From Blastocatellia bacterium (lineage in GTDB: Bacteria > Acidobacteriota > Blastocatellia > HR10 > J050), in the NCBI GenBank assembly GCA_025054955.1, contig JANWZE010000050.1, positions 1 through 64,000 on the forward strand: a stretch of DNA of 64,000 nucleotides, in the 5' to 3' direction. Of this stretch, positions 1-64,000 are shown piece after piece. The first letter of the stretch is position 1, and each line of letters starts with the position of its first letter. A program made the translations under genes and the position numbers. The notes below the pieces were generated by a model, which was given only the letters and a program-made list of their open reading frames with translations, had not been told where the DNA came from and did no database searches.

Positions 1-534
1 GGCCGAATTCTTCTAAGTGCCACACTTCCATTGACTTAAGTCCTTGTGATAACCCCCCTTGGTTTCGCCGATGCGAAACACGTAGGGAAAGACTCGCAAT
101 TAAATTGTCAAAGATCAAAAAGGTGGCTCATTTATACAACATCATCTTGATGAAATCAAGCCCCTGAAGAGATGGACTAAGATGATGGGTGATCAGTAGG
201 CCGAGTAATAGACAGGAGGCGGGTGGCCAGCTCGGCCAGTTCAGTGTCTGTTGTTAATCAGTAGGTGGACAAAAGTTCTGGGAGATTTTGGGGGACGGGA
301 CGTTTTGGCGTGCGGTGACGTGTCACCGCTTTCTGGCCAAAGCTGCGACACGTCGCAGCACTCCAAAAACGCCACGAACTTTTGTCACGTTACTATTGTT
401 GGGCGCGAACGCTCCTGGGCAAGCGCTGAAGCCCGATGTAGGGCGGGTATCGGGTTGCAGCGTTACCAGCATGAAGGCCGAACGGCCTTGGTCCGCCTCT
501 ATCCGGTGAGCACAGAGCAGCGGTGAGCACGGCC
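1..534. other. intergenic region at left edge
   Basis: No convincing gene lies here. The first 250 bases show nothing recognisable. Copy A of the MITE-like palindrome occupies 261-393. A small hairpin (AAGGCC, 4-base loop, GGCCTT) lies at about 475-490, downstream of the citrate synthase stop, but it has no T-run. Open frames across this stretch follow the palindrome or the 3' end of citrate synthase and are treated as spurious. Confidence 0.7.
261..393 (-). repeat. MITE-like palindromic element, copy A
   Basis: This is one of four copies of a 130-145 bp element. One end carries GTAGGTGGACAAAAGTTC and the other ends GAACTTTTGTCACGTTAC, so the termini are near-perfect inverted repeats. Inside are two short perfect hairpins, one around GCTGCGAC/GTCGCAGC and one around GCGGTGAC/GTCACCGC. 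It lies in the opposite orientation to copies B, C and D. It has no coding capacity, so a transposase acting in trans is inferred. Confidence 0.85.
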
Positions 535-1833
535 TCACGCGCACGTCTGCCGTGCCTCGATTGGGACGAAGTCTCGTTTGGAATGACCGAGGTAAATCTG
601 CCGAGGTCGGGCGATCTTTTGATCGCTATCCCTGAGCATTTCGTCCCATTGAGCAAGCCAACCCGCCGTGCGCGGGATAGCGAAGAGCACGGGGAACATG
701 GTAGTTGGGAACCCCATTGCCTGATAGATGATGCCGGAATAGAAGTCAACGTTCGGATAGAGTTTGCGCGAGACGAAGTAGTCGTCTTCGAGCGCGATTC
801 TTTCCAGTTCCAGCGCAATATCGAGCAGTGGGTTGCTGCCGGTGACATCAAGGACTTCGGTGGCAATTTGCTTGATGATGCGGGCACGTGGGTCGTAGTT
901 TTTGTAGACGCGGTGACCGAATCCCATCAATCGGCCTTCGCCGGCCTTGACGCGTTTGATGAATTCGGGGACGTGCTCGCGCGATCCGATCTGTTGGAGC
1001 ATCCGCAGGACGGCCTCATTGGCGCCGCCGTGCAAGGGGCCATAGAGCGCCGCTGCGGCTGCTGCTACGGCGCAGAATGGATCGGCATGTGAACTGCCGA
1101 CGCTGCGCATGGTATTGGTGCTGCAATTCTGTTCATGATCAGCGTGCAGGATGAAGAGCACATCGAGCGCGCGCTCCAGCGTGGCATTGGGCGTGTATTT
1201 GAGTTCGGTGGCTTTGAAGAGCATGTTGAGGAAATTGCCTGTGTAGCTCAGGTCGTTATCCGGATAGGCATAAGGCAATCCTCGGCTGTGGCGGTAGGCG
1301 AAGGCAGCAATGGTAGGCATTTTGGCGACGAGGCGATAGGTCTGCAACTTTCGTGATTCTGGATCATGGATATTTTTTGAGTCGGCGTAAAACGTGGAGA
1401 GCGCCGCCACAGTGCTGATCAAGATAGCCATTGGATGGGCATCGTAGTGGAAGCCATCAATGAACTTCTTGGTGTTTTCGTGGAGCATAGTGTGATGCGT
1501 GATATTCCATGTCCAGTCAGCCAACTGCTCTTTGGTTGGCAGTTCGCCGTAGAGGATCAGATAAGCTGTCTCTAGGAATGTGCTTTTTTCGGCCAGTTGC
1601 TCAATCGGGTAGCCGCGATACCAGAGGATGCCGCGCTCGCCATCAATGAACGTGATCTGGCTCTTGCACGAGGCGGTGTTGGTGAATCCCGGGTCGTAGG
1701 TCATCAAACCAAAATCATCGGGCGAGGTTTTGATTTGACGTAGGTCCATGGCTCGAATCGTGCCATGTTGGATAGGAATTTCGTAGCTTTTGCCGGTTCG
1801 GTTATCAATCAAGGTTAGTGTCTCTTTTGTCAT
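535..1833 (-). CDS. gltA: citrate synthase
   Basis: A 432-residue citrate synthase that condenses acetyl-CoA with oxaloacetate to start the TCA cycle in the cytoplasm. Type I/II citrate synthase motifs are visible: GPLHGGANEAVL carries the substrate-binding histidine, GFGHRVYKNYDPRA the catalytic histidine, and NVDFYSGIIY the catalytic aspartate. The length matches the bacterial family. I chose the ATG at 1833 because AAGGAGG sits just upstream. A longer frame reaches 1899 but adds a non-conserved 22-residue leader. The cytochrome peroxidase gene lies immediately upstream on the same strand, with 67 bp between them, so co-transcription is possible though no functional link is obvious. Confidence 0.95.
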   Translation of the reverse strand: MTKETLTLIDNRTGKSYEIPIQHGTIRAMDLRQIKTSPDDFGLMTYDPGFTNTASCKSQITFIDGERGILWYRGYPIEQLAEKSTFLETAYLILYGELPTKEQLADWTWNITHHTMLHENTKKFIDGFHYDAHPMAILISTVAALSTFYADSKNIHDPESRKLQTYRLVAKMPTIAAFAYRHSRGLPYAYPDNDLSYTGNFLNMLFKATELKYTPNATLERALDVLFILHADHEQNCSTNTMRSVGSSHADPFCAVAAAAAALYGPLHGGANEAVLRMLQQIGSREHVPEFIKRVKAGEGRLMGFGHRVYKNYDPRARIIKQIATEVLDVTGSNPLLDIALELERIALEDDYFVSRKLYPNVDFYSGIIYQAMGFPTTMFPVLFAIPRTAGWLAQWDEMLRDSDQKIARPRQIYLGHSKRDFVPIEARQTCA

Positions 1834-1900
1834 AAAATCCTCCTTTTGCACCCGAGGGTGCCGAAGAAAAGTGTTCGGTGCAGTGTTGGCCCAAGCCAAT

Positions 1901-2995
1901 TCATTGAGGCAGTTCTTGGGTCACCTCCACCTTGGGCAGTTCGCCCGTCAGCGCTTCGAGGAACGCCGCCATGTATTTAATCTCTTCGTCGCTGAATCGT
2001 TTGGAAAGTTCGTAAACCACTTCGCCGCGTTTTTTCAGTTGCTCTCTGCTTTGGCCGTGAACGCGGAAGAAGGCCGCTTCAACCAGATTCGGCTCTGAAC
2101 CATTATGAAAGTATGGGGCGGTGAGCGCCACGTTGCGCAGCGATGGTACACGGAACTTGCCGTAGTCGTACTGTTGCTTGGTCCAATTGTAGCGTCCCAT
2201 GTCTGGCTGGACGTAAATTCCCGAAGGTGTGAATTCCTGATTGGTAAAGAGCTTTCCCTGGTGACAGGTGAAGCATTCGGCGCGAGTCAGAAACAGATTG
2301 AGGCCTTCTTTTTGTTCGCCTGTCATCGCGTTGAGATCGCCTTTGATGAATTTGTCGAAGGGCGATGGTCCTGTCACCAGCGTACGTTCAAAGCTGGCGA
2401 TTGCCTGGGCAATGCGTTCGGCTGTGACCTGTGGATCGCCGAAGGCCGCTTGAAAGAGCGGTTTGTAGCCGTCAATGGCGCTGATGGTTTTGACGGCTGC
2501 TGCGGGAGAGCTTGCCATCTCATCGGGGTTCGCCAGGGCTTTGAGCACTTGGTCTTCCAGACTGGAGGCGCGGCCGTCCCAATACAATGTTTGATAATAG
2601 GCGACGTTCAGCAATGTTGGCGTATTGCGCATGGCTCGGCGATTTCCTACGCCGACAGCCCGTGCTCGCCCGTCAGCCCACGCTTTGTCCGGTTGATGGC
2701 AGGAAGCGCAACTGGTTTTCTTATCGCCGCCGAGTCGTGGGTCAAAGAATAAGGTTTTGCCCAGGGCGACTTTTTGTTCGGTCAGCGGGTTGTCAGGCGG
2801 GACGGGCACAGGGTCTAGCGAGCCGAGGCGGGCTTTGAGGAAACTGGTTCGTGCTGTTGGTCGGAGTTGTTCGAGCGGGGCTGGATCGCGGCGGGTTTCA
2901 GTCACCGGCTTTTGCGATTGACACCCCAGCAGAGCGACCAACCACACGCTGAGCATCGTCGCGATCATGAGGTTGTGACGAACGTGGGTTATCAT
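1901..2995 (-). CDS. di-haem cytochrome c peroxidase, lipoprotein
   Basis: A 364-residue member of the bacterial di-haem cytochrome c peroxidase/MauG family, which reduces hydrogen peroxide with electrons from periplasmic carriers. Two haem-binding CxxCH motifs are seen: CASCH at residues 96-100 and CFTCH at 241-245. The N-terminus is a hydrophobic segment ending in a lipobox (VALLGC, Cys25), so the protein is probably a lipid-anchored exported enzyme. The conserved LFFDPRLGG and RNTPTLLNVAYYQTLYWDGR stretches are typical of the family. The start at 2995 is supported by AAAGGAGA about 7 nt upstream. Whether the product is a classical peroxidase or a MauG-like maturase cannot be decided here. 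Confidence 0.9.
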   Translation of the reverse strand: MITHVRHNLMIATMLSVWLVALLGCQSQKPVTETRRDPAPLEQLRPTARTSFLKARLGSLDPVPVPPDNPLTEQKVALGKTLFFDPRLGGDKKTSCASCHQPDKAWADGRARAVGVGNRRAMRNTPTLLNVAYYQTLYWDGRASSLEDQVLKALANPDEMASSPAAAVKTISAIDGYKPLFQAAFGDPQVTAERIAQAIASFERTLVTGPSPFDKFIKGDLNAMTGEQKEGLNLFLTRAECFTCHQGKLFTNQEFTPSGIYVQPDMGRYNWTKQQYDYGKFRVPSLRNVALTAPYFHNGSEPNLVEAAFFRVHGQSREQLKKRGEVVYELSKRFSDEEIKYMAAFLEALTGELPKVEVTQELPQ

Positions 2996-3407
2996 AAACC
3001 GTCTCCTTTGACTTCCAGTTTTTTGTATGGTCGTCCTCCGAAGTTTTATGTAACCACCAAGTCAGAAGAGCAAACGGTGTGCCTTACCTGCGTCGGCTGG
3101 TGTCGCTTGCATGAGCGCGTTTATAGCCTACTGGTTTCAATCGAAAACGCTTGGACGTGCGTTTGAGCCATAGAGGCAGACGCTTCCGGATTGGGTGATT
3201 TGACCAGGGGTGGGGCAAAAGTGGACATCAGGGCATGCCGTCGGCAGGCGCCACTGGCCGTCGTTGCGGTGAGCAAGGCCGGTTGACACACGCGCAAAGG
3301 ACGTCTGGCCAGCCGACGTTTCTGTTATGACCAAAAGACGAAAACTTGCCGGTTGACACACGCGCAAAGGACGTCTGGGCAGCCGTCGCGGGTCTTGCAC
3401 GTCCAGC
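2996..3407. other. intergenic region with direct repeat
   Basis: There is no gene in these 412 bases between tryptophanase and the peroxidase. The notable structure is a near-identical 38-bp direct repeat at 3278-3315 and 3348-3385 (one mismatch, period 70). Each copy begins GCCGGTTGACACACGCGC and ends in GCAGCCG or CCAGCCG. With only two units and no nearby cas genes, it is not a CRISPR array. Confidence 0.6.
3278..3385. repeat. two 38-bp direct repeats, period 70
   Basis: Two copies at 3278-3315 and 3348-3385 differ at one position and are separated by 32 bases. Each includes TTGACA followed by CACGCGCAAAGGACG. The TTGACA could mimic a -35 box, but I see no convincing -10 at the right distance. 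The function is unknown. Confidence 0.75.
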
Positions 3408-4784
3408 TCACTCGATGTATTCAAACCGCGCGGTGAAATGGCGCAGAAACGGCGCTTGATAGACGATGCGCATGCCGCGCAATGTTTCTCGGCGACGATA
3501 AACGTTAATGATCGCTTCAGCGACGTAATCTATGTGACTTTGCGTGTAAACGCGTCGCGGGATGGCCAGTCGCACCAGTTCCATCGGCGCGGGTATTTCC
3601 TGGCCGGTTTCCGGGTCTTGGCGAGCGAACATCACCGAGCCGACTTCCACACTGCGGATGCCGGCTTCCAGATAGAGCTCGGCAACGAGCGATTGTCCTG
3701 GATAATGAAGCGGCGGAATGTGCGGCAACATGGCCTTGGCATCAATATAGACAGCGTGTCCGCCCGGCGGCTCGATAATCGGCACGCCTTCAAAGGCGAT
3801 TTGGTGGCCCAGATACTTGACCGAGGCGATGCGGTATTGCAGATAGTCCTCGTGCAGGACTTCTTCCAAGCCAATGGCAATGGCCTCCAAATCGCGCCCG
3901 GCCAGGCCCCCGTATGTCGGAAAGCCTTCGGTCAATATCAATAGATCGCGTTCTTGTTCAGCGAGCTTGTCGTCGTTGGTGCAGAGGAAGCCGCCGATGT
4001 TGGCCAAGCCATCTTTTTTCGCCGACATGGTGCAGCCATCGGCGTAAGAGAACATCTCGCGGGCAATCTCTAAGAGCGACCGCTCGGCGTAGCCTTCTTC
4101 GCGTTGCTTGATGAAATAGGCATTTTCGGCAAACCGACAAGCGTCCAGGTAAAGCGGGATGTTGTAGGGCGTGAGAATCTGTTTAACCTCACGGATGTTG
4201 CTCATCGAGACGGGCTGGCCGCCGCCGGAATTGTTAGTCACGGTGAGCATGACCAACGGAATGCGCTCAGGCCCGACCCGTTTGATCAATTGCTCAAGCG
4301 CGTGCGTGTCCATGTTCCCTTTGAATGGATGATGCACGGATGGGTGTAACGCTTCCGGGATAGGCAGATCAACAGCCTCCGCGCCGGCGAATTGGATATT
4401 GGCGCGAGTCGTATCAAAGTGCGTGTTGTTGGGCACAATATGGCCTTTGCGGCACATGATCGAAAACAGGATGCGTTCGGCGGCTCGACCTTGATGCGTT
4501 GGGATCACGTGCTTGAAGCCGAAAATGCTTTTGACCGTGTCGCGGAAGCGATAATAGCTTTGGCTACAGGCATACGCCTCGTCGCCACGCATCATGCCGG
4601 CCCATTGTTCGGCGCTCATGGCTGACGTGCCGCTGTCGGTCAGCAAGTCAATCAGCACGTTTTCGGCGCGAATCATGAAGGGATTGTAACCGGCTTCTTG
4701 CAGCCACTGGGCGCGTTGCTGGCGTGTGCTCATGCGGATCGGTTCAACCACTTTGATTTTGAACGGTTCGATGATGGTTTTCAT
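3408..4784 (-). CDS. tnaA: tryptophanase (tryptophan indole-lyase)
   Basis: A 458-residue beta-eliminating lyase, PLP-dependent, converting L-tryptophan to indole, pyruvate and ammonia. The fold and length also fit tyrosine phenol-lyase, so the specificity residues matter. The position equivalent to TPL Arg381 is Val381 here (SVEVGS); the position equivalent to TPL Thr124 is Asp124 (HFDTTR), as in TnaA; and the C-terminal LRHFTARF has the TnaA-type His (His449) where TPL has Phe. The PLP lysine is in SAKKDG (Lys256/257). All three positions favour tryptophanase. Indole production and growth on tryptophan follow as inference. No TnaC-type leader or tryptophan permease was noticed nearby. Confidence 0.9.
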   Translation of the reverse strand: MKTIIEPFKIKVVEPIRMSTRQQRAQWLQEAGYNPFMIRAENVLIDLLTDSGTSAMSAEQWAGMMRGDEAYACSQSYYRFRDTVKSIFGFKHVIPTHQGRAAERILFSIMCRKGHIVPNNTHFDTTRANIQFAGAEAVDLPIPEALHPSVHHPFKGNMDTHALEQLIKRVGPERIPLVMLTVTNNSGGGQPVSMSNIREVKQILTPYNIPLYLDACRFAENAYFIKQREEGYAERSLLEIAREMFSYADGCTMSAKKDGLANIGGFLCTNDDKLAEQERDLLILTEGFPTYGGLAGRDLEAIAIGLEEVLHEDYLQYRIASVKYLGHQIAFEGVPIIEPPGGHAVYIDAKAMLPHIPPLHYPGQSLVAELYLEAGIRSVEVGSVMFARQDPETGQEIPAPMELVRLAIPRRVYTQSHIDYVAEAIINVYRRRETLRGMRIVYQAPFLRHFTARFEYIE

Positions 4785-4940
4785 AAAGTGTCCTCCACAT
4801 TGTCAGCGAGGCAAATGTCATGCCAACCATGTTGGCGGACTTGACTGTGGTTTTCCACTTGATGGCGCTCTGGCGCGGCACGCGAGCGAGCTGAGCGCAG
4901 GGCAGGAAGGAGGACCGGCGTTCGCTCGCTGCTTCAGCGA

Positions 4941-6914
4941 TCAGCTTACGTGCGCTTTCTTGACTTTGAAGCGTCGGCGCTCTCTGAGGAGTGATGGAGC
5001 CGGTTCTGGCTGAGTGTGGGACAGAAATCGAGCCACGATGTTGAGGAAGTCATGCTCCGTCACAATGCCGACCAGTCGCTCATCTTTGACGACGGGCAGG
5101 GAATCAACCCGTTCCCGCCGCATCAGCGCGATTGCGTCCACCATTGATGTTTCTGGCGTGACCGTGATTGGATTAGGTTGCATGATGGTGCTCACAGCGA
5201 TCGGTTCATTGCCCACTCGATCCGGTTGCTGACGAAGGTATCGCATGATTTCAAAACACGAGACGAGTCCGACGAGCCGTCCTTGCTCATCTTCGACAGG
5301 CACGTGCCGGATGTGTCGCCAATCCATCAGATGGGCGACCAGCTCGATGGGTTCGTGTGGTTCGACGGTGAACAGATCAGTGGTCATAAATTCTTCGACG
5401 CGTAAATCGCTGGGTTTCATGGCTCGTCCTTCCTCCAACTGGGCCAGCGGCCATTGGTGAACAGCCGCTCCCTGCCATTGACGATTGACGGTGGCCGCCG
5501 TCAGAGCGGTGAGTACTTCATCGCGGGTCCCTTCTTTTTTCAGTTTGCAGAATGAATTGAGCAGCCACTGTGAGCCAGTCTGTCCTGAGATAATTCGCTC
5601 ATGCAGAATGCCCAGATACCGGTCAATATCCGACGCGGCAATGCCGGCGGCGGCCAGGCCTTCGCGGGCTTGCGGGATCAATTGCTGCGCGATCAGTGTT
5701 TGCGCCGGAATCGTTCGGCCGCCGAGCCACGTCATGTGCGCATCAAGTCCCATTTCCGCGGCGGCCAGAAAATTCGCTTCGGCATGATGAAACTCAATGA
5801 CCTTGGTGATGTCGGGGACTTCGTGATGCAGCGCGTTCAAGAGGCCATAAAAGAATGCTGCGTTCGCCACTTCGTCGGCCACCGTCGGCCCAGCCGGCAG
5901 CGCACGCATTTCGATACGCAGATGTGCTTTGCCATTGACGATTCCGTAGCAAGGCCGATTCCAGCGATAGACCGTGCCGTTGAATACACGAAAGGCTTTC
6001 AACTCCGGCGGCAGTCCTTGCTGTAGCACAGCAAACGGATCTTCGGCAATGTATGCCCCCAAAATCACTTTGAAGCGGGCAATGTCTTCGCGGAAAAATT
6101 CCAGCACCGACTGATCCATCCAGCGTTGACCGAAGCTGACGCGCGAGCATCGCTCCCGCAGATGATAACTGGCGCTGCGCGTATCAACGGCCTGCTGGAA
6201 TAAAGGGATGCGCGTCTCACGCCATAGTTGACGACCAAAGAGCAGCGGCGAATTGGCTGCCGCGGCCAGCACAGGCGCGCTGATGACTTGAGCCACATTG
6301 TACAGACGGGCGAAATGCTCGGCATCGGTTTGGAAATGCGCCTGGAAACTGGTACAACAAGCCTCCAACATCATCGAGTCGTGCTTGACGATCAGCTCAT
6401 CCGTTCCTTTGAGTCGAAATTCATAAGCTCCGCCTCGCAGCTTGCTCAGCGCGTGATTTAACGCCAGGTAGCGCGGCTTGGGCGTGAGGTTTCGTATGTC
6501 AAGGTCGGATTTGCGGATCGTGGGCAAAATACCAGTCAGCACAATCTCCGCGCCGAGTTTCTGCGCAACCGTTCTGACGCGGTTGAGCCGATCGGTCAGT
6601 TCTTGTTCCATGCGCGAGAAACAATCACCGGCGAATGCCAATGGATCAAGATTGATCTCCAGGTTGAACAGGCCGATTTCTGTCGTGTAGTGTGGGTCTG
6701 TCAGTGCTTCCAGTATCTCGAGCGCCAGCGGCGCCGGGCGCCATGCCTGATCCACGATGAACAGTTCCTGCTCTGCGCCAATCCGGCGCACATCTGATTC
6801 GATCATCCCATTGGCGATCATGTGCTCGAGCGCTTCCAGTTCGCGCAACAGAGACTTCATAAACGAACGAAGCTGCTCCGGCTCCAAATGACGATCAATA
6901 TTATGTTCGCCCAT
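4941..6914 (-). CDS. GCS2-type carboxylate-amine ligase fused to a CBS pair
   Basis: A 657-residue two-part protein. Residues about 1-480 match the glutamate-cysteine ligase family 2 (YbdK/EgtA-like) ATP-dependent carboxylate-amine ligase fold. RRIGAEQELFIVD carries acidic metal/ATP residues, and NLEINLDPL and HLRIEMRALPAGPT are family-typical. Residues about 500-640 form two CBS motifs (EEFMTTDLFTVEPHEP..., then STIMQPNPITVTPETS...GIVTEHDF). CBS pairs usually bind adenosyl ligands and regulate an attached enzyme, so energy-charge control of the ligase is inferred. The amino-acid substrate is not evident. The gene stands alone on its strand, 156 bp from tnaA. Confidence 0.82.
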   Translation of the reverse strand: MGEHNIDRHLEPEQLRSFMKSLLRELEALEHMIANGMIESDVRRIGAEQELFIVDQAWRPAPLALEILEALTDPHYTTEIGLFNLEINLDPLAFAGDCFSRMEQELTDRLNRVRTVAQKLGAEIVLTGILPTIRKSDLDIRNLTPKPRYLALNHALSKLRGGAYEFRLKGTDELIVKHDSMMLEACCTSFQAHFQTDAEHFARLYNVAQVISAPVLAAAANSPLLFGRQLWRETRIPLFQQAVDTRSASYHLRERCSRVSFGQRWMDQSVLEFFREDIARFKVILGAYIAEDPFAVLQQGLPPELKAFRVFNGTVYRWNRPCYGIVNGKAHLRIEMRALPAGPTVADEVANAAFFYGLLNALHHEVPDITKVIEFHHAEANFLAAAEMGLDAHMTWLGGRTIPAQTLIAQQLIPQAREGLAAAGIAASDIDRYLGILHERIISGQTGSQWLLNSFCKLKKEGTRDEVLTALTAATVNRQWQGAAVHQWPLAQLEEGRAMKPSDLRVEEFMTTDLFTVEPHEPIELVAHLMDWRHIRHVPVEDEQGRLVGLVSCFEIMRYLRQQPDRVGNEPIAVSTIMQPNPITVTPETSMVDAIALMRRERVDSLPVVKDERLVGIVTEHDFLNIVARFLSHTQPEPAPSLLRERRRFKVKKAHVS

Positions 6915-7110
6915 CGCCTGTGCGCCTCCCCGCCTATGCTATGGCACGGCGTTCCGCTATGTGAAACCACCGTGCTCGAAACACTGGTGGTGCAAAGTAA
7001 TGAGCATGCCAGCACGGCTGCCACCACGCAGTGATAAGAAATTGCCATCGCGCACAGCGGACCATCTTGGCCAGCCGATGAACCGGACGGGAGCCGCTGC
7101 CGTGAGGTTG

Positions 7111-7521
7111 TTAGTAGATGACGGGTTCAGATTCCGTTGGCTTCTCAGGCTGGCTGGCTTGCTCGCTTTTGAGTCGCTCAATGGTTTTGCGCAGCCAGTC
7201 TGCTACCACTGCTTCCAGCTTGTCACGCCGCCCTGCAGCCTCCAACGAGTGGACCGTGTCGCCCCGCTCATTCAATGGAATGAAATGACACGGCATCGCC
7301 TCGTTCTTGGCTGAATCGGGCACAAAATTCATGAGCACGCAATCTTGATGACACTCCGGCTCGTGATCGGGCACATTCCAGTGTTGGATACAAGCAATCG
7401 AGTTTTTGAACATCGGTCGTTCTTTCCACGGCTCATCATGCACCGACCGGCCGTAGCCGCCACCCTCGATGACATCTAGTTCGGCCTCTAATAACCTGAT
7501 CAAGTCTGTTCGATCTACCAT
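7111..7521 (-). CDS. conserved hypothetical protein with Cys/His motif
   Basis: A 136-residue soluble protein I do not recognise. It begins MVDRTDLIRLLEAELDVIEGG and has a central stretch CIQHWNVPDHEPECHQDC, with several Cys and His residues spaced as if to bind a metal. A charged helical C-terminal half follows (RRDKLEAVVADWLRKTIERL). GGGGAGGAAGTCAC directly before the ATG at 7521 is a strong Shine-Dalgarno region and supports the gene being real. It lies alone between the GCS2-CBS gene and a membrane protein gene on the other strand. No function is assigned. Confidence 0.65.
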   Translation of the reverse strand: MVDRTDLIRLLEAELDVIEGGGYGRSVHDEPWKERPMFKNSIACIQHWNVPDHEPECHQDCVLMNFVPDSAKNEAMPCHFIPLNERGDTVHSLEAAGRRDKLEAVVADWLRKTIERLKSEQASQPEKPTESEPVIY

Positions 7522-7950
7522 GTGACTTCCTCCCCACGCGATTGTGGTGAAGCGTGCATCCTCATCGGGAGCTGCATCGCTTCATCAACCAATGGAGCAA
7601 GTTCAATGCCACAGGCCTGAGCTGGCCGCGCTCTGGTTAACCATGTGATGAGCAAAAACCTAAATCAAGGCGAGAGCCGTCGGCTCACCGGCGCGGATCG
7701 TTGATTTGACACAGTTGCGGGTGTTTTCGCGCAGACCGAGTTTGCTTTTTTTGCGCCGGTGGACTTGAGTTCGTGACCCGATTTCGCATAATATACCTGC
7801 GACAAATTCAGTGGTTGTAAGCGACTGAATCAATAAGAACACGCGAGGTAAGCTCCACAGGAAGGGCTTCGTGGCGGACGGGCGCATGTCGCATGGGGCG
7901 GCATGCAAATTGCAACAACTTTCTTGAGAGACCGAAGTGAGGAGGCGATC
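7522..7950. other. intergenic region between divergent genes
   Basis: These 429 bases separate two divergently transcribed genes. The readable signal is a sigma70-like promoter at 7765-7794 pointing right. A second TTGACA is present near 7705 without a good -10 partner. No RNA gene or repeat family member was recognised. Confidence 0.5.
7765..7794 (+). promoter_or_regulatory. putative sigma70-type promoter
   Basis: TTGAGT at 7765-7770 and TAATAT at 7789-7794 are separated by 18 bases. A transcript starting near 7801 would reach the membrane protein gene at 7951 with an untranslated leader of about 150 nt. Identified by eye only. Confidence 0.45.
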
Positions 7951-8595
7951 ATGAAGAATGTGAACCAACGAATCAAATGGCTTGTGGTTGGCATCGGTGT
8001 GATGTATGCCATGCAATCAGCAGTGCTGCTGGTCCTGCATTACGTCGCGCCGGCTTGGGCTCCTGAGGGGTTTCATAACATCTTGGCCACGGTTGGCACC
8101 ATGCTCGCCGCCTTTCTCGTCGGCGGGTTTGTGATCGGATTGATGGCTGAGCGAATTCTGCTGATCGAACCAACGCTGGCTGCGCTCGGCGCGCTGCTCA
8201 TTGACATGTTGTTGACCAAAACCGGCGTGCTGAAAGAAATCTTTCTGACGAGCATCGCGATGGAAGCCGGCCAGTATGGGACGGTGGCCAGTCTTGCCGC
8301 GATTGCCATTGTCGCTGCCATTGCAGGCAGTCTGGTCGGGGAACGGATGGTGACGCCGCAAGAGCAATGGATCAGTCAGGCAGTCGTTGTGGTCGGACTC
8401 GCCGGTTTATTGTTAGGCCCGTTTCTGGTGTTGAGCCGGTATCTGCCCATCACCTTCAGTGTGATTGTGGGGCTAGCTCTGCTGGGCGGCATTGCGCTTG
8501 CAGCTTATCGGTTCGAACATCCGCGGCATGAGCTGGAGGAAGTGTCAATCAATCCCGACCGCTATGTGGACAGCAAACAGGCGTCCTCACACTAG
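7951..8595 (+). CDS. multi-pass membrane protein of unknown function
   Basis: A 214-residue integral membrane protein with about five or six hydrophobic segments (near residues 10-33, 45-67, 70-90, 108-130, 143-165 and 168-190) and a short charged tail. I do not recognise the family. GAGGAG about 6 nt before the ATG at 7951 selects this start over an upstream in-frame ATG at 7903. The gene is preceded by a plausible promoter and is followed after 128 bp by the small zinc-protein gene on the same strand. Nothing in the sequence indicates a transport substrate. Confidence 0.7.
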   Translation: MKNVNQRIKWLVVGIGVMYAMQSAVLLVLHYVAPAWAPEGFHNILATVGTMLAAFLVGGFVIGLMAERILLIEPTLAALGALLIDMLLTKTGVLKEIFLTSIAMEAGQYGTVASLAAIAIVAAIAGSLVGERMVTPQEQWISQAVVVVGLAGLLLGPFLVLSRYLPITFSVIVGLALLGGIALAAYRFEHPRHELEEVSINPDRYVDSKQASSH

Positions 8596-8723
8596 GCCGA
8601 TGATTCTTTGACACGGCTCTGCAAGGCTCACGTTCCCCTGACGAGACGAGCGCCGAGCCAGCTTCGCAGAGCAGCGGGCGCGTGAGCGCCTCTGCCGAGC
8701 TGGTTGGCGGTAGGAGGTGACCT

Positions 8724-9077
8724 ATGGTTGCGTCAGATCGGATTGGTCATGCTCTCACGGGACTGACGCTCACAGGCGTCGAAGAGGCCGTGCGGGCATT
8801 GAACGAGCGCCGTGTACAACGCCTGGTCGTATGCGGCAAACTGCACCCTCCTATCGGCTGGCAATGTCAGGGTTGCTTGGCTGTCTATTTCACCCGTCAG
8901 AAACAGTGTCAGTATTGTCGGTCCACCAATATCCGCCAGGGCGATTTGAAATCTGTCATCATTGCCCGCGCCTATCGCCTGGGCTGCGCCATCGAGATCA
9001 AGAGTCGCTGTCCTGAATTGGAACAGCTTGGTGGAGTTGGCGTGCTGCTTGATGAACGCTGCGCCAACCACGCATGA
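8724..9077 (+). CDS. orphan eRF1 C-terminal-like zinc-ribbon protein
   Basis: A 117-residue protein that looks like only the third (C-terminal) domain of archaeo-eukaryotic release factor 1-like proteins. It starts TGVEEAVRALNERRVQRLVV, has a four-cysteine ribbon (WQCQGC ... QCQYC), then IARAYRLGCAIEIKS and a terminal LGGVGVLLDE, the strand pattern of eRF1 domain 3 as also found in bacterial baeRF proteins. The usual N-terminal and GGQ-containing parts are absent. AGGAGGTGA lies 5 nt before the ATG, so the short form appears to be the genuine product rather than a truncated read-through. Its role is unknown; ribosome or L7Ae-type partner binding is only a guess from the domain. Confidence 0.65.
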   Translation: MVASDRIGHALTGLTLTGVEEAVRALNERRVQRLVVCGKLHPPIGWQCQGCLAVYFTRQKQCQYCRSTNIRQGDLKSVIIARAYRLGCAIEIKSRCPELEQLGGVGVLLDERCANHA

Positions 9078-9387
9078 GGCTGAAGCGATGCTCATTGAGA
9101 ATCGTTCGTGTGCTCCCTGAAAGCCCGTGGGGGGATAAGCATATTGGAGGCGGATGAGGCCAATTCGGGCGAGCAGCAGCGGATGCTCCATGAGCGCATC
9201 CGCGTTGTTCTCTCGAATTGGCATCATCCGCATTCTTGTTTCGGAGGAATCACCCACGTGTTTTGAGCACACCACGAGGGGAGTCAGGAGCCAGGAGTCA
9301 GGGGGCAGCAATCAGAAGGGACTCGCTCCCATCCAACGGCACGCCACGAATGATGAAAATGGTTATTTGCAGAGGAGCATGCGTTTT

Positions 9388-9487
9388 GGAGTGCGGCGGC
9401 AAGCCCGCAGGGCGCGACGCCGCTTTGGCGTGGTACGGAGTGTCAGGACAGAAAGCGCCGTCGCGCTTCGCTCTGCCGGCGCACTCC
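9388..9487. repeat. 100-bp imperfect palindrome
   Basis: The left arm begins GGAGTGCGGCGGCAAG and runs to GCGACGCCGCTTT. The right arm, read on the other strand, begins GGAGTGCGCCGGCAGAG and runs to GCGACGGCGCTTT. The two arms of about 38 bp pair with a few mismatches around a central spacer. This looks like a non-coding palindromic repeat of the REP/MITE kind. Confidence 0.75.
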
Positions 9488-9634
9488 AAGATAAAGTCAG
9501 GAATCGGCCATGAGCTCCGCGCCTTCCACGAAGGATGAAAATGGTTGTTTTCAGAGTAGGGAGGGGTCAGCCACAGGTTGCACCGATTGTCACCGAGAGA
9601 ACCATCGGTGTGAAGCTGTGAAATCTGTGGCTAT

Positions 9635-9798
9635 TTTCAGAGGAGTTGTTCATGTCGTGCGGGACGACGCCCAGAAACGATGAAAAACGCCACAGGTGTG
9701 GACGCCTGTGCCACTTTTTCAGAGGAGTTGTTCATGTCGTCCGGGACGACGCGCAGAAACGATGAAAAACACAGGCGGGAACGCCTGTGCTTTTCAAG
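9635..9798. repeat. two tandem 82-bp repeat units
   Basis: The segment AGAGGAGTTGTTCATGTCGT recurs at 9639 and 9721, an 82-base period. Each unit ends in a small palindrome with CACAGG and CCTGTG arms. The next, partial unit ends in AAGAGGAGTC and leads directly into the pirin start codon, so the array acts as the 5' leader of that gene. Confidence 0.8.
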
Positions 9799-9809
9799 AG
9801 GAGTCAAAC

Positions 9810-10508
9810 ATGATTACACGACGAGCAAGCCACGAACGGGGACATACGCAGTTATCTTGGCTGGACAGCCGCCACACGTTTTCTTTTGATCGCTACTGGG
9901 ACCCGCGCTACATGGGCTTTCGCGCGCTGCGGGTTCTCAACGAAGACTGGATACAACCCGGCCAGGGCTTTGGCATGCATCCGCACAGCGATATGGAGAT
10001 CATTACCTATGTGCTCGATGGCGCATTGGAACATCGAGATAGTTTAGGCACCGGCTCGGTCATCTATCCGGGCGACGGGCAGCGAATGACGGCAGGCGCG
10101 GGGATTCGGCATAGTGAATACAACCACTCGCAGACGGAGCCAGTGCATCTGCTGCAGATTTGGATTCTGCCGCAACAACGAGGGCTGGAACCCGGTTATG
10201 AGCAAAAGCAATTTCCTATGGAGAGCAAGCGCCAGCGTTGGTGTTTGATGGCCTCCGAAGACGGCCGTGATGGCTCGGTGACTGTCCATCAGGATGTCCG
10301 TCTCTTTGTTACGATCCTGGAGCCGGGGCAGCAGTTGGATTACTCGCTCGATTCCAATCGGCACGCCTGGTTGCAAGTGGCGCGCGGCGCCGTGACGCTC
10401 AATGGCATGGCGCTCGATCAAGGTGATGGCGCCGCCATCAGCGACGAACGCTGGCTTGAACTGAAGGCAACCCAGCCAGCCGAGTTATTGTTGTTTGATT
10501 TGGCGTAA
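9810..10508 (+). CDS. pirin family bicupin (YhhW-like)
   Basis: A 232-residue bicupin of the pirin family. The N-terminal cupin has HTFSFDRYWDPRYMGFRALRV, then FGMHPHSDMEIITYVLDGALEHRDSLG with the His/Glu metal ligands, followed by GIRHSEYNHS. The C-terminal half contains the second barrel. Family members have quercetinase activity or unknown redox-related roles; the substrate is not evident here. I chose the ATG at 9810 because AAGAGGAGTC stands 5 nt upstream. An upstream in-frame ATG at 9696 lies inside the tandem repeat and is rejected. The gene appears monocistronic. Confidence 0.88.
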   Translation: MITRRASHERGHTQLSWLDSRHTFSFDRYWDPRYMGFRALRVLNEDWIQPGQGFGMHPHSDMEIITYVLDGALEHRDSLGTGSVIYPGDGQRMTAGAGIRHSEYNHSQTEPVHLLQIWILPQQRGLEPGYEQKQFPMESKRQRWCLMASEDGRDGSVTVHQDVRLFVTILEPGQQLDYSLDSNRHAWLQVARGAVTLNGMALDQGDGAAISDERWLELKATQPAELLLFDLA

Positions 10509-10708
10509 AGGCTGGCCGTGTTTGCTTCAACCATCCTGCCGATGCCTCTGTTCTAGCTTCTCTCTGTGCTGAGACCATTAGTATTTACACATCCTCTGAC
10601 CGCCTTGCCAAAAGGTAAGCACAGATTCACTGAGGAACAGATTTTCAATTGGTCGGTGAATCTGTGCTTGTTTTTCATCGTGTCTCCCGCGTCGTCCCGG
10701 GCACCATA

Positions 10709-10840
10709 GTAACGTGATAAAAGTTCGTGTCGTTTTTGGAGTGCTGCGACGTTTCGCAGCTTTGGCCGGAAAGCGGTGACATGTCACCGCACTCCGAAAC
10801 GTCCCGTACCACCAAAATGTCCCAGAGCTTTTGTCCACTG
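10709..10840 (+). repeat. MITE-like palindromic element, copy B
   Basis: The element begins GTAACGTGATAAAAGTTC and ends AGCTTTTGTCCACTG, with the two internal hairpins (GCTGCGAC region and GCGGTGAC region). It is flanked by CATA on the left and CTATG on the right. It is more diverged at its right terminus than copies C and D. Confidence 0.85.
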
Positions 10841-10871
10841 GCTATGAACAACTCCGCGCAATTGTTATTAC

Positions 10872-10901
10872 TTGGACGGTAGCATGGGCGTGTTGTAAAA
10901 T
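10872..10901 (+). promoter_or_regulatory. putative sigma70-type promoter
   Basis: TTGGAC at 10872-10877 and TAAAAT at 10896-10901 are separated by 18 bases, directly downstream of MITE copy B and about 170 bp upstream of the peptidoglycan-binding protein gene. Identified by eye only. Confidence 0.4.
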
Positions 10902-11069
10902 GCAGGCTCTGTGATTTGCCTTGTCCTTGAGGATTTGCTTTCGATGTTGTGCTTAACGTCAATCGGAGGTAGTGATGGTGGAACGTTGGTCAGATGGGGA
11001 GTTGCCTGGCAATAGACGGCGGGCACACCTGCCTTCACTACCGATCTCTACTTTGCGGAGGGAGGAATC

Positions 11070-11645
11070 ATGATGACATCACGACGGAGAATAATGGTAT
11101 TGACGCTCATGCTGGCGTTGATCGCGGGACTGCTCAATATCGTGACAACGGTGGACGCCAGGCGACAAAGGCCGGAATTGCAATTGAGTCGTCAAACCGT
11201 GCGCCAGGTTCAACAAGCATTGAAAGATCGAGGCTATTACGACGGCGCCGTTGACGGCATCATGGGAGTGCGGACGCGGCGCGCAATTCAAGCTTTTCAG
11301 CAGGAAAAAGGTCTGTCAGCGACCGGACGCATTGATGAGCAGACGTTGAAAAAGTTAGGTATCCCCCTGAAAGAAGAAACGACACGTTCAGGAGCAGGTG
11401 CCAGCATCGGCGGCGGTATCAAGAAAGGGGCTGTTACCGCGGCGACGTCCACCGCCAAAGCCTCTACCAAGGCCGCCAAGGCATCGGCTGACGCTGGAAC
11501 TGTCGCCGCCACAACGACGGCTGATGCAGCAACGACAGCCGGACGAGCCACCGCAGAAGGCGGCAAAAAGGCCGGCATGGCAGTGAAACGCTTTTTCACC
11601 GGCGGCGACGGGAACAACAAGAAGAAACGAGCGTCCCGCAACTGA
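11070..11645 (+). CDS. exported peptidoglycan-binding domain protein
   Basis: A 191-residue protein with an N-terminal signal/anchor segment (residues about 8-25). A PG_binding_1 domain follows at about 43-95: QTVRQVQQALKDRGYYDGAVDGIMGVRTRRAIQAFQQ has the family's repeat of hydrophobics and the YDG..DG..G turn. The remainder is an Ala/Thr/Lys-rich low-complexity tail (about 110-190) ending in basic residues, probably disordered. A role in cell-wall association is inferred. GGGAGGAATC precedes the ATG at 11070 (a second ATG follows at once). No catalytic domain is present. Confidence 0.82.
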   Translation: MMTSRRRIMVLTLMLALIAGLLNIVTTVDARRQRPELQLSRQTVRQVQQALKDRGYYDGAVDGIMGVRTRRAIQAFQQEKGLSATGRIDEQTLKKLGIPLKEETTRSGAGASIGGGIKKGAVTAATSTAKASTKAAKASADAGTVAATTTADAATTAGRATAEGGKKAGMAVKRFFTGGDGNNKKKRASRN

Positions 11646-12044
11646 TCTCATGACCTGCGTAAGAAGTTGCTTTGACCACGAATCACGATAGTGGCGTCCC
11701 TTTCCCTTGTTTGCAGATGATGAGCTTTTTGCGAGGCAGCAGCAGGTCGTTTGGCAATACCTTTGCCTTGTGTGTAGATGATGAGGTGTTGTGCGAGGCA
11801 TCCCTTGTGGCTGATTGCGTGCGAGAATGGAGCACAAGCAGGAATGGCTGTGCCACCATTTCACAGGAATCGCTCCTATGCAACAGCACGCCACGAAGAA
11901 TCAGAATAGACCACAGGCAGGAATGCCTGTGCCATATTCTCAAGGGAGCGGAGAGAGCCAGATTCACCAACGGATGATCGCCGTTGATCCACTGAGTCCG
12001 TGTCATTGGCGTCTCATTCGTAATTTCTGAAAAAGGAGTGTCCG
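11646..12044. other. repeat-rich intergenic region
   Basis: 399 bases without a gene. Two diverged direct repeats of about 42 bp lie at 11704-11745 and 11764-11806 (shared core AGATGATGAG and TGCGAGGCA). Two copies of the CACAGGC..GCCTGTG-type intergenic repeat follow at about 11820-11875 and 11890-11955. The second closely resembles the sequence inserted in the broken toxin-antitoxin gene at 39178-39235. Confidence 0.6.
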
Positions 12045-12899
12045 ATGTGTCGGTTCGTCGTGTATAAAGGTCCGCGCTTACTGATGGCCGATTTACTGAC
12101 ACGGCCCAATCACTCGCTGATTAAACAGAGCTATCAGGCTGTTGAGCGAACAGAGCCGCTCAATGGAGACGGCTTTGGAGTTGGCTGGTATTCGCCGGAG
12201 ATTGATCCGATTCCCTGTGTGTGGACCAGCACAACGCCAGCATGGAACAATCGCAATCTGCGGCGTCTGGCTGAGAAAATCATGTCGCCGTGCATGTTCG
12301 CTCATGTGCGCGCGGCTTCGCCGGGCATGCTCGTGAGCGAGGTGAACTGCCATCCGTTCCAGCACGACCGGTTCCTGTGGATGCACAACGGCATGATCCC
12401 TGATTTCATCAAGATCAAACGTCGTCTCCGGCAGTCGTTGCGCGACGAGTTTTATCATTTGATTCAGGGGACGACCGACTCGGAGCATGCCTTTGCTGTG
12501 TTTCTCAATCAATTGGCCGATCGTCGCGCTGATGGAGGGCCTCAGCATTTACAGCAGGCCATGCTGGCAACGATTGAGCAATTGAATCTCTGGACACGCG
12601 AGGCCGGCATCCATCAACCCGCGTATTACAACTTCGCCGTGACTGATGGCGAGACGGTCATCGCGACGCGCTACGTGAGCGACCCTGCCGAGGAGCCGGC
12701 CTCGCTCTATTATTCGCACGGCGCTAAATTCATCTGCCACGATGGGTATTGCCACATGGTGGCGGCTGAGTCCCATGAGCATGCCGTCATCATTGCTTCG
12801 GAGCCGCTGACCAACGTGGGAGATGATTGGAAGCGAATTCCTAAAAATCATCTGATTATGGTGAAGCCTGACTTGGAAATTGAGCTCATCGCGATCTGA
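12045..12899 (+). CDS. class II glutamine amidotransferase (EgtC/YafJ-like)
   Basis: A 284-residue N-terminal-nucleophile glutamine amidotransferase. The initiator Met is followed by Cys2 (MCRFVVYKGP), which becomes the nucleophile after Met removal. Other family features are LNGDGFGVGWY, CMFAHVRAASPG, NCHPFQHDRFLWMHNGMI and TTDSEHAF. It would hydrolyse a gamma-glutamyl amide, possibly a small peptide as in EgtC of ergothioneine biosynthesis. No other ergothioneine genes were seen, although a GCS2-type ligase (EgtA fold) lies about 5 kb away. AAAGGAG precedes the ATG. The gene appears monocistronic. Confidence 0.88.
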   Translation: MCRFVVYKGPRLLMADLLTRPNHSLIKQSYQAVERTEPLNGDGFGVGWYSPEIDPIPCVWTSTTPAWNNRNLRRLAEKIMSPCMFAHVRAASPGMLVSEVNCHPFQHDRFLWMHNGMIPDFIKIKRRLRQSLRDEFYHLIQGTTDSEHAFAVFLNQLADRRADGGPQHLQQAMLATIEQLNLWTREAGIHQPAYYNFAVTDGETVIATRYVSDPAEEPASLYYSHGAKFICHDGYCHMVAAESHEHAVIIASEPLTNVGDDWKRIPKNHLIMVKPDLEIELIAI

Positions 12900-13025
12900 C
12901 GCGCGCGCTGAGCAGCAAGACGCTCCTCTGAGCGATATGCTGAAAGATGATCCCGATGACGCCGTCAATCTTCTCATGATTGTTCAATCAGCCTCGGTGA
13001 GCTGACTAAACGCACGACGCGTGAG

Positions 13026-13070
13026 CACGGCGCTGTGACGGTCGAATGCTCGACCGCACGGCGACCCGTG
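13026..13070. other. long intergenic hairpin
   Basis: CACGG + CGCTGTG + (bulged A) + CGGTCGA form the left arm. ATGC is the loop. TCGACCG + CACGGCG + (bulged AC) + CCGTG form the right arm, giving 19 paired positions including one G-T. No clean T-run follows on either side, so it may be a processed terminator of the upstream amidotransferase gene or a structured leader of the downstream PLP enzyme gene. Confidence 0.7.
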
Positions 13071-13172
13071 AAGCGAATTCTTTTGCCAGGTGCTCTGTGT
13101 CTTGACCAATGCAACCGCATGCGGGAGAATCACGCTTACTCGATCAAGCACTCATCACGCTAAGGAGACGAT

Positions 13173-14324
13173 ATGCGATTTACAACCAAACAAATTCACG
13201 CTGGCGTCGAACCCGATCCGGTGACCGGAGCCATCCTCACGCCGATCTATCAATCAACAACCTTTGTGCAAGATTCGGTGGATGCATACATGGCGAAGGG
13301 GTATTCGTACTCACGCGCGGGTAATCCGACGGTGCGAGCGCTTGAAAAAAAGCTGGCTGCCTTAGAGGGCGGCGCCGATGCTGTCTGTTATGCCTCAGGC
13401 ATGGCGGCCATTCAAGCTGTATTGCAGGCATTCGTTAACGCTGGCGATCATGTGATTGTATCCGACGTGGCGTATGGCGGCACCTATCGGTTATGCACGA
13501 GAATCTTTTCGCGCTTTGGCGTGGCGTTCACGTTTGCTGATACGTCGAATCCCGATGATGTGCGACGCAGTTTGCGCGACACGACGCGACTCATTCTGAC
13601 GGAAACGCCTGCCAATCCGACGTTGAAGTTGACCGATATTGTAGCTATCTCGGACATCGCACAAGCGCGGGGCATTCTTCATGCGGTGGACAATACGTTT
13701 CTCACTCCCTACTACCAACGACCTATTGAGTTGGGCGCTGATTTGGTCATTCATAGCACGACCAAGTATCTCGATGGTCACAACGCAACTATCGGCGGGG
13801 CCGTCGTCGCTCGCACAGTTGAGCAGGCTGAGCAGTTGCGGTTCATCCAGAAAGCGACCGGCGTAATCATGTCGCCGCAGGTGGCGTGGTTGACCTTGCA
13901 AGGGTGCAAGACGCTCTCGGTGCGCATGGATCAACAGTCGGAAAATGCGATGAGGATCGCTGAGTTCCTGGAGTCGCATCCGAGCGTGCAACGGGTTTGC
14001 TATCCTGGTTTGGAGTCGTTTCCACAATACGAATTGGCGAAACGCCAGGCAGCCGGCTTCGGCGCGATGATCTGGTTTGAAGTGCATGGTGGCGTGGCCG
14101 CCGGAAAGAAACTGATGGATTCAGTCAGACTCTGGAGTTTGGCCGAGAACCTCGGTTCTGTCGAATCGTTGGTCACGCACCCCGTCACGATGACGCACGC
14201 CGACGTGGATGAAGCCGAACGAAAACGTGTGGGAATTACCGATGGGCTTGTGCGACTTTCTGTTGGCCTGGAAGATGTCCAGGACTTGATCGAAGACTTA
14301 CGGCAAGCGTTGGAGCGTCTGTGA
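13173..14324 (+). CDS. Cys/Met metabolism PLP enzyme (cystathionine gamma-synthase/lyase type)
   Basis: A 383-residue PLP-dependent enzyme of the Cys/Met family. The cofactor lysine is Lys198 in HSTTKYLDGHN. SRAGNPTVRALEKKLAALEG, YASGMAAIQ and the LGSVESLVTHP loop with the C-terminal GLVRLSVGLED are diagnostic. Family members act as cystathionine gamma-synthase, gamma-lyase, beta-lyase or methionine gamma-lyase; residues visible here do not separate them safely, so no symbol is given. AAGGAGACGAT precedes the ATG. A 45-bp hairpin stands about 100 bp upstream. The last 47 bases of the gene are duplicated just after the stop. Confidence 0.88.
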   Translation: MRFTTKQIHAGVEPDPVTGAILTPIYQSTTFVQDSVDAYMAKGYSYSRAGNPTVRALEKKLAALEGGADAVCYASGMAAIQAVLQAFVNAGDHVIVSDVAYGGTYRLCTRIFSRFGVAFTFADTSNPDDVRRSLRDTTRLILTETPANPTLKLTDIVAISDIAQARGILHAVDNTFLTPYYQRPIELGADLVIHSTTKYLDGHNATIGGAVVARTVEQAEQLRFIQKATGVIMSPQVAWLTLQGCKTLSVRMDQQSENAMRIAEFLESHPSVQRVCYPGLESFPQYELAKRQAAGFGAMIWFEVHGGVAAGKKLMDSVRLWSLAENLGSVESLVTHPVTMTHADVDEAERKRVGITDGLVRLSVGLEDVQDLIEDLRQALERL

Positions 14325-14391
14325 TGACAAACCTGAACCCGCAACTTGATCCAAGACTTACGACCGAGCGCTAGAACATTTGTGATGACAA
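14284..14391 (+). repeat. duplicated 3' end of the Cys/Met PLP enzyme gene
   Basis: The last coding bases and stop (14284-14330, ending TGTGATGACAA) are repeated with substitutions and one indel at 14344-14391. The second copy no longer lies in frame with the gene. It looks like an old tandem duplication or a resected homologous copy. Confidence 0.75.
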
Positions 14392-14559
14392 GCTAACCGC
14401 GCGAAGGACTCAAGCGATGGCACACTGGCGTGTCGCTATGCCCTCTCTGTCATCCATGACTTAGATCGGTGTGTGAATGAGTTTACCCTGGGAGCACACG
14501 CTCAGCGTGCATGAGCCCGCAAGATGTAGGGCCCCAGCTAAGAGCAACTCAAAATCGCT

Positions 14560-15051
14560 CTAATAATCCTCGTTGTGTGATGTGGCCGGTCCCTCTGCTG
14601 GCAGTTGAAAGCCGGGGCGTGTTTCTGGGTGTTGGATTTGCCCACCCAGATGAGCTGTCCAGGCCATCATTCCGCCGCCAATGAGCGAGAGAACCAGTGA
14701 GGCCATAACCACCCAACTCGGCACTATTGCGCCGCCGCGCGCGCGAATGACGCCGAACAACGCTACAACCCCGAGGATGGCCACCACAATTGCTGCCGGC
14801 AGGGCAGCCTCTTCGTGTCTTTCAATCAGGTCGTGGGAGATGCCGGGGAGCCGTTCGATAATTTCTTCTGCCGGCTCGCCAGTCAGATACGTGGGGATCA
14901 TGATCAAGGCTACAATCACAAACAACATGAGACTGAGTTTTTTGATCTCTTCGCTCTTTTTGAGCAAGCCAATCGCCAGCACGATCACACTCAGCCAAAG
15001 CCCGATGACAGGAATGTGATTGAGAATCAGATGTGCATGCGCTGAATTCAC
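14560..15051 (-). CDS. four-helix membrane protein (DUF2231-like)
   Basis: A 163-residue membrane protein with four hydrophobic segments at about residues 10-28, 38-55, 84-103 and 112-133. The start NSAHAHLILNHIPVIG resembles small DUF2231-like membrane proteins; conserved His residues in the first segment (HAHLILNH) and WTAHLGGQIQHPE in the last could bind haem or metal. The start is GTG at 15051, with AAGGAGGTCATC immediately before it, which decides the start. Function unknown. The gene is convergent with the PLP enzyme gene. Confidence 0.7.
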   Translation of the reverse strand: MNSAHAHLILNHIPVIGLWLSVIVLAIGLLKKSEEIKKLSLMLFVIVALIMIPTYLTGEPAEEIIERLPGISHDLIERHEEAALPAAIVVAILGVVALFGVIRARGGAIVPSWVVMASLVLSLIGGGMMAWTAHLGGQIQHPETRPGFQLPAEGPATSHNEDY

Positions 15052-15120
15052 GATGACCTCCTTACGCTGAGATATATCAGAACATCAGTCAAAACGCAGG
15101 TCACGACCTTTGGCCGTGTC

Positions 15121-15486
15121 CTAGTGAAAACACGCTCTCGCATGAGCGGAATGTCCAAACTCCAATCCGACTGCTTCAACCTCGATGATCGTCTCCAGCT
15201 CAGAACCGACTCGACTCATTTCAGCGACGAAATAAACCCGGTCCACTCGTGACTGAGCAGCGTTGGATATTGATCCGACCGGCATGAGCCACAAAACGAC
15301 CAAAGCCGAAAAGAGTCGAACTGAAACACATCGAACCTCTTCGTAGTCGGGCTGCTGCTGCCGAGCCGGAGCGGTATTATGCCGTTCTGCGTAGAGCCGT
15401 TCAAGGGGTTCGGTGATTTTGGATAAAACAAGACAGGCATCTTCCTGATCGGTGGCGTGTGGAATTGGCCAGAAATGCGGTTGCAT
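15121..15486 (-). CDS. possible small exported protein (weak)
   Basis: An open frame of 121 residues from the ATG at 15486. An internal hydrophobic stretch, VRLFSALVVLWLMPVGSISNA at about residues 57-77, looks like a signal peptide. It is followed by a 40-residue polar tail rich in Val and Glu. The hydrophobic segment is too internal for a signal peptide from this start, and no good Shine-Dalgarno or alternative start was found, so this may be a decayed or mis-started gene. It is divergent to the amidohydrolase operon. Confidence 0.25.
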   Translation of the reverse strand: MQPHFWPIPHATDQEDACLVLSKITEPLERLYAERHNTAPARQQQPDYEEVRCVSVRLFSALVVLWLMPVGSISNAAQSRVDRVYFVAEMSRVGSELETIIEVEAVGLEFGHSAHARACFH

Positions 15487-15571
15487 CTCAGGGCCAGTTT
15501 TTGTAAAGTACCCACCGCCGTTTCGCTCGGTAGAAAACCAAAACAGCATTCTCATGCCAAGGAGAAGAGAA

Positions 15572-17236
15572 ATGAGGTGGAAAATACCTTTATCACGACA
15601 TTGGTCTTTTCGATGGCTCGCCGTCGCGCTCGTGTGTGGGAACGCCTTGTATGTTCCATTGCTCGGCGTCTCTTCAGACGGGCCACTGGTATATGCCATC
15701 AAAGACGCGCGGATCGTCACTGTGACCGGCGGTACGTTAGCCAAGGGCACGGTTCTGATCCGCGATGGTCTCATCGAATCGGTTGGCGAGCGCGTGCAGA
15801 TTCCCCCGGATGCGCGTGTACTTGAGGGTGCAGGCTTAACCGTCTATCCGGGATTGATTGATGCTCACGCTGAGATCGCTCTGGAACAGCCGCAGCAAGC
15901 GGGACAACGACAAACACGCCCCGGCAGCGGCCAGCCTTCACCGCCTCCTTCACTCGAAAACAAGATGAGCCCCGATAAACTGGCAGCCGACCAACTCAAA
16001 GTTGATGAGGCAACGTTTGAAAAGTATCGCAATGCCGGTATCACCACGGCCTTAACAATTCCGCGTCGCGGCATTTTCATTGGCCAAAGCGCGCTGATCA
16101 ATCTGGCCGGAGAGAAAGCGGCGCAGCTGGTTGTGCAATCGCCGGTGGCATTGCACATTGGCTTAGAAAGCACCGGCGGATTCCGTGAGTACCCCAGTTC
16201 ATTGATGGGCGTGATTTCATATATTCGTCAGACGCTCTACGATGCACAGCATTACCAGCTCGAGCGCCAACGCTATCAAGCCACCAGACGCGGCATGCGG
16301 CGCCCTGAAATGAACAATGCCCTCGAAGCGTTGCAACCGGTGATTGCCGGACGTCTGCCTGTTGTCATGGTGGCTCAGGAGGCGAAAGAGATTCACCGAG
16401 CCATTGAGTTGGCGGAGGAATTCAAGCTCAAATGCATCATCTCCGGCGCAACGGAGAGCGCGCAGGTGGCCGAATTGTTACGTGCCAAGCAAATTCCTGT
16501 GCTCCTGAGCTTGAACTTTCCGACTGAGCCGAGAGACGCTGACCCCGAAGCTGACACGCCGGTGCGCGTGCTCAGGCAACGGGCCGAAGCGCCGAAAGCC
16601 GCCGCTATGCTCCAACGCGCCGGCGTCAAATTTGCCTTCACTTCGGGGTTTATGAGTGATCCAAAAGATTTCATCAAGAATGCCGCCAAAGCGGTCAAAG
16701 CAGGATTGGCTGAAGCCGATGCACTGAAGGCGCTCACCATCAATGCGGCAGAAATTTTCGGCGTGGCCGAGCAACTGGGTAGCATTGAAGCCGGCAAAAT
16801 TGCCAACCTGCTGGTGACCGACGGCGACCTGTTCAATGAGAAGGCAACCATCAAATACGTCTTCATTGACGGTCGTCAATTTGAGATCAAGAAAGAGCCG
16901 TCCAGAGCGACGCCTGCGGGCGAGCAGCCGCCGGTGGACGCCACTGGTATGTGGAACCTCACGGTTGAAACGCCACAGGGAGCCGTGCAAGTCACGGCCA
17001 ACGTGCAGCAGTCCGGGACGACCCTTGGCGGCACGATTTCCAGCCTCTTTGGCGAAGCGAGCATTTCCAGTGGTTCGATCCGCGGCCGGACAGTTCAGTT
17101 CGCTGCTTCTATCAACATCGGTGGACAGCCCACCAAAGTCGAATTTGATGGCACCATTCAAGGTGATTCCATCAACGGGACGGTATCCGTATCAGGACAG
17201 GGATCGTTTCCTTTCTCAGGAACGCGACCCAAATAA
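15572..17236 (+). CDS. exported amidohydrolase-like protein, degenerate metal site
   Basis: A 554-residue protein with an N-terminal signal segment (about residues 8-30), an amidohydrolase composite domain (imidazolonepropionase/dihydroorotase-like), and a C-terminal beta-rich domain of about 95 residues starting [12 protein letters not shown]. The usual HxH metal motif after strand 1 reads DAHAEI, so the second His is lost. The later HAH and QH ligands of the neighbouring paralogue are also absent ([18 protein letters not shown]). It may therefore be a non-catalytic partner. AAGGAGAAGAGAA precedes the ATG at 15572. First gene of a three-gene operon. Confidence 0.85.
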
Positions 17237-17247
17237 GGAAGGTGACT

Positions 17248-18672
17248 ATGAAGCAGATTCATCGTGTCGCATCAGTCTTTCTCATTCTGGTCATGACCAC
17301 GTTGACGTCAGCTCAGCAAAGCAGCTCCAGCGATGTTGTGCTGATCCAAAATGCAACCGTGATGACCGTCACGAATGGCACGATTCAAAACGGTTCGATT
17401 CTGATTCGCGACGGGAAGATCGCGGCTGTGGGGAAAAATCTCCGAGCGCCGGCTCAAGCTCGCGTCATTGACGCCACCGGCAAATTTGTCACACCCGGGT
17501 TGATTGATTGCCACTCGCATATCGCCATAGATGGCGGCGTCAATGAAGGCACATTGTCGGTGACCTCGATGGTGCGTATCCAAGATGTGTTGGACCCGAC
17601 CGACATCAATATCTATCGCGACTTGGCGGGTGGCGTGACGACAGCGAACATCCTGCACGGTAGCGCCAACGCCATCGGGGGACATAATGCTGTTATCAAG
17701 TTGCGCTGGGGGAAGTCGGCCAAGGAAATGATCTTCGAGGGCGCTCCGCCGGGCATCAAGTTCGCCCTGGGCGAGAATCCGAAGCGGTCCAACTTCAATC
17801 CAGCGCCCGGCACCTCGCCACGGTTCCCGGCCACCCGCATGGGCGTTGAATTCACCATTCGAGAAGCGTTGACCGAGGCGCGTGAGTACATGCGCCAGTG
17901 GGATGAGTATCGGCGGCAGATCGCTCAGAATCCCAAGAGCGATGTTCTACCGCCCAAGCGCGACCTGAAATTAGATGCCCTGGCCGAAGTGCTGCGAGGT
18001 GAGCGGCTCGTGCACGCACATTGCTATCGCGCTGACGAAATCCTCATGCTCATTCGACTGGCTGAGGAATTTGGATTCAAGATCGCCACGTTTCAGCACG
18101 TCCTGGAAGGGTACAAAGTGGCGAAGGAAATCGCCGCGCACGGCGCCGGCGCATCGTCGTTTTCCGATTGGTGGGCCTTCAAAATCGAGGCCTACGATGC
18201 CATTCCCTACAACGGCGCGCTCATGGCACGCAAGGGAGTGCTCGTCTCATTTAACTCGGATAGCGCCGAACTGGCGCGTCGAATGAACCTGGAAGCCGCC
18301 AAGGCCGTCAAATATGGCGGACTGAGCGACGATGAGGCACTCGCATTGGTGACAATCAATCCAGCTAAGCAACTTCGTATTGATAAACGTGTCGGTTCGA
18401 TCGAAGTCGGCAAGGATGCTGATCTGGTCATCTTCAGTGGTCATCCGCTGAGCGTCTACTCGATTGTTGAGAAGGTGTTCATAGATGGACAGCTCTATTT
18501 CGACCGGCAAGCTGATATTGCGCGTCGCGCTGAGCTGGAGAAAGAAAAACAGACACTCAAACAACAACTGAAGCAGGAGCGACCCGGTCAGCGAGAAGGC
18601 CGCCCCGAGCCGGATAGGAGAGACGTGCCACCACCGCCAACTCCCACACCACAACCTGGAGGTGAACAATGA
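17248..18672 (+). CDS. exported amidohydrolase, intact metal site
   Basis: A 474-residue exported amidohydrolase with a signal peptide at about residues 1-22. The metal-binding motif is intact: [10 protein letters not shown] gives HxH, and [17 protein letters not shown] and FNSDSAE supply further His and Asp ligands. The C-terminal composite half ends [15 protein letters not shown], typical of the imidazolonepropionase-like family, and the tail is Pro/Glu/Arg-rich. It probably hydrolyses a cyclic amide or a peptide-like substrate outside the cytoplasm. The ATG at 17248 is preceded by GGAAGGTGA; an in-frame GTG at 17242 is less likely. It lies 11 bp after the first paralogue and overlaps the third by 4 bp. 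Confidence 0.9.
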
Positions 18673-19970
18673 GAAGGTCGCAAACCTTGCTACTGATGGC
18701 TCTGTTGGTGTCATTTGGTTTGACTACAATGCGGTTCTCGTCGGCAGCGCAAGGGCCTGTCTACGCGATTAAAAATGCCCAGATTGTGACCATGGCCGGG
18801 CCTCCCATCGAGCGGGGAACCGTGGTCATCCGTAATGGCCGCATCGCCGCCGTTGGCGCCAATGTCAGCATTCCCGGCAATGCACAAGTGATCGAGGCAG
18901 CCGGACTGGCCGTGTACCCCGGCATGATAGACTCACATACCAGCATCGGTCTGACGGAAATCGGTCAGGTACGCGCCACCGTAGATACGACGGAATTGGG
19001 TGAGTTCAATCCGCACATGCGAGCGATCGTGGCTGTTCACCCGGCCAGTGAATTGATTCCGGTGACTCGCCTCAACGGTATCACGTCAGTCATCACGCGG
19101 CCGGCGGGCGGTACACTCTCCGGTCAAGCGGCGCTGATCAACCTGGATGGGTGGACGTGGGAAGAGATGGCGTTGAAACCATCTGTGGGCATCGTCTTCA
19201 ACTATCCGAGCCTGCGCAGCGGACGCTTCTTCGATTTCAACACCTTCGAGTTTCAAGAGCGCAGCTTCGAGCGGGCCAAAAGAGAACGCGATGAGAAACT
19301 GGACAAAATTCGCAAACTGCTGGACGATACCCGCGCCTACATCAAAGCTAAAGAAGCTCGATCACGCAGCTTCAACCCGGATCACGTGCTGGAGGCGCTC
19401 ATACCGGTCGTCAAGGGCGACATGCCATTGATTGTATCCGCTGAGCGTCAACGCGACATCACCAGCGCGATTGAGTTCACCTCTGAGCAAAAGGTCAAAA
19501 TGATCCTCAGCGGTGGCGATGAAGCATGGAAAGTGGCCTCGTTGCTCAAGGAAAAGAATATCCCCGTCTTGCTCGGACCGATCCTGAGCCTGCCAAATGA
19601 CGAGGATGAACCATACGATCAACCCTTCACCACCGCTAAGAAATTGCTAGACGCCGGCGTTAAATTCGCTTTTCAAACCGGCGACAGCTCGAATGCTAGG
19701 AATTTGCCATATCATGCTGCCATGTGTGTGGCCTTTGGACTGCCCCGCGAAGAAGCGCTGAAGGCACTGACGATCTATCCGGCGCAAATCTGGGGTGTCG
19801 CCGATCAAATCGGGAGCATCGAAGTCGGCAAGCTGGCTAATTTGGCTGTGTGGGATGGTGATCCATTGGAGATTCGCTCGCAGGTGAAGCATCTGTTCAT
19901 TAAGGGCCGATCCATTCCGCTGAAGAGCAAACACACAGAGCTGTACGAGCGCTATCGCAACCGGCCTTAA
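18669..19970 (+). CDS. exported amidohydrolase-like protein, degenerate metal site
   Basis: A 433-residue paralogue with a signal segment at about residues 1-27. The HxH motif reads DSHTSI, so one His is lost, and the other ligand motifs are replaced ([17 protein letters not shown]). The composite C-terminal half is conserved ([19 protein letters not shown]). Loss of ligands parallels the first gene of the operon. Its ATG overlaps the preceding TGA (ATGA), with GGAGGTGAACA before it, indicating translational coupling. A structural or regulatory subunit of the middle enzyme is inferred. Confidence 0.87.
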
Positions 19971-20032
19971 CCTATCCGACCATTTGCTTCACCGTGCAAG
20001 CAGTGAGCGTTGTGATGTCCCTGATACGCTAA

Positions 20033-20177
20033 GTAACGTGACAAAAGTTCGGGGCGTTGTTGGAGTGCTGCGACGTGTCGCAGCCTTGGCCGGAAAGCGG
20101 TGAGACGTCACTGCACCCCAAAACGTCCCGTCCCTCCAACCCGTCCCCAAAATGTCCCCGAACTTTTGTCCACCTAC
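20033..20177 (+). repeat. MITE-like palindromic element, copy C
   Basis: The best preserved ends: CTAAGTAACGTGACAAAAG on the left and CTTTTGTCCACCTACTTAG on the right, so inverted identity continues into the flanks (CTAAGTA/TACTTAG). Contains both internal hairpins. It is about 10 bp longer than the other copies because of an extra pyrimidine-rich stretch before the right end. It lies between convergent genes. Confidence 0.88.
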
Positions 20178-20238
20178 TTAGGCGCGCTTCAACGGTCGCT
20201 TTGCCAGCTTCAGTGTGTGCGTCATCGGTGGCGTAGGA

Positions 20239-22200
20239 TCAGTCGCCAGTATTGTTGGCTTGCATCGCTTCAAACTGCAAGGCCAGTTCCTCCCATCGCT
20301 GATTGAGCTGCTCAATGGTAGCTTCAATCAGCGAAAACTGGCGAGTCAATTCGGCAACGTTAGCTCCATTTTTGTACGTGTCAGGCGACTGAAGTAAGTT
20401 GGAAAGTTCCTCGTGCCTGTGTTGCATCTTGGCAAGCTGTTGTTCGACCTCGGCCAGTTCGTCGCGGAGCTGCTTCTGACGCCGATACTGCTCGTTGCGC
20501 TGTTGGGCCTCGCGACGCTTTTGCTCTTGGCGAGCATGGCGGTTGGTCGCCGACTCGGCGGGTTCGGCTACTGTTGCTTGCGGGGACGATGTTTCCTGTG
20601 AGCGTCGCCATTGATAATAGTCGTAGTCCCCAGGATACACGGTCAGGCGACCCTGCTCCACGCGAATGATCTTTTCAGCAACGTGGCGAATGAAGAAAAC
20701 GTCGTGACTGATCATGACGAGCGTGCCGGTGAATTGATTCAGCGCTTCGATCAATGCGTCAATTGAATCAAGATCGAGATGAATCGTCGGCTCATCCATC
20801 AGCAGCAAGTTAGGCGGGTCCAGCAAAATTTTCACCAGAGCAAGCCGGCTCTTTTCACCGCCACTCAATACGCTGACCGGTTTGAACACGTCATCGCCAT
20901 GAAACAAAAATGCGCCCAGTACCGTGCGCACGTAAACCTCTGGGTGGTTGCGCGTCGTGGACATGGCCTCTTCCAGCACTGTCTTATTCAAATCCAGCAT
21001 CTCATGCCGAAACTGTGTGTAATAGGCGCAGCGTACATCCCGTCCCAATCGTCGCTCACCCCGTTCAAATGGAACCACCCCGGCCATGAGTTTCAGCAGC
21101 GTTGATTTTCCTGCTCCGTTTGGCCCGACAAGCGCGATCTTCTCGCCGCGCTCCAATTGAAGTGTCAGGTCTTCGTAGACCCGCTTCGCCCCATACGATT
21201 TGTGCACATTCACTAACTCAACGACGATCTTGCCAGACTTTTCCGGCTGCGGAAAATGAAAATGAACGGTTGGTTCCAAATCAGGTAGCTCGATACGTTC
21301 GATCTTCTGCAGCATTTTGATGCGACTTTGCACCTGACGCGCCTTGGTGGCTTTGGCGCGGAACCGTTCAATGAATCGTTCAACTTGGGCGATCTTGCGT
21401 TGCTGGTTCTTCTGAGCAGACTCCAAAAGCTCCAGACGGGCGTCACGTTGGCGGACGTAGTCTTCGTAATTACCGGCATAGCGAGTCAGTTGACCATGCC
21501 GCAGCTCAACAATCGAGGTGACTGTCGAATTGAGGAACTCACGGTCGTGCGAAACAACCAGTAAACCCCCAGCATAGGACCGCAGATAATCCTGAAACCA
21601 ACCGAGCGCCTCCAGATCGAGATGATTTGTCGGTTCATCAAGCAACAAGAAATCTGGACGAGAAACGAGCAGACGAGCTAAGACAGCCCGCATGACCCAA
21701 CCACCACTGAATTGACTGAGCGGACGATCAAAATCGTTGGTGTGAAATCCCAAACCTGCAAGGATGGCCTTGGCTCGTGGTTCGAGGTCATCGGATGCAA
21801 TCAAATCAAGCCGGTGCTGGATGTCGCCATATTGACGTAAAAGCTGCTTCTGTGCACGCTCGTCCGACCTGCTGAGGTCAGCCAGTTGCCCTTCGATGCG
21901 CCTGCGCTCAGCCAGCAGGTGATCGCGCTCAGCCGATACGAGCAAGGCTTCCTGTAGAACAGTTCGTTGCTCGACAGGGATCACTTCTTGAGGAAGATAA
22001 CCGAAGGTGACGCCTTTGGCCACGTGCACCTGACCGCTATCAGCCACTTCCCGGCCCATTATCAACGCCAGCAACGTAGATTTGCCTGCTCCATTGGCGC
22101 CAACCAGACCAATGCGGTCGTTCTTGTCAATCATCAGTGTGGCATTTTTGAGGAGGACTCGCTCCCCAAAACTCTTGCCGACATTTTGAAGCCAGATCAT
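20239..22200 (-). CDS. ABC-F family ATPase (Uup/YheS-like)
   Basis: A 653-residue soluble protein with two ABC cassettes and no membrane segments. Cassette 1 has GANGAGKSTL, a signature SQFSGGW and LLLDEPTNHLDLEAL. The inter-domain linker (about 240-300) is basic, like the P-site tRNA interaction motif of ABC-F proteins. Cassette 2 has GPNGAGKSTLLKL, VLSGGEKSRLAL and LLMDEPTIHLDL. The C-terminal 130 residues form a charged coiled coil. ABC-F proteins act on the ribosome in translation quality control or antibiotic protection. I use the ATG at 22200; a TTG 4 codons upstream is possible. No resistance role is implied by the neighbourhood. Confidence 0.92.
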   Translation of the reverse strand: MIWLQNVGKSFGERVLLKNATLMIDKNDRIGLVGANGAGKSTLLALIMGREVADSGQVHVAKGVTFGYLPQEVIPVEQRTVLQEALLVSAERDHLLAERRRIEGQLADLSRSDERAQKQLLRQYGDIQHRLDLIASDDLEPRAKAILAGLGFHTNDFDRPLSQFSGGWVMRAVLARLLVSRPDFLLLDEPTNHLDLEALGWFQDYLRSYAGGLLVVSHDREFLNSTVTSIVELRHGQLTRYAGNYEDYVRQRDARLELLESAQKNQQRKIAQVERFIERFRAKATKARQVQSRIKMLQKIERIELPDLEPTVHFHFPQPEKSGKIVVELVNVHKSYGAKRVYEDLTLQLERGEKIALVGPNGAGKSTLLKLMAGVVPFERGERRLGRDVRCAYYTQFRHEMLDLNKTVLEEAMSTTRNHPEVYVRTVLGAFLFHGDDVFKPVSVLSGGEKSRLALVKILLDPPNLLLMDEPTIHLDLDSIDALIEALNQFTGTLVMISHDVFFIRHVAEKIIRVEQGRLTVYPGDYDYYQWRRSQETSSPQATVAEPAESATNRHARQEQKRREAQQRNEQYRRQKQLRDELAEVEQQLAKMQHRHEELSNLLQSPDTYKNGANVAELTRQFSLIEATIEQLNQRWEELALQFEAMQANNTGD

Positions 22201-22301
22201 GCCGCTTTGCAAAAAGAATCCAAATGCTACGGCAGCGGTTGTGATGTGTCAAACGCCGCGTGCCATGCCAAACTCGGCAGGTCAGTGGGATCGTGGGATG
22301 A

Positions 22302-23315
22302 TCAACGGCGTGAATTGAGATATTCAGCCTTGAACCATTCGATGGTTTTCGCAAGCCCTTCTTCAAACCCAATGCGCGGACTCCAGCCCAGCTCTTGACG
22401 CGCGCGCGTGCAGTCGAACACCGCTTTGTTACTCAGGATATACACAGCGTAGCGCGAGATCGTCGGCGGCTCTTTTTGCTGGAGCAAACGGGCTGAAAAT
22501 TCGCTGAGCCGCGCAATGTTAAGGGCAACAGTGAGCGGAATACTTCGGGTCACCGGCTTCAACCCAAGTCCTTGAGCCAGCGCGTTCAGGTATTGACGTT
22601 GTGTGACCTGGCAATCAGTGCTGATGTTGAAGATGCGACCAAGAGCGTTAGGCTTGCTCGCTGCCAGAAGACAAGCATCAGCCAGATTCTGCGCGTAAAT
22701 GAGGGCCACAGGATTCTCGCCAGAGCCAATACAACATGCCATCCGTCCTTTCAAGAATTGAACAAGTCGCGGGAGACTGGCACGATCACGCGGCCCGTAA
22801 ATCCAGCCCGGTCGAATCACGCAGGCTTCAACCCAATTCTTGTCGTGGTAGCTTAAGACCAGCTTTTCTGCGGCAATTTTTGCCGGCGCATAATGCTCCC
22901 ACGCGAGGAAGTGGGATGCATACGGTGCCGATTCGTTCCAGATGCCCCCGCGATGAGCAACATACCCATAGACAGCCACCGAGCTCATGTAAACGATGCG
23001 GCGCACTCCACACGCCCGCATCGCTTCCAGAACGTGCCGAGTGCCGTCAATGATGTCGCGTTGAAATTCTGCCCATGAGCCCCAATCCGTAACTTTGGCT
23101 GCGACATGGAAGACAACATCGGCGCCCTTCATGCCTCGTTCAATAGAAGGCTGATCGTTCAAGTCTCCAATCGCCAGTTGTGCGCCGAGTTTCCTTAACA
23201 GACCTGTGTCACTGGTCGGGCGCACCAGAGCAACCACGTCATGCCCCAGTTCAACTAAGCGCTCGGCCAAGTGGCTGCCGGCAAGCCCTGTGGCTCCGGT
23301 CACAAACGCCTTCAT
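22302..23315 (-). CDS. NAD-dependent epimerase/dehydratase (extended SDR)
   Basis: A 337-residue extended short-chain dehydrogenase. The N-terminal MKAFVTGATGLAGSHLAERL has the TGxxGxxG dinucleotide motif. VFHVAAKVTDWG and the active-site region YAPAKIAAEKLVL carry the Tyr-x3-Lys pair. RPGWIYGPRD is typical of the 3-beta-HSD/dihydroflavonol reductase-like subgroup. The substrate is a sugar nucleotide, sterol-like or other ketone compound; it cannot be told here. The ATG at 23315 fits the fold; a longer frame to 23366 adds an unrelated leader. Confidence 0.87.
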   Translation of the reverse strand: MKAFVTGATGLAGSHLAERLVELGHDVVALVRPTSDTGLLRKLGAQLAIGDLNDQPSIERGMKGADVVFHVAAKVTDWGSWAEFQRDIIDGTRHVLEAMRACGVRRIVYMSSVAVYGYVAHRGGIWNESAPYASHFLAWEHYAPAKIAAEKLVLSYHDKNWVEACVIRPGWIYGPRDRASLPRLVQFLKGRMACCIGSGENPVALIYAQNLADACLLAASKPNALGRIFNISTDCQVTQRQYLNALAQGLGLKPVTRSIPLTVALNIARLSEFSARLLQQKEPPTISRYAVYILSNKAVFDCTRARQELGWSPRIGFEEGLAKTIEWFKAEYLNSRR

Positions 23316-23428
23316 GGCTAAAATGGCGCTGGGCGGGCGCTGTGCATGATCGCGCCGTCTCGACACTCATGCCCACCTGATGAGCGGCAGGATCGAGTCA
23401 GGAATCATGGACAACGCGCCACGTAGGA

Positions 23429-23875
23429 TTACGCCTGTGCTTGTACTGGCTTCCTTGCCTGGGTCAGTTTGTTCACACGAGCCGACAGCTCGGCAACCCG
23501 CTTGCTGAGCTTCTCAACGTCGGCCTTCGAGGGAATATCAAGAGTGTTGAGCACCCTCCGAACCCCGGATTCAATTCGACTTTCCAATGTCGTCTCCACC
23601 TGCTTGACCCGACGTTCCATCTTCAGGAGTGACCGAATCTTCTGAACAACGTCCTTTTCGGAAGTTTCACCTTTCTTGATCGCCTTCTCAATGAACGTCT
23701 CGATGCCTTCTTTGGCAAGCATGGTAGCGCCGAGCCCAAAATAGAAAGTTTGACTGAGGGTTTCACTCACTTGTTCGATGACGCTCTCAATCCCCTTCTC
23801 AACTTCTTTCATGCCGCTTTCGATTCTGGGGACGAGCTTCAGTTCGACTGCTCTTTTTTGTGGTTTGACTGCCAT
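23429..23875 (-). CDS. phasin-family granule-associated protein
   Basis: A 148-residue, mostly helical protein. The region ESRIESGVRRVLNTLDIPSKAD followed by VEKLSKRVAELSARVNKL is characteristic of phasins/polyhydroxyalkanoate granule-associated proteins. An amphipathic middle helix (YFGLGATMLAKEGIETFIEKAIKKGE) could cover the granule surface. The upstream gene on the same strand encodes a PHA-synthesis regulator that shares the IPSRRELERLE-type motif, supporting a joint role in storage granules. No PHA synthase lies in the window. Confidence 0.8.
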   Translation of the reverse strand: MAVKPQKRAVELKLVPRIESGMKEVEKGIESVIEQVSETLSQTFYFGLGATMLAKEGIETFIEKAIKKGETSEKDVVQKIRSLLKMERRVKQVETTLESRIESGVRRVLNTLDIPSKADVEKLSKRVAELSARVNKLTQARKPVQAQA

Positions 23876-23936
23876 ATTATGCCTCCTTTGGCAGCGGGAT
23901 CATCCATTGGGATAACCCGCTGAAAAATAGCGCCAG

Positions 23937-24596
23937 TTATTTTTTCCTGGCCTTGCTAATGGTCTTTTTAGGATGTCTGGCTGGCCCAGTTGATTTCTGT
24001 TTTTTCGACTTGTTCGCTGACTGACGGACCAGCCGCTCAACCTGCTGACTCAACACATTGATACTGGTTTCCAGCCGTTCCAGCTCCCGGCGCGATGGAA
24101 TATCCATCGAAGCCAACAGGCCGGATAGGCTGTTTGAAACAGTCTCTTCGACTGCTTTCTGCACACGTGCCGTGACATCCTTCGCCATGAACTGGATAGA
24201 TTCGATGATGGCGGCCACGGTGTCAGCTTGTTCACGCCCTTTTTCAAGCGCACCTTTGATTCGCTTTTCAACCTCTTTCTGTACGATCTCGGCTGCCTCA
24301 ACGCCGGCGGCTACTGATTTTTTGAGTGTTTCCATGACGGCTTCACCTCGCTTTTGAATAAGTCCGATTAGCATTGTGTCTGGCACTACAGCCTCTTCTT
24401 TTTTGGCGCTTTCCAAGATAATGCTCGATAACACGACATTGGTGATGTCCTGCCCGTTGGTGTTATCAATGACCTGAATCGTTTCGCCTTGCTGTACCAA
24501 TTGGGCGACATCCTCGAGCGTCATGTACTTCTTCGCCGTTGGATCGTACAACTTGCGGTTGGCATATTTCTTAATAATTCGAGTCATATCGGGCAT
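23937..24596 (-). CDS. phaR: PHA accumulation regulator (PhaR-like) with phasin-like tail
   Basis: A 219-residue protein. The N-terminal 60 residues are the PHB/PHA accumulation regulator DNA-binding domain (IIKKYANRKLYDPTAKKYMTLEDVAQL, IQVIDNTNGQDIT). The rest is helical and ends with a phasin-like motif, SLLASMDIPSRRELERLE region, and a Lys-rich tail that could contact DNA. PhaR-type proteins repress phasin genes and bind granules. Two close starts (24596 and 24587) fit; GAGGA lies just upstream. It lies 61 bp upstream of the phasin gene on the same strand. Confidence 0.85.
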   Translation of the reverse strand: MPDMTRIIKKYANRKLYDPTAKKYMTLEDVAQLVQQGETIQVIDNTNGQDITNVVLSSIILESAKKEEAVVPDTMLIGLIQKRGEAVMETLKKSVAAGVEAAEIVQKEVEKRIKGALEKGREQADTVAAIIESIQFMAKDVTARVQKAVEETVSNSLSGLLASMDIPSRRELERLETSINVLSQQVERLVRQSANKSKKQKSTGPARHPKKTISKARKK

Positions 24597-24847
24597 CTTC
24601 CTCACATTGCGAGGCAGCAGTATAACGCACTGCGTCATAAATGTCAAGTCGTGCCGAACCTCGTCGCTGGCCGATGCATATTGGCCGGCATGCCTTGGGC
24701 GCTACTGATTTACAGCGGGTTTCGCATGCGTGTTCATCCCTGGCCGTCATCCTGCCCACTACGGACGGGCCTTTGATTCTGAACATGCGTCTGAAAACCG
24801 CTGTAAAGGCGCCCGGTTCGCGCCTGTCACCAAGTCCTATGGGGATG

Positions 24848-24876
24848 TTGCTCAACCACACCGAATCATTTAGAAT
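24848..24876 (+). promoter_or_regulatory. putative promoter of the symporter gene
   Basis: TTGCTC at 24848-24853 and TAGAAT at 24871-24876 are separated by 17 bases and lie 37 bases before the start codon. The same TAGAAT hexamer precedes the YkgJ-type gene at 29794. Confidence 0.5.
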
Positions 24877-24912
24877 CTCGGCGCGTTTATCTCTTATTCA
24901 GGAGGTAAGATA

Positions 24913-26394
24913 ATGATTTACACGGGGGCGGTGGCTCTGTACGCGGCGCTACTGATCGTAGTAAGCATTACACGAAGTCGGCGGGTGAAGAACCAGGACG
25001 ATTTTATGGTAGCCGGGCGCCAGGTCTCTACAGTCTTCTTGGTTGGCACACTGGTCTGCACCTGGATTGGATCGGGAAGTTTATTTGGCGGGGCCGGTCG
25101 GGCATTTCGTGAAGGATTTTCCGCCCTCTGGATGAGCGCTGGGGCGTGGGCTGGACTGATCGTCGTCTACTTCCTCGCGCCGCGTGTGCGGAGAATTGCT
25201 GAGTACACCGTATCGGATATTTTGGAACGGCGCTATAACCAGTGGGCGCGACTGTTCGGTTCCGTTGCCATTGTGATCGCCTATCTGACCATTGCCAGTT
25301 ACCAGTTTAATGGAGGAGGTCGGTTGCTCAATCTGTTAACCGGCATGGATGTGTTGCACGGCAAGCTGATTACCTGCGCACTGGCGGTTGTGTTCACAAT
25401 GACCGCCGGCATGATTTCAATTGTTGCGCTCGATATTCTCAACGGCACCTTCATCACGCTGGGCATCCTTGTCGCCCTTCCGTTGATCTACCATGAGGCC
25501 GGCGGATGGCAGCAAATTACTGCTCATCTGTCGCCGGAGCATTTTACGGTTTTTGGGCGACCTGGCGTGCTTCCCGCGATTGGGCTGTTTATGCCGACCT
25601 TCTTCTTGTTACTAGGCGAGAGCAGCATGTACCAGAAGTTTTTTTCGGCAAAGGATGAAAAAGCGGCACGCCGAGCCGTTGTCGGGATGGTCATCGGAGT
25701 GATCATTATCGAAGTCGCTTTGGCTACGGTTGCCATTTTTGGAGGGAGCCTTCATACCCAAGACCCGGCCTTTGTCCGGCCTGATGGGACGTTTATCAAA
25801 GCTGCTACAGAAACCATTATCCTTCAAGTCGCCAGAACTCATCTGCCCGTCGTTGCAGGGTTGATTCTTCTATGTGCTGCTGCGGCTATTATCTTCTCAA
25901 CGGCTAATACGTTCTTGATGGTTCCTTCGACCAACATCGCCCGGGATATTTATCAGCGTTTCATTAACCCCAACGTGAGCCAAAAGCGAATTGTGACATT
26001 TCAGCGAGTGCTCATCCCAATCCTGGCCGCTGTCGCCTTTGTCGTATCTTCGTTCTTCCAGAGCATATTGGATATGGCGTTGTATGCTTACACCATGGTT
26101 GGTGCGGCTGTGACGCCGGCGTTATTGGCCGCGTTCCTTTGGAAGCGGGTAACGGTCGTAGGTGGGGTGACTTCGGTAGTGGCCGGTATGGTTACCACGA
26201 TGATCTTTGGGGCGTTGAATTCGCTGGGCGTCATTAGTTGGGATTATGATTACATTATTTATCCCGCTGGGGGGGCTTCAATTCTGGCGCTAGTCTTGGT
26301 TAGCCTCCTTAGTGCTCCGTCTCCCGAAGAAAAGTGGCGGCCATTCTGGACCTCGACAGAACAAGAACGGGTTGGCATTCATGCCTCTGGTTAG
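24913..26394 (+). CDS. sodium:solute symporter (SSS family)
   Basis: A 493-residue membrane transporter with about 12-13 hydrophobic segments. The early NQDDFMVAGRQVSTVFLVGTLVCTWIGSGSLFGGAG is typical of the SSS family, placing the sodium-site helix 1 near residues 35-60. AAAIIFSTANTFLMVPSTNIARDIYQRF in the eighth region is the second family signature. It would import a small organic solute with sodium; the substrate is unknown. CAGGAGGTAAGATA precedes the ATG. A promoter-like pair is found upstream. The gene is likely monocistronic. Confidence 0.9.
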   Translation: MIYTGAVALYAALLIVVSITRSRRVKNQDDFMVAGRQVSTVFLVGTLVCTWIGSGSLFGGAGRAFREGFSALWMSAGAWAGLIVVYFLAPRVRRIAEYTVSDILERRYNQWARLFGSVAIVIAYLTIASYQFNGGGRLLNLLTGMDVLHGKLITCALAVVFTMTAGMISIVALDILNGTFITLGILVALPLIYHEAGGWQQITAHLSPEHFTVFGRPGVLPAIGLFMPTFFLLLGESSMYQKFFSAKDEKAARRAVVGMVIGVIIIEVALATVAIFGGSLHTQDPAFVRPDGTFIKAATETIILQVARTHLPVVAGLILLCAAAAIIFSTANTFLMVPSTNIARDIYQRFINPNVSQKRIVTFQRVLIPILAAVAFVVSSFFQSILDMALYAYTMVGAAVTPALLAAFLWKRVTVVGGVTSVVAGMVTTMIFGALNSLGVISWDYDYIIYPAGGASILALVLVSLLSAPSPEEKWRPFWTSTEQERVGIHASG

Positions 26395-26589
26395 TAAATC
26401 CCTGGGGCATGGTGTGCTTCAGTCGTTCTGATGACCTAGGATTGTCCTTAAATTCGGCGGCACTGGTCGAACCGGCAGCCGGGCCACTCATGGTTGGTAG
26501 AGTGAGAGAAAATAGGGTCCGGTTGATTGATGAGTTTGTACGGGTTCTGGAGTCAATCGTCAGTGTGGCAGGCCACGATAAAGAAAAAC

Positions 26590-26660
26590 CGGGTGGGCCG
26601 TTTTGCCCACCCGTAAAACTAAGGAGGTATTCGTGGTGGTACGTGGTCACCCTCTTAGAC
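26590..26660 (+). ncRNA. structured repeat unit 1 (hairpin + 40-nt stem-loop)
   Basis: A perfect 9-bp hairpin (CGGGTGGGC, loop CGTTTT, GCCCACCCG) at 26590-26613 is followed by a 40-nt block from CTAAGGAGGT to ACCCTCTTAG (26619-26660). Its ends can pair over 10 positions with one mismatch. Read on the minus strand, the 9-bp hairpin is followed by GTTTTTCTTT and looks like an intrinsic terminator. Whether the unit works as an RNA, a terminator or a leader is not settled. Confidence 0.5.
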
Positions 26661-26782
26661 TCAATTTGGAGGTAGTAAGTTGCCTAAATTTTTTTATGGC
26701 TCGGGGTATGATGGAGATTTGCAACCCACCTGAAAAAAGAAAAAAGCGGGTGAGCCGTTTTTCGAGCCCACCCGAAAGCTAA
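26633..26782 (+). CDS. short ORF 1 in duplicated leader (49 codons)
   Basis: A GTG-started ORF of 49 residues placed 5 nt after a consensus AAGGAGG. It begins VVVRGHPLRLNLEVV and has a basic tail. Its TAA (26780-26782) lies within the Shine-Dalgarno region of short ORF 2, so the two could be translationally coupled. There is no similarity to a known protein that I recognise. The Shine-Dalgarno is inside the left arm of the stem, so the structure could control it. Confidence 0.3.
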   Translation: MVVRGHPLRLNLEVVSCLNFFMARGMMEICNPPEKRKKRVSRFSSPPES

Positions 26783-26818
26783 GGAGGTATTCGTGGTGGT
26801 ACGTGGTCACTCTCTTAG
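26748..26818 (+). ncRNA. structured repeat unit 2 (hairpin + 40-nt stem-loop)
   Basis: Second copy of the unit, 160 bases downstream of the first by the start codons. The hairpin is CGGGTGAGC ... GCCCACCCG with one mismatch. The 40-nt block (26779-26818) is identical to unit 1 except for one C to T change in the right arm, which turns a G-C pair into a G-U pair in plus-strand RNA. Conservation stops within a few bases outside the stem ends. On the minus strand the hairpin is followed by CTTTTTTCTTTTTTC, a strong terminator-like tail. Confidence 0.5.
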
Positions 26819-26858
26819 ACACGGAATGCCAGTTTCGGGTTGCCCAAAAGCTATGTGA
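26793..26858 (+). CDS. short ORF 2 in duplicated leader (21 codons)
   Basis: A GTG-started ORF of 21 residues, VVVRGHSLRHGMPVSGCPKAM, directly after AAGGAGG. The first nine residues match short ORF 1 apart from Pro to Ser, then the two diverge at once. That boundary coincides with the end of the RNA stem, so conservation may reflect structure rather than peptide sequence. Confidence 0.28.
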   Translation: MVVRGHSLRHGMPVSGCPKAM

Positions 26859-26944
26859 TTGTGTAGGTGTCGGAGGGATTCCTATTGCGCGTGATTTATT
26901 GGCTATCCAGAGCAGTAAACACCTCTGAGGTTCGTGTTAACTGG

Positions 26945-26974
26945 TTGACATCGTGACAGATTAGGCGGATAATA
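26945..26974 (+). promoter_or_regulatory. putative sigma70 promoter of the TonB-like gene
   Basis: TTGACA (26945-26950, full consensus) and GATAAT (26969-26974) are separated by 18 bases. The start codon at 27120 is about 140 bases downstream. This promoter would bypass the duplicated leader. Confidence 0.55.
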
Positions 26975-27119
26975 AAGCTGCATGCAACGAAAATTGGTTA
27001 GGTGACATTCAAAGCAAGTGCTAGACCATGTAGCGATGGCTCTAGTCAAGTCAACTGTCAATGGGTTAACGTATGGACGCAGCTGCTTAGCGAGTGCGAG
27101 ATAGAAGGAGGTGGAACCT

Positions 27120-28124
27120 ATGAAGGAACCGACTTTTGTTATGTTTGCTCCGCTTGAGGAGGAATCGCTCTTGACTCGTCTGGGTCATGAGTTGCGCGAT
27201 AGTTCCCGTGACTTTCTGGCCGACCCTCGTGGGTATATCAGGAGCACGTTCTCTCAAGACGCCTATGGTAAAAGAAGAGCGAGAGTGATCTTCCTGGGTA
27301 GTGTTCTCACCCTGTTTCTCTTAGTGTTGAGTGTCGGCATTGGTGCTTTGCTTCGGTTCTTACATACGCCGGAAATTGTGAGTGTTTTGGAAACACAAGC
27401 GCAAAAGATTAGTTATGTGGAGCCGCCCCCGCTGACTCCTTTGCCCGCGGCCCCCAAGCAGAGCCAGAGAGCTGGTGGTGGCGGCGGCGGCGGCAATAAT
27501 GAACCAAATCCTCCTTCGTTTGGGCGCCTGCCTCGAGCAGAGTTAACGGTTCCACTGATAAGTCCAACCGTTCATCAGCCGAAGATTAAGAACCCATCGT
27601 TGCCTGTTGAGCCGACGATTATGGCTCAACCGGAATTAATCCCCAAGATGGATCCTAATTTGCCATTAGGTGACCCCAGTAGTCGCTCATTGATTCCTTC
27701 TGACGGACCCGGTTCCGGTGGCGGTATTGGTACGGGTAAGGGAGGTGGTGTTGGTTCAGGGGATGGTCTAGGCGTCGGTCCAGGTAAAGGATTTAACATC
27801 GGTGGCGGTAATCCTTCAATAGGAGGAGGAGACAGGGATAGGGACCGTATTGTTCAGTCCCGACCGCAAATCCTCAATCGTCCCAAACCTGATTGGACTG
27901 AAGAAGCTCATCGCAATCGCATCCAGGGAGAAGTGGTTTTGAGCGCCACATTCGCTGCGGATGGAACCGTCCGCGATATTCGCGTCATTCGCGGGCTAGG
28001 CTATGGATTGGACGAAAAGGCGATTGAAGCTGCTAAGCTGATCAAGTTTATTCCAGCGCGTGATCAATATGGCCGGCCGATTGATGTTCGCCAGCGTATC
28101 ACGGTTGACTTCCGGTTGTTGTAG
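27120..28124 (+). CDS. TonB-family energy transducer-like protein
   Basis: A 334-residue inner-membrane-anchored protein. A cytoplasmic N-terminus of about 60 residues is followed by one membrane helix (about 59-82). A long Pro/Gly-rich periplasmic spacer has Gly-rich tracts at about 117-125 and 195-235. A C-terminal TonB domain follows (about 250-334): RPKPDWTEEAHRNRIQGEVVLSATFAADGTVRDIRVIRG and ARDQYGRPIDVRQRITVDF. It may transmit proton-motive force to outer-membrane receptors or belong to the TonB-like M56-associated group; no ExbB/ExbD gene is seen nearby. AAGGAGG lies 8 nt before the ATG; the in-frame GTG at 27111 overlaps the Shine-Dalgarno and is rejected. Confidence 0.85.
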   Translation: MKEPTFVMFAPLEEESLLTRLGHELRDSSRDFLADPRGYIRSTFSQDAYGKRRARVIFLGSVLTLFLLVLSVGIGALLRFLHTPEIVSVLETQAQKISYVEPPPLTPLPAAPKQSQRAGGGGGGGNNEPNPPSFGRLPRAELTVPLISPTVHQPKIKNPSLPVEPTIMAQPELIPKMDPNLPLGDPSSRSLIPSDGPGSGGGIGTGKGGGVGSGDGLGVGPGKGFNIGGGNPSIGGGDRDRDRIVQSRPQILNRPKPDWTEEAHRNRIQGEVVLSATFAADGTVRDIRVIRGLGYGLDEKAIEAAKLIKFIPARDQYGRPIDVRQRITVDFRLL

Positions 28125-28186
28125 CTGGCTCGGCTGTGCCGACACTGTCGCCGCACACTTGTCCAGATAAGGCTATGTGCGTGGAC

Positions 28187-29113
28187 TCATGAAGCTGGCT
28201 CGGCTGTGATGATGTTCTCACTCCACGCCTTGGCTAACTCAGCCGCCACGTGAGCATTATTGAGCAGCAGGGCTACATTAGCATCCAAGCTGCGGCCTGC
28301 CGTCGCGTGTTCAATCTCCGATAACAAGAACGGGGTCAAGCGTGCGCCCATGATGTGGGCCTGCTTGGCCTTTTTTAACGCCTGAGTGAGAGCCTCTTCA
28401 ATTTCTCTGAAGGGGATTTCAGACTCCGAGGGGATTGGAACAGCAACTACGATCGCACTACGATTCCCCATGCTCCAGTGAGCTCGGCTGAGCTGAATAA
28501 CCTCTTGCGTCGTTGATACGTGCAGATCAAGGACGATGCCACTGGATCGGGAGAAGAATGCTGGCAACTCCTCCGTGCGGAAACCAATGATAGGCACGCC
28601 GGCAGTCTCCAAATATTCAACGGTTTTGGGCAAGTCGAGGATAGACTTTGCTCCTGAGCAAACAATGATCATCGGAGTCTCTGCCAAGATTGGTAGGTCT
28701 GCTGAAATGTCAAAAGAGGCCTGAACATCTCGATGCACGCCACCAATGCCGCCTGTTGCCAGTATTTTGATACCGACGCGGTCGGCTAATCTCACCGTTG
28801 CCGAGACGGTCGTTGCTCCCCACGCTTGGCGGGTGATGACCCAAGCAAGATTACTGATGCTGGTTTTCAGCACGCCTGTTCGATTAGCAAAGGCGTGAAT
28901 TTCTTGTTCTGTTAATCCGATTTTAGGGCGTCCTGCCACAATGCCGATCGTTGCTGCGTAAGCGCCGGCCTGATGAATGACCTCTTGGCATTGCATTGCT
29001 ACGCGGAAATTGGTTGGGTAGGGCAGCCCATGAGCGATCAGAGAGGTCTCCAAGGCAACGACCGGTTGGCCGGTTTGTAAGGCATGGGCGATGTTGGACG
29101 CAATTTCAATCAA
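28187..29113 (-). CDS. psuG: pseudouridine-5'-phosphate glycosidase
   Basis: A 308-residue PsuG homologue that splits pseudouridine 5'-phosphate into uracil and ribose 5-phosphate. Family signatures include VVALETSLIAHGLPYP, GIVAGRPKIGLTEQEI, WGATTVSATVRLA, FATGGIGGVHR-type ILATGGIGGVHRDV, and MGARLTPFLLSEI at the substrate phosphate site. Length is normal. The gene overlaps the maf gene by 4 bases, so both should be on one transcript, linking nucleoside salvage with house-cleaning of modified nucleotides. No pseudouridine kinase gene is adjacent. Confidence 0.93.
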   Translation of the reverse strand: MIEIASNIAHALQTGQPVVALETSLIAHGLPYPTNFRVAMQCQEVIHQAGAYAATIGIVAGRPKIGLTEQEIHAFANRTGVLKTSISNLAWVITRQAWGATTVSATVRLADRVGIKILATGGIGGVHRDVQASFDISADLPILAETPMIIVCSGAKSILDLPKTVEYLETAGVPIIGFRTEELPAFFSRSSGIVLDLHVSTTQEVIQLSRAHWSMGNRSAIVVAVPIPSESEIPFREIEEALTQALKKAKQAHIMGARLTPFLLSEIEHATAGRSLDANVALLLNNAHVAAELAKAWSENIITAEPAS

Positions 29114-29727
29114 CGCGGTCTCCCAGTTGGTCTTCTTGTTGAATAAGTTTTCAGGTCAATTCCCAAACGAAGGGCCAGGCGGTACACGAGTCGTAAAGGA
29201 AGACCAACGACATTGAGATAGTCGCCTTCAATGCGCTCAATCAGCAGGCTCCCCAGTCCTTGAATCGCATAGGCGCCGGCCTTATCCAGAGGTTCTTCGC
29301 TGGACAGATACCAATCTAATTCATCGGGTTGCAATCGGGCAAATTTGACTCTTGTGGTTTGACAGCCCGACAGTTGTTGGTTGGTGTCTCGGCGAATGAG
29401 GCAGACTCCGGTGAGCACCTCATGCCATCGCCCGCTGAGCGTTGTTAGCATCTGCCGGGCAGCCTCAATGCTAGGGGGTTTTCCCATGATTTGCCCGTCA
29501 ATGACCACAACAGTGTCAGCGCCGATGATCAGCCCATGATCGAATCGGTGTGTGAGTGCCTCGGCTTTCATCCGCGCCAACATCTTTACGTAGTTGGTTG
29601 CTGAGTCACCGTAACATTGTGGTTCTTCTATGCCGCTGGGCGCGACATGGGGAGAGATTTGTATGATATTGAGAATCTGCTCACGACGCGGCGATGCAGA
29701 TGCCAGTATGATAGGACCTTGGTACAT
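29110..29727 (-). CDS. maf: Maf-family nucleoside triphosphate pyrophosphatase
   Basis: A 205-residue Maf/HAM1-fold pyrophosphatase that hydrolyses non-canonical or modified nucleoside triphosphates (dTTP/UTP or modified bases) in the cytoplasm. Visible motifs are ILASASPRREQIL near the N-terminus (substrate loop), GADTVVVIDGQIMGKP (catalytic Asp/Glu region) and EPLDKAGAYAIQGLG. The start is taken at 29727 (MYQGPIILAS); an ATG 6 codons upstream is possible. There is no clear Shine-Dalgarno. The gene is divergent from the YkgJ-type gene, with about 80 bp between. Confidence 0.92.
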   Translation of the reverse strand: MYQGPIILASASPRREQILNIIQISPHVAPSGIEEPQCYGDSATNYVKMLARMKAEALTHRFDHGLIIGADTVVVIDGQIMGKPPSIEAARQMLTTLSGRWHEVLTGVCLIRRDTNQQLSGCQTTRVKFARLQPDELDWYLSSEEPLDKAGAYAIQGLGSLLIERIEGDYLNVVGLPLRLVYRLALRLGIDLKTYSTRRPTGRPR

Positions 29728-29793
29728 AGCTTGACAGTGTATCATGATGATGGACGCTCGCGGTACGGGTCTAACGCCGAGACGAAATTATGT

Positions 29794-29799
29794 TAGAAT
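29794..29799 (+). promoter_or_regulatory. extended -10 element, probably leaderless transcript
   Basis: TGTTAGAAT gives an extended -10 (TG-n-TAGAAT) ending at 29799. The ATG of the downstream gene begins at 29809, so a start site at the usual 6-8 base distance would fall at or within 3 bases of the start codon. No Shine-Dalgarno is present between them, consistent with a leaderless mRNA. Confidence 0.45.
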
Positions 29800-29808
29800 A
29801 TCGCGCCT

Positions 29809-30267
29809 ATGAAAGGGCCGATTTCGCTGCCGGTTTTGCCGACCGCCGGGTTGCCTGCCCAGGTTGACATTTGTGCCAATCAATGTCAGGCGCGATGTTG
29901 TAAGTACATCATCGTCAAAATTCCTGCTCCACGTACGCGGATGGATCATGAAGAGATTCGCTGGTGGGTTGCTCATGAAGGTGTCAGTGTACACATCGCT
30001 CAGCGAAAGTGGTATCTACAGGTGTTCACCCGATGTACTCACCTGACGCCCAATAATCTTTGCAGTGCCTACGACAAACGGCCTGATGTTTGCCGCGATT
30101 ATGAGCCAGACAATTGTGAGTTCACCGCCGAGTTAGACATTCAACGCGAGTTCCGAACGATGCAGGAATACGATCAGTATTTGGAGGAAAAACGGCTTAA
30201 GCGACGCGGCATAAACGCGCAGCGTGGTCGCTTACAGACAAGCAATGGGCGTCGTCTTAACCGGTGA
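29809..30267 (+). CDS. YkgJ-family cysteine cluster protein
   Basis: A 152-residue protein of the CxxxCxxxCC (YkgJ/UPF0153) family, thought to bind zinc or iron. CANQCQARCCKY near residue 22 is the defining cluster; RCTHLTPNNLCSAYDKRPDVCRDY and a final Cys complete the set. The tail is basic and probably disordered. The biochemical role of the family is not well defined. The gene is preceded by an extended -10 so close that a leaderless transcript is likely. Confidence 0.85.
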   Translation: MKGPISLPVLPTAGLPAQVDICANQCQARCCKYIIVKIPAPRTRMDHEEIRWWVAHEGVSVHIAQRKWYLQVFTRCTHLTPNNLCSAYDKRPDVCRDYEPDNCEFTAELDIQREFRTMQEYDQYLEEKRLKRRGINAQRGRLQTSNGRRLNR

Positions 30268-30290
30268 GCAACTACGGTGGTTATTTGGGT

Positions 30291-31079
30291 TCACACTGAT
30301 AACACACTCTGCCGCAGCGCGGGCGGGAGTTTTTTGGTTGCTTCGCGGATGATGCTTCGGTGAGCTCTTGGTTTCCACCGTTTGAGGAAATCAGCCAATT
30401 GATCGGGCGCATGGGAGGCAAGGTCTCGGAGTGTGAATCCCAGTGCCTTTCTCACGATCCATTCAGTGTCTTGCATCAGGTATTGACAGACGCGAAACAC
30501 AATATCAGCGTGACCCTGATTGTGATGACGAAGTCGCCGCAACGAGACGAGCGAGGCCCGTCGTCGCCACAGGTTGTCTGACTGTGCCCACTCAATCAGG
30601 TGTTCAACTTTAGATAGATCAGCCGCCACCATAGGTCCCACGACGCAGACGCACAAGGTGTCGCACAGCGACCAGTCATCAATTTGGTTGAGCCATGAGT
30701 TGGCCAGCTCCCAGATATGATCATCAAACTGTCTTTCAAATCGTCGCAGGATCAGCAGGCTCAGCAGCCGCGATTCAAGATGACCATCTTCCCAGAGTCG
30801 TTGGACGGTGGGCATGACTGAAGACAAACTGAGCGGTCGGCCCTGTGATTTTATGAATTCGCTGGCGACTTCTTTAATGTGAGCGACGGGCACGCCGAGC
30901 ACGGGAAGGTGCGTTTTCAACACGGCGCGATGGTGCTGCGTGTGAGCCGGGTCAGCTTGTTGTTTGAGCCGTTCGATCAGAACCCTGGCCGGATCATCTG
31001 GCGGTGGCTCGGCTGTGTGTTTGGAGTGGGGCGCTGAAGATTTTGCTGATTTGATTAGACGTCTTTTTCGTTTTGGCAT
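30291..31079 (-). CDS. AlkD-like DNA alkylation repair HEAT-repeat protein
   Basis: A 262-residue helical-repeat protein resembling the AlkC/AlkD DNA alkylation repair family. Evidence: a basic N-terminal extension; VLIERLKQQADPAHTQHHRAVLKTHLPVLGVPVAHI; helical repeats around NSWLNQIDDWSLCDTLC (the W/D pair typical of AlkD); NLWRRRASLVSLRRL; and DTEWIVRKALGFTLRDLA. AlkD-type enzymes excise 3- and 7-alkylpurines. The start overlaps the end of the upstream glycosyltransferase gene by 86 bp, an unusually long overlap; a later start would shorten it but would trim only the basic leader. Confidence 0.83.
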   Translation of the reverse strand: MPKRKRRLIKSAKSSAPHSKHTAEPPPDDPARVLIERLKQQADPAHTQHHRAVLKTHLPVLGVPVAHIKEVASEFIKSQGRPLSLSSVMPTVQRLWEDGHLESRLLSLLILRRFERQFDDHIWELANSWLNQIDDWSLCDTLCVCVVGPMVAADLSKVEHLIEWAQSDNLWRRRASLVSLRRLRHHNQGHADIVFRVCQYLMQDTEWIVRKALGFTLRDLASHAPDQLADFLKRWKPRAHRSIIREATKKLPPALRQSVLSV

Positions 31080-32793
31080 GATTGCGAAGGGAAAAGATAC
31101 TTTGATTCCAAGCAGTGGGCAAGCCCTGCTCCTGTTCTAATCTGCGTAACTGTAGCAATCTGACTTTAGCCGTTGGTGTGGGCAATCGCTGGTCCAGATG
31201 AATCTTGTAACTGGGCCAAAGCTCCGCTAGCGCTGTGTCTGTCATGTTGAAGAGCTCGGAGCGATAATCGAGTATGAGCCAGATGCGCGGCAGCGAGCGG
31301 TGAACAGTCAGGTAGTTGGTGGCTGTATCTGCCGCATCGGTATTGATGACAGCGCGCCATATTGACTCGTCCTGCCGAAAATAGTATTGGAGCGTCCGAT
31401 CCATGTAGGCCGGGTCAACCACAATGAGATCGCCCGTTTTGTATTCCCGTCGAATGAGATCAGCAATTGGGCGATAGTCGCCTTCGCGCGTCGGGTTTTG
31501 ATAATAGGTGATCAGTGAAAGACTCATGGCGACGAACAACGCAGCAGTAATCAGCGCCTTGAGCCATCGGTTTCTCAGCGTGACGATGCCAGCAGCAGTC
31601 ATCATGAAAAAGTAAGGGGAGATCATCATCAAATAGCGCGATAAGACCATCTCCCGTTGCCAGGTGAGCATCACCAGCATGACCAGCAGAAGCGGAATCC
31701 CGAACAATCCGAGCAGCTCACGACCGTTTCGTCGAATCTGCCAGAGTCCTTTCAAGGTCACGGCTATCATCAATGACATGCCCAAGCCGGCCGTCATGAG
31801 CCGGTGTTGAAAATAGCAGCGTGCTTCGGCGGAGTCTGGGTATTGGCGGTAATTGGCCAGTGCATGGGCTAGTTCGTGTGGATAGATTGCATATCCCATG
31901 GTCATCTGGAATAACAGGTTCCACACTTGACGCAATCCATCTTCGATGGTCGTTGCCACCCGCCAGTCACTGCTGACGCGGCCAGTCGGTGGATAAGAAA
32001 TGATGAATGCCAGCCACGGCAGGCAAGCCAGTGCAATGATAGCGTTGAGGCGTAACCAACGACGAAGCGTCGTCGCCGGCTCGTCGGCGCGTTGCTTGGC
32101 TCTCAGGTAATGACGCAGGAAGTCTATGTTCACAGCCGCCAAGATGAAGCTGGTGAAATAGTGGGTGTATAAAGCAGCGATGAAAAAAAGGCAGAAGCCA
32201 GTTTGGGAGACGCAGCTTGCCGAAGCCTGCTGTCGAAGTCGGAGGTAGCAGAGAACAGCTCCAAGCGTCAGTGCTGTCGCCATCGTGTACATGCGCACTT
32301 CTTGAGCAAAGTAGACCTGATATGGTGAGAGGGCTAACAACATGGCCGTCAGCAGGGCTGTTCCTGCGGAGAACCAGCGACGGGCGAGCGCAAATGAACC
32401 GAGAATGATCAACAGGCTAAATAGCACGAAGGGTAACCGCAGAACAAACGGGCTTGATCCAAACACGCTCGTCCACGCCTTGAGTAAGAGAAAACTGCCA
32501 GGAGGATGCACGTTGAGCGCGGCGCGGCGCAGCAGCCAATAGGTTGGCAGTTGCGAGTCAGACCAAGTGAGCGTTTCATCTAGCCAGAGATTTTGATAGT
32601 CGAGGTGGTACAAACGCAGGCACAGCGCCAAGCCAAGGATCGTCGCCAACAACCATGTAGCGCGTCCCGGATGACGCACGGCAGGGAATATGCTCAACTG
32701 CTTGATGGATGTTGCCAATGCAGCCCGATGCTCCAAGCATGTGACGTTAATGCTTGGAGCCAATAAGTAGCACGTCGAGCGCGGCCATGTCAA
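30994..32793 (-). CDS. GT39-like membrane glycosyltransferase
   Basis: A 599-residue integral membrane protein of the dolichyl/undecaprenyl-phosphate-sugar:protein or lipid glycosyltransferase type (GT39/ArnT-like). Early LYHLDYQNLWLDETLTW has the acidic DE pair of the first external loop, the expected catalytic site. About 11-12 hydrophobic segments follow, then a periplasmic domain from about residue 440. It would transfer a sugar from a polyprenyl phosphate donor outside the cytoplasmic membrane. It lies last but one in a run of minus-strand genes with a GT4 and two phosphodiesterase-like genes, suggesting glycan assembly. Confidence 0.82.
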   Translation of the reverse strand: MTWPRSTCYLLAPSINVTCLEHRAALATSIKQLSIFPAVRHPGRATWLLATILGLALCLRLYHLDYQNLWLDETLTWSDSQLPTYWLLRRAALNVHPPGSFLLLKAWTSVFGSSPFVLRLPFVLFSLLIILGSFALARRWFSAGTALLTAMLLALSPYQVYFAQEVRMYTMATALTLGAVLCYLRLRQQASASCVSQTGFCLFFIAALYTHYFTSFILAAVNIDFLRHYLRAKQRADEPATTLRRWLRLNAIIALACLPWLAFIISYPPTGRVSSDWRVATTIEDGLRQVWNLLFQMTMGYAIYPHELAHALANYRQYPDSAEARCYFQHRLMTAGLGMSLMIAVTLKGLWQIRRNGRELLGLFGIPLLLVMLVMLTWQREMVLSRYLMMISPYFFMMTAAGIVTLRNRWLKALITAALFVAMSLSLITYYQNPTREGDYRPIADLIRREYKTGDLIVVDPAYMDRTLQYYFRQDESIWRAVINTDAADTATNYLTVHRSLPRIWLILDYRSELFNMTDTALAELWPSYKIHLDQRLPTPTAKVRLLQLRRLEQEQGLPTAWNQSIFSLRNHAKTKKTSNQISKIFSAPLQTHSRATAR

Positions 32794-32883
32794 TTAAGAC
32801 CGGGTCGCTGCCACACTTGCCACGTGATGAGGGACGATGAGGAGCCTCCGGTTCTCGGCCACCATGCAGGCTGGCGATCTACC

Positions 32884-33588
32884 TTATTTTGAGAGTTGTT
32901 CGAGTTTCAGTTGACGCGCGTCAAACGCGCGAGGCCCACTGTAGGTGAGAATCCAGCTAATGCCGTATCGTCGCGCTTCATCCGTGTTCACGTCATCGCG
33001 TGTGATGCGCGCTTGCTCCAGCTCGCGGCGGTGCATGTAAACTTTTCTTGGGTAGAGATAGCTGTTGAAGAAGGCCGCATAACTGATCGTGCCGGGTTGT
33101 TCAAGGATCAAGAGAACAGAAGCGTCTTCGGGAATCTGCTGTCGAAGCTGTTGCAGTTGTGGCATGAGGTCGTGATGCCAGGGCACGAGCTTGATTTCTT
33201 CCTGCCACTGAGCTTCGGTGGCGCTGATCCAGTAAACACCATAAAATACCCAGAACGCGATTGTTGGAATAAAGAGCGCAAAATGCAATTGCAGCAGCCT
33301 TCGCGTCCACTTCGATGCGGAGTTAAAATGCGGTAGAAAGCAGCCCAACCATTTATGTTGAATGAACCACAGACCGCAGAGGACGCCGGCCAAGATCGTC
33401 GCATAGAGGCGAAACTGAGGCAGCGTCGCCGGCAAGCGTTCGGCGGGTAAAGCCATTCCAAGAGCGGATAGCCATGTGAGGTAGGTCGCATCGGGAACAA
33501 ATCTCAGGAGAAGCATGCATCCTGCAAGCATGAGCAGGATGTGAGCAAAGCAAAATCGTATCAACCGGCGTGGTCTGGTTGTGGTCAT
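32884..33588 (-). CDS. hypothetical membrane protein
   Basis: A 234-residue protein with three hydrophobic segments (about residues 11-30, 57-75 and 100-125), then a soluble C-terminal part. The latter (HHDLMPQLQQLRQQIPEDASVLLILEQPG and ISWILTYSGPRAF) resembles the periplasmic tails of GT39-like enzymes, so it may be an accessory or a truncated relative of the neighbouring glycosyltransferase. I chose the ATG at 33588 because the longer frame overlaps the upstream gene. Not otherwise recognised. It lies 11 bp after the GT4 gene. Confidence 0.62.
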   Translation of the reverse strand: MTTTRPRRLIRFCFAHILLMLAGCMLLLRFVPDATYLTWLSALGMALPAERLPATLPQFRLYATILAGVLCGLWFIQHKWLGCFLPHFNSASKWTRRLLQLHFALFIPTIAFWVFYGVYWISATEAQWQEEIKLVPWHHDLMPQLQQLRQQIPEDASVLLILEQPGTISYAAFFNSYLYPRKVYMHRRELEQARITRDDVNTDEARRYGISWILTYSGPRAFDARQLKLEQLSK

Positions 33589-33598
33589 GGTTGTTGCG

Positions 33599-34720
33599 TT
33601 ATTCCTCCAGGAGCTGGGCATAGATGGTGGCTAGCTGCGCGGCGGCTTTTTCCCAGCTAAAGAGTCGGGCCCGCGCGAGGCCTTTCTCGATGAGCGACTG
33701 GCGGAGGCGGCTGTCGGTCAAAACGCGCGACATCTGGCGATGAATGTCGTCAACGTCTTCAGGATTGCAATAAAGCGCGGCGTCACCGGCCACTTCAGGC
33801 AGCGAATAGACGTTGGAAGTAATCACCGGGCAGCCAGAGGCGAAAGCTTCCACGACCGGTAGGCCGAATCCTTCGTGCAGTGAAGGGAAGACTAGCATCG
33901 TCGCGCCGGCATAGAATTTTGGTATTTCGTCAGCAGGCACAAATCCTGTTTGGATGACATACGGCTGCAACCGCTGTTCGCGGATGATTTCATCAACGGC
34001 GCTATATCCAGGTGGCTGGTGACCAACGAGCACAAGCTGATGTGGCCATCCCTCTTGCTTGAGTCGCGCAAATGCCCGGAGTGTGGCCGTGACGTTCTTC
34101 TTCGGTTTAATCGTGGAGACGCTGAGAATATATGGGCCGGTCACCCCGTAAGTGGCCAGCGTTGATTGCCAGTCTACACTGGGGTGGAATTGTTTTCCCA
34201 CGCCATTGTAGACCACGTGAACCTTTTCCGGCGGTACGTCATAGTGAGCAATGATGTCACGCTTTGACGCGTGTGAAACGGTGATGATGGCATCGAACGC
34301 TTGGAGCGCCTGACGGTGACGCAGCAGTTTTAGTGGATTGAACCGATTGACCACCTGCTTGTTCATGCTAGCGCGAGATGTTCCATGTATTGTTACCACA
34401 CGTTTGATGTTGACTCCCCACCAGTCGTAGGGTGTAAACAGGAACGGATAATGCACCAGATGGGCGCCCTGCCGTTTCAGGTAGAGTGCGATCGTCGTTG
34501 AGTACACGTAATGGTTCTGCATCCACCTTGGCAAGAGCAACTCATGAGCTGTGGCTGCTGTAATCAGGTCGGCGCGTTGCGGATGGCGAAGGAGTGTGAG
34601 GTTCTTGACGTGTTGGCTGAGATGTTCAATCAGGGACGTCAGTAGCAGGCCAAAGGTGTGGGTTCGTCCATTGAGCCGATCCAGGGCTAGTACAACCAAT
34701 TTATCGGCGAGGTTACTCAA
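33599..34720 (-). CDS. glycosyltransferase family 4
   Basis: A 373-residue cytoplasmic GT-B glycosyltransferase. The C-terminal domain has YILSVSTIKPKKNVTATLRAF, HLVLVGH-like HQLVLVGHQ, and the donor-binding SLHEGFGLPVVEAFASGCPVI with the EX7E motif. The N-terminal half carries the acceptor-side VTIHGTSRAS. It retains the anomeric configuration and likely adds a sugar to a lipid-linked or protein acceptor. Its ATG lies inside the last codons of the upstream phosphodiesterase gene (8-bp overlap), so the two are translationally coupled. Confidence 0.9.
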   Translation of the reverse strand: MSNLADKLVVLALDRLNGRTHTFGLLLTSLIEHLSQHVKNLTLLRHPQRADLITAATAHELLLPRWMQNHYVYSTTIALYLKRQGAHLVHYPFLFTPYDWWGVNIKRVVTIHGTSRASMNKQVVNRFNPLKLLRHRQALQAFDAIITVSHASKRDIIAHYDVPPEKVHVVYNGVGKQFHPSVDWQSTLATYGVTGPYILSVSTIKPKKNVTATLRAFARLKQEGWPHQLVLVGHQPPGYSAVDEIIREQRLQPYVIQTGFVPADEIPKFYAGATMLVFPSLHEGFGLPVVEAFASGCPVITSNVYSLPEVAGDAALYCNPEDVDDIHRQMSRVLTDSRLRQSLIEKGLARARLFSWEKAAAQLATIYAQLLEE

Positions 34721-36392
34721 GGTATCCCAGTTCTTTCAATCGCTCTCGGATGAGTTTTTCTTCTTCATCGGTATTCCAACCGTATGGTTGGCCACTCATC
34801 GCAGGCGCACGCGCCGACTGGATGTGGACCCGATAGGCTTGAAGATAGTCCGGGTCAATGGCCTGCTCGATAACATGACCATCCATGTCCTCCAGGAGAG
34901 GAACGCCGGCCAGATAGAGAATGGTAGCGGTCACGTCTTCAAGCTTAGGCAGAGGGCCTGATAAGCCATTCGGCGAGATTTGAGCGCCAGGTCGAATAGC
35001 GTTTCCATTCATGATGAGGATGCCTTCGGCGCGGTGTGTTCCTTGATTCTTCTGTCGTGTTTGGCAAATCAGCTCAGCCGATTTTGTGTCCGTGTCAATT
35101 CCGTACTGGTCGTCGAGGTTGAAAATGATGTCTGGCGCGTTTGCTGCATGATGGCCACGGTAGACGCCTTCGCGCACCATGATTTCGGAAATCAGCCGTC
35201 GGCCTGAATGGGGGTCACGCATGGCTGTCAGTTTCTCAATCAGCTCAGCGCGAAACGCATCGTAGGCTGTGCCCGGTTCAATCACGCCGGTGTGATGATC
35301 AGCGGTATTGATCCAGATGCCGCCGATGTAGTCATGCAACTTGACCAGCTTGGCCTTGATGGTGCGTCGTGCCGCATCGCGCAGGCGTGCTTCAGTGCGT
35401 TCCAGCAAGCCTGCCGGTGTGATCGGACCGAGGTATTTGTAGATTCGACGTTTGGTCGGCAACAGCCTTTGCAGAGCGCGTACCATTGCGCTGTTGAGGC
35501 CATTAGAGGCTATTTGGAGTTGAAGCTCTCGGGCCAGTGCTGAGAAATTGAGTCGTTGCTGCGCAGCGGGACCGAACCCATGATCCGACAAGATGATGAT
35601 GTCGTAATCGGCGCCGGCGAGCCTCACGAACTCGTTCAGGTAATGATCCAGTTCCTGATAGATGGTAATCAGCCGGTGCTGCAGCTCTGGAGCGTGATCG
35701 CTTTGGCAGGAAGGGTCCAGATGATGCCAGTAGCGATGTTGAAGTCGGTCGGTCTCAGTGAAAACGACGATGAAACAATCCCACGGCTCACGCTGAAACA
35801 GCTCCAGCGCGGTGCGCGCGCGTTTGCGCAAAATATCTTGCATGCGTTGCAGGAAGTGATCATCAGGCGAAGAGAAGTCTTTTTCCTGCGGGTGCAGATC
35901 AATTTCGTAATGGGTTAGTTCCGCTGCCAATTCCGGTGGGTGAGTGAAGTGGCGGGAACCGGGCGGCGTCAGCATGCCGGTGATCATCACTCCATTGATT
36001 GGTTCGGGTGGATAGGAAATTGGTAAGTTGATGCAGGCGACCCGACGTCCTGCCGCGCCGAGCAGGTCCCACAACTTTGGTTCGGTGATGGAGCGGGCGT
36101 TGACGACGACGCCGGGGACGGCCAGATAGGTTGGCTGACCGCGCCCCAGCGAGTGAGCAGACCAGGGATTAACGTCATAGAATTGGAATACGCCATGTTT
36201 GCCAGGGTTCTTGCCTGTGATGAACGTAGACCAGGCTGGAGCTGAGACAGGTGGCAGCGTTGAGAGTAAAATGCTGGAAAATCCTTCGGCTCGTAGCCGC
36301 GCCAGCGTCGGCATGGCGCCGCGTTGCATGAGCGGGTCCAGCGCAACGAATGACGCGCCGTCCAATCCGATGATCAGAAGTTTCCTGCCCAT
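34713..36392 (-). CDS. alkaline-phosphatase-superfamily phosphodiesterase, paralogue 1
   Basis: A 559-residue type I phosphodiesterase/nucleotide pyrophosphatase-like protein. The first metal Asp is Asp11 (LIIGLDGASF). The nucleophile position is Ser50 in PPVSAPAW before the TGKNPGKHGVF signature. FTETDRLQHRYWH and ILSDHGFG supply further metal ligands. The C-terminus is RLKELGYLE, a tail shared by all five paralogues. No signal peptide is seen, so it may be cytoplasmic or exported by another route. The family hydrolyses phosphodiesters or phosphoglycerol/phosphoethanolamine groups; the substrate is unknown. It overlaps the GT4 gene. Confidence 0.88.
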   Translation of the reverse strand: MGRKLLIIGLDGASFVALDPLMQRGAMPTLARLRAEGFSSILLSTLPPVSAPAWSTFITGKNPGKHGVFQFYDVNPWSAHSLGRGQPTYLAVPGVVVNARSITEPKLWDLLGAAGRRVACINLPISYPPEPINGVMITGMLTPPGSRHFTHPPELAAELTHYEIDLHPQEKDFSSPDDHFLQRMQDILRKRARTALELFQREPWDCFIVVFTETDRLQHRYWHHLDPSCQSDHAPELQHRLITIYQELDHYLNEFVRLAGADYDIIILSDHGFGPAAQQRLNFSALARELQLQIASNGLNSAMVRALQRLLPTKRRIYKYLGPITPAGLLERTEARLRDAARRTIKAKLVKLHDYIGGIWINTADHHTGVIEPGTAYDAFRAELIEKLTAMRDPHSGRRLISEIMVREGVYRGHHAANAPDIIFNLDDQYGIDTDTKSAELICQTRQKNQGTHRAEGILIMNGNAIRPGAQISPNGLSGPLPKLEDVTATILYLAGVPLLEDMDGHVIEQAIDPDYLQAYRVHIQSARAPAMSGQPYGWNTDEEEKLIRERLKELGYLE

Positions 36393-36469
36393 AGGTTTTT
36401 GTTACGGTCAAAGCGACCGACTGACGGCAATCGTGCTGACTGGTCAATCGCCAGTGCGCATAGATGCCG

Positions 36470-36976
36470 CTACAAATCTGTATCCTCGTTCTGACGTCTC
36501 TTGCGCTTGGATTGGCCTTCCAGGCTGACGATCAACCAACGGTCGCCGATTTTTCTGACTCGCACGCTGCGTTCTTTGTTTCTCTTTTTGTTCTTCCATT
36601 TAACGATGGCTTCCGTCTCGCTCACTTTCTCGAAGCCGGGAATGATTTCCAGCGATTCTTCGGCAATTTTCTGACTGAATCGCTGAAATCGCTTCTGGCT
36701 GAGGATTTCCGGTGGAACCGCATCCGAGTAGGCGCTGCGATAAAGCTCATAGTTTTTTGCTTTGGCAGCTTGAAACACCACCTGCAATGGGCCTTCGGGC
36801 GTAGACAGGTCTGCGGTCACTGATGCTGCCGGTGTCGGCGTTGTGGGTGATGTTGGCGAGGGTGACGGCGTCTGACTCGGCGCCGATGACTGTGGCTGGC
36901 CACCGCAGGCAAGGCCGCCGCTGATCAGAGCCGTCATCAGCACTGTGCTCGTCCACAAGCGTTGCATCTCTGTCAC
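36470..36976 (-). CDS. putative lipoprotein
   Basis: A 168-residue exported lipoprotein. A signal peptide with lipobox GGLACGG (Cys24) is followed by a Ser/Pro/Thr-rich linker (about 27-52) and a globular domain from about 58 (LSTPEGPLQVVFQAAKAKNYELYRSAYS ... EAIVKWKNKKRNKERSVRVRKIGDRWLIV). That domain has the pattern of NTF2-like/DUF4878-type lipoproteins. The start is GTG at 36976, 8 nt after GGAGGT. It stands between two phosphodiesterase paralogues in the same operon, so an envelope role connected with their substrate is inferred. Confidence 0.75.
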   Translation of the reverse strand: MTEMQRLWTSTVLMTALISGGLACGGQPQSSAPSQTPSPSPTSPTTPTPAASVTADLSTPEGPLQVVFQAAKAKNYELYRSAYSDAVPPEILSQKRFQRFSQKIAEESLEIIPGFEKVSETEAIVKWKNKKRNKERSVRVRKIGDRWLIVSLEGQSKRKRRQNEDTDL

Positions 36977-36991
36977 GGAATGTTACCTCCT

Positions 36992-38677
36992 TTACATGTA
37001 TCCCAAATCTTTCAATCGCGCTTCAAGGCTCATCTGCTCCTGGTCTGAGTACTCAAAGGTAGCCTGAGCGACGCTTTCCAACGGGGTCGTTTCATAAGCG
37101 ATTGGAGCTTGCTCAATGTACTGTTGGGTCAGCGCCGATGTCAACACCTTGCCGTCCATGTACTCTTGGACGGGCAATCCCATCAGATGCAGAATGGTGG
37201 GAGCAATATCAATGATCTCCGCTCCTTGGATTTCTATGCCTGGCTGCACGTGTTGGCCATAAAGCATGAGGATGCCATCTAGGTGATGATTGCCTGAACG
37301 TTCGATGTTGCCTTTGGCGGCGTAGGTGACGATCTCTTCGCCCAGTCCTTCATTGATGAAGTAGCCTGGCCTGGGCAGCATGACGATGTCCGGGGCGTCA
37401 TCCAGGTATGGTCCGGCGTAGACCTCTTCTCGCTTGTACACGGCCTGGATGACCGGCTGGCCGGTCTCGCTATCGGTCAATTGACGCAGTCCGTCAATCA
37501 GCTCATCGCGCAACGCCTCGTACTCCGCGCCGGGCCGGACAATGCCTAATGGTTCGCGACCTTTGACGTTCAGATACAAAGCCAATCCGCCAGCCGAAGG
37601 AAAATAGGCGCGCGTCCGACTCCAATCCACGTTATCTTCGATATTTTTGTAGGACGGCCGACTGCGCGGCACCTGGTTTTTCCAGGCTTCGGGAAAGAGT
37701 TTCGGCAACCAGGACAGGCGCAGAGACTCCAGGCGCTTGACCAATCGCTCGCGTTGAAATCCGATTTTAAACAGCGCGCGCTTGATGGCTAGGTTTTTGC
37801 GTCGGTACAACACCAGGTAGCCGTGTCGAATGAGCCAGTTGGTGATGAAGACGTTCTTCTCGGTCATCATGAAGCCGTGATCAGAAAGGATCACGAGATG
37901 GGTTGCTTGGTCTAATCGTTGCAGAATCTGCCCAAGCAGCGCGTCCAGTTCGCGGTAGCAGTCGAGGATGCAGTGTTCAAACCGGTTGGGGCCAGGATAG
38001 TAGCGATGCCTCGGATCCATGAATTTCCAGAACATGTGCTTGATGAGATCAGGGGTGTGAAACATGACAAAGAACAAGTCCCACGGTTTATGATCCATCA
38101 AGTAAAGCGTCTCTTGTCCGTGAATCCGCGTCACCTGCATAGACTCTTCAAACGCTTCGGCCAGGTGACCTGAACGGTTGTAGTAGGTGTCGGCGTTAAC
38201 ACGGTAATTTTCGATCACGCTGTGAAGCTCATCGCGCAGGTCTGGCGGGTGCGTGTAGTCGGTTGCTTCTGCCGGCGTCATCATGCCGGCGACCATCAGG
38301 CCATTGAACCGGTCCACGGGATAAGTGAGCGGCAGGTGCAGGATGATGGATCGCCGCCCGTAGGCCTGGAGGATTTCCCAAAGCTTTGGTGCTTTGATGT
38401 CTCGGCTGCTGTAGACGAGTCGCCGGTAATTCTTTCGCATGGGCTTAAAGAAGCCGTAGATATTATGCTTGCCGGGGTTGACGCCGGTGATGGACGAAGT
38501 CCAGCCGGGCGGCGTCAGCGGCGGCAACGTGCTTTTGAGAATGCCATGCGCGCCGGCATTGAGGACTCGTTTGAAGTTGGGCAGCTTGCCTTCTGCCGCC
38601 CACGGCTTGAGCAGTGTGAAGGTGGAACCATCCAGTCCAAGAACGAACACGCGCTGGCGATCTGATTTGATGGTCAT
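36992..38677 (-). CDS. alkaline-phosphatase-superfamily phosphodiesterase, paralogue 2
   Basis: A 561-residue paralogue of the gene at 34713. Asp16 lies in LGLDGSTF. The nucleophile position is Thr55 (PPLTPPGW), the only Thr among the five paralogues. It is followed by TGVNPGKHNIYGF, then FHTPDLIKHMFW and LSDHGFMMTE. It ends RLKDLGYM. Thr is the usual nucleophile of NPP-type enzymes, so this copy may be closest to a classical phosphodiesterase. It lies 15 bp upstream of the lipoprotein gene and is probably the first gene of that operon. Confidence 0.88.
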   Translation of the reverse strand: MTIKSDRQRVFVLGLDGSTFTLLKPWAAEGKLPNFKRVLNAGAHGILKSTLPPLTPPGWTSSITGVNPGKHNIYGFFKPMRKNYRRLVYSSRDIKAPKLWEILQAYGRRSIILHLPLTYPVDRFNGLMVAGMMTPAEATDYTHPPDLRDELHSVIENYRVNADTYYNRSGHLAEAFEESMQVTRIHGQETLYLMDHKPWDLFFVMFHTPDLIKHMFWKFMDPRHRYYPGPNRFEHCILDCYRELDALLGQILQRLDQATHLVILSDHGFMMTEKNVFITNWLIRHGYLVLYRRKNLAIKRALFKIGFQRERLVKRLESLRLSWLPKLFPEAWKNQVPRSRPSYKNIEDNVDWSRTRAYFPSAGGLALYLNVKGREPLGIVRPGAEYEALRDELIDGLRQLTDSETGQPVIQAVYKREEVYAGPYLDDAPDIVMLPRPGYFINEGLGEEIVTYAAKGNIERSGNHHLDGILMLYGQHVQPGIEIQGAEIIDIAPTILHLMGLPVQEYMDGKVLTSALTQQYIEQAPIAYETTPLESVAQATFEYSDQEQMSLEARLKDLGYM

Positions 38678-38704
38678 TGCTTCGTTCGATGGTGTAGATG
38701 GCGT

Positions 38705-39292
38705 TTAGTGGAGATTGGGATTGTCGGCCTGTAAGCCTTCGCTTCGGGCCGCTGGAACGAGCCGGTCGTCGGCAGAAAGAAAAAGAACGGCCTGGCCTGA
38801 GGATCGTAGCGCGGCCTGCCGCGACAGAGCCGTAGCCCGTTCGAGAGCAGCATACGCGCGCGACGGGCGGCGCTGGGTCAAATCAACAGCCGACTGAACA
38901 CTCGAATCGCTGATTTGTTCTAACCACTCGGCGCGAAGCACCGCTTCGCGGAAACTCCTGAGCATATTTTTCAGCTTGGGCTGGGCGATCTTGCCTTCTC
39001 TCCACTTTCTGTAGAAGGCCGATGTGACTTCGACCATGACAAGTTGAGAGAGTGGGCGCAACTCAGTTTGCGGATCACTGAAAAGCGACTCCATCCAGAA
39101 TGATTCTATCTCTCGTCGAGCATGTTGCTTCGTAATGGAGCTTCTGTCAAACGAATCGCTCATGAGCTTACGCTCGCCACCAAGAATGAAGATGGAGCAC
39201 AGTAGGGACGACCGTGCCACATTCTCGAGTGGGAATACAGCCGGTGGCTCAATGACGCCGTTTCGATAGCGGGCTTCAACTGTTTGTCTCAT
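38705..39292 (-). pseudogene. fused, degenerate DUF104 antitoxin / PIN toxin
   Basis: A 195-codon open frame that joins parts of two genes. Residues 1-25 (RQTVEARYRNGVIEPPAVFPL) match the start of DUF104 (AF2212-like) antitoxins. Residues from about 44 on follow a PIN-domain toxin: SFDRSSITKQ, LSQLVMVEVTSAFYRKWREGKI, and VLFLSADDRLVPAARSEGL. The PIN motif usually read as RAYDA is RAYAA here, so one catalytic Asp is lost. The joint (39178-39235) is made of a dispersed intergenic repeat also seen at 11890-11955. The fusion therefore looks like insertion followed by decay. Confidence 0.65.
39178..39235. repeat. dispersed intergenic repeat inserted in TA gene
   Basis: About 58 bases that align along their length with 11890-11955 (shared blocks GCCAC.AAGAAT, CACAG..AGG, GTGCCA, ATTCTC.AG.G). 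At 11890 the repeat is intergenic; here it lies in frame inside the DUF104/PIN fusion. Confidence 0.6.
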
Positions 39293-39328
39293 GTTGATCG
39301 CTCCAAAGAAGCAGGGATTCTATCACGC

Positions 39329-40978
39329 TCATGACAAATATCCCAAATCCCGTAGCCGTTCGCGTAGGGCTTCTTCCTCCGTTTCATCATACTGCCATTC
39401 GGGCACACTCGATTCCGTCTTTCCGCTTGAAAACGTTGGTGGCGTGCGGCTGAGGAAATCAGCCGTGAAGATGTCCGTCAACGGCTTGCCGTCCATCTCG
39501 GTTGGAATTGGCAGACCCAAGCCATAGAGCACCGTGGGAGCAATGTCCACGATCTGGGCGCCGTCGAGCACAAAGCCTCGCTTCAGATGGCGGCCAATGC
39601 CGAGCAGAATGCCATCGGGCGCATGTTCGCCTGATGGTCCGTCGCTCACGAACAATTGGCCTCGTTCCTGCACTCTCATGCGCCGACCGAGCGAGAAATT
39701 TCGCCGGGCATCAAGGTGGCTCAGAGATGGAACCAGGATAATATCAGGCGCCAGGTCCGAGTGCGGGCCGGCGTAGACTTCTTCCTTTCGCCAGATGGTG
39801 TCGAACACCGGCGCGCTGCGTTCATTCCGAACTGCCTTCAATTGCTCGATGAGAGCTTCCCGCAATGATTCGAACTGCGCCGGCTCCACCACGCCGAACG
39901 GTTCGCGGCCCTTGAGATTGATTCGGATGCCGGGTGGAAAGTAGTAGGCTTTCGTCGCCGACCAATCAATCTTGTCGCTGAGCGACCGGCTGATGACGCG
40001 CTCGCGCACGGCCAGATGTTTAAGACCTGGCCAGGCGCTCTTGACCTTCCTGGCCAGCTCGTACAGTCGTGGGCTTCGCTTCACCGCGCGCAGCACGCGC
40101 GACCAAGAGGACATGCGCGGGCGTTGCACGGGGCGAAGCCAGCCTTTTTGCCAGAGCCACTGATTGACCAGAAACCGCTCGACCGACCCACAGAAGCCGT
40201 GATCGGAAAGCACCAACAGCGTCGTTTCCTCGTCCATGCGCTCCAGGATGAGCGCCAACGCCCGATCAATCTGCTCATACATGTCGGCCATGATGGTTTC
40301 TTCTTCCGCTGGATGATGTTTGGGGTGGGTGGCATCCATGCAGTGCCAGAAATGGTGCTGAATGCGATCGGTGCAGGTGAAGACGCCGACAAACAGTTGG
40401 GGATCGGTCTTCTCCAGCAGATAGAGCATCGCGTCTTTCCGCGCGTCAATCAATTCGGACAACTGTTGCCGGAGTTTTGCCTGAAAGGTCTTGTGCTGAA
40501 CGAACGGGAAGTCAATCTGATAGTTTGGAAAGCGTTCGAGCAGCTCATCTCCGAACTCAGCCGGATAGGTGAAATTCTTCAGAAACGAAGCGTCCATGCC
40601 GCTGACCAGGATGCCATTGACCGGACGCGGGGGATAGGTCATCGGCACATTGAGGACGGCTACGCGGCGCTGGGCGGCGCTGGCGAGTTCCCAGAGCGTC
40701 TTGGCCTTGACATGCGCGCCGTTCGTGAGAACGACTCGGTCTCGTTCAGGCGCGAGCGCCAAGAATCCAAACACGCCGTGCTTACCAGGATTCAATCCGG
40801 TCATGAACGAAGACCAAGCGACGGCGCTGTTGGGTGGCAGCGTCGAGCGCAGCACGCCGCGCACGCCATTCTCGATGATGTATTTGAACGTCGGCAGTTT
40901 CCCTTGAACGATGAGCGGATCAATGAGGCGAAACGTCGCGCCGTCAATCCCGATGATGTGAACTTTCTGTCTCGCCAT
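39329..40978 (-). CDS. alkaline-phosphatase-superfamily phosphodiesterase, paralogue 3
   Basis: A 549-residue paralogue. Asp12 is in IIGIDGATF; Ser51 in PPNSAVAW takes the nucleophile position before TGLNPGKHGVFGFL; then FTCTDRIQHHFWH and VLSDHGFCGSV; it ends RLRDLGYLS. It is most like paralogue 5 (shared STLPPNSA and VNGILVSGMDA/VNGVLVAGMDA). It is flanked by decayed toxin-antitoxin genes on both sides, which separate it from the operon of paralogues 1 and 2. Confidence 0.88.
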   Translation of the reverse strand: MARQKVHIIGIDGATFRLIDPLIVQGKLPTFKYIIENGVRGVLRSTLPPNSAVAWSSFMTGLNPGKHGVFGFLALAPERDRVVLTNGAHVKAKTLWELASAAQRRVAVLNVPMTYPPRPVNGILVSGMDASFLKNFTYPAEFGDELLERFPNYQIDFPFVQHKTFQAKLRQQLSELIDARKDAMLYLLEKTDPQLFVGVFTCTDRIQHHFWHCMDATHPKHHPAEEETIMADMYEQIDRALALILERMDEETTLLVLSDHGFCGSVERFLVNQWLWQKGWLRPVQRPRMSSWSRVLRAVKRSPRLYELARKVKSAWPGLKHLAVRERVISRSLSDKIDWSATKAYYFPPGIRINLKGREPFGVVEPAQFESLREALIEQLKAVRNERSAPVFDTIWRKEEVYAGPHSDLAPDIILVPSLSHLDARRNFSLGRRMRVQERGQLFVSDGPSGEHAPDGILLGIGRHLKRGFVLDGAQIVDIAPTVLYGLGLPIPTEMDGKPLTDIFTADFLSRTPPTFSSGKTESSVPEWQYDETEEEALRERLRDLGYLS

Positions 40979-41211
40979 GAAGTTTCATCAAGCCACTGAA
41001 TTCTTCACACTGCCGCCCGACGTGGTGCGTTCGCCGGAGCAGTGGTGCGCTGCACATGCGTCACAGCAGAGAGCGATGGTGATGAATCGCGCTCGTTCGC
41101 CAGTCCTTCTGAGTCTTTCTGCCCCGCCTTTCACAAGCCGAGAGAGACTTTCCCGGAGCAGGAGATTCATCTCTTCGTTGAGTGAGCGGTGATGCGCCTT
41201 TGCCGACTCCG

Positions 41212-41464
41212 CTAACCTCTATGACGTCCCGGATCCAGATGCGGCAGGAGGCGCCCACAGTATCGTTTGTGGACTTCAATCTGCTGGAACGCAGCCAGAG
41301 CCAACACCCCCTCGGCGCAATGGTCGCACACCTCCACGTCCAGGGTTGGAATGACGAGCCGCTTGCCCTGTTTACTGACCGGTTCATAGGCGACGTGTTC
41401 CATCCTCGTGTCGCCCGACACCGCAGGACGGGCATTTGTAGGTTTTCCGTTTTGTTTGGTTCAT
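41212..41464 (-). pseudogene. YgiT-type zinc-finger antitoxin, frameshifted
   Basis: The ATG at 41464 starts MNQTKRKTYKCPSCG, giving the first CxxC. The frame must then change for the rest, GDTRMEHVAYEPVSKQGKRL ... VEVCDHCAEGVLALAAFQQIE, which supplies the second CxxC and the usual C-terminal half of YgiT/MqsA-type antitoxins. The break lies at about 41421-41430. The gene starts 12 bases after the stop of the upstream DUF4258 remnant, the order normal for such toxin-antitoxin pairs. Confidence 0.6.
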
Positions 41465-41476
41465 AAGCCTGATCTC

Positions 41477-41766
41477 TCAATCAGCCCTGTGAAAGGTGAT
41501 GATAAAATACCCCTTGTTCTTCACGGACTCTCACCTTGCCGAATAAATCCGTTGGCCACTGATCGCTGGCCAATGACCGTGTATTTAAAGTTGGCCACGC
41601 CTCTTTCGTCGCGCTCTTTCCTGATGACTTCACCAACGAGTATAGGGTGAGCGAGGTCTTGAAACTCGAATGGTCGCCAGAAGAGCTGGTAAATGGCTTT
41701 AGCGGAGAAACTGATTCGACCTGCCACGACCAACCGCTTAACCTTTTCTGGAACCGGTTTCGGCAT
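41477..41766 (-). pseudogene. DUF4258-type toxin, frameshifted near the 3' end
   Basis: The ATG at 41766 starts MPKPVPEKVKRLVVAGRISF, followed by AKAIYQLFWRPFEFQDLAHPILVGEVIRKERDERGVANFKYTVIG, in the pattern of DUF4258 domains. The frame then ends early at 41521. In another frame the expected ending ESVKNKGYFIITFHRAD continues to the stop at 41477. A shift at about 41525-41530 would restore the full gene. A longer frame to 41973 adds an unrelated leader. Likely toxin partner of the YgiT-type remnant. Confidence 0.55.
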
Positions 41767-42205
41767 TAGTAACCTTGTGATGCTAGCGGTTCTGTACGAT
41801 GATCGCAAGTGATCCCTATGCTCTAACACCAATAGCTCCGAGGAAGACCCTGCTTTATGAAGCGAAAGGGGGTGAAGGATGCGAGCGACCAAGCAGTAAG
41901 CCGCGATCTTCAATCCACATTGAGTATCAGTAAAGCCGCGCGGGTGGCGTCTGAATTGGGCTTGATCTTTCAAGGCTAGGAACTGATGTCTTCCACATTG
42001 GCTACCTCGCGTGAGCGACGAGTGAACTCATCCTGCATGTGGGTTGCGGATTGACAAAACGCAGAATGAGGCACAGTCACTGGCAACTGCTCATCGCGTG
42101 TTCAGAGGCAAGCGGTATTAGGCTTCAGACATCGAACCACAGACCGATTAGGGTCCGACGCCTGAGACGTTGATCGAAGAATCCATCAGCCCGGAAGGAC
42201 TAGCC
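41767..42205. other. intergenic region, no feature recognised
   Basis: 439 bases between the decayed DUF4258/YgiT pair and the VapC-like pseudogene. I see no gene, repeat family member or promoter worth naming. Confidence 0.5.
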
Positions 42206-42598
42206 TCACCAGACTGTTTGAATGGAGCCGCTATTAACCAGTTCAGGGTCACATGTCAGACAGGGGAGGCCGAGTCGCTGCGCGACGCCGGCAATTATCC
42301 GATCGTGCATTTCCGAGATTGTTGTGAGTGTGTCAAATCCCAAGACATCTTCCGCGCGAAAGTCAACAAATCGAATATGTGCCGCTGCCGCGAGCTGTTG
42401 GTAAACGGGCGCAAACAGATGCGCTCGCCCTTGTTTGGCCATCAGATAGTAAATCTCCGCCACCGCGATACTGGGAATATAAATTGTGCCCCTGCCCTGC
42501 TCGGCCTCTCGAAAGGCATAAAGGGCATTGGCTCACAGCTTCACATCGGCTGTCAGATACCAGTACAGCCCGTGCGTATCAGCGACGTAATCGCTCAC
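42206..42598 (-). pseudogene. VapC-like PIN toxin with one in-frame stop
   Basis: From GTG at 42598 the frame reads SDYVADTHGLYWYLTADVKL, then TGA (42533-42535), then ANALYAFREAEQGRGTIYIP and on to IAVAEIYYLMAK, EMHDRIIAGVAQRLG and LTCDPELV. All four acidic PIN positions (Asp7, the Glu of AEIYYL, the Asp of MHDRI and the Asp of TCDPE) are present, so only the single stop breaks the gene. The GTG overlaps the antitoxin stop (GTGA), the coupling usual for vapBC. The break could be a true mutation or a sequencing error. Confidence 0.75.
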
Positions 42599-42828
42599 AG
42601 GTCCATCTCCTGGAGATCTTGTAGCCACTGGCTACGGATTTCTTTTAAGGCTGTCTCCGCATCGAAATCTTCGGCGAGCTGTCCCTTTAAAATTCCGTAG
42701 AGCGATTGTGGTTGGCGCATTTCAGCTTGGCGCATCCGGCGCGCCAGTTCTTCAATCACCCGCAACTGCTCCTCGCGGGTGAGTTGGCCAAGCAATGACT
42801 CAACTTGGTGGAAAACCGTCGTGCTCAT
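42595..42828 (-). CDS. antitoxin of a VapBC-like module
   Basis: A 77-residue helical protein (MSTTVFHQVESLLGQLTREEQLRVIEELARRM and a C-terminal ETALKEIRSQWLQDLQEMDL) upstream of, and overlapping by 4 bases, the PIN toxin pseudogene. The size, order and overlap are those of VapB-like antitoxins. A helix-turn-helix or AbrB domain is not obvious, so the class is uncertain. AGAGGTGTGTAA precedes the ATG. The gene is intact although its toxin is broken, which is the safe order of decay. Confidence 0.68.
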   Translation of the reverse strand: MSTTVFHQVESLLGQLTREEQLRVIEELARRMRQAEMRQPQSLYGILKGQLAEDFDAETALKEIRSQWLQDLQEMDL

Positions 42829-43595
42829 TTACACACCTCTTTAACTCTCATGACGGCCTAATCATAACTGGCAACATCTGCTGCAGCAAGCGCCTGCCCA
42901 GTGCTCATGTTCAACAGCGTGATGCCGGATGGGAAGCTGCTTTGGAGTTTGGCGTTTTTTCGGAGGTTGGCGGTTGTCATCGTTGGTGTGGTCACTCATT
43001 GGAAAGAATTGAGTAGCTGTGCGCCAAGCCCATCAGCCGCGAATAGAATGTTGCACCACGTTGTCCTGACGTCCTCTGGCAAAGCGACACAAATTAGCCG
43101 GCATCGTCACGATGGTAGGTCACGCTCCAGAGGCCACGCATGCAGCTCGCGCAAAGGTAACCGGACGTGCAACGTCCGCAGCAGCCGAGCCAGTAGTGTG
43201 GCGCGTTCATGAAGCGCCCGCGCGGCGCATTCGCAGTGAAGGATTGAACAGCATCAACGAGCCGATGGGAGAACGGGTGGCGCGGCTGAAGACGCGAGGG
43301 ATTGGGGATGATGCCCATCCAGACGTTGCACGTCTGGCTACCCTCTGCTGCGCGGCTGCCGCCGCCCAAGTAAATGCTGACCGAGGATCGCAGATTCCCG
43401 CTCAGTCAGCTTAGAGTGGTTTGCACATGGATTGGGACTGCCCAAATAGTCGGCATCGAAATTGGCAGTAGAAAAAACGGCTTCACATCAATGTCCATTG
43501 CTCTGTTTAGTCAATGTAACTGCAAGTCGCTATGGAGCAATTTTCAATTGCCTTTGGCCTGGGAGCCCCGCATCCTGTCGGTTCATGCACGTTAC

Positions 43596-43633
43596 GGGCG
43601 CCCCCATGATAAGCTCACTCGCAAACCGCTCTA
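43596..43633 (+). repeat. half copy of the 69-bp palindrome
   Basis: GATAAGCTCACTCGCAAACC with flanking GCTCTA is identical to the right arm of the element at 54786-54854. The left arm is missing. It abuts MITE copy D, which may have inserted beside or into it. Confidence 0.8.
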
Positions 43634-43634
43634 A

Positions 43635-43767
43635 GTAACGTGACAAAAGTTCGGGGTGTTTTTGGAGTGTTGCGACGTGTCGCAGCTTTGGTCAGAAAGT
43701 GGTGACACGTCACCGCACTCCAAAACGTCCCGTCCCTCCGAAATGTCCCAGAACTTTTGTCCACCTC
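43635..43767 (+). repeat. MITE-like palindromic element, copy D
   Basis: Begins GTAACGTGACAAAAGTTC and ends GAACTTTTGTCCACCTCCG, with internal hairpins GCGACGTGTCGC and GTGACACGTCAC. Very close to copies A and C over the first 100 bases. It lies directly after the half copy of a second palindrome family. Confidence 0.88.
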
Positions 43768-43827
43768 CGTAGTGGCGGCAGCCGCGTTGCGGACTGCTCG
43801 CCCTATGACGAGTAGAATGAGACTCGT

Positions 43828-45246
43828 CTACTCAATGTAGCCTAGTGCCCGCAGCCGCTCCATGATTTGATCGTCCATCGGCGATTCAATCGGTGTACTA
43901 TCAGCCTGCACGTTGATGTCATAGGTCGTGATGTAGCGAATCGGGTGCTCGGCGAGAAACTCCTTGCGCAACGCCCGCCGAATCACGCGACCATCCATGT
44001 CTGCGCCCACCGGCAATCCCATTAGCGCCAGCAGCGTCGGCGTCACATCTAACACCGACGGAGCACCCAGAGGGTTTCCCGGTTCAATGTGCTTGCCGGT
44101 CATGATGATGATGCCGTCTTCGTCCGTGTGCGCGGCGGAGCCAGCGCCGCCGGACAAATCGAATGCCCGTTGGCTGGCCGACATCCCATGATCCGAAACC
44201 ACCACCACGCAGGTCTCTTCATCCAGCCCGCTCAGGTATTGGCCGATCATCTCATCAACGAAAACGTAGTAATGGCGCAGCACATCTTTGTATTGCTTGA
44301 TCTGGCGCGGCTCGACGACGGCGTTGAATTTCTCCGGCTCCATATAGAGCCAGAACCGATGCCCGACCACATCAATGCCGGCAAAATAAACGGCCAGAAA
44401 ATCAGGCCGCAGCCTGCTCCACAAATATCGTCCAATCGCCCCGTATGTGCGATCATCGTTATGAATCTGCACCAGCAGCGAAAGCGACACTCTTTCCGCT
44501 TCCGTCAGCGGTTCGGTTGCGGCCCGGACATGGCGAATGAATTCCGGCGCATCATCAATCTGGTTGTGCGGTCGGATGAGTGGCCGAATCTCATTGAACA
44601 GTTCTTCTGGATAAGTCTGCCGATTCGCGGCCTCTGATAGCAGGGCGGACTTGCGCGGATACTCCAGCAATCTTGCCGACGGTTCATCTGAAGCCTGTTC
44701 TTCAGCCAGCTCGCCGAGCGGGGCAAAATCTTTCAACTTGTATCGCGTCACGCCTGACACCATCGCGCCGTTAACTGGTGTGGCCGGCCATGTGTTCCAC
44801 CAACCAACGACGCCGACGCGCTTGCCATAGTCCGAGAGAATGTCCCACACCGTTTTGCACCGGCGCATATTGGACGTGTAGGGCATGCGCTTGCCGGTCT
44901 GTGGATGACGAACGACGAAACCGAGAATGCCGTGCTTTTTCGGGCGCTTGCCAGTGGCGATGCTGTTCCAGATGCGCGGCGACTGAGCCGGAATCAGCGT
45001 TTTCAATCGGCCGTGGCTGCCCGATTCAATCAAAGCTTGCAGGTGCGGCAGCTTCTTTTCTTTGAGCAGTGGCGTGATGATCCGCCAATCCGCTGCGTCA
45101 AGACCAATCAGAAGAATCTTTGTGTCTGTCAGCCACTGTGAATCTATGGCCGTTACTTTCTGTCCCGGCCACAGTGGCCATCGCCGTATTTGCCGTTGGT
45201 TGTGAAGCAGCCGCTTGAGGCGCCAGCGGAGTTTCTTCTTTTTCAT
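43828..45246 (-). CDS. alkaline-phosphatase-superfamily phosphodiesterase, paralogue 4
   Basis: A 472-residue, shorter and more divergent paralogue. After a basic N-terminal extension of about 40 residues comes ILLIGLDAADW (Asp50). Ser89 in PAQSPRIW takes the nucleophile position before TGKRPKKHGILGF. YFAGIDVVGHRFW and VVSDHGMSASQ follow. It ends RLRALGYIE. The C-terminal cap is reduced compared with the others. The ATG at 45246 overlaps the stop of the LpxL-like gene (ATGA), so the two are coupled; the longer frame to 45291 is rejected. Coupling to an acyltransferase suggests a lipid substrate. Confidence 0.87.
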   Translation of the reverse strand: MKKKKLRWRLKRLLHNQRQIRRWPLWPGQKVTAIDSQWLTDTKILLIGLDAADWRIITPLLKEKKLPHLQALIESGSHGRLKTLIPAQSPRIWNSIATGKRPKKHGILGFVVRHPQTGKRMPYTSNMRRCKTVWDILSDYGKRVGVVGWWNTWPATPVNGAMVSGVTRYKLKDFAPLGELAEEQASDEPSARLLEYPRKSALLSEAANRQTYPEELFNEIRPLIRPHNQIDDAPEFIRHVRAATEPLTEAERVSLSLLVQIHNDDRTYGAIGRYLWSRLRPDFLAVYFAGIDVVGHRFWLYMEPEKFNAVVEPRQIKQYKDVLRHYYVFVDEMIGQYLSGLDEETCVVVVSDHGMSASQRAFDLSGGAGSAAHTDEDGIIIMTGKHIEPGNPLGAPSVLDVTPTLLALMGLPVGADMDGRVIRRALRKEFLAEHPIRYITTYDINVQADSTPIESPMDDQIMERLRALGYIE

Positions 45247-46097
45247 ATCGTCTCTGCTGCTCGCCGCGCGATGCGTCGGGCGCTGTACCATTGCGTGGGG
45301 TCTTGCTGGACGCGCTCGATGAGCGGGGCTAGCAACGCTTCCATTTGCTCATTCAGCGGCAAGTGCTCAGGCACGTCAACCTGCATGAAGCGGAGACCAA
45401 TCCGCGCCCGCGAGATGGAATATGTGATCCATCCGATCAGCGGCGCGCGCATCTGACGGGCAAACACGATGAAGGATGGAGAAAACTGCGCCGCCTGTCC
45501 AAGAAAGTTCACTGTCACCGGCTTGCGTCCGGCATTACCATCGGCCATCGTCATCAGCAGCTCGTTGCGCTGTAGGACCTCATAGACTTCCTGCTTGTTG
45601 AAATCGTCAACGTTAATCATCCGGCCAGTGATGGCGCGGTTAGTATGGTGCGCGGCCGCCAAGCCGCGCGTCCGGGCGATGTAGCTGAGCGTGTACCCTT
45701 TTTTGCACGGATAAATCGGCCCGCCCCAAAACCGTCCATAGTGAATCCCGTAGAGCATCACGCCTCGCCCCTGCTCTAGCGCGCGATCAACCAACTCCAG
45801 TCCTTCCACCTCGAACACCGCATCAATGTCCGCTTCCGACAGGACCGGCAACACAAGCGAGTCAATGTAGGCCCAATTGTAGTGCATGATGATTTGGCAC
45901 AGCGTCTGGTCAATCCACGCCTCGTCCTTGTCGGCAAAGATCAGGCGCAGGCTCTCCCGCATCTTCTGGCGATCTGCGCGCGCGTCATCAGCCGAGATAA
46001 GCGCGTCCATGATCCGAAACGCCGTCGAAAGATTGCTCACTTTCGGAAGGTAACCAAGCGGTCGGTGCAGGTGCCGTTTGAGGTCAGCCAACCACAT
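45243..46097 (-). CDS. LpxL/HtrB-like lysophospholipid or lipid A acyltransferase
   Basis: A 284-residue member of the LpxL/HtrB acyltransferase superfamily. The sequence VMLYGIHYGRFWGGPIY aligns with the HX4(D/E) active-site motif, but the acidic residue is replaced (HYGRFW). MTMADGNAGRKPVTVNFLGQAAQFSPSF corresponds to the conserved DQ..GR..V.FFG region. No long N-terminal membrane helix is evident. It may acylate a glycolipid with an altered mechanism, or be non-catalytic. The ATG at 46097 is preferred; GTG at 46100 is also possible. Its stop overlaps the start of phosphodiesterase paralogue 4. Confidence 0.75.
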   Translation of the reverse strand: MWLADLKRHLHRPLGYLPKVSNLSTAFRIMDALISADDARADRQKMRESLRLIFADKDEAWIDQTLCQIIMHYNWAYIDSLVLPVLSEADIDAVFEVEGLELVDRALEQGRGVMLYGIHYGRFWGGPIYPCKKGYTLSYIARTRGLAAAHHTNRAITGRMINVDDFNKQEVYEVLQRNELLMTMADGNAGRKPVTVNFLGQAAQFSPSFIVFARQMRAPLIGWITYSISRARIGLRFMQVDVPEHLPLNEQMEALLAPLIERVQQDPTQWYSARRIARRAAETI

Positions 46098-46209
46098 CAC
46101 TCATCAAGGTCCATCATCTTCCATTGGTCTATTGTTGTGATCGGTATCGGCTTGCCGCACGTTAGCCTATTTCTCAAGCCATCCAGGCCGGTTCCGAGAT
46201 TCAGGATTG

Positions 46210-46425
46210 TCATCGCTTGTTGGTTAACGTCTCCCGCACAACGCTGGGGAGAAGGTACTTCCGCGTCACCTGAATACGACCAAATCCGCGCTCTCCCAGT
46301 CTTAGTGGGATGATCTTTACTTGCTCGATCGTGTCCCGTTCTTCGTTGAAAATGCGGATGAACTCTTCTGTGCTCACTACCTCTGAGTACAGATCCTTGA
46401 TATCAATGATCCCTGGTGTGTTCAT
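46210..46425 (-). CDS. small hypothetical protein
   Basis: A 71-residue frame starting MNTPGIIDIKDLYSEVVSTEEF, with RIFNEERDTIEQVKIIPLRLGERGFGRIQVTRKYLL, an alternating pattern compatible with a small alpha/beta domain. I do not recognise it. There is no clear Shine-Dalgarno. It lies on the same strand between the second B12-radical SAM gene and the LpxL-like gene, and its composition looks like coding sequence. Confidence 0.45.
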   Translation of the reverse strand: MNTPGIIDIKDLYSEVVSTEEFIRIFNEERDTIEQVKIIPLRLGERGFGRIQVTRKYLLPSVVRETLTNKR

Positions 46426-46470
46426 GTGATCAATATCTCAAATCAGGCGCGTTAAGAGTCAATGGAGGTC

Positions 46471-48087
46471 TCACACACCCGCCTGCTCCGTCTGCGCCTG
46501 CAAGATTCGCTCATCGGCAGTGTATGTATCAATCCGCAGGTTCTCGCTGGCCGGGCCTGTGCCGCCGGCTTTGCGGCTCTTTTGTTGTTGCCGCACGACT
46601 CGCCGGAACTTCATCAGGCCGTATTGCCGCAGCGCCCACAGCTCGATCGGCGCGCGGAAGAAGTAATACTTCCAGCGCAAGTCGGTCATCAGCGCGATGA
46701 GCTTGTAGAGTAACAGCAGGAGCGGGTTCTTTGTTTTGGACAATTTGCGATGCTCTAGCAGTTCCAACAATTGGACGAAGTAAGTGACGAAGTTCTTTTG
46801 ATTCTGCGTTACCCATGGCGGGGACACTTCGCTCCGATGGTGGAACGTTGCCCATTCTTCCAGGCTCTTGGGTTCGTTCAGACCGAGTTTGAGGCTGTGT
46901 TGATAGAGCAGCGTGCCGGGATATGGTGAATAGATGTAGAAGTTGAAACTGTGAAATCCGTTCGATTGCAATGCCACGCGGCGCACTTGGTCTACGCTTT
47001 CGCGGAATTCCGCTTCGTAAGTCAAACGCCCCTTGTAATCAGGTGGCAGCGGCATGCCGGTGATGAACGAGCAGGCCAGCCGGATGCCATGCTTTTGTGC
47101 TCGCTCTTGCACGGTCAGATACTGCTCGACGGTCGTATCTTTGTAGATCAAATCCAGCATCTCCTGATCGCCCGATTCGACGCCGACCAGGATTTGATAG
47201 CATCCACTCTCCCTGAGTAACTGCCAGAAATCGTCGTCCAGATGAATCAACCGATCCACTCGTCCGGGCACGCGCCCCCATTTGACGTTGAGCTTCCGCT
47301 CCAAAAATCCTTCGCAAATCTTCTTCACCCGTCGCAGATCGGTGAAAAAATTGTTGTCCTCAATCAGAATGACGTTGGCTCCGTACTGGCGCACGAGCAC
47401 TTCGATTTCATCCAGCGTGCGCTCTGGGCTTTTGGCCTTCCATAGCCGTTGCGACGTGAGCGGCTCGGAACAGAAGCCGCAGCGCGAAGGGCACCCAATG
47501 CTGGAGATGTAGTTGACGACTCGATTGCCTTTCTTGGTAATTTCCAGATGCTTTCTCACGTCCACCAGATGAAACGGCCACGGGGGCAGCTCGTTCAACC
47601 CGACAAACCGTCGCTCTGGGTTGTCAATGACCTGACCATCCTGCTTGAATGTCACCCCTGCCAGCCCATCCAGCGGCTGAGCTGATTGCAGCCGATGCAC
47701 CAACTCAGCAAAGGTCACCTCGCCTTGTCCGCCTTTGACGACAATATCCACGGTCGGATGTTCGCAGGTCTGTCGTGGCAAGATGCTTGGATGCACGCCG
47801 CCCCAGACAATCGGAATCTGCGGGTATCGTTCCTTCACCAATCGAGCCATGGCAATCCCCATCTCGATCTGTGTACCCGTCAGCGAGCTAATGCCGAGGC
47901 AGATGGCGTCCTTGACCTCTTCCAGGACGTGTTGACGAAAGTCAGGGTCTACGTCTTGGCTGATGATCTTGATCTGGTAGCCTTCCTGCGCCAGCACCGA
48001 TGAAGTGGCGATCAGCCCCAAGGGTAACCGGTAGTAGGGCACGTTCCGACGCGCCGCCGGGTTGAACAGAACGATTTTCCCTTCCAT
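46471..48087 (-). CDS. B12-binding radical SAM protein, paralogue 1
   Basis: A 538-residue cobalamin-dependent radical SAM protein. Residues about 1-150 form the B12-binding Rossmann domain (PLGLIATSSVLAQEGYQIKIIS, VWGGVHPSILP). The radical SAM domain has the 4Fe-4S motif C199-x3-C203-x2-C206 (GCPSRCGFCSEP) and ESGDQEMLDLIYKDTT in the barrel. The C-terminal 150 residues are specific. Such enzymes methylate or otherwise modify unactivated carbons, or join them. AAGGAGAAACGCAC precedes the ATG. It lies 17 bp downstream of its paralogue at 48105. The substrate is unknown; lipid or glycan modification is inferred from context. Confidence 0.9.
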   Translation of the reverse strand: MEGKIVLFNPAARRNVPYYRLPLGLIATSSVLAQEGYQIKIISQDVDPDFRQHVLEEVKDAICLGISSLTGTQIEMGIAMARLVKERYPQIPIVWGGVHPSILPRQTCEHPTVDIVVKGGQGEVTFAELVHRLQSAQPLDGLAGVTFKQDGQVIDNPERRFVGLNELPPWPFHLVDVRKHLEITKKGNRVVNYISSIGCPSRCGFCSEPLTSQRLWKAKSPERTLDEIEVLVRQYGANVILIEDNNFFTDLRRVKKICEGFLERKLNVKWGRVPGRVDRLIHLDDDFWQLLRESGCYQILVGVESGDQEMLDLIYKDTTVEQYLTVQERAQKHGIRLACSFITGMPLPPDYKGRLTYEAEFRESVDQVRRVALQSNGFHSFNFYIYSPYPGTLLYQHSLKLGLNEPKSLEEWATFHHRSEVSPPWVTQNQKNFVTYFVQLLELLEHRKLSKTKNPLLLLLYKLIALMTDLRWKYYFFRAPIELWALRQYGLMKFRRVVRQQQKSRKAGGTGPASENLRIDTYTADERILQAQTEQAGV

Positions 48088-48104
48088 GTGCGTTTCTCCT
48101 TAGC

Positions 48105-49697
48105 TCACACGTTTTGTAGTTCCGGCACAGTCGTTCGGTGAGGTCTGGACTTAAGCACCGGCGGTTTCTTCTTGAGCTTGCCCGCCGCGCGCAGCAGCAT
48201 GTACTCGACAGGAAATCGGAAAAAGCGATGCTTCCAGCGCCAGACCGTAGACCAATAAATCAACCGATAGACGGCGGCTTTCAGTGGATTCTTGTGGTTC
48301 AGCTTTTGTCCGCTGTAAATATCGCGGAGCAACACAAAATACTTGTCAAAATTCTTTTGGTTCTTGGTCAGCCAGGGTACCAGCGTCTTGCGATGATAGA
48401 ATTCAATCCAGCCTTCCAGCCGGTCCGGCACTGTCAATCCCCATTCGAGGCTCTCCTTGAACTTCTCACTGCCCGGATAGGGCGTGTAGGTGTAAAGGTG
48501 AATCGGGAACTTTCGGTAACGATCCAGGCAGGCGCGAATCATGTCCACCGTCTGGACGAACTCGTCCTCGTAGGTGACGCCGTCCTTTTCTTGCGTGAAC
48601 GGCATGCCGGTGATCACACTGGCGCTCAAGCGGACGCCGTGCTCTTTGCAGCGATCAATCAGTTTGAAGGCGTCTTCATTCGTTTGACGCCCTTTCATTT
48701 TGCGCAGCGCCACGTCCGAGCCAGAGTCCAGGCCGAAATAGACGTGATAGAATCCGCTCCGTCGCATCAGTTGCCATAGCTCATCCGGGTAGCGGCCGAG
48801 CGTGTCGCACCGTCCGGGCACGCGCCCCCATTTGATCTGGATTTTCCGGTCAATGAGTTCCTGGCAGATTGCCGCCACGCGCCGCTTATCAACGAAGAAG
48901 TTATCGTCGCAGATTTTCAGACAATCAATTTTGTATTCACGCCAGAGCCGCTCCACTTCATCCACCACGCGCTGCGGACTTTTGCCTTTCCACCGCCGCT
49001 GCGACGTCAGCGGCTCAGAGCAGAACGTGCAATCCAACGGGCAGCCGTAGCTGGTGATGTAGTTGATCATCCGCTCGCCGCTCTTGGTCTGCTCGATGTA
49101 CTCTTCCATATCCACCAAGTGAAACGGGATGGGAGGAATCTTATCGAAGTCGAACATCGGCCGGTCCGGCGTCTCGATGATCTGGCCGTCTTGTTTGAAG
49201 CAGATGCCCAAACATTGCTCCAGCGGCTCGTCAGCTTCCAATCGGTGCACCAATTCCCACAGCGTCATTTCGCCGTAGCCTTTGACGACAATATCAACGT
49301 AAGGATTTTGGCAAGTTTCTTTCGGCAAGATTGATGGATGCACGCCGCCCCACACGGTGCGAATCTGCGGATAGGCTTCTTTCACTGCCTTGGAAGCTTC
49401 CAACCCACCGCGAATTTGCGGCCCGGTCATCGAGCTGACACCTAAGAGAACGGCGTCCTTGGCATAGTAGAGGATTTCATCCAGGTAATTAGGATTGCCA
49501 TCCTCCGAGATGATGTGAACACGATAGCCTTCGGCATCCAGCAAGGCAGAGGCGCACAGCAGTCCCAGCGGCAGATTCGAGAACATGCGCACGCGCCCGG
49601 TTTTCGGGTAAGGTGAGGGATTGAACAGAACGATGTTTTTCTTCTGCTCGCGCCTTCGGTTCCTGATGCTGATACCCACTTGCGCTTGAACGTGCAT
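48105..49697 (-). CDS. B12-binding radical SAM protein, paralogue 2
   Basis: A 530-residue paralogue of the next gene. B12-binding half: LFNPSPYPKTG, LPLGLLCASALLDAEGYRVHIIS, VWGGVHPSILP. The cluster motif is C219-x3-C223-x2-C226 (GCPLDCTFCSEP). The two proteins share the SEPLTSQR.WK.KSP stretch and similar C-terminal tails, so they arose by tandem duplication. Both retain the cluster cysteines, so both are probably active. AGGAGGTGTGA lies directly before the ATG at 49697. It is the first gene of the minus-strand run 49697-43828. Confidence 0.9.
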   Translation of the reverse strand: MHVQAQVGISIRNRRREQKKNIVLFNPSPYPKTGRVRMFSNLPLGLLCASALLDAEGYRVHIISEDGNPNYLDEILYYAKDAVLLGVSSMTGPQIRGGLEASKAVKEAYPQIRTVWGGVHPSILPKETCQNPYVDIVVKGYGEMTLWELVHRLEADEPLEQCLGICFKQDGQIIETPDRPMFDFDKIPPIPFHLVDMEEYIEQTKSGERMINYITSYGCPLDCTFCSEPLTSQRRWKGKSPQRVVDEVERLWREYKIDCLKICDDNFFVDKRRVAAICQELIDRKIQIKWGRVPGRCDTLGRYPDELWQLMRRSGFYHVYFGLDSGSDVALRKMKGRQTNEDAFKLIDRCKEHGVRLSASVITGMPFTQEKDGVTYEDEFVQTVDMIRACLDRYRKFPIHLYTYTPYPGSEKFKESLEWGLTVPDRLEGWIEFYHRKTLVPWLTKNQKNFDKYFVLLRDIYSGQKLNHKNPLKAAVYRLIYWSTVWRWKHRFFRFPVEYMLLRAAGKLKKKPPVLKSRPHRTTVPELQNV

Positions 49698-49991
49698 TCA
49701 CACCTCCTATTGAGAAACGCCTCGACAGAAACCTACTTCGTATTTCTTTTCAACGCCAGGCGGCGGCAATTATACCGAAGGGTTTCCTCTCTGTCCACAA
49801 ACCAAATCATGCATTGATTGTGGCGCACTTCCCCAATTGCCGGCATCCGAGGAATCAGGCGGTAGGTATTTGCTTGAGGAAGCTTGGCATTCTCAGGTGA
49901 GTTTTTCATTGCCGACATCCGAGAAATTGTGATAAGCCGGAGCAGGCGGCCCCTGCAAGCCGTCTACACGTGCCCAAGCCGCGCACAGATG

Positions 49992-52280
49992 CTATGATCG
50001 CGGTTCCGTAATGACCAGCTTCTGATTGGCCTGCACGTTGGTCAATCGCTGTACGGCGCCGCGCGGCCAGCGCACTTCAACGTCGGCCTGCGTGTGGTTC
50101 CCCAGTCCGAAGACCTGTTCCAGGCTATTCAGTGAAAGTTGCATATCAGCACCGGGCACTTCGCGCATTTGTCGACCTGAGCCGGTGGTCACAAAAATCT
50201 TGGCCCCGAAGGCATCCCGATTGCTGAGTGTGCCGACGAGCCGAATACTCAGCCAGTTATGGCCTGTGGATAGGTCATTGCGAAGCAAGACACCTTCCTC
50301 GCCTATATTCGCCAGGTAGATGTCCAAATCACCGTCATTATCAATATCTCCGAAGGTAGCGCCTCGTGTGTACCCTGGGTAATCCACGCCGTACAGGTGA
50401 CCAACTACGGTGAAGGTTCCGTCTTGACGGTTGTGAAAAAGCAGATTGTGTTGAGTGAGCGCAATCTTGAAATTGCCCGAATCGCCCACTACACCCGCGG
50501 TGACGTAATAATCCACCCACCCATCCAGATCAAAATCCCAGGCGTTAATTCCCCAGGTGCAGATCAACCAATCCGTTCCGGCAAATGGGCCTATCGGCGG
50601 CACCGCCGTGTCCAACCCAGCTTCGTATGTGGCTTCCGTAAACGTTCCATCGCCATTGTTCTTGTGAAAGGCGCCAGTACCACAATTGGAGATGAAATAA
50701 TCCAGGTCGCCATCATTGTCCACGTCCCCGGCACCGACCCCCATGCCGTAGAGTCGGGAATTGAATCCCACAGTTGGTCCCACTTCTGTGAATTTCCATC
50801 CGCCGCGGCCATCCGGGCCATCATTGCGGTAAAGTGTGTTAGGAAAGTCGTTGAACTGGCCAAAATCATTAATGACGGCTAAATCTACATCGCCATCGTT
50901 ATCATAGTCAGTCCAAAGCGCCGCAAACGTCCGCCCCCAGTTATTGACACCATAGGCTCGGCCCACCTCGGTGAAGGTCCCGTTGCCGTTGTTCCGATAG
51001 AGATAGTTGGGCTGTCCGGGCGCGCCAACAAATCCGGGCGCGGCTGGACCGCCTGCATCGTTTCCGACATACAGATCAATAAATCCGTCATTGTTGTAAT
51101 CGCCCCACGCAGCGCAGCTACTATCATCACCGACAGACCCGCCAACGCCTGCCAGCGTGGTTACATTGGTGAACGTGCCATCACCGTTATTGCGATAGAG
51201 AATATCAGGGCCAGGTTTGGTGGTGACGAACAGGTCCCTGAAGCCATCATTGTCATAGTCACCCCACGCAGCGGCGCGATACAGCACATCTTGTCGGCCA
51301 ACCACGCCCGCGCTCCGCGCCACATCCGTAAACGTGCCATTGCCATTGTTCCGGTAAAGGAAGTTGCGCCCTCGGTCGGTAACAAAGAGATCGAGCCAGC
51401 CATCGTTGTTATAATCAGCGAAGGCTGCGCCCGCTGCAAGGCCGCCCCGGGCCACCAGTTGGTGAGTGATGCCAGCCGCCTTGGAGATATCAATGAATGG
51501 AAAATCATCCGGACGGTAGGTTTCAACATAAAACTCATCCTGACTGAGCACATCTCCGTTGCTGTTTTTGACCACGCCAAGAATGCGGCAGTACCCTGGC
51601 TCGGCGGTGTACTCGCTCAGCCTGATCACCTCCAATCGGGTCTCCTGTCGGCCAGCAGGCAGGTTGAAAGGCGCTCCCAGGATCGGCATGACCATGTCCC
51701 CGGTGGGTAATTGCATCGAGAGGTCATAGGTGCCCTGTATGGGATTGAAACTGTTGTTTCTCAATAGGCAGCGGACCTGCACCGTTTCTCCAATGGGTTG
51801 ACGTCTCTTGTTCGGGATCAATTCAATCTCAACCTCCGGCGGGCGATCCAGCGCCTGGTAAAGTTCGGCCTCCACCTCAGTGACGTGCTGTCTTCCGTTG
51901 CCATCAATGCCGGTCACACGAATCGTATTCACGCCTTCGGCTAGGAAGCTCACACTTGCGGTGAACCGCCCGTTGATGACCGGAAAGGGCACCCCAGGCA
52001 GCTCATCACGTCTTCGTCCCAGAATGACCACCGGCGCTCCAACGCGAATGACATACACCACGCTTATAGATGGGTCCGTCACGACCCCTTCAATCGTGAG
52101 CGGGTTGCGTCCAATGATCAATTCTTCGGGAGGTGTCACAATCGTGATCACATTCTGAAGAGGCGACCTCAGCGCGACAGCTCCACTCATCGAGCTGGTG
52201 GTTGGTAGATTGCCGCTGAGCATCAGGAAGGTGCTCAGCGCTACGATCAAGCTGATGAAAAAGCTGCGACACTTCAACAT
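49992..52280 (-). CDS. secreted FG-GAP / ASPIC-UnbV protein (CRTAC1-like)
   Basis: A 762-residue secreted protein. A signal peptide (about 1-30) is followed by an Ig-like region (about 45-150, including VVYVIRVGAPVVILGRRRD) and a second region (about 155-260). Then come seven FG-GAP/VCBS-type calcium-binding repeats, each with D-x-D-x-DG patterns (DYNNDGWLDLFV, DYDNDGFRDLFV, DVDNDGDLDYFI and others, about 280-650). A C-terminal ASPIC/UnbV domain follows (about 660-760, LSIRLVGTLSNRDAFGAKI). A beta-propeller surface or extracellular role is likely. GAGGAGGTTACGGT precedes the ATG. The gene at 63165 is a paralogue. Confidence 0.92.
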   Translation of the reverse strand: MLKCRSFFISLIVALSTFLMLSGNLPTTSSMSGAVALRSPLQNVITIVTPPEELIIGRNPLTIEGVVTDPSISVVYVIRVGAPVVILGRRRDELPGVPFPVINGRFTASVSFLAEGVNTIRVTGIDGNGRQHVTEVEAELYQALDRPPEVEIELIPNKRRQPIGETVQVRCLLRNNSFNPIQGTYDLSMQLPTGDMVMPILGAPFNLPAGRQETRLEVIRLSEYTAEPGYCRILGVVKNSNGDVLSQDEFYVETYRPDDFPFIDISKAAGITHQLVARGGLAAGAAFADYNNDGWLDLFVTDRGRNFLYRNNGNGTFTDVARSAGVVGRQDVLYRAAAWGDYDNDGFRDLFVTTKPGPDILYRNNGDGTFTNVTTLAGVGGSVGDDSSCAAWGDYNNDGFIDLYVGNDAGGPAAPGFVGAPGQPNYLYRNNGNGTFTEVGRAYGVNNWGRTFAALWTDYDNDGDVDLAVINDFGQFNDFPNTLYRNDGPDGRGGWKFTEVGPTVGFNSRLYGMGVGAGDVDNDGDLDYFISNCGTGAFHKNNGDGTFTEATYEAGLDTAVPPIGPFAGTDWLICTWGINAWDFDLDGWVDYYVTAGVVGDSGNFKIALTQHNLLFHNRQDGTFTVVGHLYGVDYPGYTRGATFGDIDNDGDLDIYLANIGEEGVLLRNDLSTGHNWLSIRLVGTLSNRDAFGAKIFVTTGSGRQMREVPGADMQLSLNSLEQVFGLGNHTQADVEVRWPRGAVQRLTNVQANQKLVITEPRS

Positions 52281-52621
52281 ACCGTAACCTCCTCAGCTCT
52301 TTTTCGTCCCGAGCTAGACAGGACTTCCAAAAGATGTCACCAGTTAACAACTCAAGGGCGGATGGAGTGTATCAACCCAGGATGGGGAAGTCAACGAGCG
52401 GGAGCGCCGGCTCTAACCGAGAGCGTTCATCAAATTCATTCCGAGGTTTTCGCCGGTCATGAAGACAATCCAGCCGGCGGCGTTGTTGGGCGGTGGCGTC
52501 GAGCGCGGCACATGACGACTGCCTCGCGCCAGGATTGGAGACAACATCGGTCATCACCCTGCTGCCACCAGCGTGCCAAACAGGTGGAACATGGCCTCAT
52601 CCATGGCGATGACGACCACCA
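52281..52621. other. intergenic region with phosphodiesterase gene remnant
   Basis: 341 bases without an intact gene. The recognisable part is a 60-bp remnant of the phosphodiesterase family at 52446-52505. Confidence 0.6.
52446..52505 (-). pseudogene. remnant of a phosphodiesterase paralogue
   Basis: Twenty codons on the minus strand read RSTPPPNNAAGWIVFMTGEN. They align with RSTLPPNSAAGWSAFMTGKN of paralogue 5 and STLPPNSAVAWSSFMTGLN of paralogue 3, including the nucleophile region. No start and no further similarity on either side was found, so this is a leftover of a sixth copy or of a recombination event. Confidence 0.7.
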
Positions 52622-53131
52622 TCACAGTAACAATTCGATATGGATGCGCGTTGCTTGCGTCACAATGTCGAAAGACTCGATCACGTCTCCGGTGGAGTCG
52701 AGAATCTCCAATTTCCCCACGCCTCGGTAGTCATCCAATGACAAACTCGGCTCCAGTGACTCGCTCACTCTTATGAGCCCGGTGAAATTGCCTCGCTCGT
52801 CGGACAAAAGTTTCACATAGGTTAATGCAAAACTGCGCATTCCCGTTTTAGTCCACTCTCCATGTCCAGCCGTTGAAGCCCGTGCCCGCGAGGGCGGCAG
52901 AAGCGATGTCTCCACGACATTGCCATCTTGAGTAAACGTGATCAAAGCATTATAAGATTGAAATGACGAGCCTGAGGGAGTTTGCACGGGAGTTACGGTC
53001 ACGACCCATGAGCCTTGGAGATTACTTCCATGCAGGGTTGCGCGTGACTCATTCCCTAGTCCCCAAAGAGCAACCGAACCCAAGATCACCCCAACGGCAA
53101 GCAAATTCGTTGTCAATCTTTTCGTCATCAT
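52622..53131 (-). CDS. exported small protein of unknown function
   Basis: A 169-residue secreted protein with a signal peptide at about residues 1-32. The mature part is beta-rich (LQGSWVVTVTPVQTPSGSSFQSYNALITFTQDGNVVETSLLPPS ... HGEWTKTGMRSFALTYVKLL) and has the look of a lipocalin-like or calycin-type barrel. I do not know a functional name. GAGGAGATCGAGT precedes the start; two ATGs are adjacent. It is on the same strand as the FG-GAP gene but separated by the remnant-containing spacer. Confidence 0.72.
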   Translation of the reverse strand: MMTKRLTTNLLAVGVILGSVALWGLGNESRATLHGSNLQGSWVVTVTPVQTPSGSSFQSYNALITFTQDGNVVETSLLPPSRARASTAGHGEWTKTGMRSFALTYVKLLSDERGNFTGLIRVSESLEPSLSLDDYRGVGKLEILDSTGDVIESFDIVTQATRIHIELLL

Positions 53132-53324
53132 ACTCGATCTCCTCGGGCTTCGCGGTTAGTTCTTCCTCATCCACCTCATTGTTGCCCGCACACGAGCATA
53201 CCCGATTTACCATCTCTGTCAAGCAAGCGCCAGAATGCCGGCTCTGATTTCAGCTTGACTTAGAACCCGGGCTCGTTTTATGCTGCCGGCTCCTGGCCAT
53301 AAAGATTCATTTGGGGAGGGCTAC

Positions 53325-54761
53325 ATGAAGACGCCTGAGATTCGGCATCTCGTCAAATTCGTTTTCGCGGCGGCTATTGTCATTTTGGTTTTAATACCAA
53401 GCCCTACTGGTCCTACTAGTGGGACAAGCGCAGCCCAGAATACGGTGACGCTGGATCAGCTTCGCCAGAACATCTTCATTCCCACCTGTTCAACCACCTC
53501 ATGTCATAGTTCATTGCGGGCGGCCGGCGGGCTTGTGCTTGACGAGTTCAATGCCTACGCCAATCTCGTTGACGTGCTCGCGGAGAATCCGGCGGCCCGC
53601 GCTGCCGGCAAACGCCGCGTCGTCCCGGGAAAACCGCAAGAGAGCTTCCTCTATCAGAAGATCACCGGCCAGCTTGGCCCAGGTGAAGGCGAGCGGATGC
53701 CTCAAGCAGGCACAATCCTACCGCCAGCGCAGGTTGAGATGATCCGTCAATGGATCCTCAACGGGGCGCTGCCCAGCAGCACGAGAGACATCCAACTGCC
53801 GGTGCCTGAGCCAGGCGCTCAAGTCGTGGTGCCACCGTTCCATGTGGAAAGAGAGGTTCAGAGGAACTATTACTTCACGCTCCCGAACACCGAAGAGATG
53901 CGGGTCACGCGCTTCGAAATGCTCTATCCGCCCGGCAGCCACCATTTGAACTTCTTTGCCTATCAAGGCGGTCTGCCTAATGGACCTCCACCGGATGGCA
54001 CGTTCGAGGAAGGGTTCAACCCTGTTCCTTTTGCCAACTGGGCGCTGCGCGCCGGCAACCAACGTATCCACATGATCTGGGACCTCCCGCCGGGTGTGGC
54101 TTTCAAGTTTGATCCGCTGCAAAAGGTGCTGGCGCAGATTCATTTCGTGAACACCGGACCGCAAACGGCGCCTATCGGCGGCATGGCTGTGATCAATCTT
54201 CACGCCGCCTACGATCCTTCCACTGCTCCCATTACGATGGGCACGATGTTCGGCCAGAATAATCGTCTGGTTCTGCCGCCGCGTTCCACCACCATGTGGG
54301 ACTTCGGCGTCACCTTCGACTTTTTCGGCATTGAAGAGCCGGTCAAAATCGCCGCTGCCACTGGTCACTTTCACTGGCGAGGCAAGACATTCGAAATCCG
54401 TTTGTGGGATGGTCGCAATAAAGATGCAGTCGGCGCTCCTGTTGGATGTAATGGGTGCGTCCAAGGACAAAACACCTCTTCGACTGAGTTTGACCGGATG
54501 GGTATCCAGAACCGCATCTACTACAGCGACAACTGGGACGATCCGCCGTTTGTGACCTATAACGACCGCGAAATTGTCGTTCCGCCTGGCTGGGGGATTG
54601 TCTACCGCGCGACCTATGTGAACAATACCAACCGAACGATCTTTTTCGGTCCGCAAGTAGAAACTCAGGAACACGGAAACGTCTTCATCTACTTTTATCC
54701 AGGGCCAGATGATGGGCGCACATTGTGGTTCCCTCTACCTTCCCAGAGCGGAAAACGGTAG
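53325..54761 (+). CDS. PSCyt1-type cytochrome fused to PHM-like copper domain
   Basis: A 478-residue exported protein. After a signal segment (about 10-30) lies a haem-binding region of the Planctomycete cytochrome C-like type: C55-x4-C60-H61 (CSTTSCHSS), then PGKPQESFLYQKITGQLGPGEGERMP. From about 190 on, the pattern YPPGSHHLNFFAY, ATGHFHWRGKTFEIRLWDG and VPPGWGIVYRATYVNNTNRT resembles peptidylglycine alpha-hydroxylating monooxygenase-like copper type II domains, with His pairs as possible copper ligands. An extracellular redox enzyme is inferred. GGGGAGGGCTAC precedes the ATG at 53325. It stands alone on the plus strand. Confidence 0.75.
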   Translation: MKTPEIRHLVKFVFAAAIVILVLIPSPTGPTSGTSAAQNTVTLDQLRQNIFIPTCSTTSCHSSLRAAGGLVLDEFNAYANLVDVLAENPAARAAGKRRVVPGKPQESFLYQKITGQLGPGEGERMPQAGTILPPAQVEMIRQWILNGALPSSTRDIQLPVPEPGAQVVVPPFHVEREVQRNYYFTLPNTEEMRVTRFEMLYPPGSHHLNFFAYQGGLPNGPPPDGTFEEGFNPVPFANWALRAGNQRIHMIWDLPPGVAFKFDPLQKVLAQIHFVNTGPQTAPIGGMAVINLHAAYDPSTAPITMGTMFGQNNRLVLPPRSTTMWDFGVTFDFFGIEEPVKIAAATGHFHWRGKTFEIRLWDGRNKDAVGAPVGCNGCVQGQNTSSTEFDRMGIQNRIYYSDNWDDPPFVTYNDREIVVPPGWGIVYRATYVNNTNRTIFFGPQVETQEHGNVFIYFYPGPDDGRTLWFPLPSQSGKR

Positions 54762-54785
54762 CGATCTTTGAAACGAGGAATCTCT

Positions 54786-54854
54786 TAGAGCAGTTTGCGA
54801 ATGAGACTCTGCTGGGCGTACGCCCCAGGATAAGCTCACTCGCAAACCGCTCTA
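54786..54854. repeat. 69-bp palindromic element
   Basis: TAGAGCAGTTTGCGAATGAG on the left and CTCACTCGCAAACCGCTCTA on the right form inverted arms with two mismatches. The centre contains the palindrome GGGCGTACGCCC. A half copy is present at 43596-43633. Non-coding. Confidence 0.85.
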
Positions 54855-54870
54855 TTGGTATTATGCCGCT

Positions 54871-54976
54871 GGCTCCTGCCTCACATAGGGCCTTTCTTCG
54901 GACGATTAGTATTATGCCCCTGGCTTCTGGCTCCTGAATCCTGACTCCTGGCTCCTGCCTCACATAGGGCCTTTCT
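54871..54976. repeat. direct repeat, 27-bp identity, period 79
   Basis: The block GGCTCCTGCCTCACATAGGG plus seven further bases is identical at 54871-54897 and 54950-54976. A shorter related TATTATGCC..CTGGCT block precedes each. Probably a degenerate intergenic repeat array. Confidence 0.75.
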
Positions 54977-55017
54977 CCAGACCTCTTGGTATCACTCACA
55001 CGTTTTCAACGGCTGGG

Positions 55018-56601
55018 CTATTGACGGCTCACGTCCATATCGGGCGTTGAAGTGACAGGCTGCCTGTGAGCGAGTGCTTTGAGCCGAAGCTGTGACTGGC
55101 GGGCCAGCTCTTTATCTTCCTCGTCCAGCCCTAGCAACCAGAGCATTCCGCCATACGCAACAAGGTAGCCCAACCCCAGCGCCAGCAGCGCGAGATATTT
55201 GTTCGCCGGCAAAAATGGATGCAGCGCCAGAGCCACACCGATAGCGAGCGCGCCGGCGGCCAGCACTTTCAAGTACCCTCGCTGCACCGGGTGCAGGTTC
55301 ATGTCGAAATAGGCAATGGAGGCGGCCAGGATGTTCGACACAAAAACGGAACCGGTAAATCCCCATGCGGCGCCGATCAGACCAAACTGTGGCACAAGCC
55401 AGATGTTCAATCCCAGCGTGACCAACCCACCTATAATGCGAATGACCAAAGAAACCTTGGGGCGCCCGGCCATGATCAGCGCCGTTTCTGACGGCCCGAC
55501 AGCATAACTGAAACAGACAGCCGCAGCCACCACACTCAACGCCGTAGCCGCCGGCATGAATTGTTCGCCTAACACAGGAATGACCACGCCGGGGAAGACA
55601 ATCAACAGGGCGAAAATCGGAATGGAGAGCAGCATCGTCCATTTGGTGATCGTCTGAAATGCGTGTCGCAGTTCATCCAATCTGCCTTCGGCGTGAAGCC
55701 GAGGCACATGCGGCGAGTAGGCTTTCTCAAACGCATCGGCAATCAGCGTATTGAGCGTGGCCATGCGTAGCGTGAACATGTACAGCGTGATCTCCAGCGG
55801 ATTGCGGAACATGCCGAGTAACAATACATCGGCGCGCCGAGTCGCCTTGCTGATGAAGTTGCGTAGCACCAGCGGCCAACAGTAGTTGATGAACTCGCGA
55901 AACTGGAATATGGGCTTGACACCTTTCAGTCGGCTGCGCAGCGTGGCTGTGTAGTAGTAGTAAGCAGCGACGGTTGCTGCAACCGTCGAGATGACATAGG
56001 CCAGGATCAAGCCTTCCAGTTTGAAGCCAGCCAGAAATAGCAGTAGCGCCATCCCGACTTTCGTTCCCGGCTCGATGACGCTGCGCACGTAGGTTTGTGC
56101 CTTGAAGTGTTTGAGTCCCACCAGTGTACGTACCCAGATGCCCGACAGGGCCGAGAGCGGCACGGTCAGCGCCAACCACTGAAGGACCACCACAAGGCGT
56201 GCCTTGTTAGCGAAGAAGCGCTCAACCAGCGGCTGGGCGGCCAGAAACAGACCGAGGCCCAACAGCACGCCGAGCGAGACACTCAACACGCCGGCCGTCC
56301 AGATGATGCCTTTCAATTTCGGCGTCTCTTTTTTGTAGAGCGCAACATAGCGAATCAGGCCGTTGCCGAATCCCAAATTGAATATCAAGGAACCAAGCTG
56401 GCAGATGGTCAGTCCCAGGAGAAACAGACCGAAGACGCGCAGACCATACAGTTTGGCAATCCCGACGGTGAAGGCGAAGCCAAACAGCTTATCGAGAATG
56501 TTACCAAGAAAAACAATGCCGCTATCTCGTCCGATTCGAGCGAGCCGGCTTCGATTGGTTTTTGCTTCAGCGTCTGTGACCACGGCCAGGGCAATGCTCA
56601 C
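55018..56601 (-). CDS. Wzx-type polysaccharide/lipid flippase (MVF/MOP superfamily)
   Basis: A 527-residue integral membrane protein with about 14 hydrophobic segments, typical of MOP-superfamily oligosaccharide-lipid flippases. The opening GIVFLGNILDKLFGFAFTVGIAKLYG and the second half RPKVSLVIRIIGGLVTLGLNIWLVPQFGLIGAAWGFTGS are characteristic. It would move lipid-linked sugars across the cytoplasmic membrane. Placed between the cytochrome/PHM-like gene and phosphodiesterase paralogue 5 on the minus strand, it supports a glycan or glycolipid export function for the region. No Wzy/Wzz gene is visible. Confidence 0.88.
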   Translation of the reverse strand: MSIALAVVTDAEAKTNRSRLARIGRDSGIVFLGNILDKLFGFAFTVGIAKLYGLRVFGLFLLGLTICQLGSLIFNLGFGNGLIRYVALYKKETPKLKGIIWTAGVLSVSLGVLLGLGLFLAAQPLVERFFANKARLVVVLQWLALTVPLSALSGIWVRTLVGLKHFKAQTYVRSVIEPGTKVGMALLLFLAGFKLEGLILAYVISTVAATVAAYYYYTATLRSRLKGVKPIFQFREFINYCWPLVLRNFISKATRRADVLLLGMFRNPLEITLYMFTLRMATLNTLIADAFEKAYSPHVPRLHAEGRLDELRHAFQTITKWTMLLSIPIFALLIVFPGVVIPVLGEQFMPAATALSVVAAAVCFSYAVGPSETALIMAGRPKVSLVIRIIGGLVTLGLNIWLVPQFGLIGAAWGFTGSVFVSNILAASIAYFDMNLHPVQRGYLKVLAAGALAIGVALALHPFLPANKYLALLALGLGYLVAYGGMLWLLGLDEEDKELARQSQLRLKALAHRQPVTSTPDMDVSRQ

Positions 56602-56681
56602 GCTTGAGGTTGGCGTTCGGCTGCCAGCGGGCGATTATAGTTGAGGCTGTTGCGTCCTGTACAGGCTCAGTGGTGTCATGC

Positions 56682-58340
56682 TCACTCGAAGTATCCGAGT
56701 TCCCGCAGTCGCTGCTCGATCAGCTCGTCGTCATGCTGAGCAAACGTGATGGCGTCGGCTTCGCCCGCCGGTTCTCCATACGTGATCGGATGCTGTGTGA
56801 TGAATGCCGGCTCAAACATGTCGGTCAGCACTTGTCCATCCATATCTTGTGGGACCGGCAAGCCCATCGCATACAGGATGGTTGGCGCCATATCAATGAG
56901 TCGTGCGCCGCTGAGCCACGCGCCGCGTCGCACGCCTGGCCCAACGGCCAATAAGATGCCCTTGCTGTCGTGATCGCCGGGCAATCGTTTGACCGCATAA
57001 AGCTCGTTCAATCGGTGCGGATGTAGCGCGCTGCTAGTGGAAAAATTCAATCGCGGATCAGCATTCAATGTGGCTTCCTCCAGGATGATGTCTGCCGCCT
57101 GAGGCAGGTAAGGCCCGTGATAGACGTCTTCACGTCGGTGCACGCCCGTGTAAATCGGCGCGCCCGTGAGCGGGTCGCGCACGGCGAGCAGCTTGCGAAT
57201 GATCTGTTCGCGCAGTGATTCATACTCACTGGGGTTGACAATGCCGGCAGGTTCGCGTCCGCGTAGATTGAGGCGAATTCCTAGTCCATTCAGATAGAAT
57301 GCCCGCGTCCGCGCCCAGTCAATGATTTTCAAGCGCCAACTGAGGCCTTTGATTTTGCGGGTGGTCTGGTCTGTAGGAGTCAATGAGAGCGCGCTGCTGA
57401 ACCAACGAGCTAACCCGTACACACGTGACTGCCGTCGCACATAGCGAATGACCTGTTGAATCGGCGACAACTTAGCGCCGCGCACCAGCGCTAACCAATC
57501 TTGCTGCCACAGCCAGTGGTTGATCAGAAACCGGCGATAGAATCCATTGGCGCCGTGATCGGAGACGATGAACAACATTGTTTGGTCATCCAGCAGTTCC
57601 AGTTGCGCCCGCAGGATGTCATCCAGGTGTGTGTACATGTCGCCGAGCAAGTGACCGAACTGTCGCGCCGAGGCCTCATCACGCAACGGATGATTGGGCA
57701 TGACATCATCCATCACCCAGTGATGAACGCGGTCAGGCGCCGTGAACACACCGACCATCAGGTCCGGCCTGACCTTCTGTTGAACGTAGCGAATTGCTTG
57801 CCAGCGCATCTCGATGTATTCGGCGAGGTGCTCGACGAACCACTGCTTTTTCACCTCCCGATGACGGCGCACCGGGGGCATCTCGATTTCGTACCCGGGG
57901 CAGGCTGTGAGCAGTTCGGCAGCGAACGCTGGAGGAAACGTAGCCCCGCGCAGGCTCGGCGCATCCATGCCGGCGACCAGCACGCCGTTGACGGGGCGCG
58001 GTGGGTAGGTATAAGGCATATTGACGACGGCAACGCGCTTGCCGGCCTCGCTGACCAGTTCCCATAAGGTGCGCGCGCGAACAGAACCGCCATTATTGAG
58101 CGTGACTTTATAATCGCCTGGCACGAGTGAAAAGAATCCGAAGACGCCTGTCTTGCCGGGATTCTTGCCAGTCATGAAAGCGCTCCAGCCAGCAGCACTG
58201 TTGGGCGGCAACGTCGAGTGCAACGTACCGCGCGCGCCCCGCCGCATGAGAGCAGCCAGTGTCGGTAATCGTCCTTGTGCAACCAGCGGGTCAATGAGAC
58301 GAAATGTCGCGCCGTCCAGACCGATGACAATGACTTTCAC
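56682..58340 (-). CDS. alkaline-phosphatase-superfamily phosphodiesterase, paralogue 5
   Basis: A 552-residue paralogue starting at GTG 58340 (read as MKVIVIGLDGATF, Asp9), which matches the start of the other copies; an ATG at 58418 would add a 26-residue unrelated leader. Ser48 in PPNSAAGW is at the nucleophile position, followed by TGKNPGKTGVFGFF. FTAPDRVHHWVMDD and VSDHGANGFYRRF are further metal motifs. It ends RLRELGYFE. It is divergently transcribed from the acyl carrier protein gene, with about 170 bp between, and may share control with the fatty-acid cassette. Confidence 0.87.
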   Translation of the reverse strand: MKVIVIGLDGATFRLIDPLVAQGRLPTLAALMRRGARGTLHSTLPPNSAAGWSAFMTGKNPGKTGVFGFFSLVPGDYKVTLNNGGSVRARTLWELVSEAGKRVAVVNMPYTYPPRPVNGVLVAGMDAPSLRGATFPPAFAAELLTACPGYEIEMPPVRRHREVKKQWFVEHLAEYIEMRWQAIRYVQQKVRPDLMVGVFTAPDRVHHWVMDDVMPNHPLRDEASARQFGHLLGDMYTHLDDILRAQLELLDDQTMLFIVSDHGANGFYRRFLINHWLWQQDWLALVRGAKLSPIQQVIRYVRRQSRVYGLARWFSSALSLTPTDQTTRKIKGLSWRLKIIDWARTRAFYLNGLGIRLNLRGREPAGIVNPSEYESLREQIIRKLLAVRDPLTGAPIYTGVHRREDVYHGPYLPQAADIILEEATLNADPRLNFSTSSALHPHRLNELYAVKRLPGDHDSKGILLAVGPGVRRGAWLSGARLIDMAPTILYAMGLPVPQDMDGQVLTDMFEPAFITQHPITYGEPAGEADAITFAQHDDELIEQRLRELGYFE

Positions 58341-58513
58341 TGTGACCTTGAGCGAGCGTGATCGAGATTCGCCTGTTAATCGAAGCCAGATTAAACTGTG
58401 GCCGTTTGAATCTGTCAAGCTTGGTTGACAGCGGCCAATGAGCTGACAATAATAACGCCGCCAAGAGAGCGAGAAATTGAACGTGGTAGTGGCAACATAA
58501 GGAAGGTAGCAGT

Positions 58514-58774
58514 ATGAGTGACGTATTGACGCGATTCAGCCGAATGGTCGCCGAGCTGAAGGGAATTGATCCGAGTTCGATCAGCGCCGAATCGCGGTTG
58601 GTCGAAGATTTGGGGGCGGATTCGATTGATTTGGTGGAATTGATGCTTGATGCCGAACGCGAGTTTGGCATTGACATTGGCAAGCAGCAGGCACAATCGC
58701 TGCACACGATCGGCGCCATTGTCGAGTACATCGAAGCTGCCTTGGCGAAACAGGCCGGTTCACCAAGCACATAG
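58514..58774 (+). CDS. acyl carrier protein
   Basis: An 86-residue acyl carrier protein. The phosphopantetheine attachment Ser37 lies in EDLGADSIDLVELML, and the three-helix length is normal. It would carry acyl chains as thioesters for the two KAS III enzymes encoded directly downstream. AAGGAAGGTAGCAGT precedes the ATG. It begins a plus-strand run of five genes (58514-62372). A dedicated ACP next to KAS III enzymes, rather than next to fabF/fabG, suggests a specialised acyl pathway and not the main fatty acid synthase. Confidence 0.95.
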   Translation: MSDVLTRFSRMVAELKGIDPSSISAESRLVEDLGADSIDLVELMLDAEREFGIDIGKQQAQSLHTIGAIVEYIEAALAKQAGSPST

Positions 58775-58782
58775 GAATTTGT

Positions 58783-59778
58783 ATGAAGCTATTGACGGTC
58801 GGCATTACGGGTCTTGGCGCGTGCGTGCCCGACAGGGTATTGACCAATGCTGACCTTGAGGCAATGGTTGACACGACGGACGAATGGATTCGCACGCGCA
58901 CCGGCATCCGTGAGCGGCGGATTTGCACGGAAGCTGAAGCCACCTCTGATCTGGCGCTGAAAGCGGCGCAGCAAGCCTTGGCCTCAGCCGGCGTCAAGCC
59001 GGAAGAACTCGACCTGATCGTTCATGCAACGATGACACCGGATCGGTTGTGGCCTTCAACTGGCTCAACCGTGCAAGGCCGATTGGGCGCCGTGAACGCC
59101 GGCGCGTTTGATGTGAATGCGGCCTGTTCCGGTTTCATTTATGCACTGGCCGTTGGCGCGCAGATGGTGCGGACAGGACTCTATCGCAAAGTGCTCGTCA
59201 TTGGCGCCGATGTCGTCACCAAATTCCTAGACTACACCGACCGGCAGATTTGTGTGCTGTTTGGCGATGGCGCCGGCGCTGTGTTGCTGGAGCCTGTGCC
59301 TGAACAAGACGAAGGCCTCATCTCATTCTTTCTGGGCAGCGACGGCACGCGCAGCCAGGTGATGTACATCCCGGCTGGCGGCAGCCGGATTCCACCGAGT
59401 CATCATGCGCTGGATGAAAAACTCAACTTTCCAGTGATGGACGGCTTCGAGACGTTTCAGTTTGCCACGTGGGCGATGATGGACTCCATTCAAAAAGCGT
59501 TGGCTCACTCGCCCTACCAGATTCAGGACGTGAATCTGATCGTGCCGCATCAAGCCAACATTCGGATCATCCAAACGGCAGCGCGATGGCTCAGCGTGCC
59601 GATGGAGAAATTTTCGGTGACGATTGATCGTTATGGCAATACGGTGGCTGCATCCATTCCGCTCAGTTTGTATGATGAGGTCCGGGCAGGACGGCTGCAG
59701 CGGGGGGATTTGGTGGCGTTAACGTCGTTTGGCGCAGGCCTGACCTGGGCCAGTGCGCTGCTGCGCTGGACGATATAG
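58783..59778 (+). CDS. fabH: beta-ketoacyl-ACP synthase III, paralogue 1
   Basis: A 331-residue KAS III. The catalytic triad is visible: Cys115 (NAACSGFIYAL), His256 (VPHQANIRI) and Asn286 (RYGNTVAAS). The DGAGAVLLE and C-terminal LVALTSFGAGLTWASALLRW motifs are standard. It condenses an acyl-CoA starter with malonyl-ACP, and homologues also make other ketides or esters. It starts 8 bases after the ACP stop. The next gene is a close paralogue. The sequence TGGACGATATAGCA is repeated across the stop codon, a small tandem duplication. Confidence 0.93.
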   Translation: MKLLTVGITGLGACVPDRVLTNADLEAMVDTTDEWIRTRTGIRERRICTEAEATSDLALKAAQQALASAGVKPEELDLIVHATMTPDRLWPSTGSTVQGRLGAVNAGAFDVNAACSGFIYALAVGAQMVRTGLYRKVLVIGADVVTKFLDYTDRQICVLFGDGAGAVLLEPVPEQDEGLISFFLGSDGTRSQVMYIPAGGSRIPPSHHALDEKLNFPVMDGFETFQFATWAMMDSIQKALAHSPYQIQDVNLIVPHQANIRIIQTAARWLSVPMEKFSVTIDRYGNTVAASIPLSLYDEVRAGRLQRGDLVALTSFGAGLTWASALLRWTI

Positions 59779-59821
59779 CATGGACGATATAGCATGAACT
59801 TATCATGCTTGGGGAGATTAG

Positions 59822-60814
59822 ATGGAAGTGCGAACAGTGGGCATTACAGGTATTGGAGCTTATGTCCCGGAGAAGGTCGTCACTAATGCCGATCTAGAGC
59901 CGCTCCTCCAGACAACGGATGCGTGGATTCGCCAGCGCATGGGGGTGATGGAGCGACGGGTATGCACCGAAGAGCAAGCCACGTCTGACTTGGCCGTGCC
60001 TGCCGCGCAAATGGCTTTGGAGGCGGCTGGCTTGAAACCAGTAGACGTGGAGATGATCATTAATGCCACTATGACCCCAGATCGTTTATGGCCCTCGGCG
60101 GGATCAACGATTCAAGGGAGATTGGGAGCTGTCAACGCGGCGGCCTGTGATATCAATGCAGCCTGCTCCGGCTTTGTTTATGCGCTGGCAGTGGGAACGC
60201 AAATGGTGCGCGCAGGGCTCTATCGCAAGGTGTTGGTCATCGGGGCTGATGCTATCTCCAAGTTTCTCAGAGGCAAGAACCCGAATGGCGCGCTATTTGG
60301 GGATGGAGCCGGCGCCGTCGTATTGGAGCCGATCCGGGCCGAGGAAGAAGGAATTATTGATTTTGTCTTGCACAGCGATGGCAGCCGAGGTGACATTCTC
60401 CAGTTACCGGCTGGTGGCAGCCGGCTACCCTCCAGCCACCGCACGTTGGATGAGGGCTTGAACAGCCCAGTGATGGATGGCTATGACACCTTCGAATTCG
60501 CTGCGACTGCTGTCATGGACTCAATTGAAAAAGTGCTGGCCAAAACGTCATACACAATCAATGATGTGGACCTGATCGTTCCTCACCAAGCCAACCAGCG
60601 ATTGTTTCGTCCCGTGGCCAAGTGGCTGGGCGTGCCAGTAGAGAAGTTCTTTGTCAACATTGAGCGGTATGGTAATACTGTGGCGGGGTCCGTGCCCATC
60701 GCGTTATATGAAGCGGTTCAGCAAGGGCGATTGAAACGAGGTGATTTGGTGGTATTGTCGGCCTTCGGCGCTGGTCTGACGTGGGCGGGTGCAGCGGTGC
60801 GGTGGACTATGTGA
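59822..60814 (+). CDS. fabH: beta-ketoacyl-ACP synthase III, paralogue 2
   Basis: A 330-residue KAS III, clearly a duplicate of the preceding gene (shared NATMTPDRLWPS.GST.QGRLGAVNA core). Cys115, His255 and Asn285 are all retained, so both copies should be active. The two differ most around residues 146-160 (KFLDYTDRQICV versus KFLRGKNPNGA), near the acyl-binding/dimer region, which may alter starter choice. The gene lies 43 bp after paralogue 1 in the same run. Confidence 0.93.
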   Translation: MEVRTVGITGIGAYVPEKVVTNADLEPLLQTTDAWIRQRMGVMERRVCTEEQATSDLAVPAAQMALEAAGLKPVDVEMIINATMTPDRLWPSAGSTIQGRLGAVNAAACDINAACSGFVYALAVGTQMVRAGLYRKVLVIGADAISKFLRGKNPNGALFGDGAGAVVLEPIRAEEEGIIDFVLHSDGSRGDILQLPAGGSRLPSSHRTLDEGLNSPVMDGYDTFEFAATAVMDSIEKVLAKTSYTINDVDLIVPHQANQRLFRPVAKWLGVPVEKFFVNIERYGNTVAGSVPIALYEAVQQGRLKRGDLVVLSAFGAGLTWAGAAVRWTM

Positions 60815-60903
60815 TTGCCAATGGCGAAGTGTTGGCTCAGTGGCTCAGTTCAGTGGTGGGAACCCCTTGACGCTGCGAGTTCAAATCTTCAACTCATGAG
60901 ATC

Positions 60904-61644
60904 ATGAAACAGTTCATTCACAAAACAGCGCGTTTGGGCGTCAGTCCCACACTTGGTTGTGGCGTGGTCATTGAAGAGAACGTAGAAATTGGCGATCACG
61001 TTACCATCGGCCATAACGCGGTCATTCAAGCTGGGACGCACATCGGCGCAGGCACCATCATCGAGGCTGGGGCGATCATTGGTCGTCAGCCTCGACCGAG
61101 TGCCATGACCAGTCGCCCGGTCTCTTTGCAGCCTGGCGCTGTCATCGGCCAGAACTGTCGCATCGGGGCCAACGCCGTAGTGTACGCCGGGGTTCAAATG
61201 GAAGAAGGGGTACTCATAGGCGATCTAGCCTACGTGCGTGAACACACGCGCTTGGGCCGCTATGTCACAATGGGAGCGTTTACCTGGTGCGGTTACATCA
61301 CAGTCGGCGATTATACGAAGATTCAAGGAGCGTGTGGTTTGGTGGGCGTTTACGAGGATCGTGTCTTCCTCGGTCCTCTGGTGGTGGCATTGGATGATCC
61401 AACGATGGACCGACACCCGCCAACGGAATTCGTCGGGCCTCATGTCAAGCGCGGGGCGCGCATTGGTGGCGGGGCAGTATTGTTTCCAGGCATCACGGTG
61501 GGTGTGAACGCGGTGGTAGCTGCTGGCGCAGTGGTGATGCGAGATGTGCCAGACCGGAAACTGGTCGCCGGCAATCCGGCCAAGGTGATTATGGATGTGC
61601 CGGAAGATCAGCATATCCCAGAGGCATCAGAGACGGTGGAATGA
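60904..61644 (+). CDS. left-handed beta-helix (hexapeptide) acyltransferase
   Basis: A 246-residue protein with many imperfect hexapeptide repeats ([LIV]-G-x4), forming a left-handed beta-helix: [27 protein letters not shown] near the start, and [26 protein letters not shown], the typical end of acetyl/acyl-transferases. It could use acyl-ACP, as LpxA/LpxD do, or acetyl-CoA on a sugar. With the ACP and KAS III genes directly upstream, an acyl-ACP donor is plausible. Its stop overlaps the start of the GT2 gene (ATGA). Confidence 0.88.
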
Positions 61645-62372
61645 AAATGGAGATTCAGGCTCATCGTATTCTGGCCATCTCGGCGGTGCGGGACGAAGAG
61701 AAAAGCATTGGTCGCGTGATTGAGCAGTTGAAGCAGATTGGCCTGTCTGACATTGCCATCGTTGATGACGGTTCGACCGATGGCACCAGTGAGATTCTTC
61801 AGGCACATGGTATCACCGTGTTGCGCAGCGGAGCCCGCGAAGGCTTAGGCATGGCCGCGCGCAGCTTGTTCCAGTATGCTCGTCATCATCAGTTTGAAGT
61901 CGTCGTCACGTTGGCCGGCAACGGTAAAGACGATCCGATGCAAATTCCGCGCCTGTTGCAGCCACTGTTGGAGGAAGGGTATGACTTGGTCCAGGGTTCG
62001 CGGTATCTGCCCGGCGGCAGCTACACGAACATGCCGTTTTATCGGTGGCTGGGCACGCGGCTGATTTATCCGCTCTTGTTTTTTCTTGTTACGGGTCGCT
62101 GGATGACTGATGCAACCAACGGCTTCCGCGCCTTTCGCATGAGCTTGTTCGATGATCCACGCATCAACCTTCATCAGGACTGGCTATCACAATATGAGAT
62201 GGAACCGTACATTCTCTACAAAGCGGTGACTCTTGGGTACAAGGTCAAAGAGGTGCCTGTCAGTAAAACCTATCCAAAGCGTGGCGAAGAGTACACCAAG
62301 ATGAAACCGATCACCGGCTGGTGGAGCATCCTACGACCACTCGTCTTGCTGGGCCTGAGAATCAAGCGTTAG
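61641..62372 (+). CDS. glycosyltransferase family 2 (DPM1-like)
   Basis: A 243-residue GT-A glycosyltransferase. [16 protein letters not shown] and the later [18 protein letters not shown] (in place of the usual DGD) and [27 protein letters not shown] resemble polyprenyl-phosphate mannose/glucose synthases. It is a soluble or peripheral enzyme that would make a polyprenyl-phosphate sugar. Such a product would be the donor for GT39-like enzymes, one of which is encoded at 30994. The ATG at 61641 overlaps the previous stop, so it is coupled to the acyltransferase gene. Confidence 0.88.
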
Positions 62373-63164
62373 AAGGCCACAGGGCCGGATAGACCCAATA
62401 GGCGGGCCGTCTTCGGTAGGAGGCAGAAGCCGCATGATACCACGTGCGGAAGATCGCGTTGAGGGAACCAAAAAGCATGGTGGAGCCTGACTGACTGGCA
62501 ACGTGCGATCTTCACGCGGCATTTGGGAGCGGCGGCAGTGGCACACCAGAAGGTAGCCACTGCCGTGCAACGTCCAGGAGGGCGTCATCCCAATCCATCG
62601 CGAATTCAGTAAGCGCCACCCGTTCCCCTCGTCGGCTCGCTGATGCTTTGCAATCGCTGGTCATGAATGCGCTGCTCTGGCGTGTCTGCATTGCGCCACA
62701 CTCGTGTTCGCCCTGTTGCTGGAGGCATTGCCCCTCTGGGAGCGTTGTCACAAGCCGCTTGCGCGGCTCAGCGGAAACGAGCGCAGCATGAATGATCCGG
62801 AGGCGCATAGAACATCGTCGGCTGCCGCTTGCGAAAGTCGGCTGCCGCTTGCGAAATTTTGATCCCGCTCTTCATTTCGCTTCATCAAACATAGCCCTTC
62901 CCCGGATTATTGGTATGAGGCCTCCGGCAACTGTAAGGAGAAAGCATTACGTGGTGTTGTTGGGTAAATTTCGTTGACAACCAGAGAACGAAGAAGGAAA
63001 ATAATGCCGCTCCTGGTGAATTGTTGAGGAGGTAGTAATACCAATTGCATAGGAAAAGGTCGCGTTTATGAAGCCAAAAAGCAGAGTAGGACCTAAACTG
63101 ATAAGGAGCAATCTGGAGTCCTCACTCGGCGTTGGGTATGAGGTCATGGTGAGGAGGTGCAATC
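62373..63164. other. intergenic region with hairpin and small tandem repeat
   Basis: 792 bases without a convincing gene. A 9-bp perfect inverted repeat (GGCAGTGGC/GCCACTGCC, 62534-62564) could be a terminator-like hairpin after the GT2 gene, but no T-run follows. A 20-bp unit (GTCGGCTGCCGCTTGCGAAA) is repeated twice in tandem at 62817-62856. The open frame on the minus strand at 62512-62808 has no supporting signal. Confidence 0.6.
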
Positions 63165-64000
63165 ATGTATTGGCGCAAGCAAAGCCTATTTGTCGTGTTG
63201 CTGTTGGTGGGGGGATTGTTGATCGGGTCGGCGATGCCGCCGTCTCAGTTGATTCACGCGCAAGCAGAGGCAATTCGATTAGACGTTCCACCGGATGGAA
63301 TCACCATTCGGCGTAATCCGCTCATTCTGAGCGGAACCGTGCATGATCCGGCGGTCCAGGTTGTTTACATCAACAAGGTGAATGCTCCGGTGATGGTGTT
63401 GGGGCGGCGACGGACGGATATGCCGGGGGTTCCGTTTCCCGTTGTCAACGGCCGATTCATCGGCTACGCGGCGTTTCTCGGAGTCGGTCCGAACACTGTG
63501 CGTGTTAGTTATTATGATAAGAACAACGTGCTGCGAAGCGTGGACGTGCGGGTTGTCTATAACTCATCGGAATTTGAGGCATTCGATATTGTGCCAGACC
63601 TGCGTGCTGAGTCGTTGCGCCAGCCGGTGGGGCAGCCTGTCGAGTTGTTCATTCGCCTGCGCAATCGGACTTCTCAGAGGGCGATAGGCGTAGCTCGCCT
63701 GGAGCTGAAGAAACCGGACGGAAGCGTTTTGCCGCTCACTCCCATCAACTATACAATCGAGGCAGGCTGGCGACAGGAATTCGCGCCTACGCTCACAGCG
63801 GAGCTGGACCAACTTGGCGTGTACGAAGTGATCCTGACGGTGATGAATCAGCAGGCTCAGGTCGTGTCAAGTGACAATGTTCACTTCGAGGTTTATCGCC
63901 CGCAGGACTTTCCTTTCGTGGATGTATCAGCCCAAGCGGGCATCCGGTTTCTCCACCAACTGGGCGTGCCAGAGGGCGGCGGCGCATCATGGGCCGACTA
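63165..64000 (+). CDS. secreted FG-GAP/UnbV-type protein, N-terminal part (cut by window end)
   Basis: An open frame from ATG 63165 to the last base of the window (278 codons, no stop). GTGAGGAGGTGCAATC precedes the ATG. A signal peptide (about 1-34) is followed by a region very similar to the FG-GAP protein at 49992: NKVNAPVMVLGRRRTDMPGV and PFPVVNGRF here versus VVYVIRVGAPVVILGRRRDE and PFPVINGRF there, and later YRPQDFPFVDVSAQAGI versus YRPDDFPFIDISKAAGI. The FG-GAP repeats and ASPIC/UnbV domain should follow beyond the edge. It is a paralogue in the opposite orientation, 11 kb away. Confidence 0.85.
   Translation, partial: MYWRKQSLFVVLLLVGGLLIGSAMPPSQLIHAQAEAIRLDVPPDGITIRRNPLILSGTVHDPAVQVVYINKVNAPVMVLGRRRTDMPGVPFPVVNGRFIGYAAFLGVGPNTVRVSYYDKNNVLRSVDVRVVYNSSEFEAFDIVPDLRAESLRQPVGQPVELFIRLRNRTSQRAIGVARLELKKPDGSVLPLTPINYTIEAGWRQEFAPTLTAELDQLGVYEVILTVMNQQAQVVSSDNVHFEVYRPQDFPFVDVSAQAGIRFLHQLGVPEGGGASWAD

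Follow-up and report, generated by a model that had tools for sequence, protein, structure and literature searches.

The window, by which we mean the whole 64,000-nt stretch of Blastocatellia DNA analyzed here, contains two closely similar units beside a gene for a TonB C-terminal-domain protein. Specifically, a 46-nt block occurs at 26615-26660 and again at 26775-26820, 160 nt from start to start and with 96% identity; when the hairpins are included (26585-26665 vs. 26742-26820), the identity is 89%. The original prediction had described two units at a 160-base spacing with one C/T difference inside 40 nt, an AAGGAGG with a GTG-started frame in each block, and a stop of the first frame inside the second AAGGAGG region, all of which was borne out. 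It had also allowed that minus-strand hairpins with T-runs might be terminators; both are present, and this proved to be the correct way of reading the locus. In shuffled windows, a 32-mer of the repeat had 0.00 expected occurrences. No further copy of the pair was found in the 4.69-Mb genome of the window, and a comparison of the units with plasmids gave no match, on which grounds a dispersed repeat or plasmid element was rejected. We interpret the feature as a tandem pair of putative sRNA genes on the minus strand, each predicted to encode an RNA of ~67 nt whose family is new but whose kind is known, and we put the probability of a minus-strand sRNA gene at roughly 0.88. The features, with copy A and copy B denoting the two units, are as follows.

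26679-26684, minus strand: copy A -35-like element GGCAAC (-36 to -31), invariant in 11 units from 10 genomes
26655-26660, minus strand: copy A -10-like element GTCTAA (-12 to -7), RTCYNA in 11/11 units, 18-nt spacing invariant
26582-26648, minus strand: copy A predicted sRNA, ~67 nt, +1 at 26648, conserved from GACC to the U-run, covariance model E = 2.9e-19
26616-26648, minus strand: copy A invariant single-stranded 33-nt core, with the anti-Shine-Dalgarno (anti-SD) sequence TACCTCCTTAG at 26619-26629
26580-26613, minus strand: copy A predicted intrinsic terminator, a 9-bp hairpin (26613-26590) plus U-run, hairpin 100% paired in 11 sequences
26839-26844, minus strand: copy B -35-like element GGCAAC, same invariant motif and spacing
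26815-26820, minus strand: copy B -10-like element GTCTAA, same RTCYNA pattern
26740-26808, minus strand: copy B predicted sRNA, ~69 nt, +1 at 26808, covariance model E = 5e-19
26776-26808, minus strand: copy B 33-nt core, with the anti-SD at 26779-26789
26737-26774, minus strand: copy B predicted intrinsic terminator, hairpin 26774-26747 plus U-run
26945-26973, plus strand: promoter-like TTGACA-17-GATAAT of the TonB gene, 11/12 sigma-70 match, downstream of both units
27120-28124, plus strand: TonB C-terminal-domain protein, divergent neighbor (Pfam TonB_C, E = 2.7e-14)

Each 160-bp unit, when read as minus-strand sequence, comprises an ECF-sigma-like promoter (GGCAAC-18 nt-GTCTAA), a 33-nt core (GACCACGUACCACCACGAAUACCUCCUUAGUUU) that begins at the predicted +1, a GC hairpin, and a U-run. 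The conserved stretch opens at GACC, 7 nt past the -10 element, and closes at the U-run. The terminator sequences, which are present on the minus strand only, are CGGGTGGGC...GCCCACCCG followed by GTTTTTCTTT in one copy and CGGGTGGGC...GCTCACCCG followed by CTTTTTTCTT in the other. Further, the single changed pair of the copy B hairpin is G-U in minus-strand RNA and A-C in plus-strand RNA, and the block plus hairpin, folded as minus-strand RNA, has z = -3.9 and -3.1 in the two copies, better than 200 of 200 shuffles each. The CU-rich anti-SD stretch (ACCTCCTTAG) is invariant and unpaired outside the terminator hairpin, its sole other predicted pairing being with the promoter arm.

With a covariance model, the unit was recovered from each of the 10 genomes searched in this order of Acidobacteriota (class Blastocatellia), at E values of 1e-25 to 1e-18; among the other 152 genomes of the class, none exceeded 20.4 bits, i.e., chance level. 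A minus-strand sequence search likewise detected it in the nine remaining genomes of the order, with no convincing score in any more distant genome. The named carriers are Blastocatellia/Acidobacteriota MAGs, HRbin08 and HRbin10 among them, and the tandem arrangement is peculiar to the genome of the window, each of the other nine having one strong copy. When the 11 units from the 10 genomes were anchored on GACC, the alignment was gap-free from -70 to +17, with GGCAAC invariant at -36 to -31 and (A/G)TC(T/C)NA at -12 to -7, where T-11, C-10, and A-7 are invariant. The 18-nt promoter spacer has zero invariant columns (16 of 18 fall below 0.8 bit). From +1 onward, the sequence GACCACGTACCACCACG(A)ATACCTCCTTAG(T/C)TT is invariant except for one T/C position and the optional A, which is missing in all five genomes of the g4 group. 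The terminator hairpins vary in length and loop yet are 100% paired, with a T-rich tail after them and one compensatory, doubly changed position (A-U, G-C, G-U). The variable parts across the order are the promoter spacer, the hairpin loop, and the flanking genes. These limits suggest that the block starts at a would-be ECF-type transcription start and stops at an intrinsic terminator, and since the flanking genes differ between families, the unit appears to be independent. The predicted promoter geometry and terminator are thus kept in 11 units through variable contexts, as in a free-standing gene. The unit, its strand, its promoter geometry, its terminator, and its presence throughout the order are read directly from the DNA; that it is transcribed is what we infer.

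GGCAAC-N18-RTCYNA is invariant across the units, the exact GGCAAC-18 nt-GTCTAA pattern occurs in the genome of the window at the two units and nowhere else, and a relaxed pattern turned up a single additional site in the window and 1.39 Mb of further stretches. A search for further promoters of this type, or for a sigma factor gene tied to the unit, yielded none linked to it. Transcription of each copy would probably begin at GACC under an ECF-type sigma factor. Hfq, on which sRNAs of the MicA/RybB type draw, has a gene in each of the ten genomes. Six of these (G000, which is the genome of the window, G001, G002, G004, G005, and G006) show two to three Hfq-like matches, one strong and one or two weak; the weak ones lie mostly in longer open frames and are possibly Hfq-domain paralogues.

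The original prediction had placed the feature on the plus strand, as a TonB gene leader in which the SD would be sequestered and short ORFs coupled, possibly peptide-sensing. On this reading, the two arms of the 40-nt stem do pair at 7 to 9 of 10 positions when G-U is counted, and AAGGAGG-GTG resembles a translation start. However, the promoter-like site of the TonB gene lies downstream of both units, which argues that they are outside its leader, and the linkage is not kept: a TonB gene also adjoins the unit in G001, G002, and G003, whereas genomes of another family of the order have it flanked by a TonB-dependent receptor gene on one side and a convergent aminotransferase gene on the other, a TonB gene being absent from its vicinity and the place of the receptor sometimes being taken by a ribosomal protein S1-like gene (judged by eye). 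For the TonB gene, then, the features of a cis-acting leader or riboswitch, i.e., a 5' UTR position on the same strand with conserved linkage, were not found. Further, the stem is formed by CTAAG of the -10 region (GTCTAAG) and CTTAG of the core. Since the variable arm belongs to the promoter -10 region, pairing of the stem is interrupted in every relative, with all five g4 genomes affected at one and the same position. As for the GTG ORFs, they are what the anti-SD core gives when read as its reverse complement; in relatives, the frames run for 6, 6, 6, 11, 11, 19, 30, 37, or 56 codons and share only VVVRG(H/R), which is imposed by the conserved core, so neither coupled short ORFs nor a peptide-sensing leader is supported. 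Finally, the promoter, the +1, and the terminator boundaries of conservation all fall on the minus strand, and minus-strand transcription with the hairpins as terminators, which the original prediction had itself named as the outcome that would speak against it, fits the sequence evidence best. We therefore regard the plus-strand leader as highly improbable. Of the earlier suggestion of a tandem regulatory RNA, the regulatory RNA and its tandem arrangement stand, on the opposite strand and as free-standing genes in place of a leader. More generally, the case cautions that what looks like a stem-loop with an SD and a short ORF can, on the other strand, be an anti-SD sRNA with its promoter. The neighboring sodium:solute symporter gene shares the strand of the sRNA in G001 and G002, whereas in the window it points the other way, owing to a local rearrangement.

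A slightly less remote reading, though still a very unlikely one, is that the block is no more than a pair of terminators, bidirectional or nested, or else a repeat that yields no RNA, and stops read-through between the symporter and TonB genes. The presence of two terminator-like hairpins within one intergenic region is in keeping with this; however, conservation is highest in the 33-nt core, which lies beyond the hairpin and is accompanied by a promoter at fixed spacing, and nine other genomes hold a single strong copy in differing contexts. One strong copy per genome in different contexts likewise indicates that the unit is not a mobile or dispersed repeat.

The minus-strand sRNA, as predicted, carries the anti-SD sequence ACCUCCUUAG; ACCUCCUUA is identical to the classical 3' end of 16S rRNA. 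In the genome of the window, the 11-mer TACCTCCTTAG occurs in the two units only, and its exact 11-nt complement is absent elsewhere; in the ten genomes, the 11-mer is confined to this sRNA and to one second element in the two genomes of the g2 group. Could the extended sequence simply reflect a longer 16S tail? A 16S tail pattern search, run as a control, matched at non-rRNA sites only. The base preceding AAGGAGG is T in 32% of other genes vs. 50% of receptor genes (G004, G006, and G007), and so slight a T preference in nonreceptor genes argues against a longer 16S complement, by which a 16S rRNA ending in CCUCCUUAG is excluded, only indirectly.

Candidate targets were sought among the TonB-dependent, carboxypeptidase-regulatory-domain-type receptors, of which there are 36 to 52 genes per genome in the five genomes used for the SD counts (G000, G001, G004, G006, and G007). 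The counts were made in stretches chosen around receptor genes, and one simple rule set gene starts in both the receptor and the other group. The exact extended complement of CCUCCUUAG, CTAAGGAGG, serves as the SD of 18 of 130 receptor genes vs. 1 of 666 others; among AAGGAGG-bearing genes alone, it is found in 18 of 51 receptors vs. 1 of 34 others (p = 3.5e-4, a value that overstates independence). The counts are not fully independent, since the receptors are paralogous and G004 and G007 share orthologues. In one family of the order, the enrichment is 17 of 79 receptor genes vs. 1 of 362 other genes, and this, too, is read from the sequence; the genome of the window lacks this excess. We further compared predicted duplex energies, receptor minus other, with those obtained when the CCUCCUU core was kept and the rest of the sRNA was shuffled 100 times. 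The differences were -4.7 in G004 (shuffled, -2.0 ± 0.8), -4.8 in G006 (-1.4 ± 1.0), and -2.8 in G007 (-0.3 ± 0.9), and in each of these genomes 0 of 100 shuffles matched; in the window's genome and G001, the preference was insignificant (reached by 21% and 9% of shuffles, respectively). Among individual genes, the HRbin08 receptor beside the sRNA (TAAGGAGG...ATGTGGTACGTG) has a predicted duplex of -33 kcal/mol, and a G004 receptor with AGGAGGTATCGTGG has one of -38 kcal/mol. As a separate observation, receptor SDs are stronger overall, with GGAGG in 120 of 130 receptor genes vs. 223 of 666 others.

The SD enrichment, the duplex energies, and the presence of Hfq together favor repression of receptor mRNAs at their SDs. 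In the mechanism we propose, the RNA would consist of an unstructured 33-nt 5' part holding the copy of the 16S anti-SD and an intrinsic terminator; it would pair, probably with Hfq, over the SD and start region of mRNAs, chiefly those of TonB-dependent outer-membrane receptors, and thereby block ribosome binding, so that receptor synthesis would fall while the envelope sigma factor is active. That a trans-acting sRNA represses receptor translation as its main role has, in our estimate, about even odds: support is clear in one family and weak in the window's own genome, to which we infer its extension. Alternatively, the minus-strand sRNA could have another main job, such as titrating ribosomes or an RNA-binding protein (Hfq or a CCAC-binding one) or acting on unrelated mRNAs through its 5' 17 nt, which we consider a serious if lesser prospect. 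The entire 33-nt core is invariant, exceeding the need of one SD-pairing site, no bias toward receptor starts was seen with its invariant 5' 17 nt, and the receptor signal is insignificant in the window's own genome; on the other hand, in three genomes the match between receptor SDs and the sRNA extends past the SD. A 5' seed search of the ten genomes gave ~11 scattered one-mismatch or wobble matches outside the sRNA genes, with no enrichment overall. One of these matches (G006:C105:75625) directly follows the start codon of a PQQ-dehydrogenase-like gene, where 14 nt (GGTGGTACGTGGTC) are perfectly complementary to the sRNA 5' end, possibly by chance.

Receptor repression would, in its broadest form, be a lineage-wide acidobacterial envelope-stress circuit in which a very small RNA copying the 16S 3' end, expressed under an ECF sigma factor, turns down ~40 to 50 receptor genes via CTAAGGAGG; so extended, the proposal is tentative and rather unlikely. 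If true, the circuit would have evolved independently as a counterpart of MicA/RybB, with its regulon code written in the ribosome-binding sites of the mRNAs. MicA and RybB are sigma-E-dependent enterobacterial sRNAs of ~70 to 80 nt with the promoter consensus GGAACTTTT / GTCAAA (PMC1804206). Like them, the putative RNA described here is short and intergenic, with a putative ECF-type promoter (GGCAAC / GTCTAA) and a terminator at its end, promoter and RNA both conserved, and outer-membrane protein mRNAs as targets, here predicted (PMC1804206). Unlike them, it belongs to a different phylum, its pairing part is an anti-SD copy, and it has no sequence relation to them, no Rfam family being reached at gathering score (chance matches only, at E up to 10). 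Similar in motif are the alpha-r14 sRNAs (e.g., NfeR1), which have three hairpins with an ultraconserved anti-SD, CCUCCUCCC, in the unpaired regions of each, likewise an unpaired motif for pairing with many SDs (PMC10746234). The present RNA differs in having one hairpin and one different motif in its single-stranded 5' part, with no sequence or Rfam match, and does not belong to that family. The CcsR1-4 sRNAs of Rhodobacter sphaeroides are four tandem homologous stress sRNAs that are cut out of a transcript shared with an upstream gene and bear CCUCCUCCC in their loops. They share with our units the tandem homologous copies and a conserved CU-rich anti-SD motif, whereas here two free-standing promoter-sRNA-terminator units are predicted. 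A known RNA family was also rejected as the identity of the unit: RF02454 (ncr982, a Bacillus sRNA) matched copy B weakly, at 20.5 bits where the gathering score is 50 (E = 2.6), which is chance level. Our literature search found no described sRNA of this kind for Acidobacteriota. The unit is defined to the base in its predicted promoter, +1, core, and terminator, and its regulon can be put to the test, the receptor genes being predictable from the SD extension. If the proposal holds, repression of outer-membrane proteins by sigma-controlled sRNAs has also arisen beyond the Proteobacteria, and here the SD serves as recognition code.

The second element sharing the 11-mer, at G001:C74:39236 and G002:C147:5223, is an unrelated candidate anti-SD RNA with ACCTC-type motifs (CCCACCTCAC and CCTCTAGAACCGTACCCTACCTCCTTAG), which runs into a GC hairpin with a T-run and is 81% identical between the two genomes.

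Follow-up and report, generated by a model that had tools for sequence, protein, structure and literature searches.

Gene content and conservation of the island

What could be made by a gene cluster of about 30 kb that sets five paralogous phosphodiesterases among genes for sugar transfer, acyl-chain supply and flipping, and do these genes serve one pathway? The cluster belongs to an uncultured acidobacterium (Blastocatellia) and lies in a stretch of 64 kb that was analysed as a whole and is called the window here. All genes named in the original prediction were found in their places, and profile matches confirmed its inventory of five intact PF01663 phosphodiesterases (PDEs) and one remnant, a GT4, a GT39-like glycosyltransferase, an LpxL-like protein, two B12-radical-SAM enzymes, a Wzx flippase, an acyl carrier protein (ACP), two KAS III, a beta-helix acyltransferase and a DPM1-like GT2. 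The island had been regarded as lacking any recognised counterpart; this has to be revised, since there is a family-level island in relatives as well as a PDE/LpxL-like/B12-radical-SAM module across phyla. Orthologous islands were found on contig C20 of genome G002 (JALSQX010000020.1, Blastocatellia bacterium) and, split over the three contig pieces C446, C336 and C186, in genome G001 (RFHM01, Acidobacteria bacterium J050). The features of the window are as follows.

30994..32793, minus: GT39/PMT_2-like GT-C glycosyltransferase, start uncertain, a neighbour outside the family core (PF13231 E=1e-10; orthologues 52-53% on G002:C83 and G001:C19)
32884..33621, minus: TM245, membrane protein without family, start of the conserved block (44-47% identity, in place in G001:C336 and G002:C20; no Pfam/NCBIfam match)
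33599..34720, minus: GT4 glycosyltransferase (PF00534 E=1e-31; nearest solved chain an MshA-type enzyme; orthologue 64%)
34713..36392, minus: PDE1, PF01663 NPP-like phosphodiesterase (E=3e-38; orthologues 61-62%)
36470..36976, minus: LP168, predicted small lipoprotein with LACG lipobox in the translation (orthologue in place, 44-46%)
36992..38677, minus: PDE2, PF01663 phosphodiesterase (E=9e-42; orthologues 68-70%)
39329..40978, minus: PDE3, PF01663 phosphodiesterase (E=1e-42; model pLDDT 90.9)
43828..45246, minus: PDE4s, short PDE, start probably 45246 (PF01663 E=4e-34; model pLDDT 82)
45243..46100, minus: LpxL/PatA-like acyltransferase homologue (PF03279 E=4e-13; profile matches PatA and LpxM)
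46471..48087, minus: rSAM1, B12-binding radical SAM enzyme (PF02310 and PF04055; 48% identity to rSAM2)
48105..49697, minus: rSAM2, B12-binding radical SAM enzyme (PF02310 and PF04055)
49992..52280, minus: FG-GAP/ASPIC-UnbV protein, island-conserved, placed differently in relatives (PF13517 E=7e-46; 65-66% in G002 and G001)
~52434..52640, minus: PDE remnant, ~62-64 N-terminal codons, PDE5/PDE3-like (tblastn 53% over 64 aa, E=1e-14)
55018..56601, minus: Wzx-type flippase (PF13440 E=7e-20; orthologues 55-57%)
56682..58418, minus: PDE5, PF01663 phosphodiesterase, start uncertain, sister of PDE3 in the tree (E=4e-37)
58514..58774, plus: acyl carrier protein, opening the divergent right-hand block 95 bp from PDE5 (TIGR00517 above cut-off; orthologue 69%)
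58783..59778, plus: KAS III (FabH) copy a, Cys/His/Asn catalytic motifs present (orthologue 75%)
59822..60814, plus: KAS III (FabH) copy b (~82% to the G002 piece, 78% to G001)
60904..61644, plus: left-handed beta-helix sugar N-acyltransferase, QdtC-like (phmmer to QdtC 3fs8 E=2e-26; orthologues 70-71%)
61641..62372, plus: GT2, DPM1-like polyprenyl/dolichyl-phosphate hexose synthase (PF00535 E=2e-17; DPMS 5mlz E=5e-10; orthologue 75%)
63165..64000, plus: second FG-GAP/ASPIC protein, extending beyond the window end, rightmost conserved gene (L053:3166-5460; 48% to the G002:C20 orthologue)

The order TM245-GT4-PDE1-lipoprotein-PDE2-PDE3-PDE4s-LpxL-Wzx-PDE5, together with the divergent ACP-KASIII-KASIII-hexapeptide-GT2-ASPIC, is collinear in another genus at 43-82% identity, and since 16 genes share this collinearity, the arrangement is not due to chance. 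Order and orientation agree with the window in both relatives from TM245 through the second ASPIC gene; their left flanks differ, which rules out simple background synteny. Random scattering of these genes in related genomes, which would have spoken against the original prediction, was looked for and not found, and with gene order kept across genera, its proposal of one locus serving one pathway is probable. The relatives' islands contain an additional PDE2-like copy that is absent from the window; they lack the radical-SAM pair and the repeat-containing insertion found at 41.0-43.8 kb of the window, and their first ASPIC gene takes another position. Membership of the GT39-like gene has to be given up, since its orthologue lies outside the island, on another contig, in both relatives. 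The radical-SAM genes likewise leave the core, the pair being lineage-specific here (a search of 146 other Blastocatellia genomes at E<=1e-60 gave no relative), though in other phyla similar enzymes adjoin PDE and LpxL-like genes. The island is an evolutionarily maintained, probable envelope-glycan locus of one Blastocatellia (Acidobacteriota) family.

Several genes overlap: GT4 and PDE1 by 8 bp, the hexapeptide and GT2 genes by 4 bp, and LpxL and PDE4s by 4 bp, assuming a PDE4s start at 45246, which agrees with the relatives' proteins. The predicted coupling of a glycosyltransferase to a PDE holds, as the GT4-PDE pair is found again in the relatives and PDEs show a general bias towards GT4 neighbours; so does that of the acyltransferase, which recurs in a myxococcotal locus (L074) where the overlapping partner is a PDE4s relative. 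The block also contains ASPIC and cytochrome-like genes, for which a part in making glycans is not obvious; this counts against a glycan island.

The PF01663 phosphodiesterases

All five PDEs scored 119-147 bits against PF01663 (curated cut-off 23). The residues of a two-metal site and a Ser/Thr nucleophile are present in the window copies as aligned, and the ligands D12, D204, H208, D259, H260 and H452, along with Ser/Thr at position 51, are kept in 97-100% of 171 relatives, with the last His of PDE4s displaced by one residue in some alignments. From the SDHG motif to this His, PDE4s has about 20 residues versus about 190 in PDE3. The confident AF2 model of PDE3 found NPP1, XacNPP, NPP3 and ENPP6 as best Foldseek matches (E~1e-16), and the predicted structure of PDE4s is NPP-like too. 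With the NPP/ENPP nucleotide pyrophosphatases-phosphodiesterases and phosphonoacetate hydrolase, the PDEs have in common the fold, the two-metal ligands and the position of the nucleophile; they differ by a larger insert, the lack of a signal peptide and an identity of just 11-17%. Where NPP1 and PhnA have an Asn after the HGI motif, 91% of the 171 relatives have Phe at the aligned position, which sets the PDEs apart from NPP proper.

Judged from sequence, none of the five has a signal peptide or a transmembrane segment, and in PDE1, PDE2 and PDE3 the N-terminus is the first strand of the fold; the membrane anchor and exported catalytic domain typical of EptA, OpgB and LtaS are likewise not seen. 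Periplasmic EptA/OpgB-like chemistry is therefore unlikely for these soluble NPP-fold enzymes, and a transfer of phosphoglycerol or phosphoethanolamine groups, part of the original proposal, becomes doubtful.

In the phylogenetic tree, PDE1, PDE2, PDE3/5 and PDE4s form separate old lineages, each with orthologues across the family, which rules out a recent tandem amplification; only PDE3/PDE5 and PDE2/PDE2' are duplicates within the family. PDE4s falls into a clade with PDEs of Myxococcota (L074) and Thermodesulfobacteriota (L110; support 95). Searches of the source genome revealed 13 PDE copies on five contigs, and members of the PDE family occur in many phyla of bacteria and on some contigs from archaea. 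Such abundance, as well as neighbours that represent many differing glycan gene sets across phyla, would suit housekeeping or quality-control hydrolases that remove nucleotide sugars or dead-end lipid pyrophosphates and cluster with any glycan locus outside a defined pathway step. We consider this unlikely, given that the order of the separate PDE lineages is kept within the family and the partners GT4-PDE1 and LpxL-PDE4s are fixed.

The literature found on COG3379/PF01663 in a glycan context consists of the ebo paper alone. EboF of the ebo cluster is a PF01663 member encoded in a small gene cluster and belongs to a separate PF01663 lineage (PMC5133447); it resembles the PDEs in family and clustering and differs in its neighbours. 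For a family present in many phyla and in 13 copies in one genome, yet scarcely treated in the literature found, the steady placement by glycan assembly genes and the fixed GT4-PDE1 and LpxL-PDE4s pairs give the annotation 'alkaline phosphatase family protein' a testable envelope-glycan role.

Acyl, sugar and radical-SAM enzymes

The two KAS III scored 376 and 341 bits against TIGR00747 (cut-off 292) and thus qualify as FabH; the Cys/His/Asn motifs were read in the alignment for copy a. They represent two of five FabH copies found in the contigs of the source genome, and the three others rule out that the pair is the sole housekeeping FabH. The hexapeptide protein is predicted, from its similarity to QdtC (E=2e-26), to be a sugar N-acyltransferase. 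The KAS III, hexapeptide and GT2 genes are joined to PDEs in this family only; GT2 orthologues elsewhere in the class occur without PDEs, so the GT2 block is not a class-wide PDE partner. This limited linkage, and the opposite strands that diverge from the 95-bp gap, would also fit two unrelated transcription blocks side by side, glycan synthesis on the minus strand and fatty-acyl synthesis (ACP-KAS III-KAS III-hexapeptide-GT2) on the plus strand. This seems quite improbable: adjacency and order of both blocks are kept in G002:C20, G001 retains ASPIC-ACP-KASIII-KASIII-HEX-GT2-ASPIC, and the QdtC-like acyltransferase and the DPM1-like GT2 are themselves glycan enzymes.

The LpxL-like protein scored 49.8 bits against PF03279 (cut-off 22.3) and matches PatA no worse than LpxL/LpxM. 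In the alignment, its HX4(D/E) motif reads HYGRFW, with the His retained and the acid replaced by Trp; since this acid is lacking (it is retained in one of ten module relatives), acyl transfer is putative.

Both radical-SAM enzymes combine a B12-binding domain (PF02310) with PF04055 and have the CX3CX2C motif, with C219, C223 and C226 invariant. They score with HpnJ, BchE and 'ladder_B12' models, and unusual lipids have been reported from Acidobacteria (PMC11868695), which might suggest a pathway for ether or membrane-spanning lipids with these enzymes acting on acyl chains. Such a pathway is very unlikely: scores against the named NCBIfam equivalogs (HpnJ, HpnR, BchE and others) are far below cut-off (best 156 bits vs 481), the pair is missing from the islands of both relatives, and the loci of other phyla are polysaccharide clusters with Wzy and a chain-length regulator. 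No literature was found on a ladderane/Kuenenia link.

A proposed working of the island

The probable product of the cluster is a lipid-linked sugar that carries an acyl group and is destined for the cell surface. The reading that we prefer, with a probability of roughly 0.6, is a Wzx-dependent island in which an acylated lipid-linked glycan is made and the PDEs act on phospho-intermediates at the inner leaflet. ACP, the two KAS III and the QdtC-like N-acyltransferase would supply an acylated amino sugar, which the DPM1-like GT2 and the GT4 could assemble at the inner leaflet, with a polyprenyl or a glycerolipid as carrier. PDE4s and the LpxL/PatA-like protein coupled to it may target the same lipid-linked intermediate. 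The other soluble two-metal PDEs would use their Ser/Thr nucleophile on nucleotide-sugar or lipid-phosphate intermediates, hydrolysing (less likely transferring) phosphodiester or pyrophosphate groups. The product would afterwards be flipped by Wzx, and the two B12-radical-SAM enzymes, added in the source lineage, probably methylate or otherwise modify it. The sequences themselves demonstrate the gene content, the collinearity, the intact metal-ligand and nucleophile residues, the predicted NPP fold and the recurrence across phyla; the product, the substrates and the order of steps we infer.

Much of the same inventory would serve a bacterial pathway analogous to PIM/GPI glycophospholipid synthesis: a PimA/PIG-A-like GT4, a PatA-like acyltransferase, a DPM1-like GT2 and a GT-C mannosyltransferase would build a glycosylated phospholipid, to which PF01663 enzymes would transfer phospho-alcohols in the manner of PIG-N/O/G. 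PIG-N, PIG-O and PIG-G are PF01663 members like the island PDEs; the match of the LpxL-like protein to PatA is at least as good as to LpxL/LpxM, the GT4 is nearest to MshA-type glycosyltransferases and the GT2 to DPM synthase, and a GT39-like PMT_2 protein is present. Still, such an analogue appears rather doubtful, as the PDEs are soluble and, unlike PIG-N/O/G, have neither signal peptide nor membrane part, the GT39 gene lies outside the relatives' island and the PatA-like acid is missing.

PDE neighbourhoods in other phyla

Among the best 80 PDE matches, which span many phyla and are not a random sample, GT4, Wzx, Wzy, GT9 and radical-SAM genes stand next to PDEs more often than at a distance of at least five genes. 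A PDE adjoins LpxL-like and B12-radical-SAM genes in Planctomycetota/Kuenenia (L058, L059), Schekmanbacteria (L071), Myxococcota (L074) and an unclassified bacterium (L057), with Wzx alongside in four of these five loci. Among PDE loci, LpxL-like and radical-SAM genes co-occur, at 5/5 versus 9/70 (p=1e-4, with the near-duplicate clusters L058 and L059 both counted). These Wzx/Wzy-type polysaccharide clusters also contain Wzy_C and a chain-length regulator, and L059 a Wza-like exporter, whereas the predicted genes of the window include Wzx and no Wzy_C, Wzz or Poly_export and hence no full Wzx/Wzy cluster, a point against the preferred reading. Conversely, KAS III, ACP and QdtC-like genes, present in the window, were not seen in the five loci.

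The reaction class is already known; the expansion of the PDEs and their combination with LpxL and radical-SAM enzymes seem not to have been described. It is conceivable, albeit improbable, that COG3379-type soluble NPP-like enzymes, LpxL/PatA-like proteins and B12-radical-SAM enzymes constitute a cross-phylum module that tailors lipid-linked glycans before flipping, with different PDE lineages as phosphotransferases that attach phosphodiesters on the cytosolic face and so mirror, with reversed topology, the GPI phosphoethanolamine transferases. Since the module is present in the anammox bacterium Kuenenia, which can be obtained in enrichment, its product could be sought there. Because module loci went into the radical-SAM profile (A10), its high ranks in G147 (probably also in the relatives G176 and G158) reflect cluster conservation and are not an independent test. 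In Kuenenia's class, lower-scoring LpxL genes are not linked to a PDE; among 11 LpxL-positive genomes examined there, all four with a full-length PDE have a module-type LpxL gene 1.5-7.5 kb away, as detected with a profile (A7) that includes a Kuenenia sequence.

Gene content of the window

Profile matches in the window, which belongs to a 4.7-Mb genome (G000) of the Blastocatellia (Acidobacteriota), confirmed every gene named in the original prediction. The five phosphodiesterases (PDE1, PDE2, PDE3, PDE4s and PDE5) scored 119-147 bits against PF01663, and 13 PDE genes (15 matched stretches) are spread over five contigs of this genome. It had been overlooked that PDE4s belongs to a short type, that an insertion with dispersed repeats occupies 41.0-43.8 kb, and that only 95 bp separate the ACP start from PDE5, so that two blocks diverge from one gap. 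Further features are:

15452-19970, plus strand: three tandem amidohydrolase genes, overlapping or nearly so
38705-39292, minus strand: ORF between PDE2 and PDE3
52434-52640: PDE remnant of about 62-64 codons from the N-terminal end
53280-54761, plus strand: insertion on the opposite strand encoding a 493-aa protein, weakly similar to PSCyt1 (below cut-off)

The ORF at 38705-39292 has no counterpart in the relatives. It begins with a non-significant resemblance (E=0.08) to an AF2212-like antitoxin, its end appears PIN-like by eye, and it is possibly a decayed toxin-antitoxin insertion. A dispersed repeat of about 135 bp (43636-43766, 263-394, 10708-10838 and 20029-20181; also in the loci L043, L046 and L048) resembles a MITE: its copies are 84-93% alike and carry imperfect terminal inverted repeats, CTAAGTA..GACAAAAGTTC / GAACTTTTGTC..TACTTAG. 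Another repeat is present near 43.2-43.4 kb and near 62.5-62.7 kb.

Conservation of the island within the family

Rather than being scattered at random positions, the island genes keep their order in G002 (JALSQX010000020.1), a different genus of the same family: TM245 (a membrane protein without family), GT4, PDE1, LP168 (a predicted small lipoprotein), PDE2, PDE3, PDE4s, LpxL-like and an extra PDE2 copy are followed by Wzx, PDE5, ASPIC, ACP, KAS IIIa, KAS IIIb, hexapeptide, GT2 and a second ASPIC. The 53280-54761 protein was not seen in the G002 island. The same pieces were found in G001 (RFHM01), split over three short contigs, and island proteins share 43 to 82% identity with these relatives. 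Since the order is kept in both and the left 30 kb of the window shares only a paralogous amidohydrolase with the surroundings of the G002 island, the island constitutes a unit. The two FG-GAP/ASPIC-UnbV proteins (49992-52280 inside the island, 63165 onward at its right end) are kept together with it in the relatives.

The GT39 and the B12-binding radical SAM pair, previously counted as members, fall outside the family core, because both relatives carry GT39 on contigs other than those of the island, and 146 other Blastocatellia genomes contain no rSAM2 relative at E<=1e-60. At E<=1e-70, PDE4s was found in 3/147 Blastocatellia genomes, all of this family. The original interpretation is partly supported: the genes form one locus and probably one pathway, with a corrected core.

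Phosphodiesterases and their predicted chemistry

Interest centres on what the PDE family acts on. Metal ligands are conserved in 97-100% of 171 PDE relatives, all but one of which have Ser or Thr at position 51. The predicted PDE3 model (pLDDT 90.9, pTM 0.92) matches NPP1, XacNPP, NPP3, ENPP6 and phosphonoacetate hydrolase; for PDE4s, the model (pLDDT 82.2) likewise matches NPPs. A single position in the active site differs: NPP1 and phosphonoacetate hydrolase have Asn after HGI, whereas the aligned residue is Phe in 91% of the PDE family.

Adding phosphoethanolamine or phosphoglycerol groups, as originally proposed, would resemble EptA- or OpgB-like transfer, which occurs on exported domains. 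The sequences of PDE1, PDE2 and PDE3 start straight at the first beta strand, and none of the five window PDEs shows an export signal; these enzymes are therefore taken as cytosolic, which counts against such transfer. Cytosolic NPP-type chemistry would take the place of periplasmic phospho-alcohol transfer. In the tree, PDE1, PDE2, PDE3/5 and PDE4s form lineages that are old and separate, and the nearest relatives of PDE1, PDE3/5 and PDE4s belong to other phyla; differing substrates, rather than gene dosage, are suggested by this.

The closest match of the hexapeptide protein is QdtC, a dTDP-amino-sugar N-acetyltransferase; the GT2 is DPM1-like, and the GT4 comes nearest to MshA-type enzymes. 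PatA and LpxM are both matched by the LpxL-like protein, which lacks the acid of HX4(D/E), and both KAS III proteins exceed the FabH cut-off. This gene set is compatible with an acylated sugar made on a lipid carrier and flipped by Wzx. Wzy and chain-length genes are missing, which points to a short product and not to a polymer.

Related loci in other phyla

The island had been described as lacking any recognised counterpart; besides those in the same family, a related module exists in other phyla. Searching genome contigs with PDE3/PDE5 yielded 77 loci from many phyla. Among 111 genes adjoining the best PDE matches, GT4 domains (12), radical SAM (8), LPG_synthase_TM (8), Wzx-like (7), Wzy_C (6), GT9 (5) and APS_kinase (4) were found; of 111 genes lying five or more positions away, 4 had radical SAM, and the GT4 and Wzx families were outside the 25 commonest.

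PDE, LpxL-like and radical SAM genes occur together in five loci (L057; L058, Planctomycetota; L059, Kuenenia; L071, Schekmanbacteria; L074, Myxococcota), and LpxL-like and radical SAM genes co-occur among PDE loci (Fisher p=1e-4, with L058 and L059 near duplicates). As Wzy_C, chain-length regulators or GT9 are further present in these loci, and a Wza-like exporter in L059, they represent polysaccharide clusters. The reverse search applied the LpxL-like profile to 58 genomes of Kuenenia's class: a strong module-type LpxL was found in six, four of which have a full-length PDE, in every case within 1.5-7.5 kb of it; none of the lower-scoring LpxL genes was near a PDE. In L074, an LpxL-like gene and a PDE4s relative overlap, arranged in the order seen in the window; this relative has an N-terminal membrane domain and clusters with the window PDE4s (support 95, together with L110 of Thermodesulfobacteriota).

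In locus L079, a short PDE subfamily ('DGxPY') adjoins an APS_kinase gene (13187-13822 with 13836-15197; APS_kinase confirmed, E=1e-62), and pairs of similar appearance occur in L083, L116 and L122; a link to sulfation is possible. L122 (candidate division TA06, LJUI01000053.1) holds six PDE genes within one 16-kb locus, equal to the highest count among the contigs examined.
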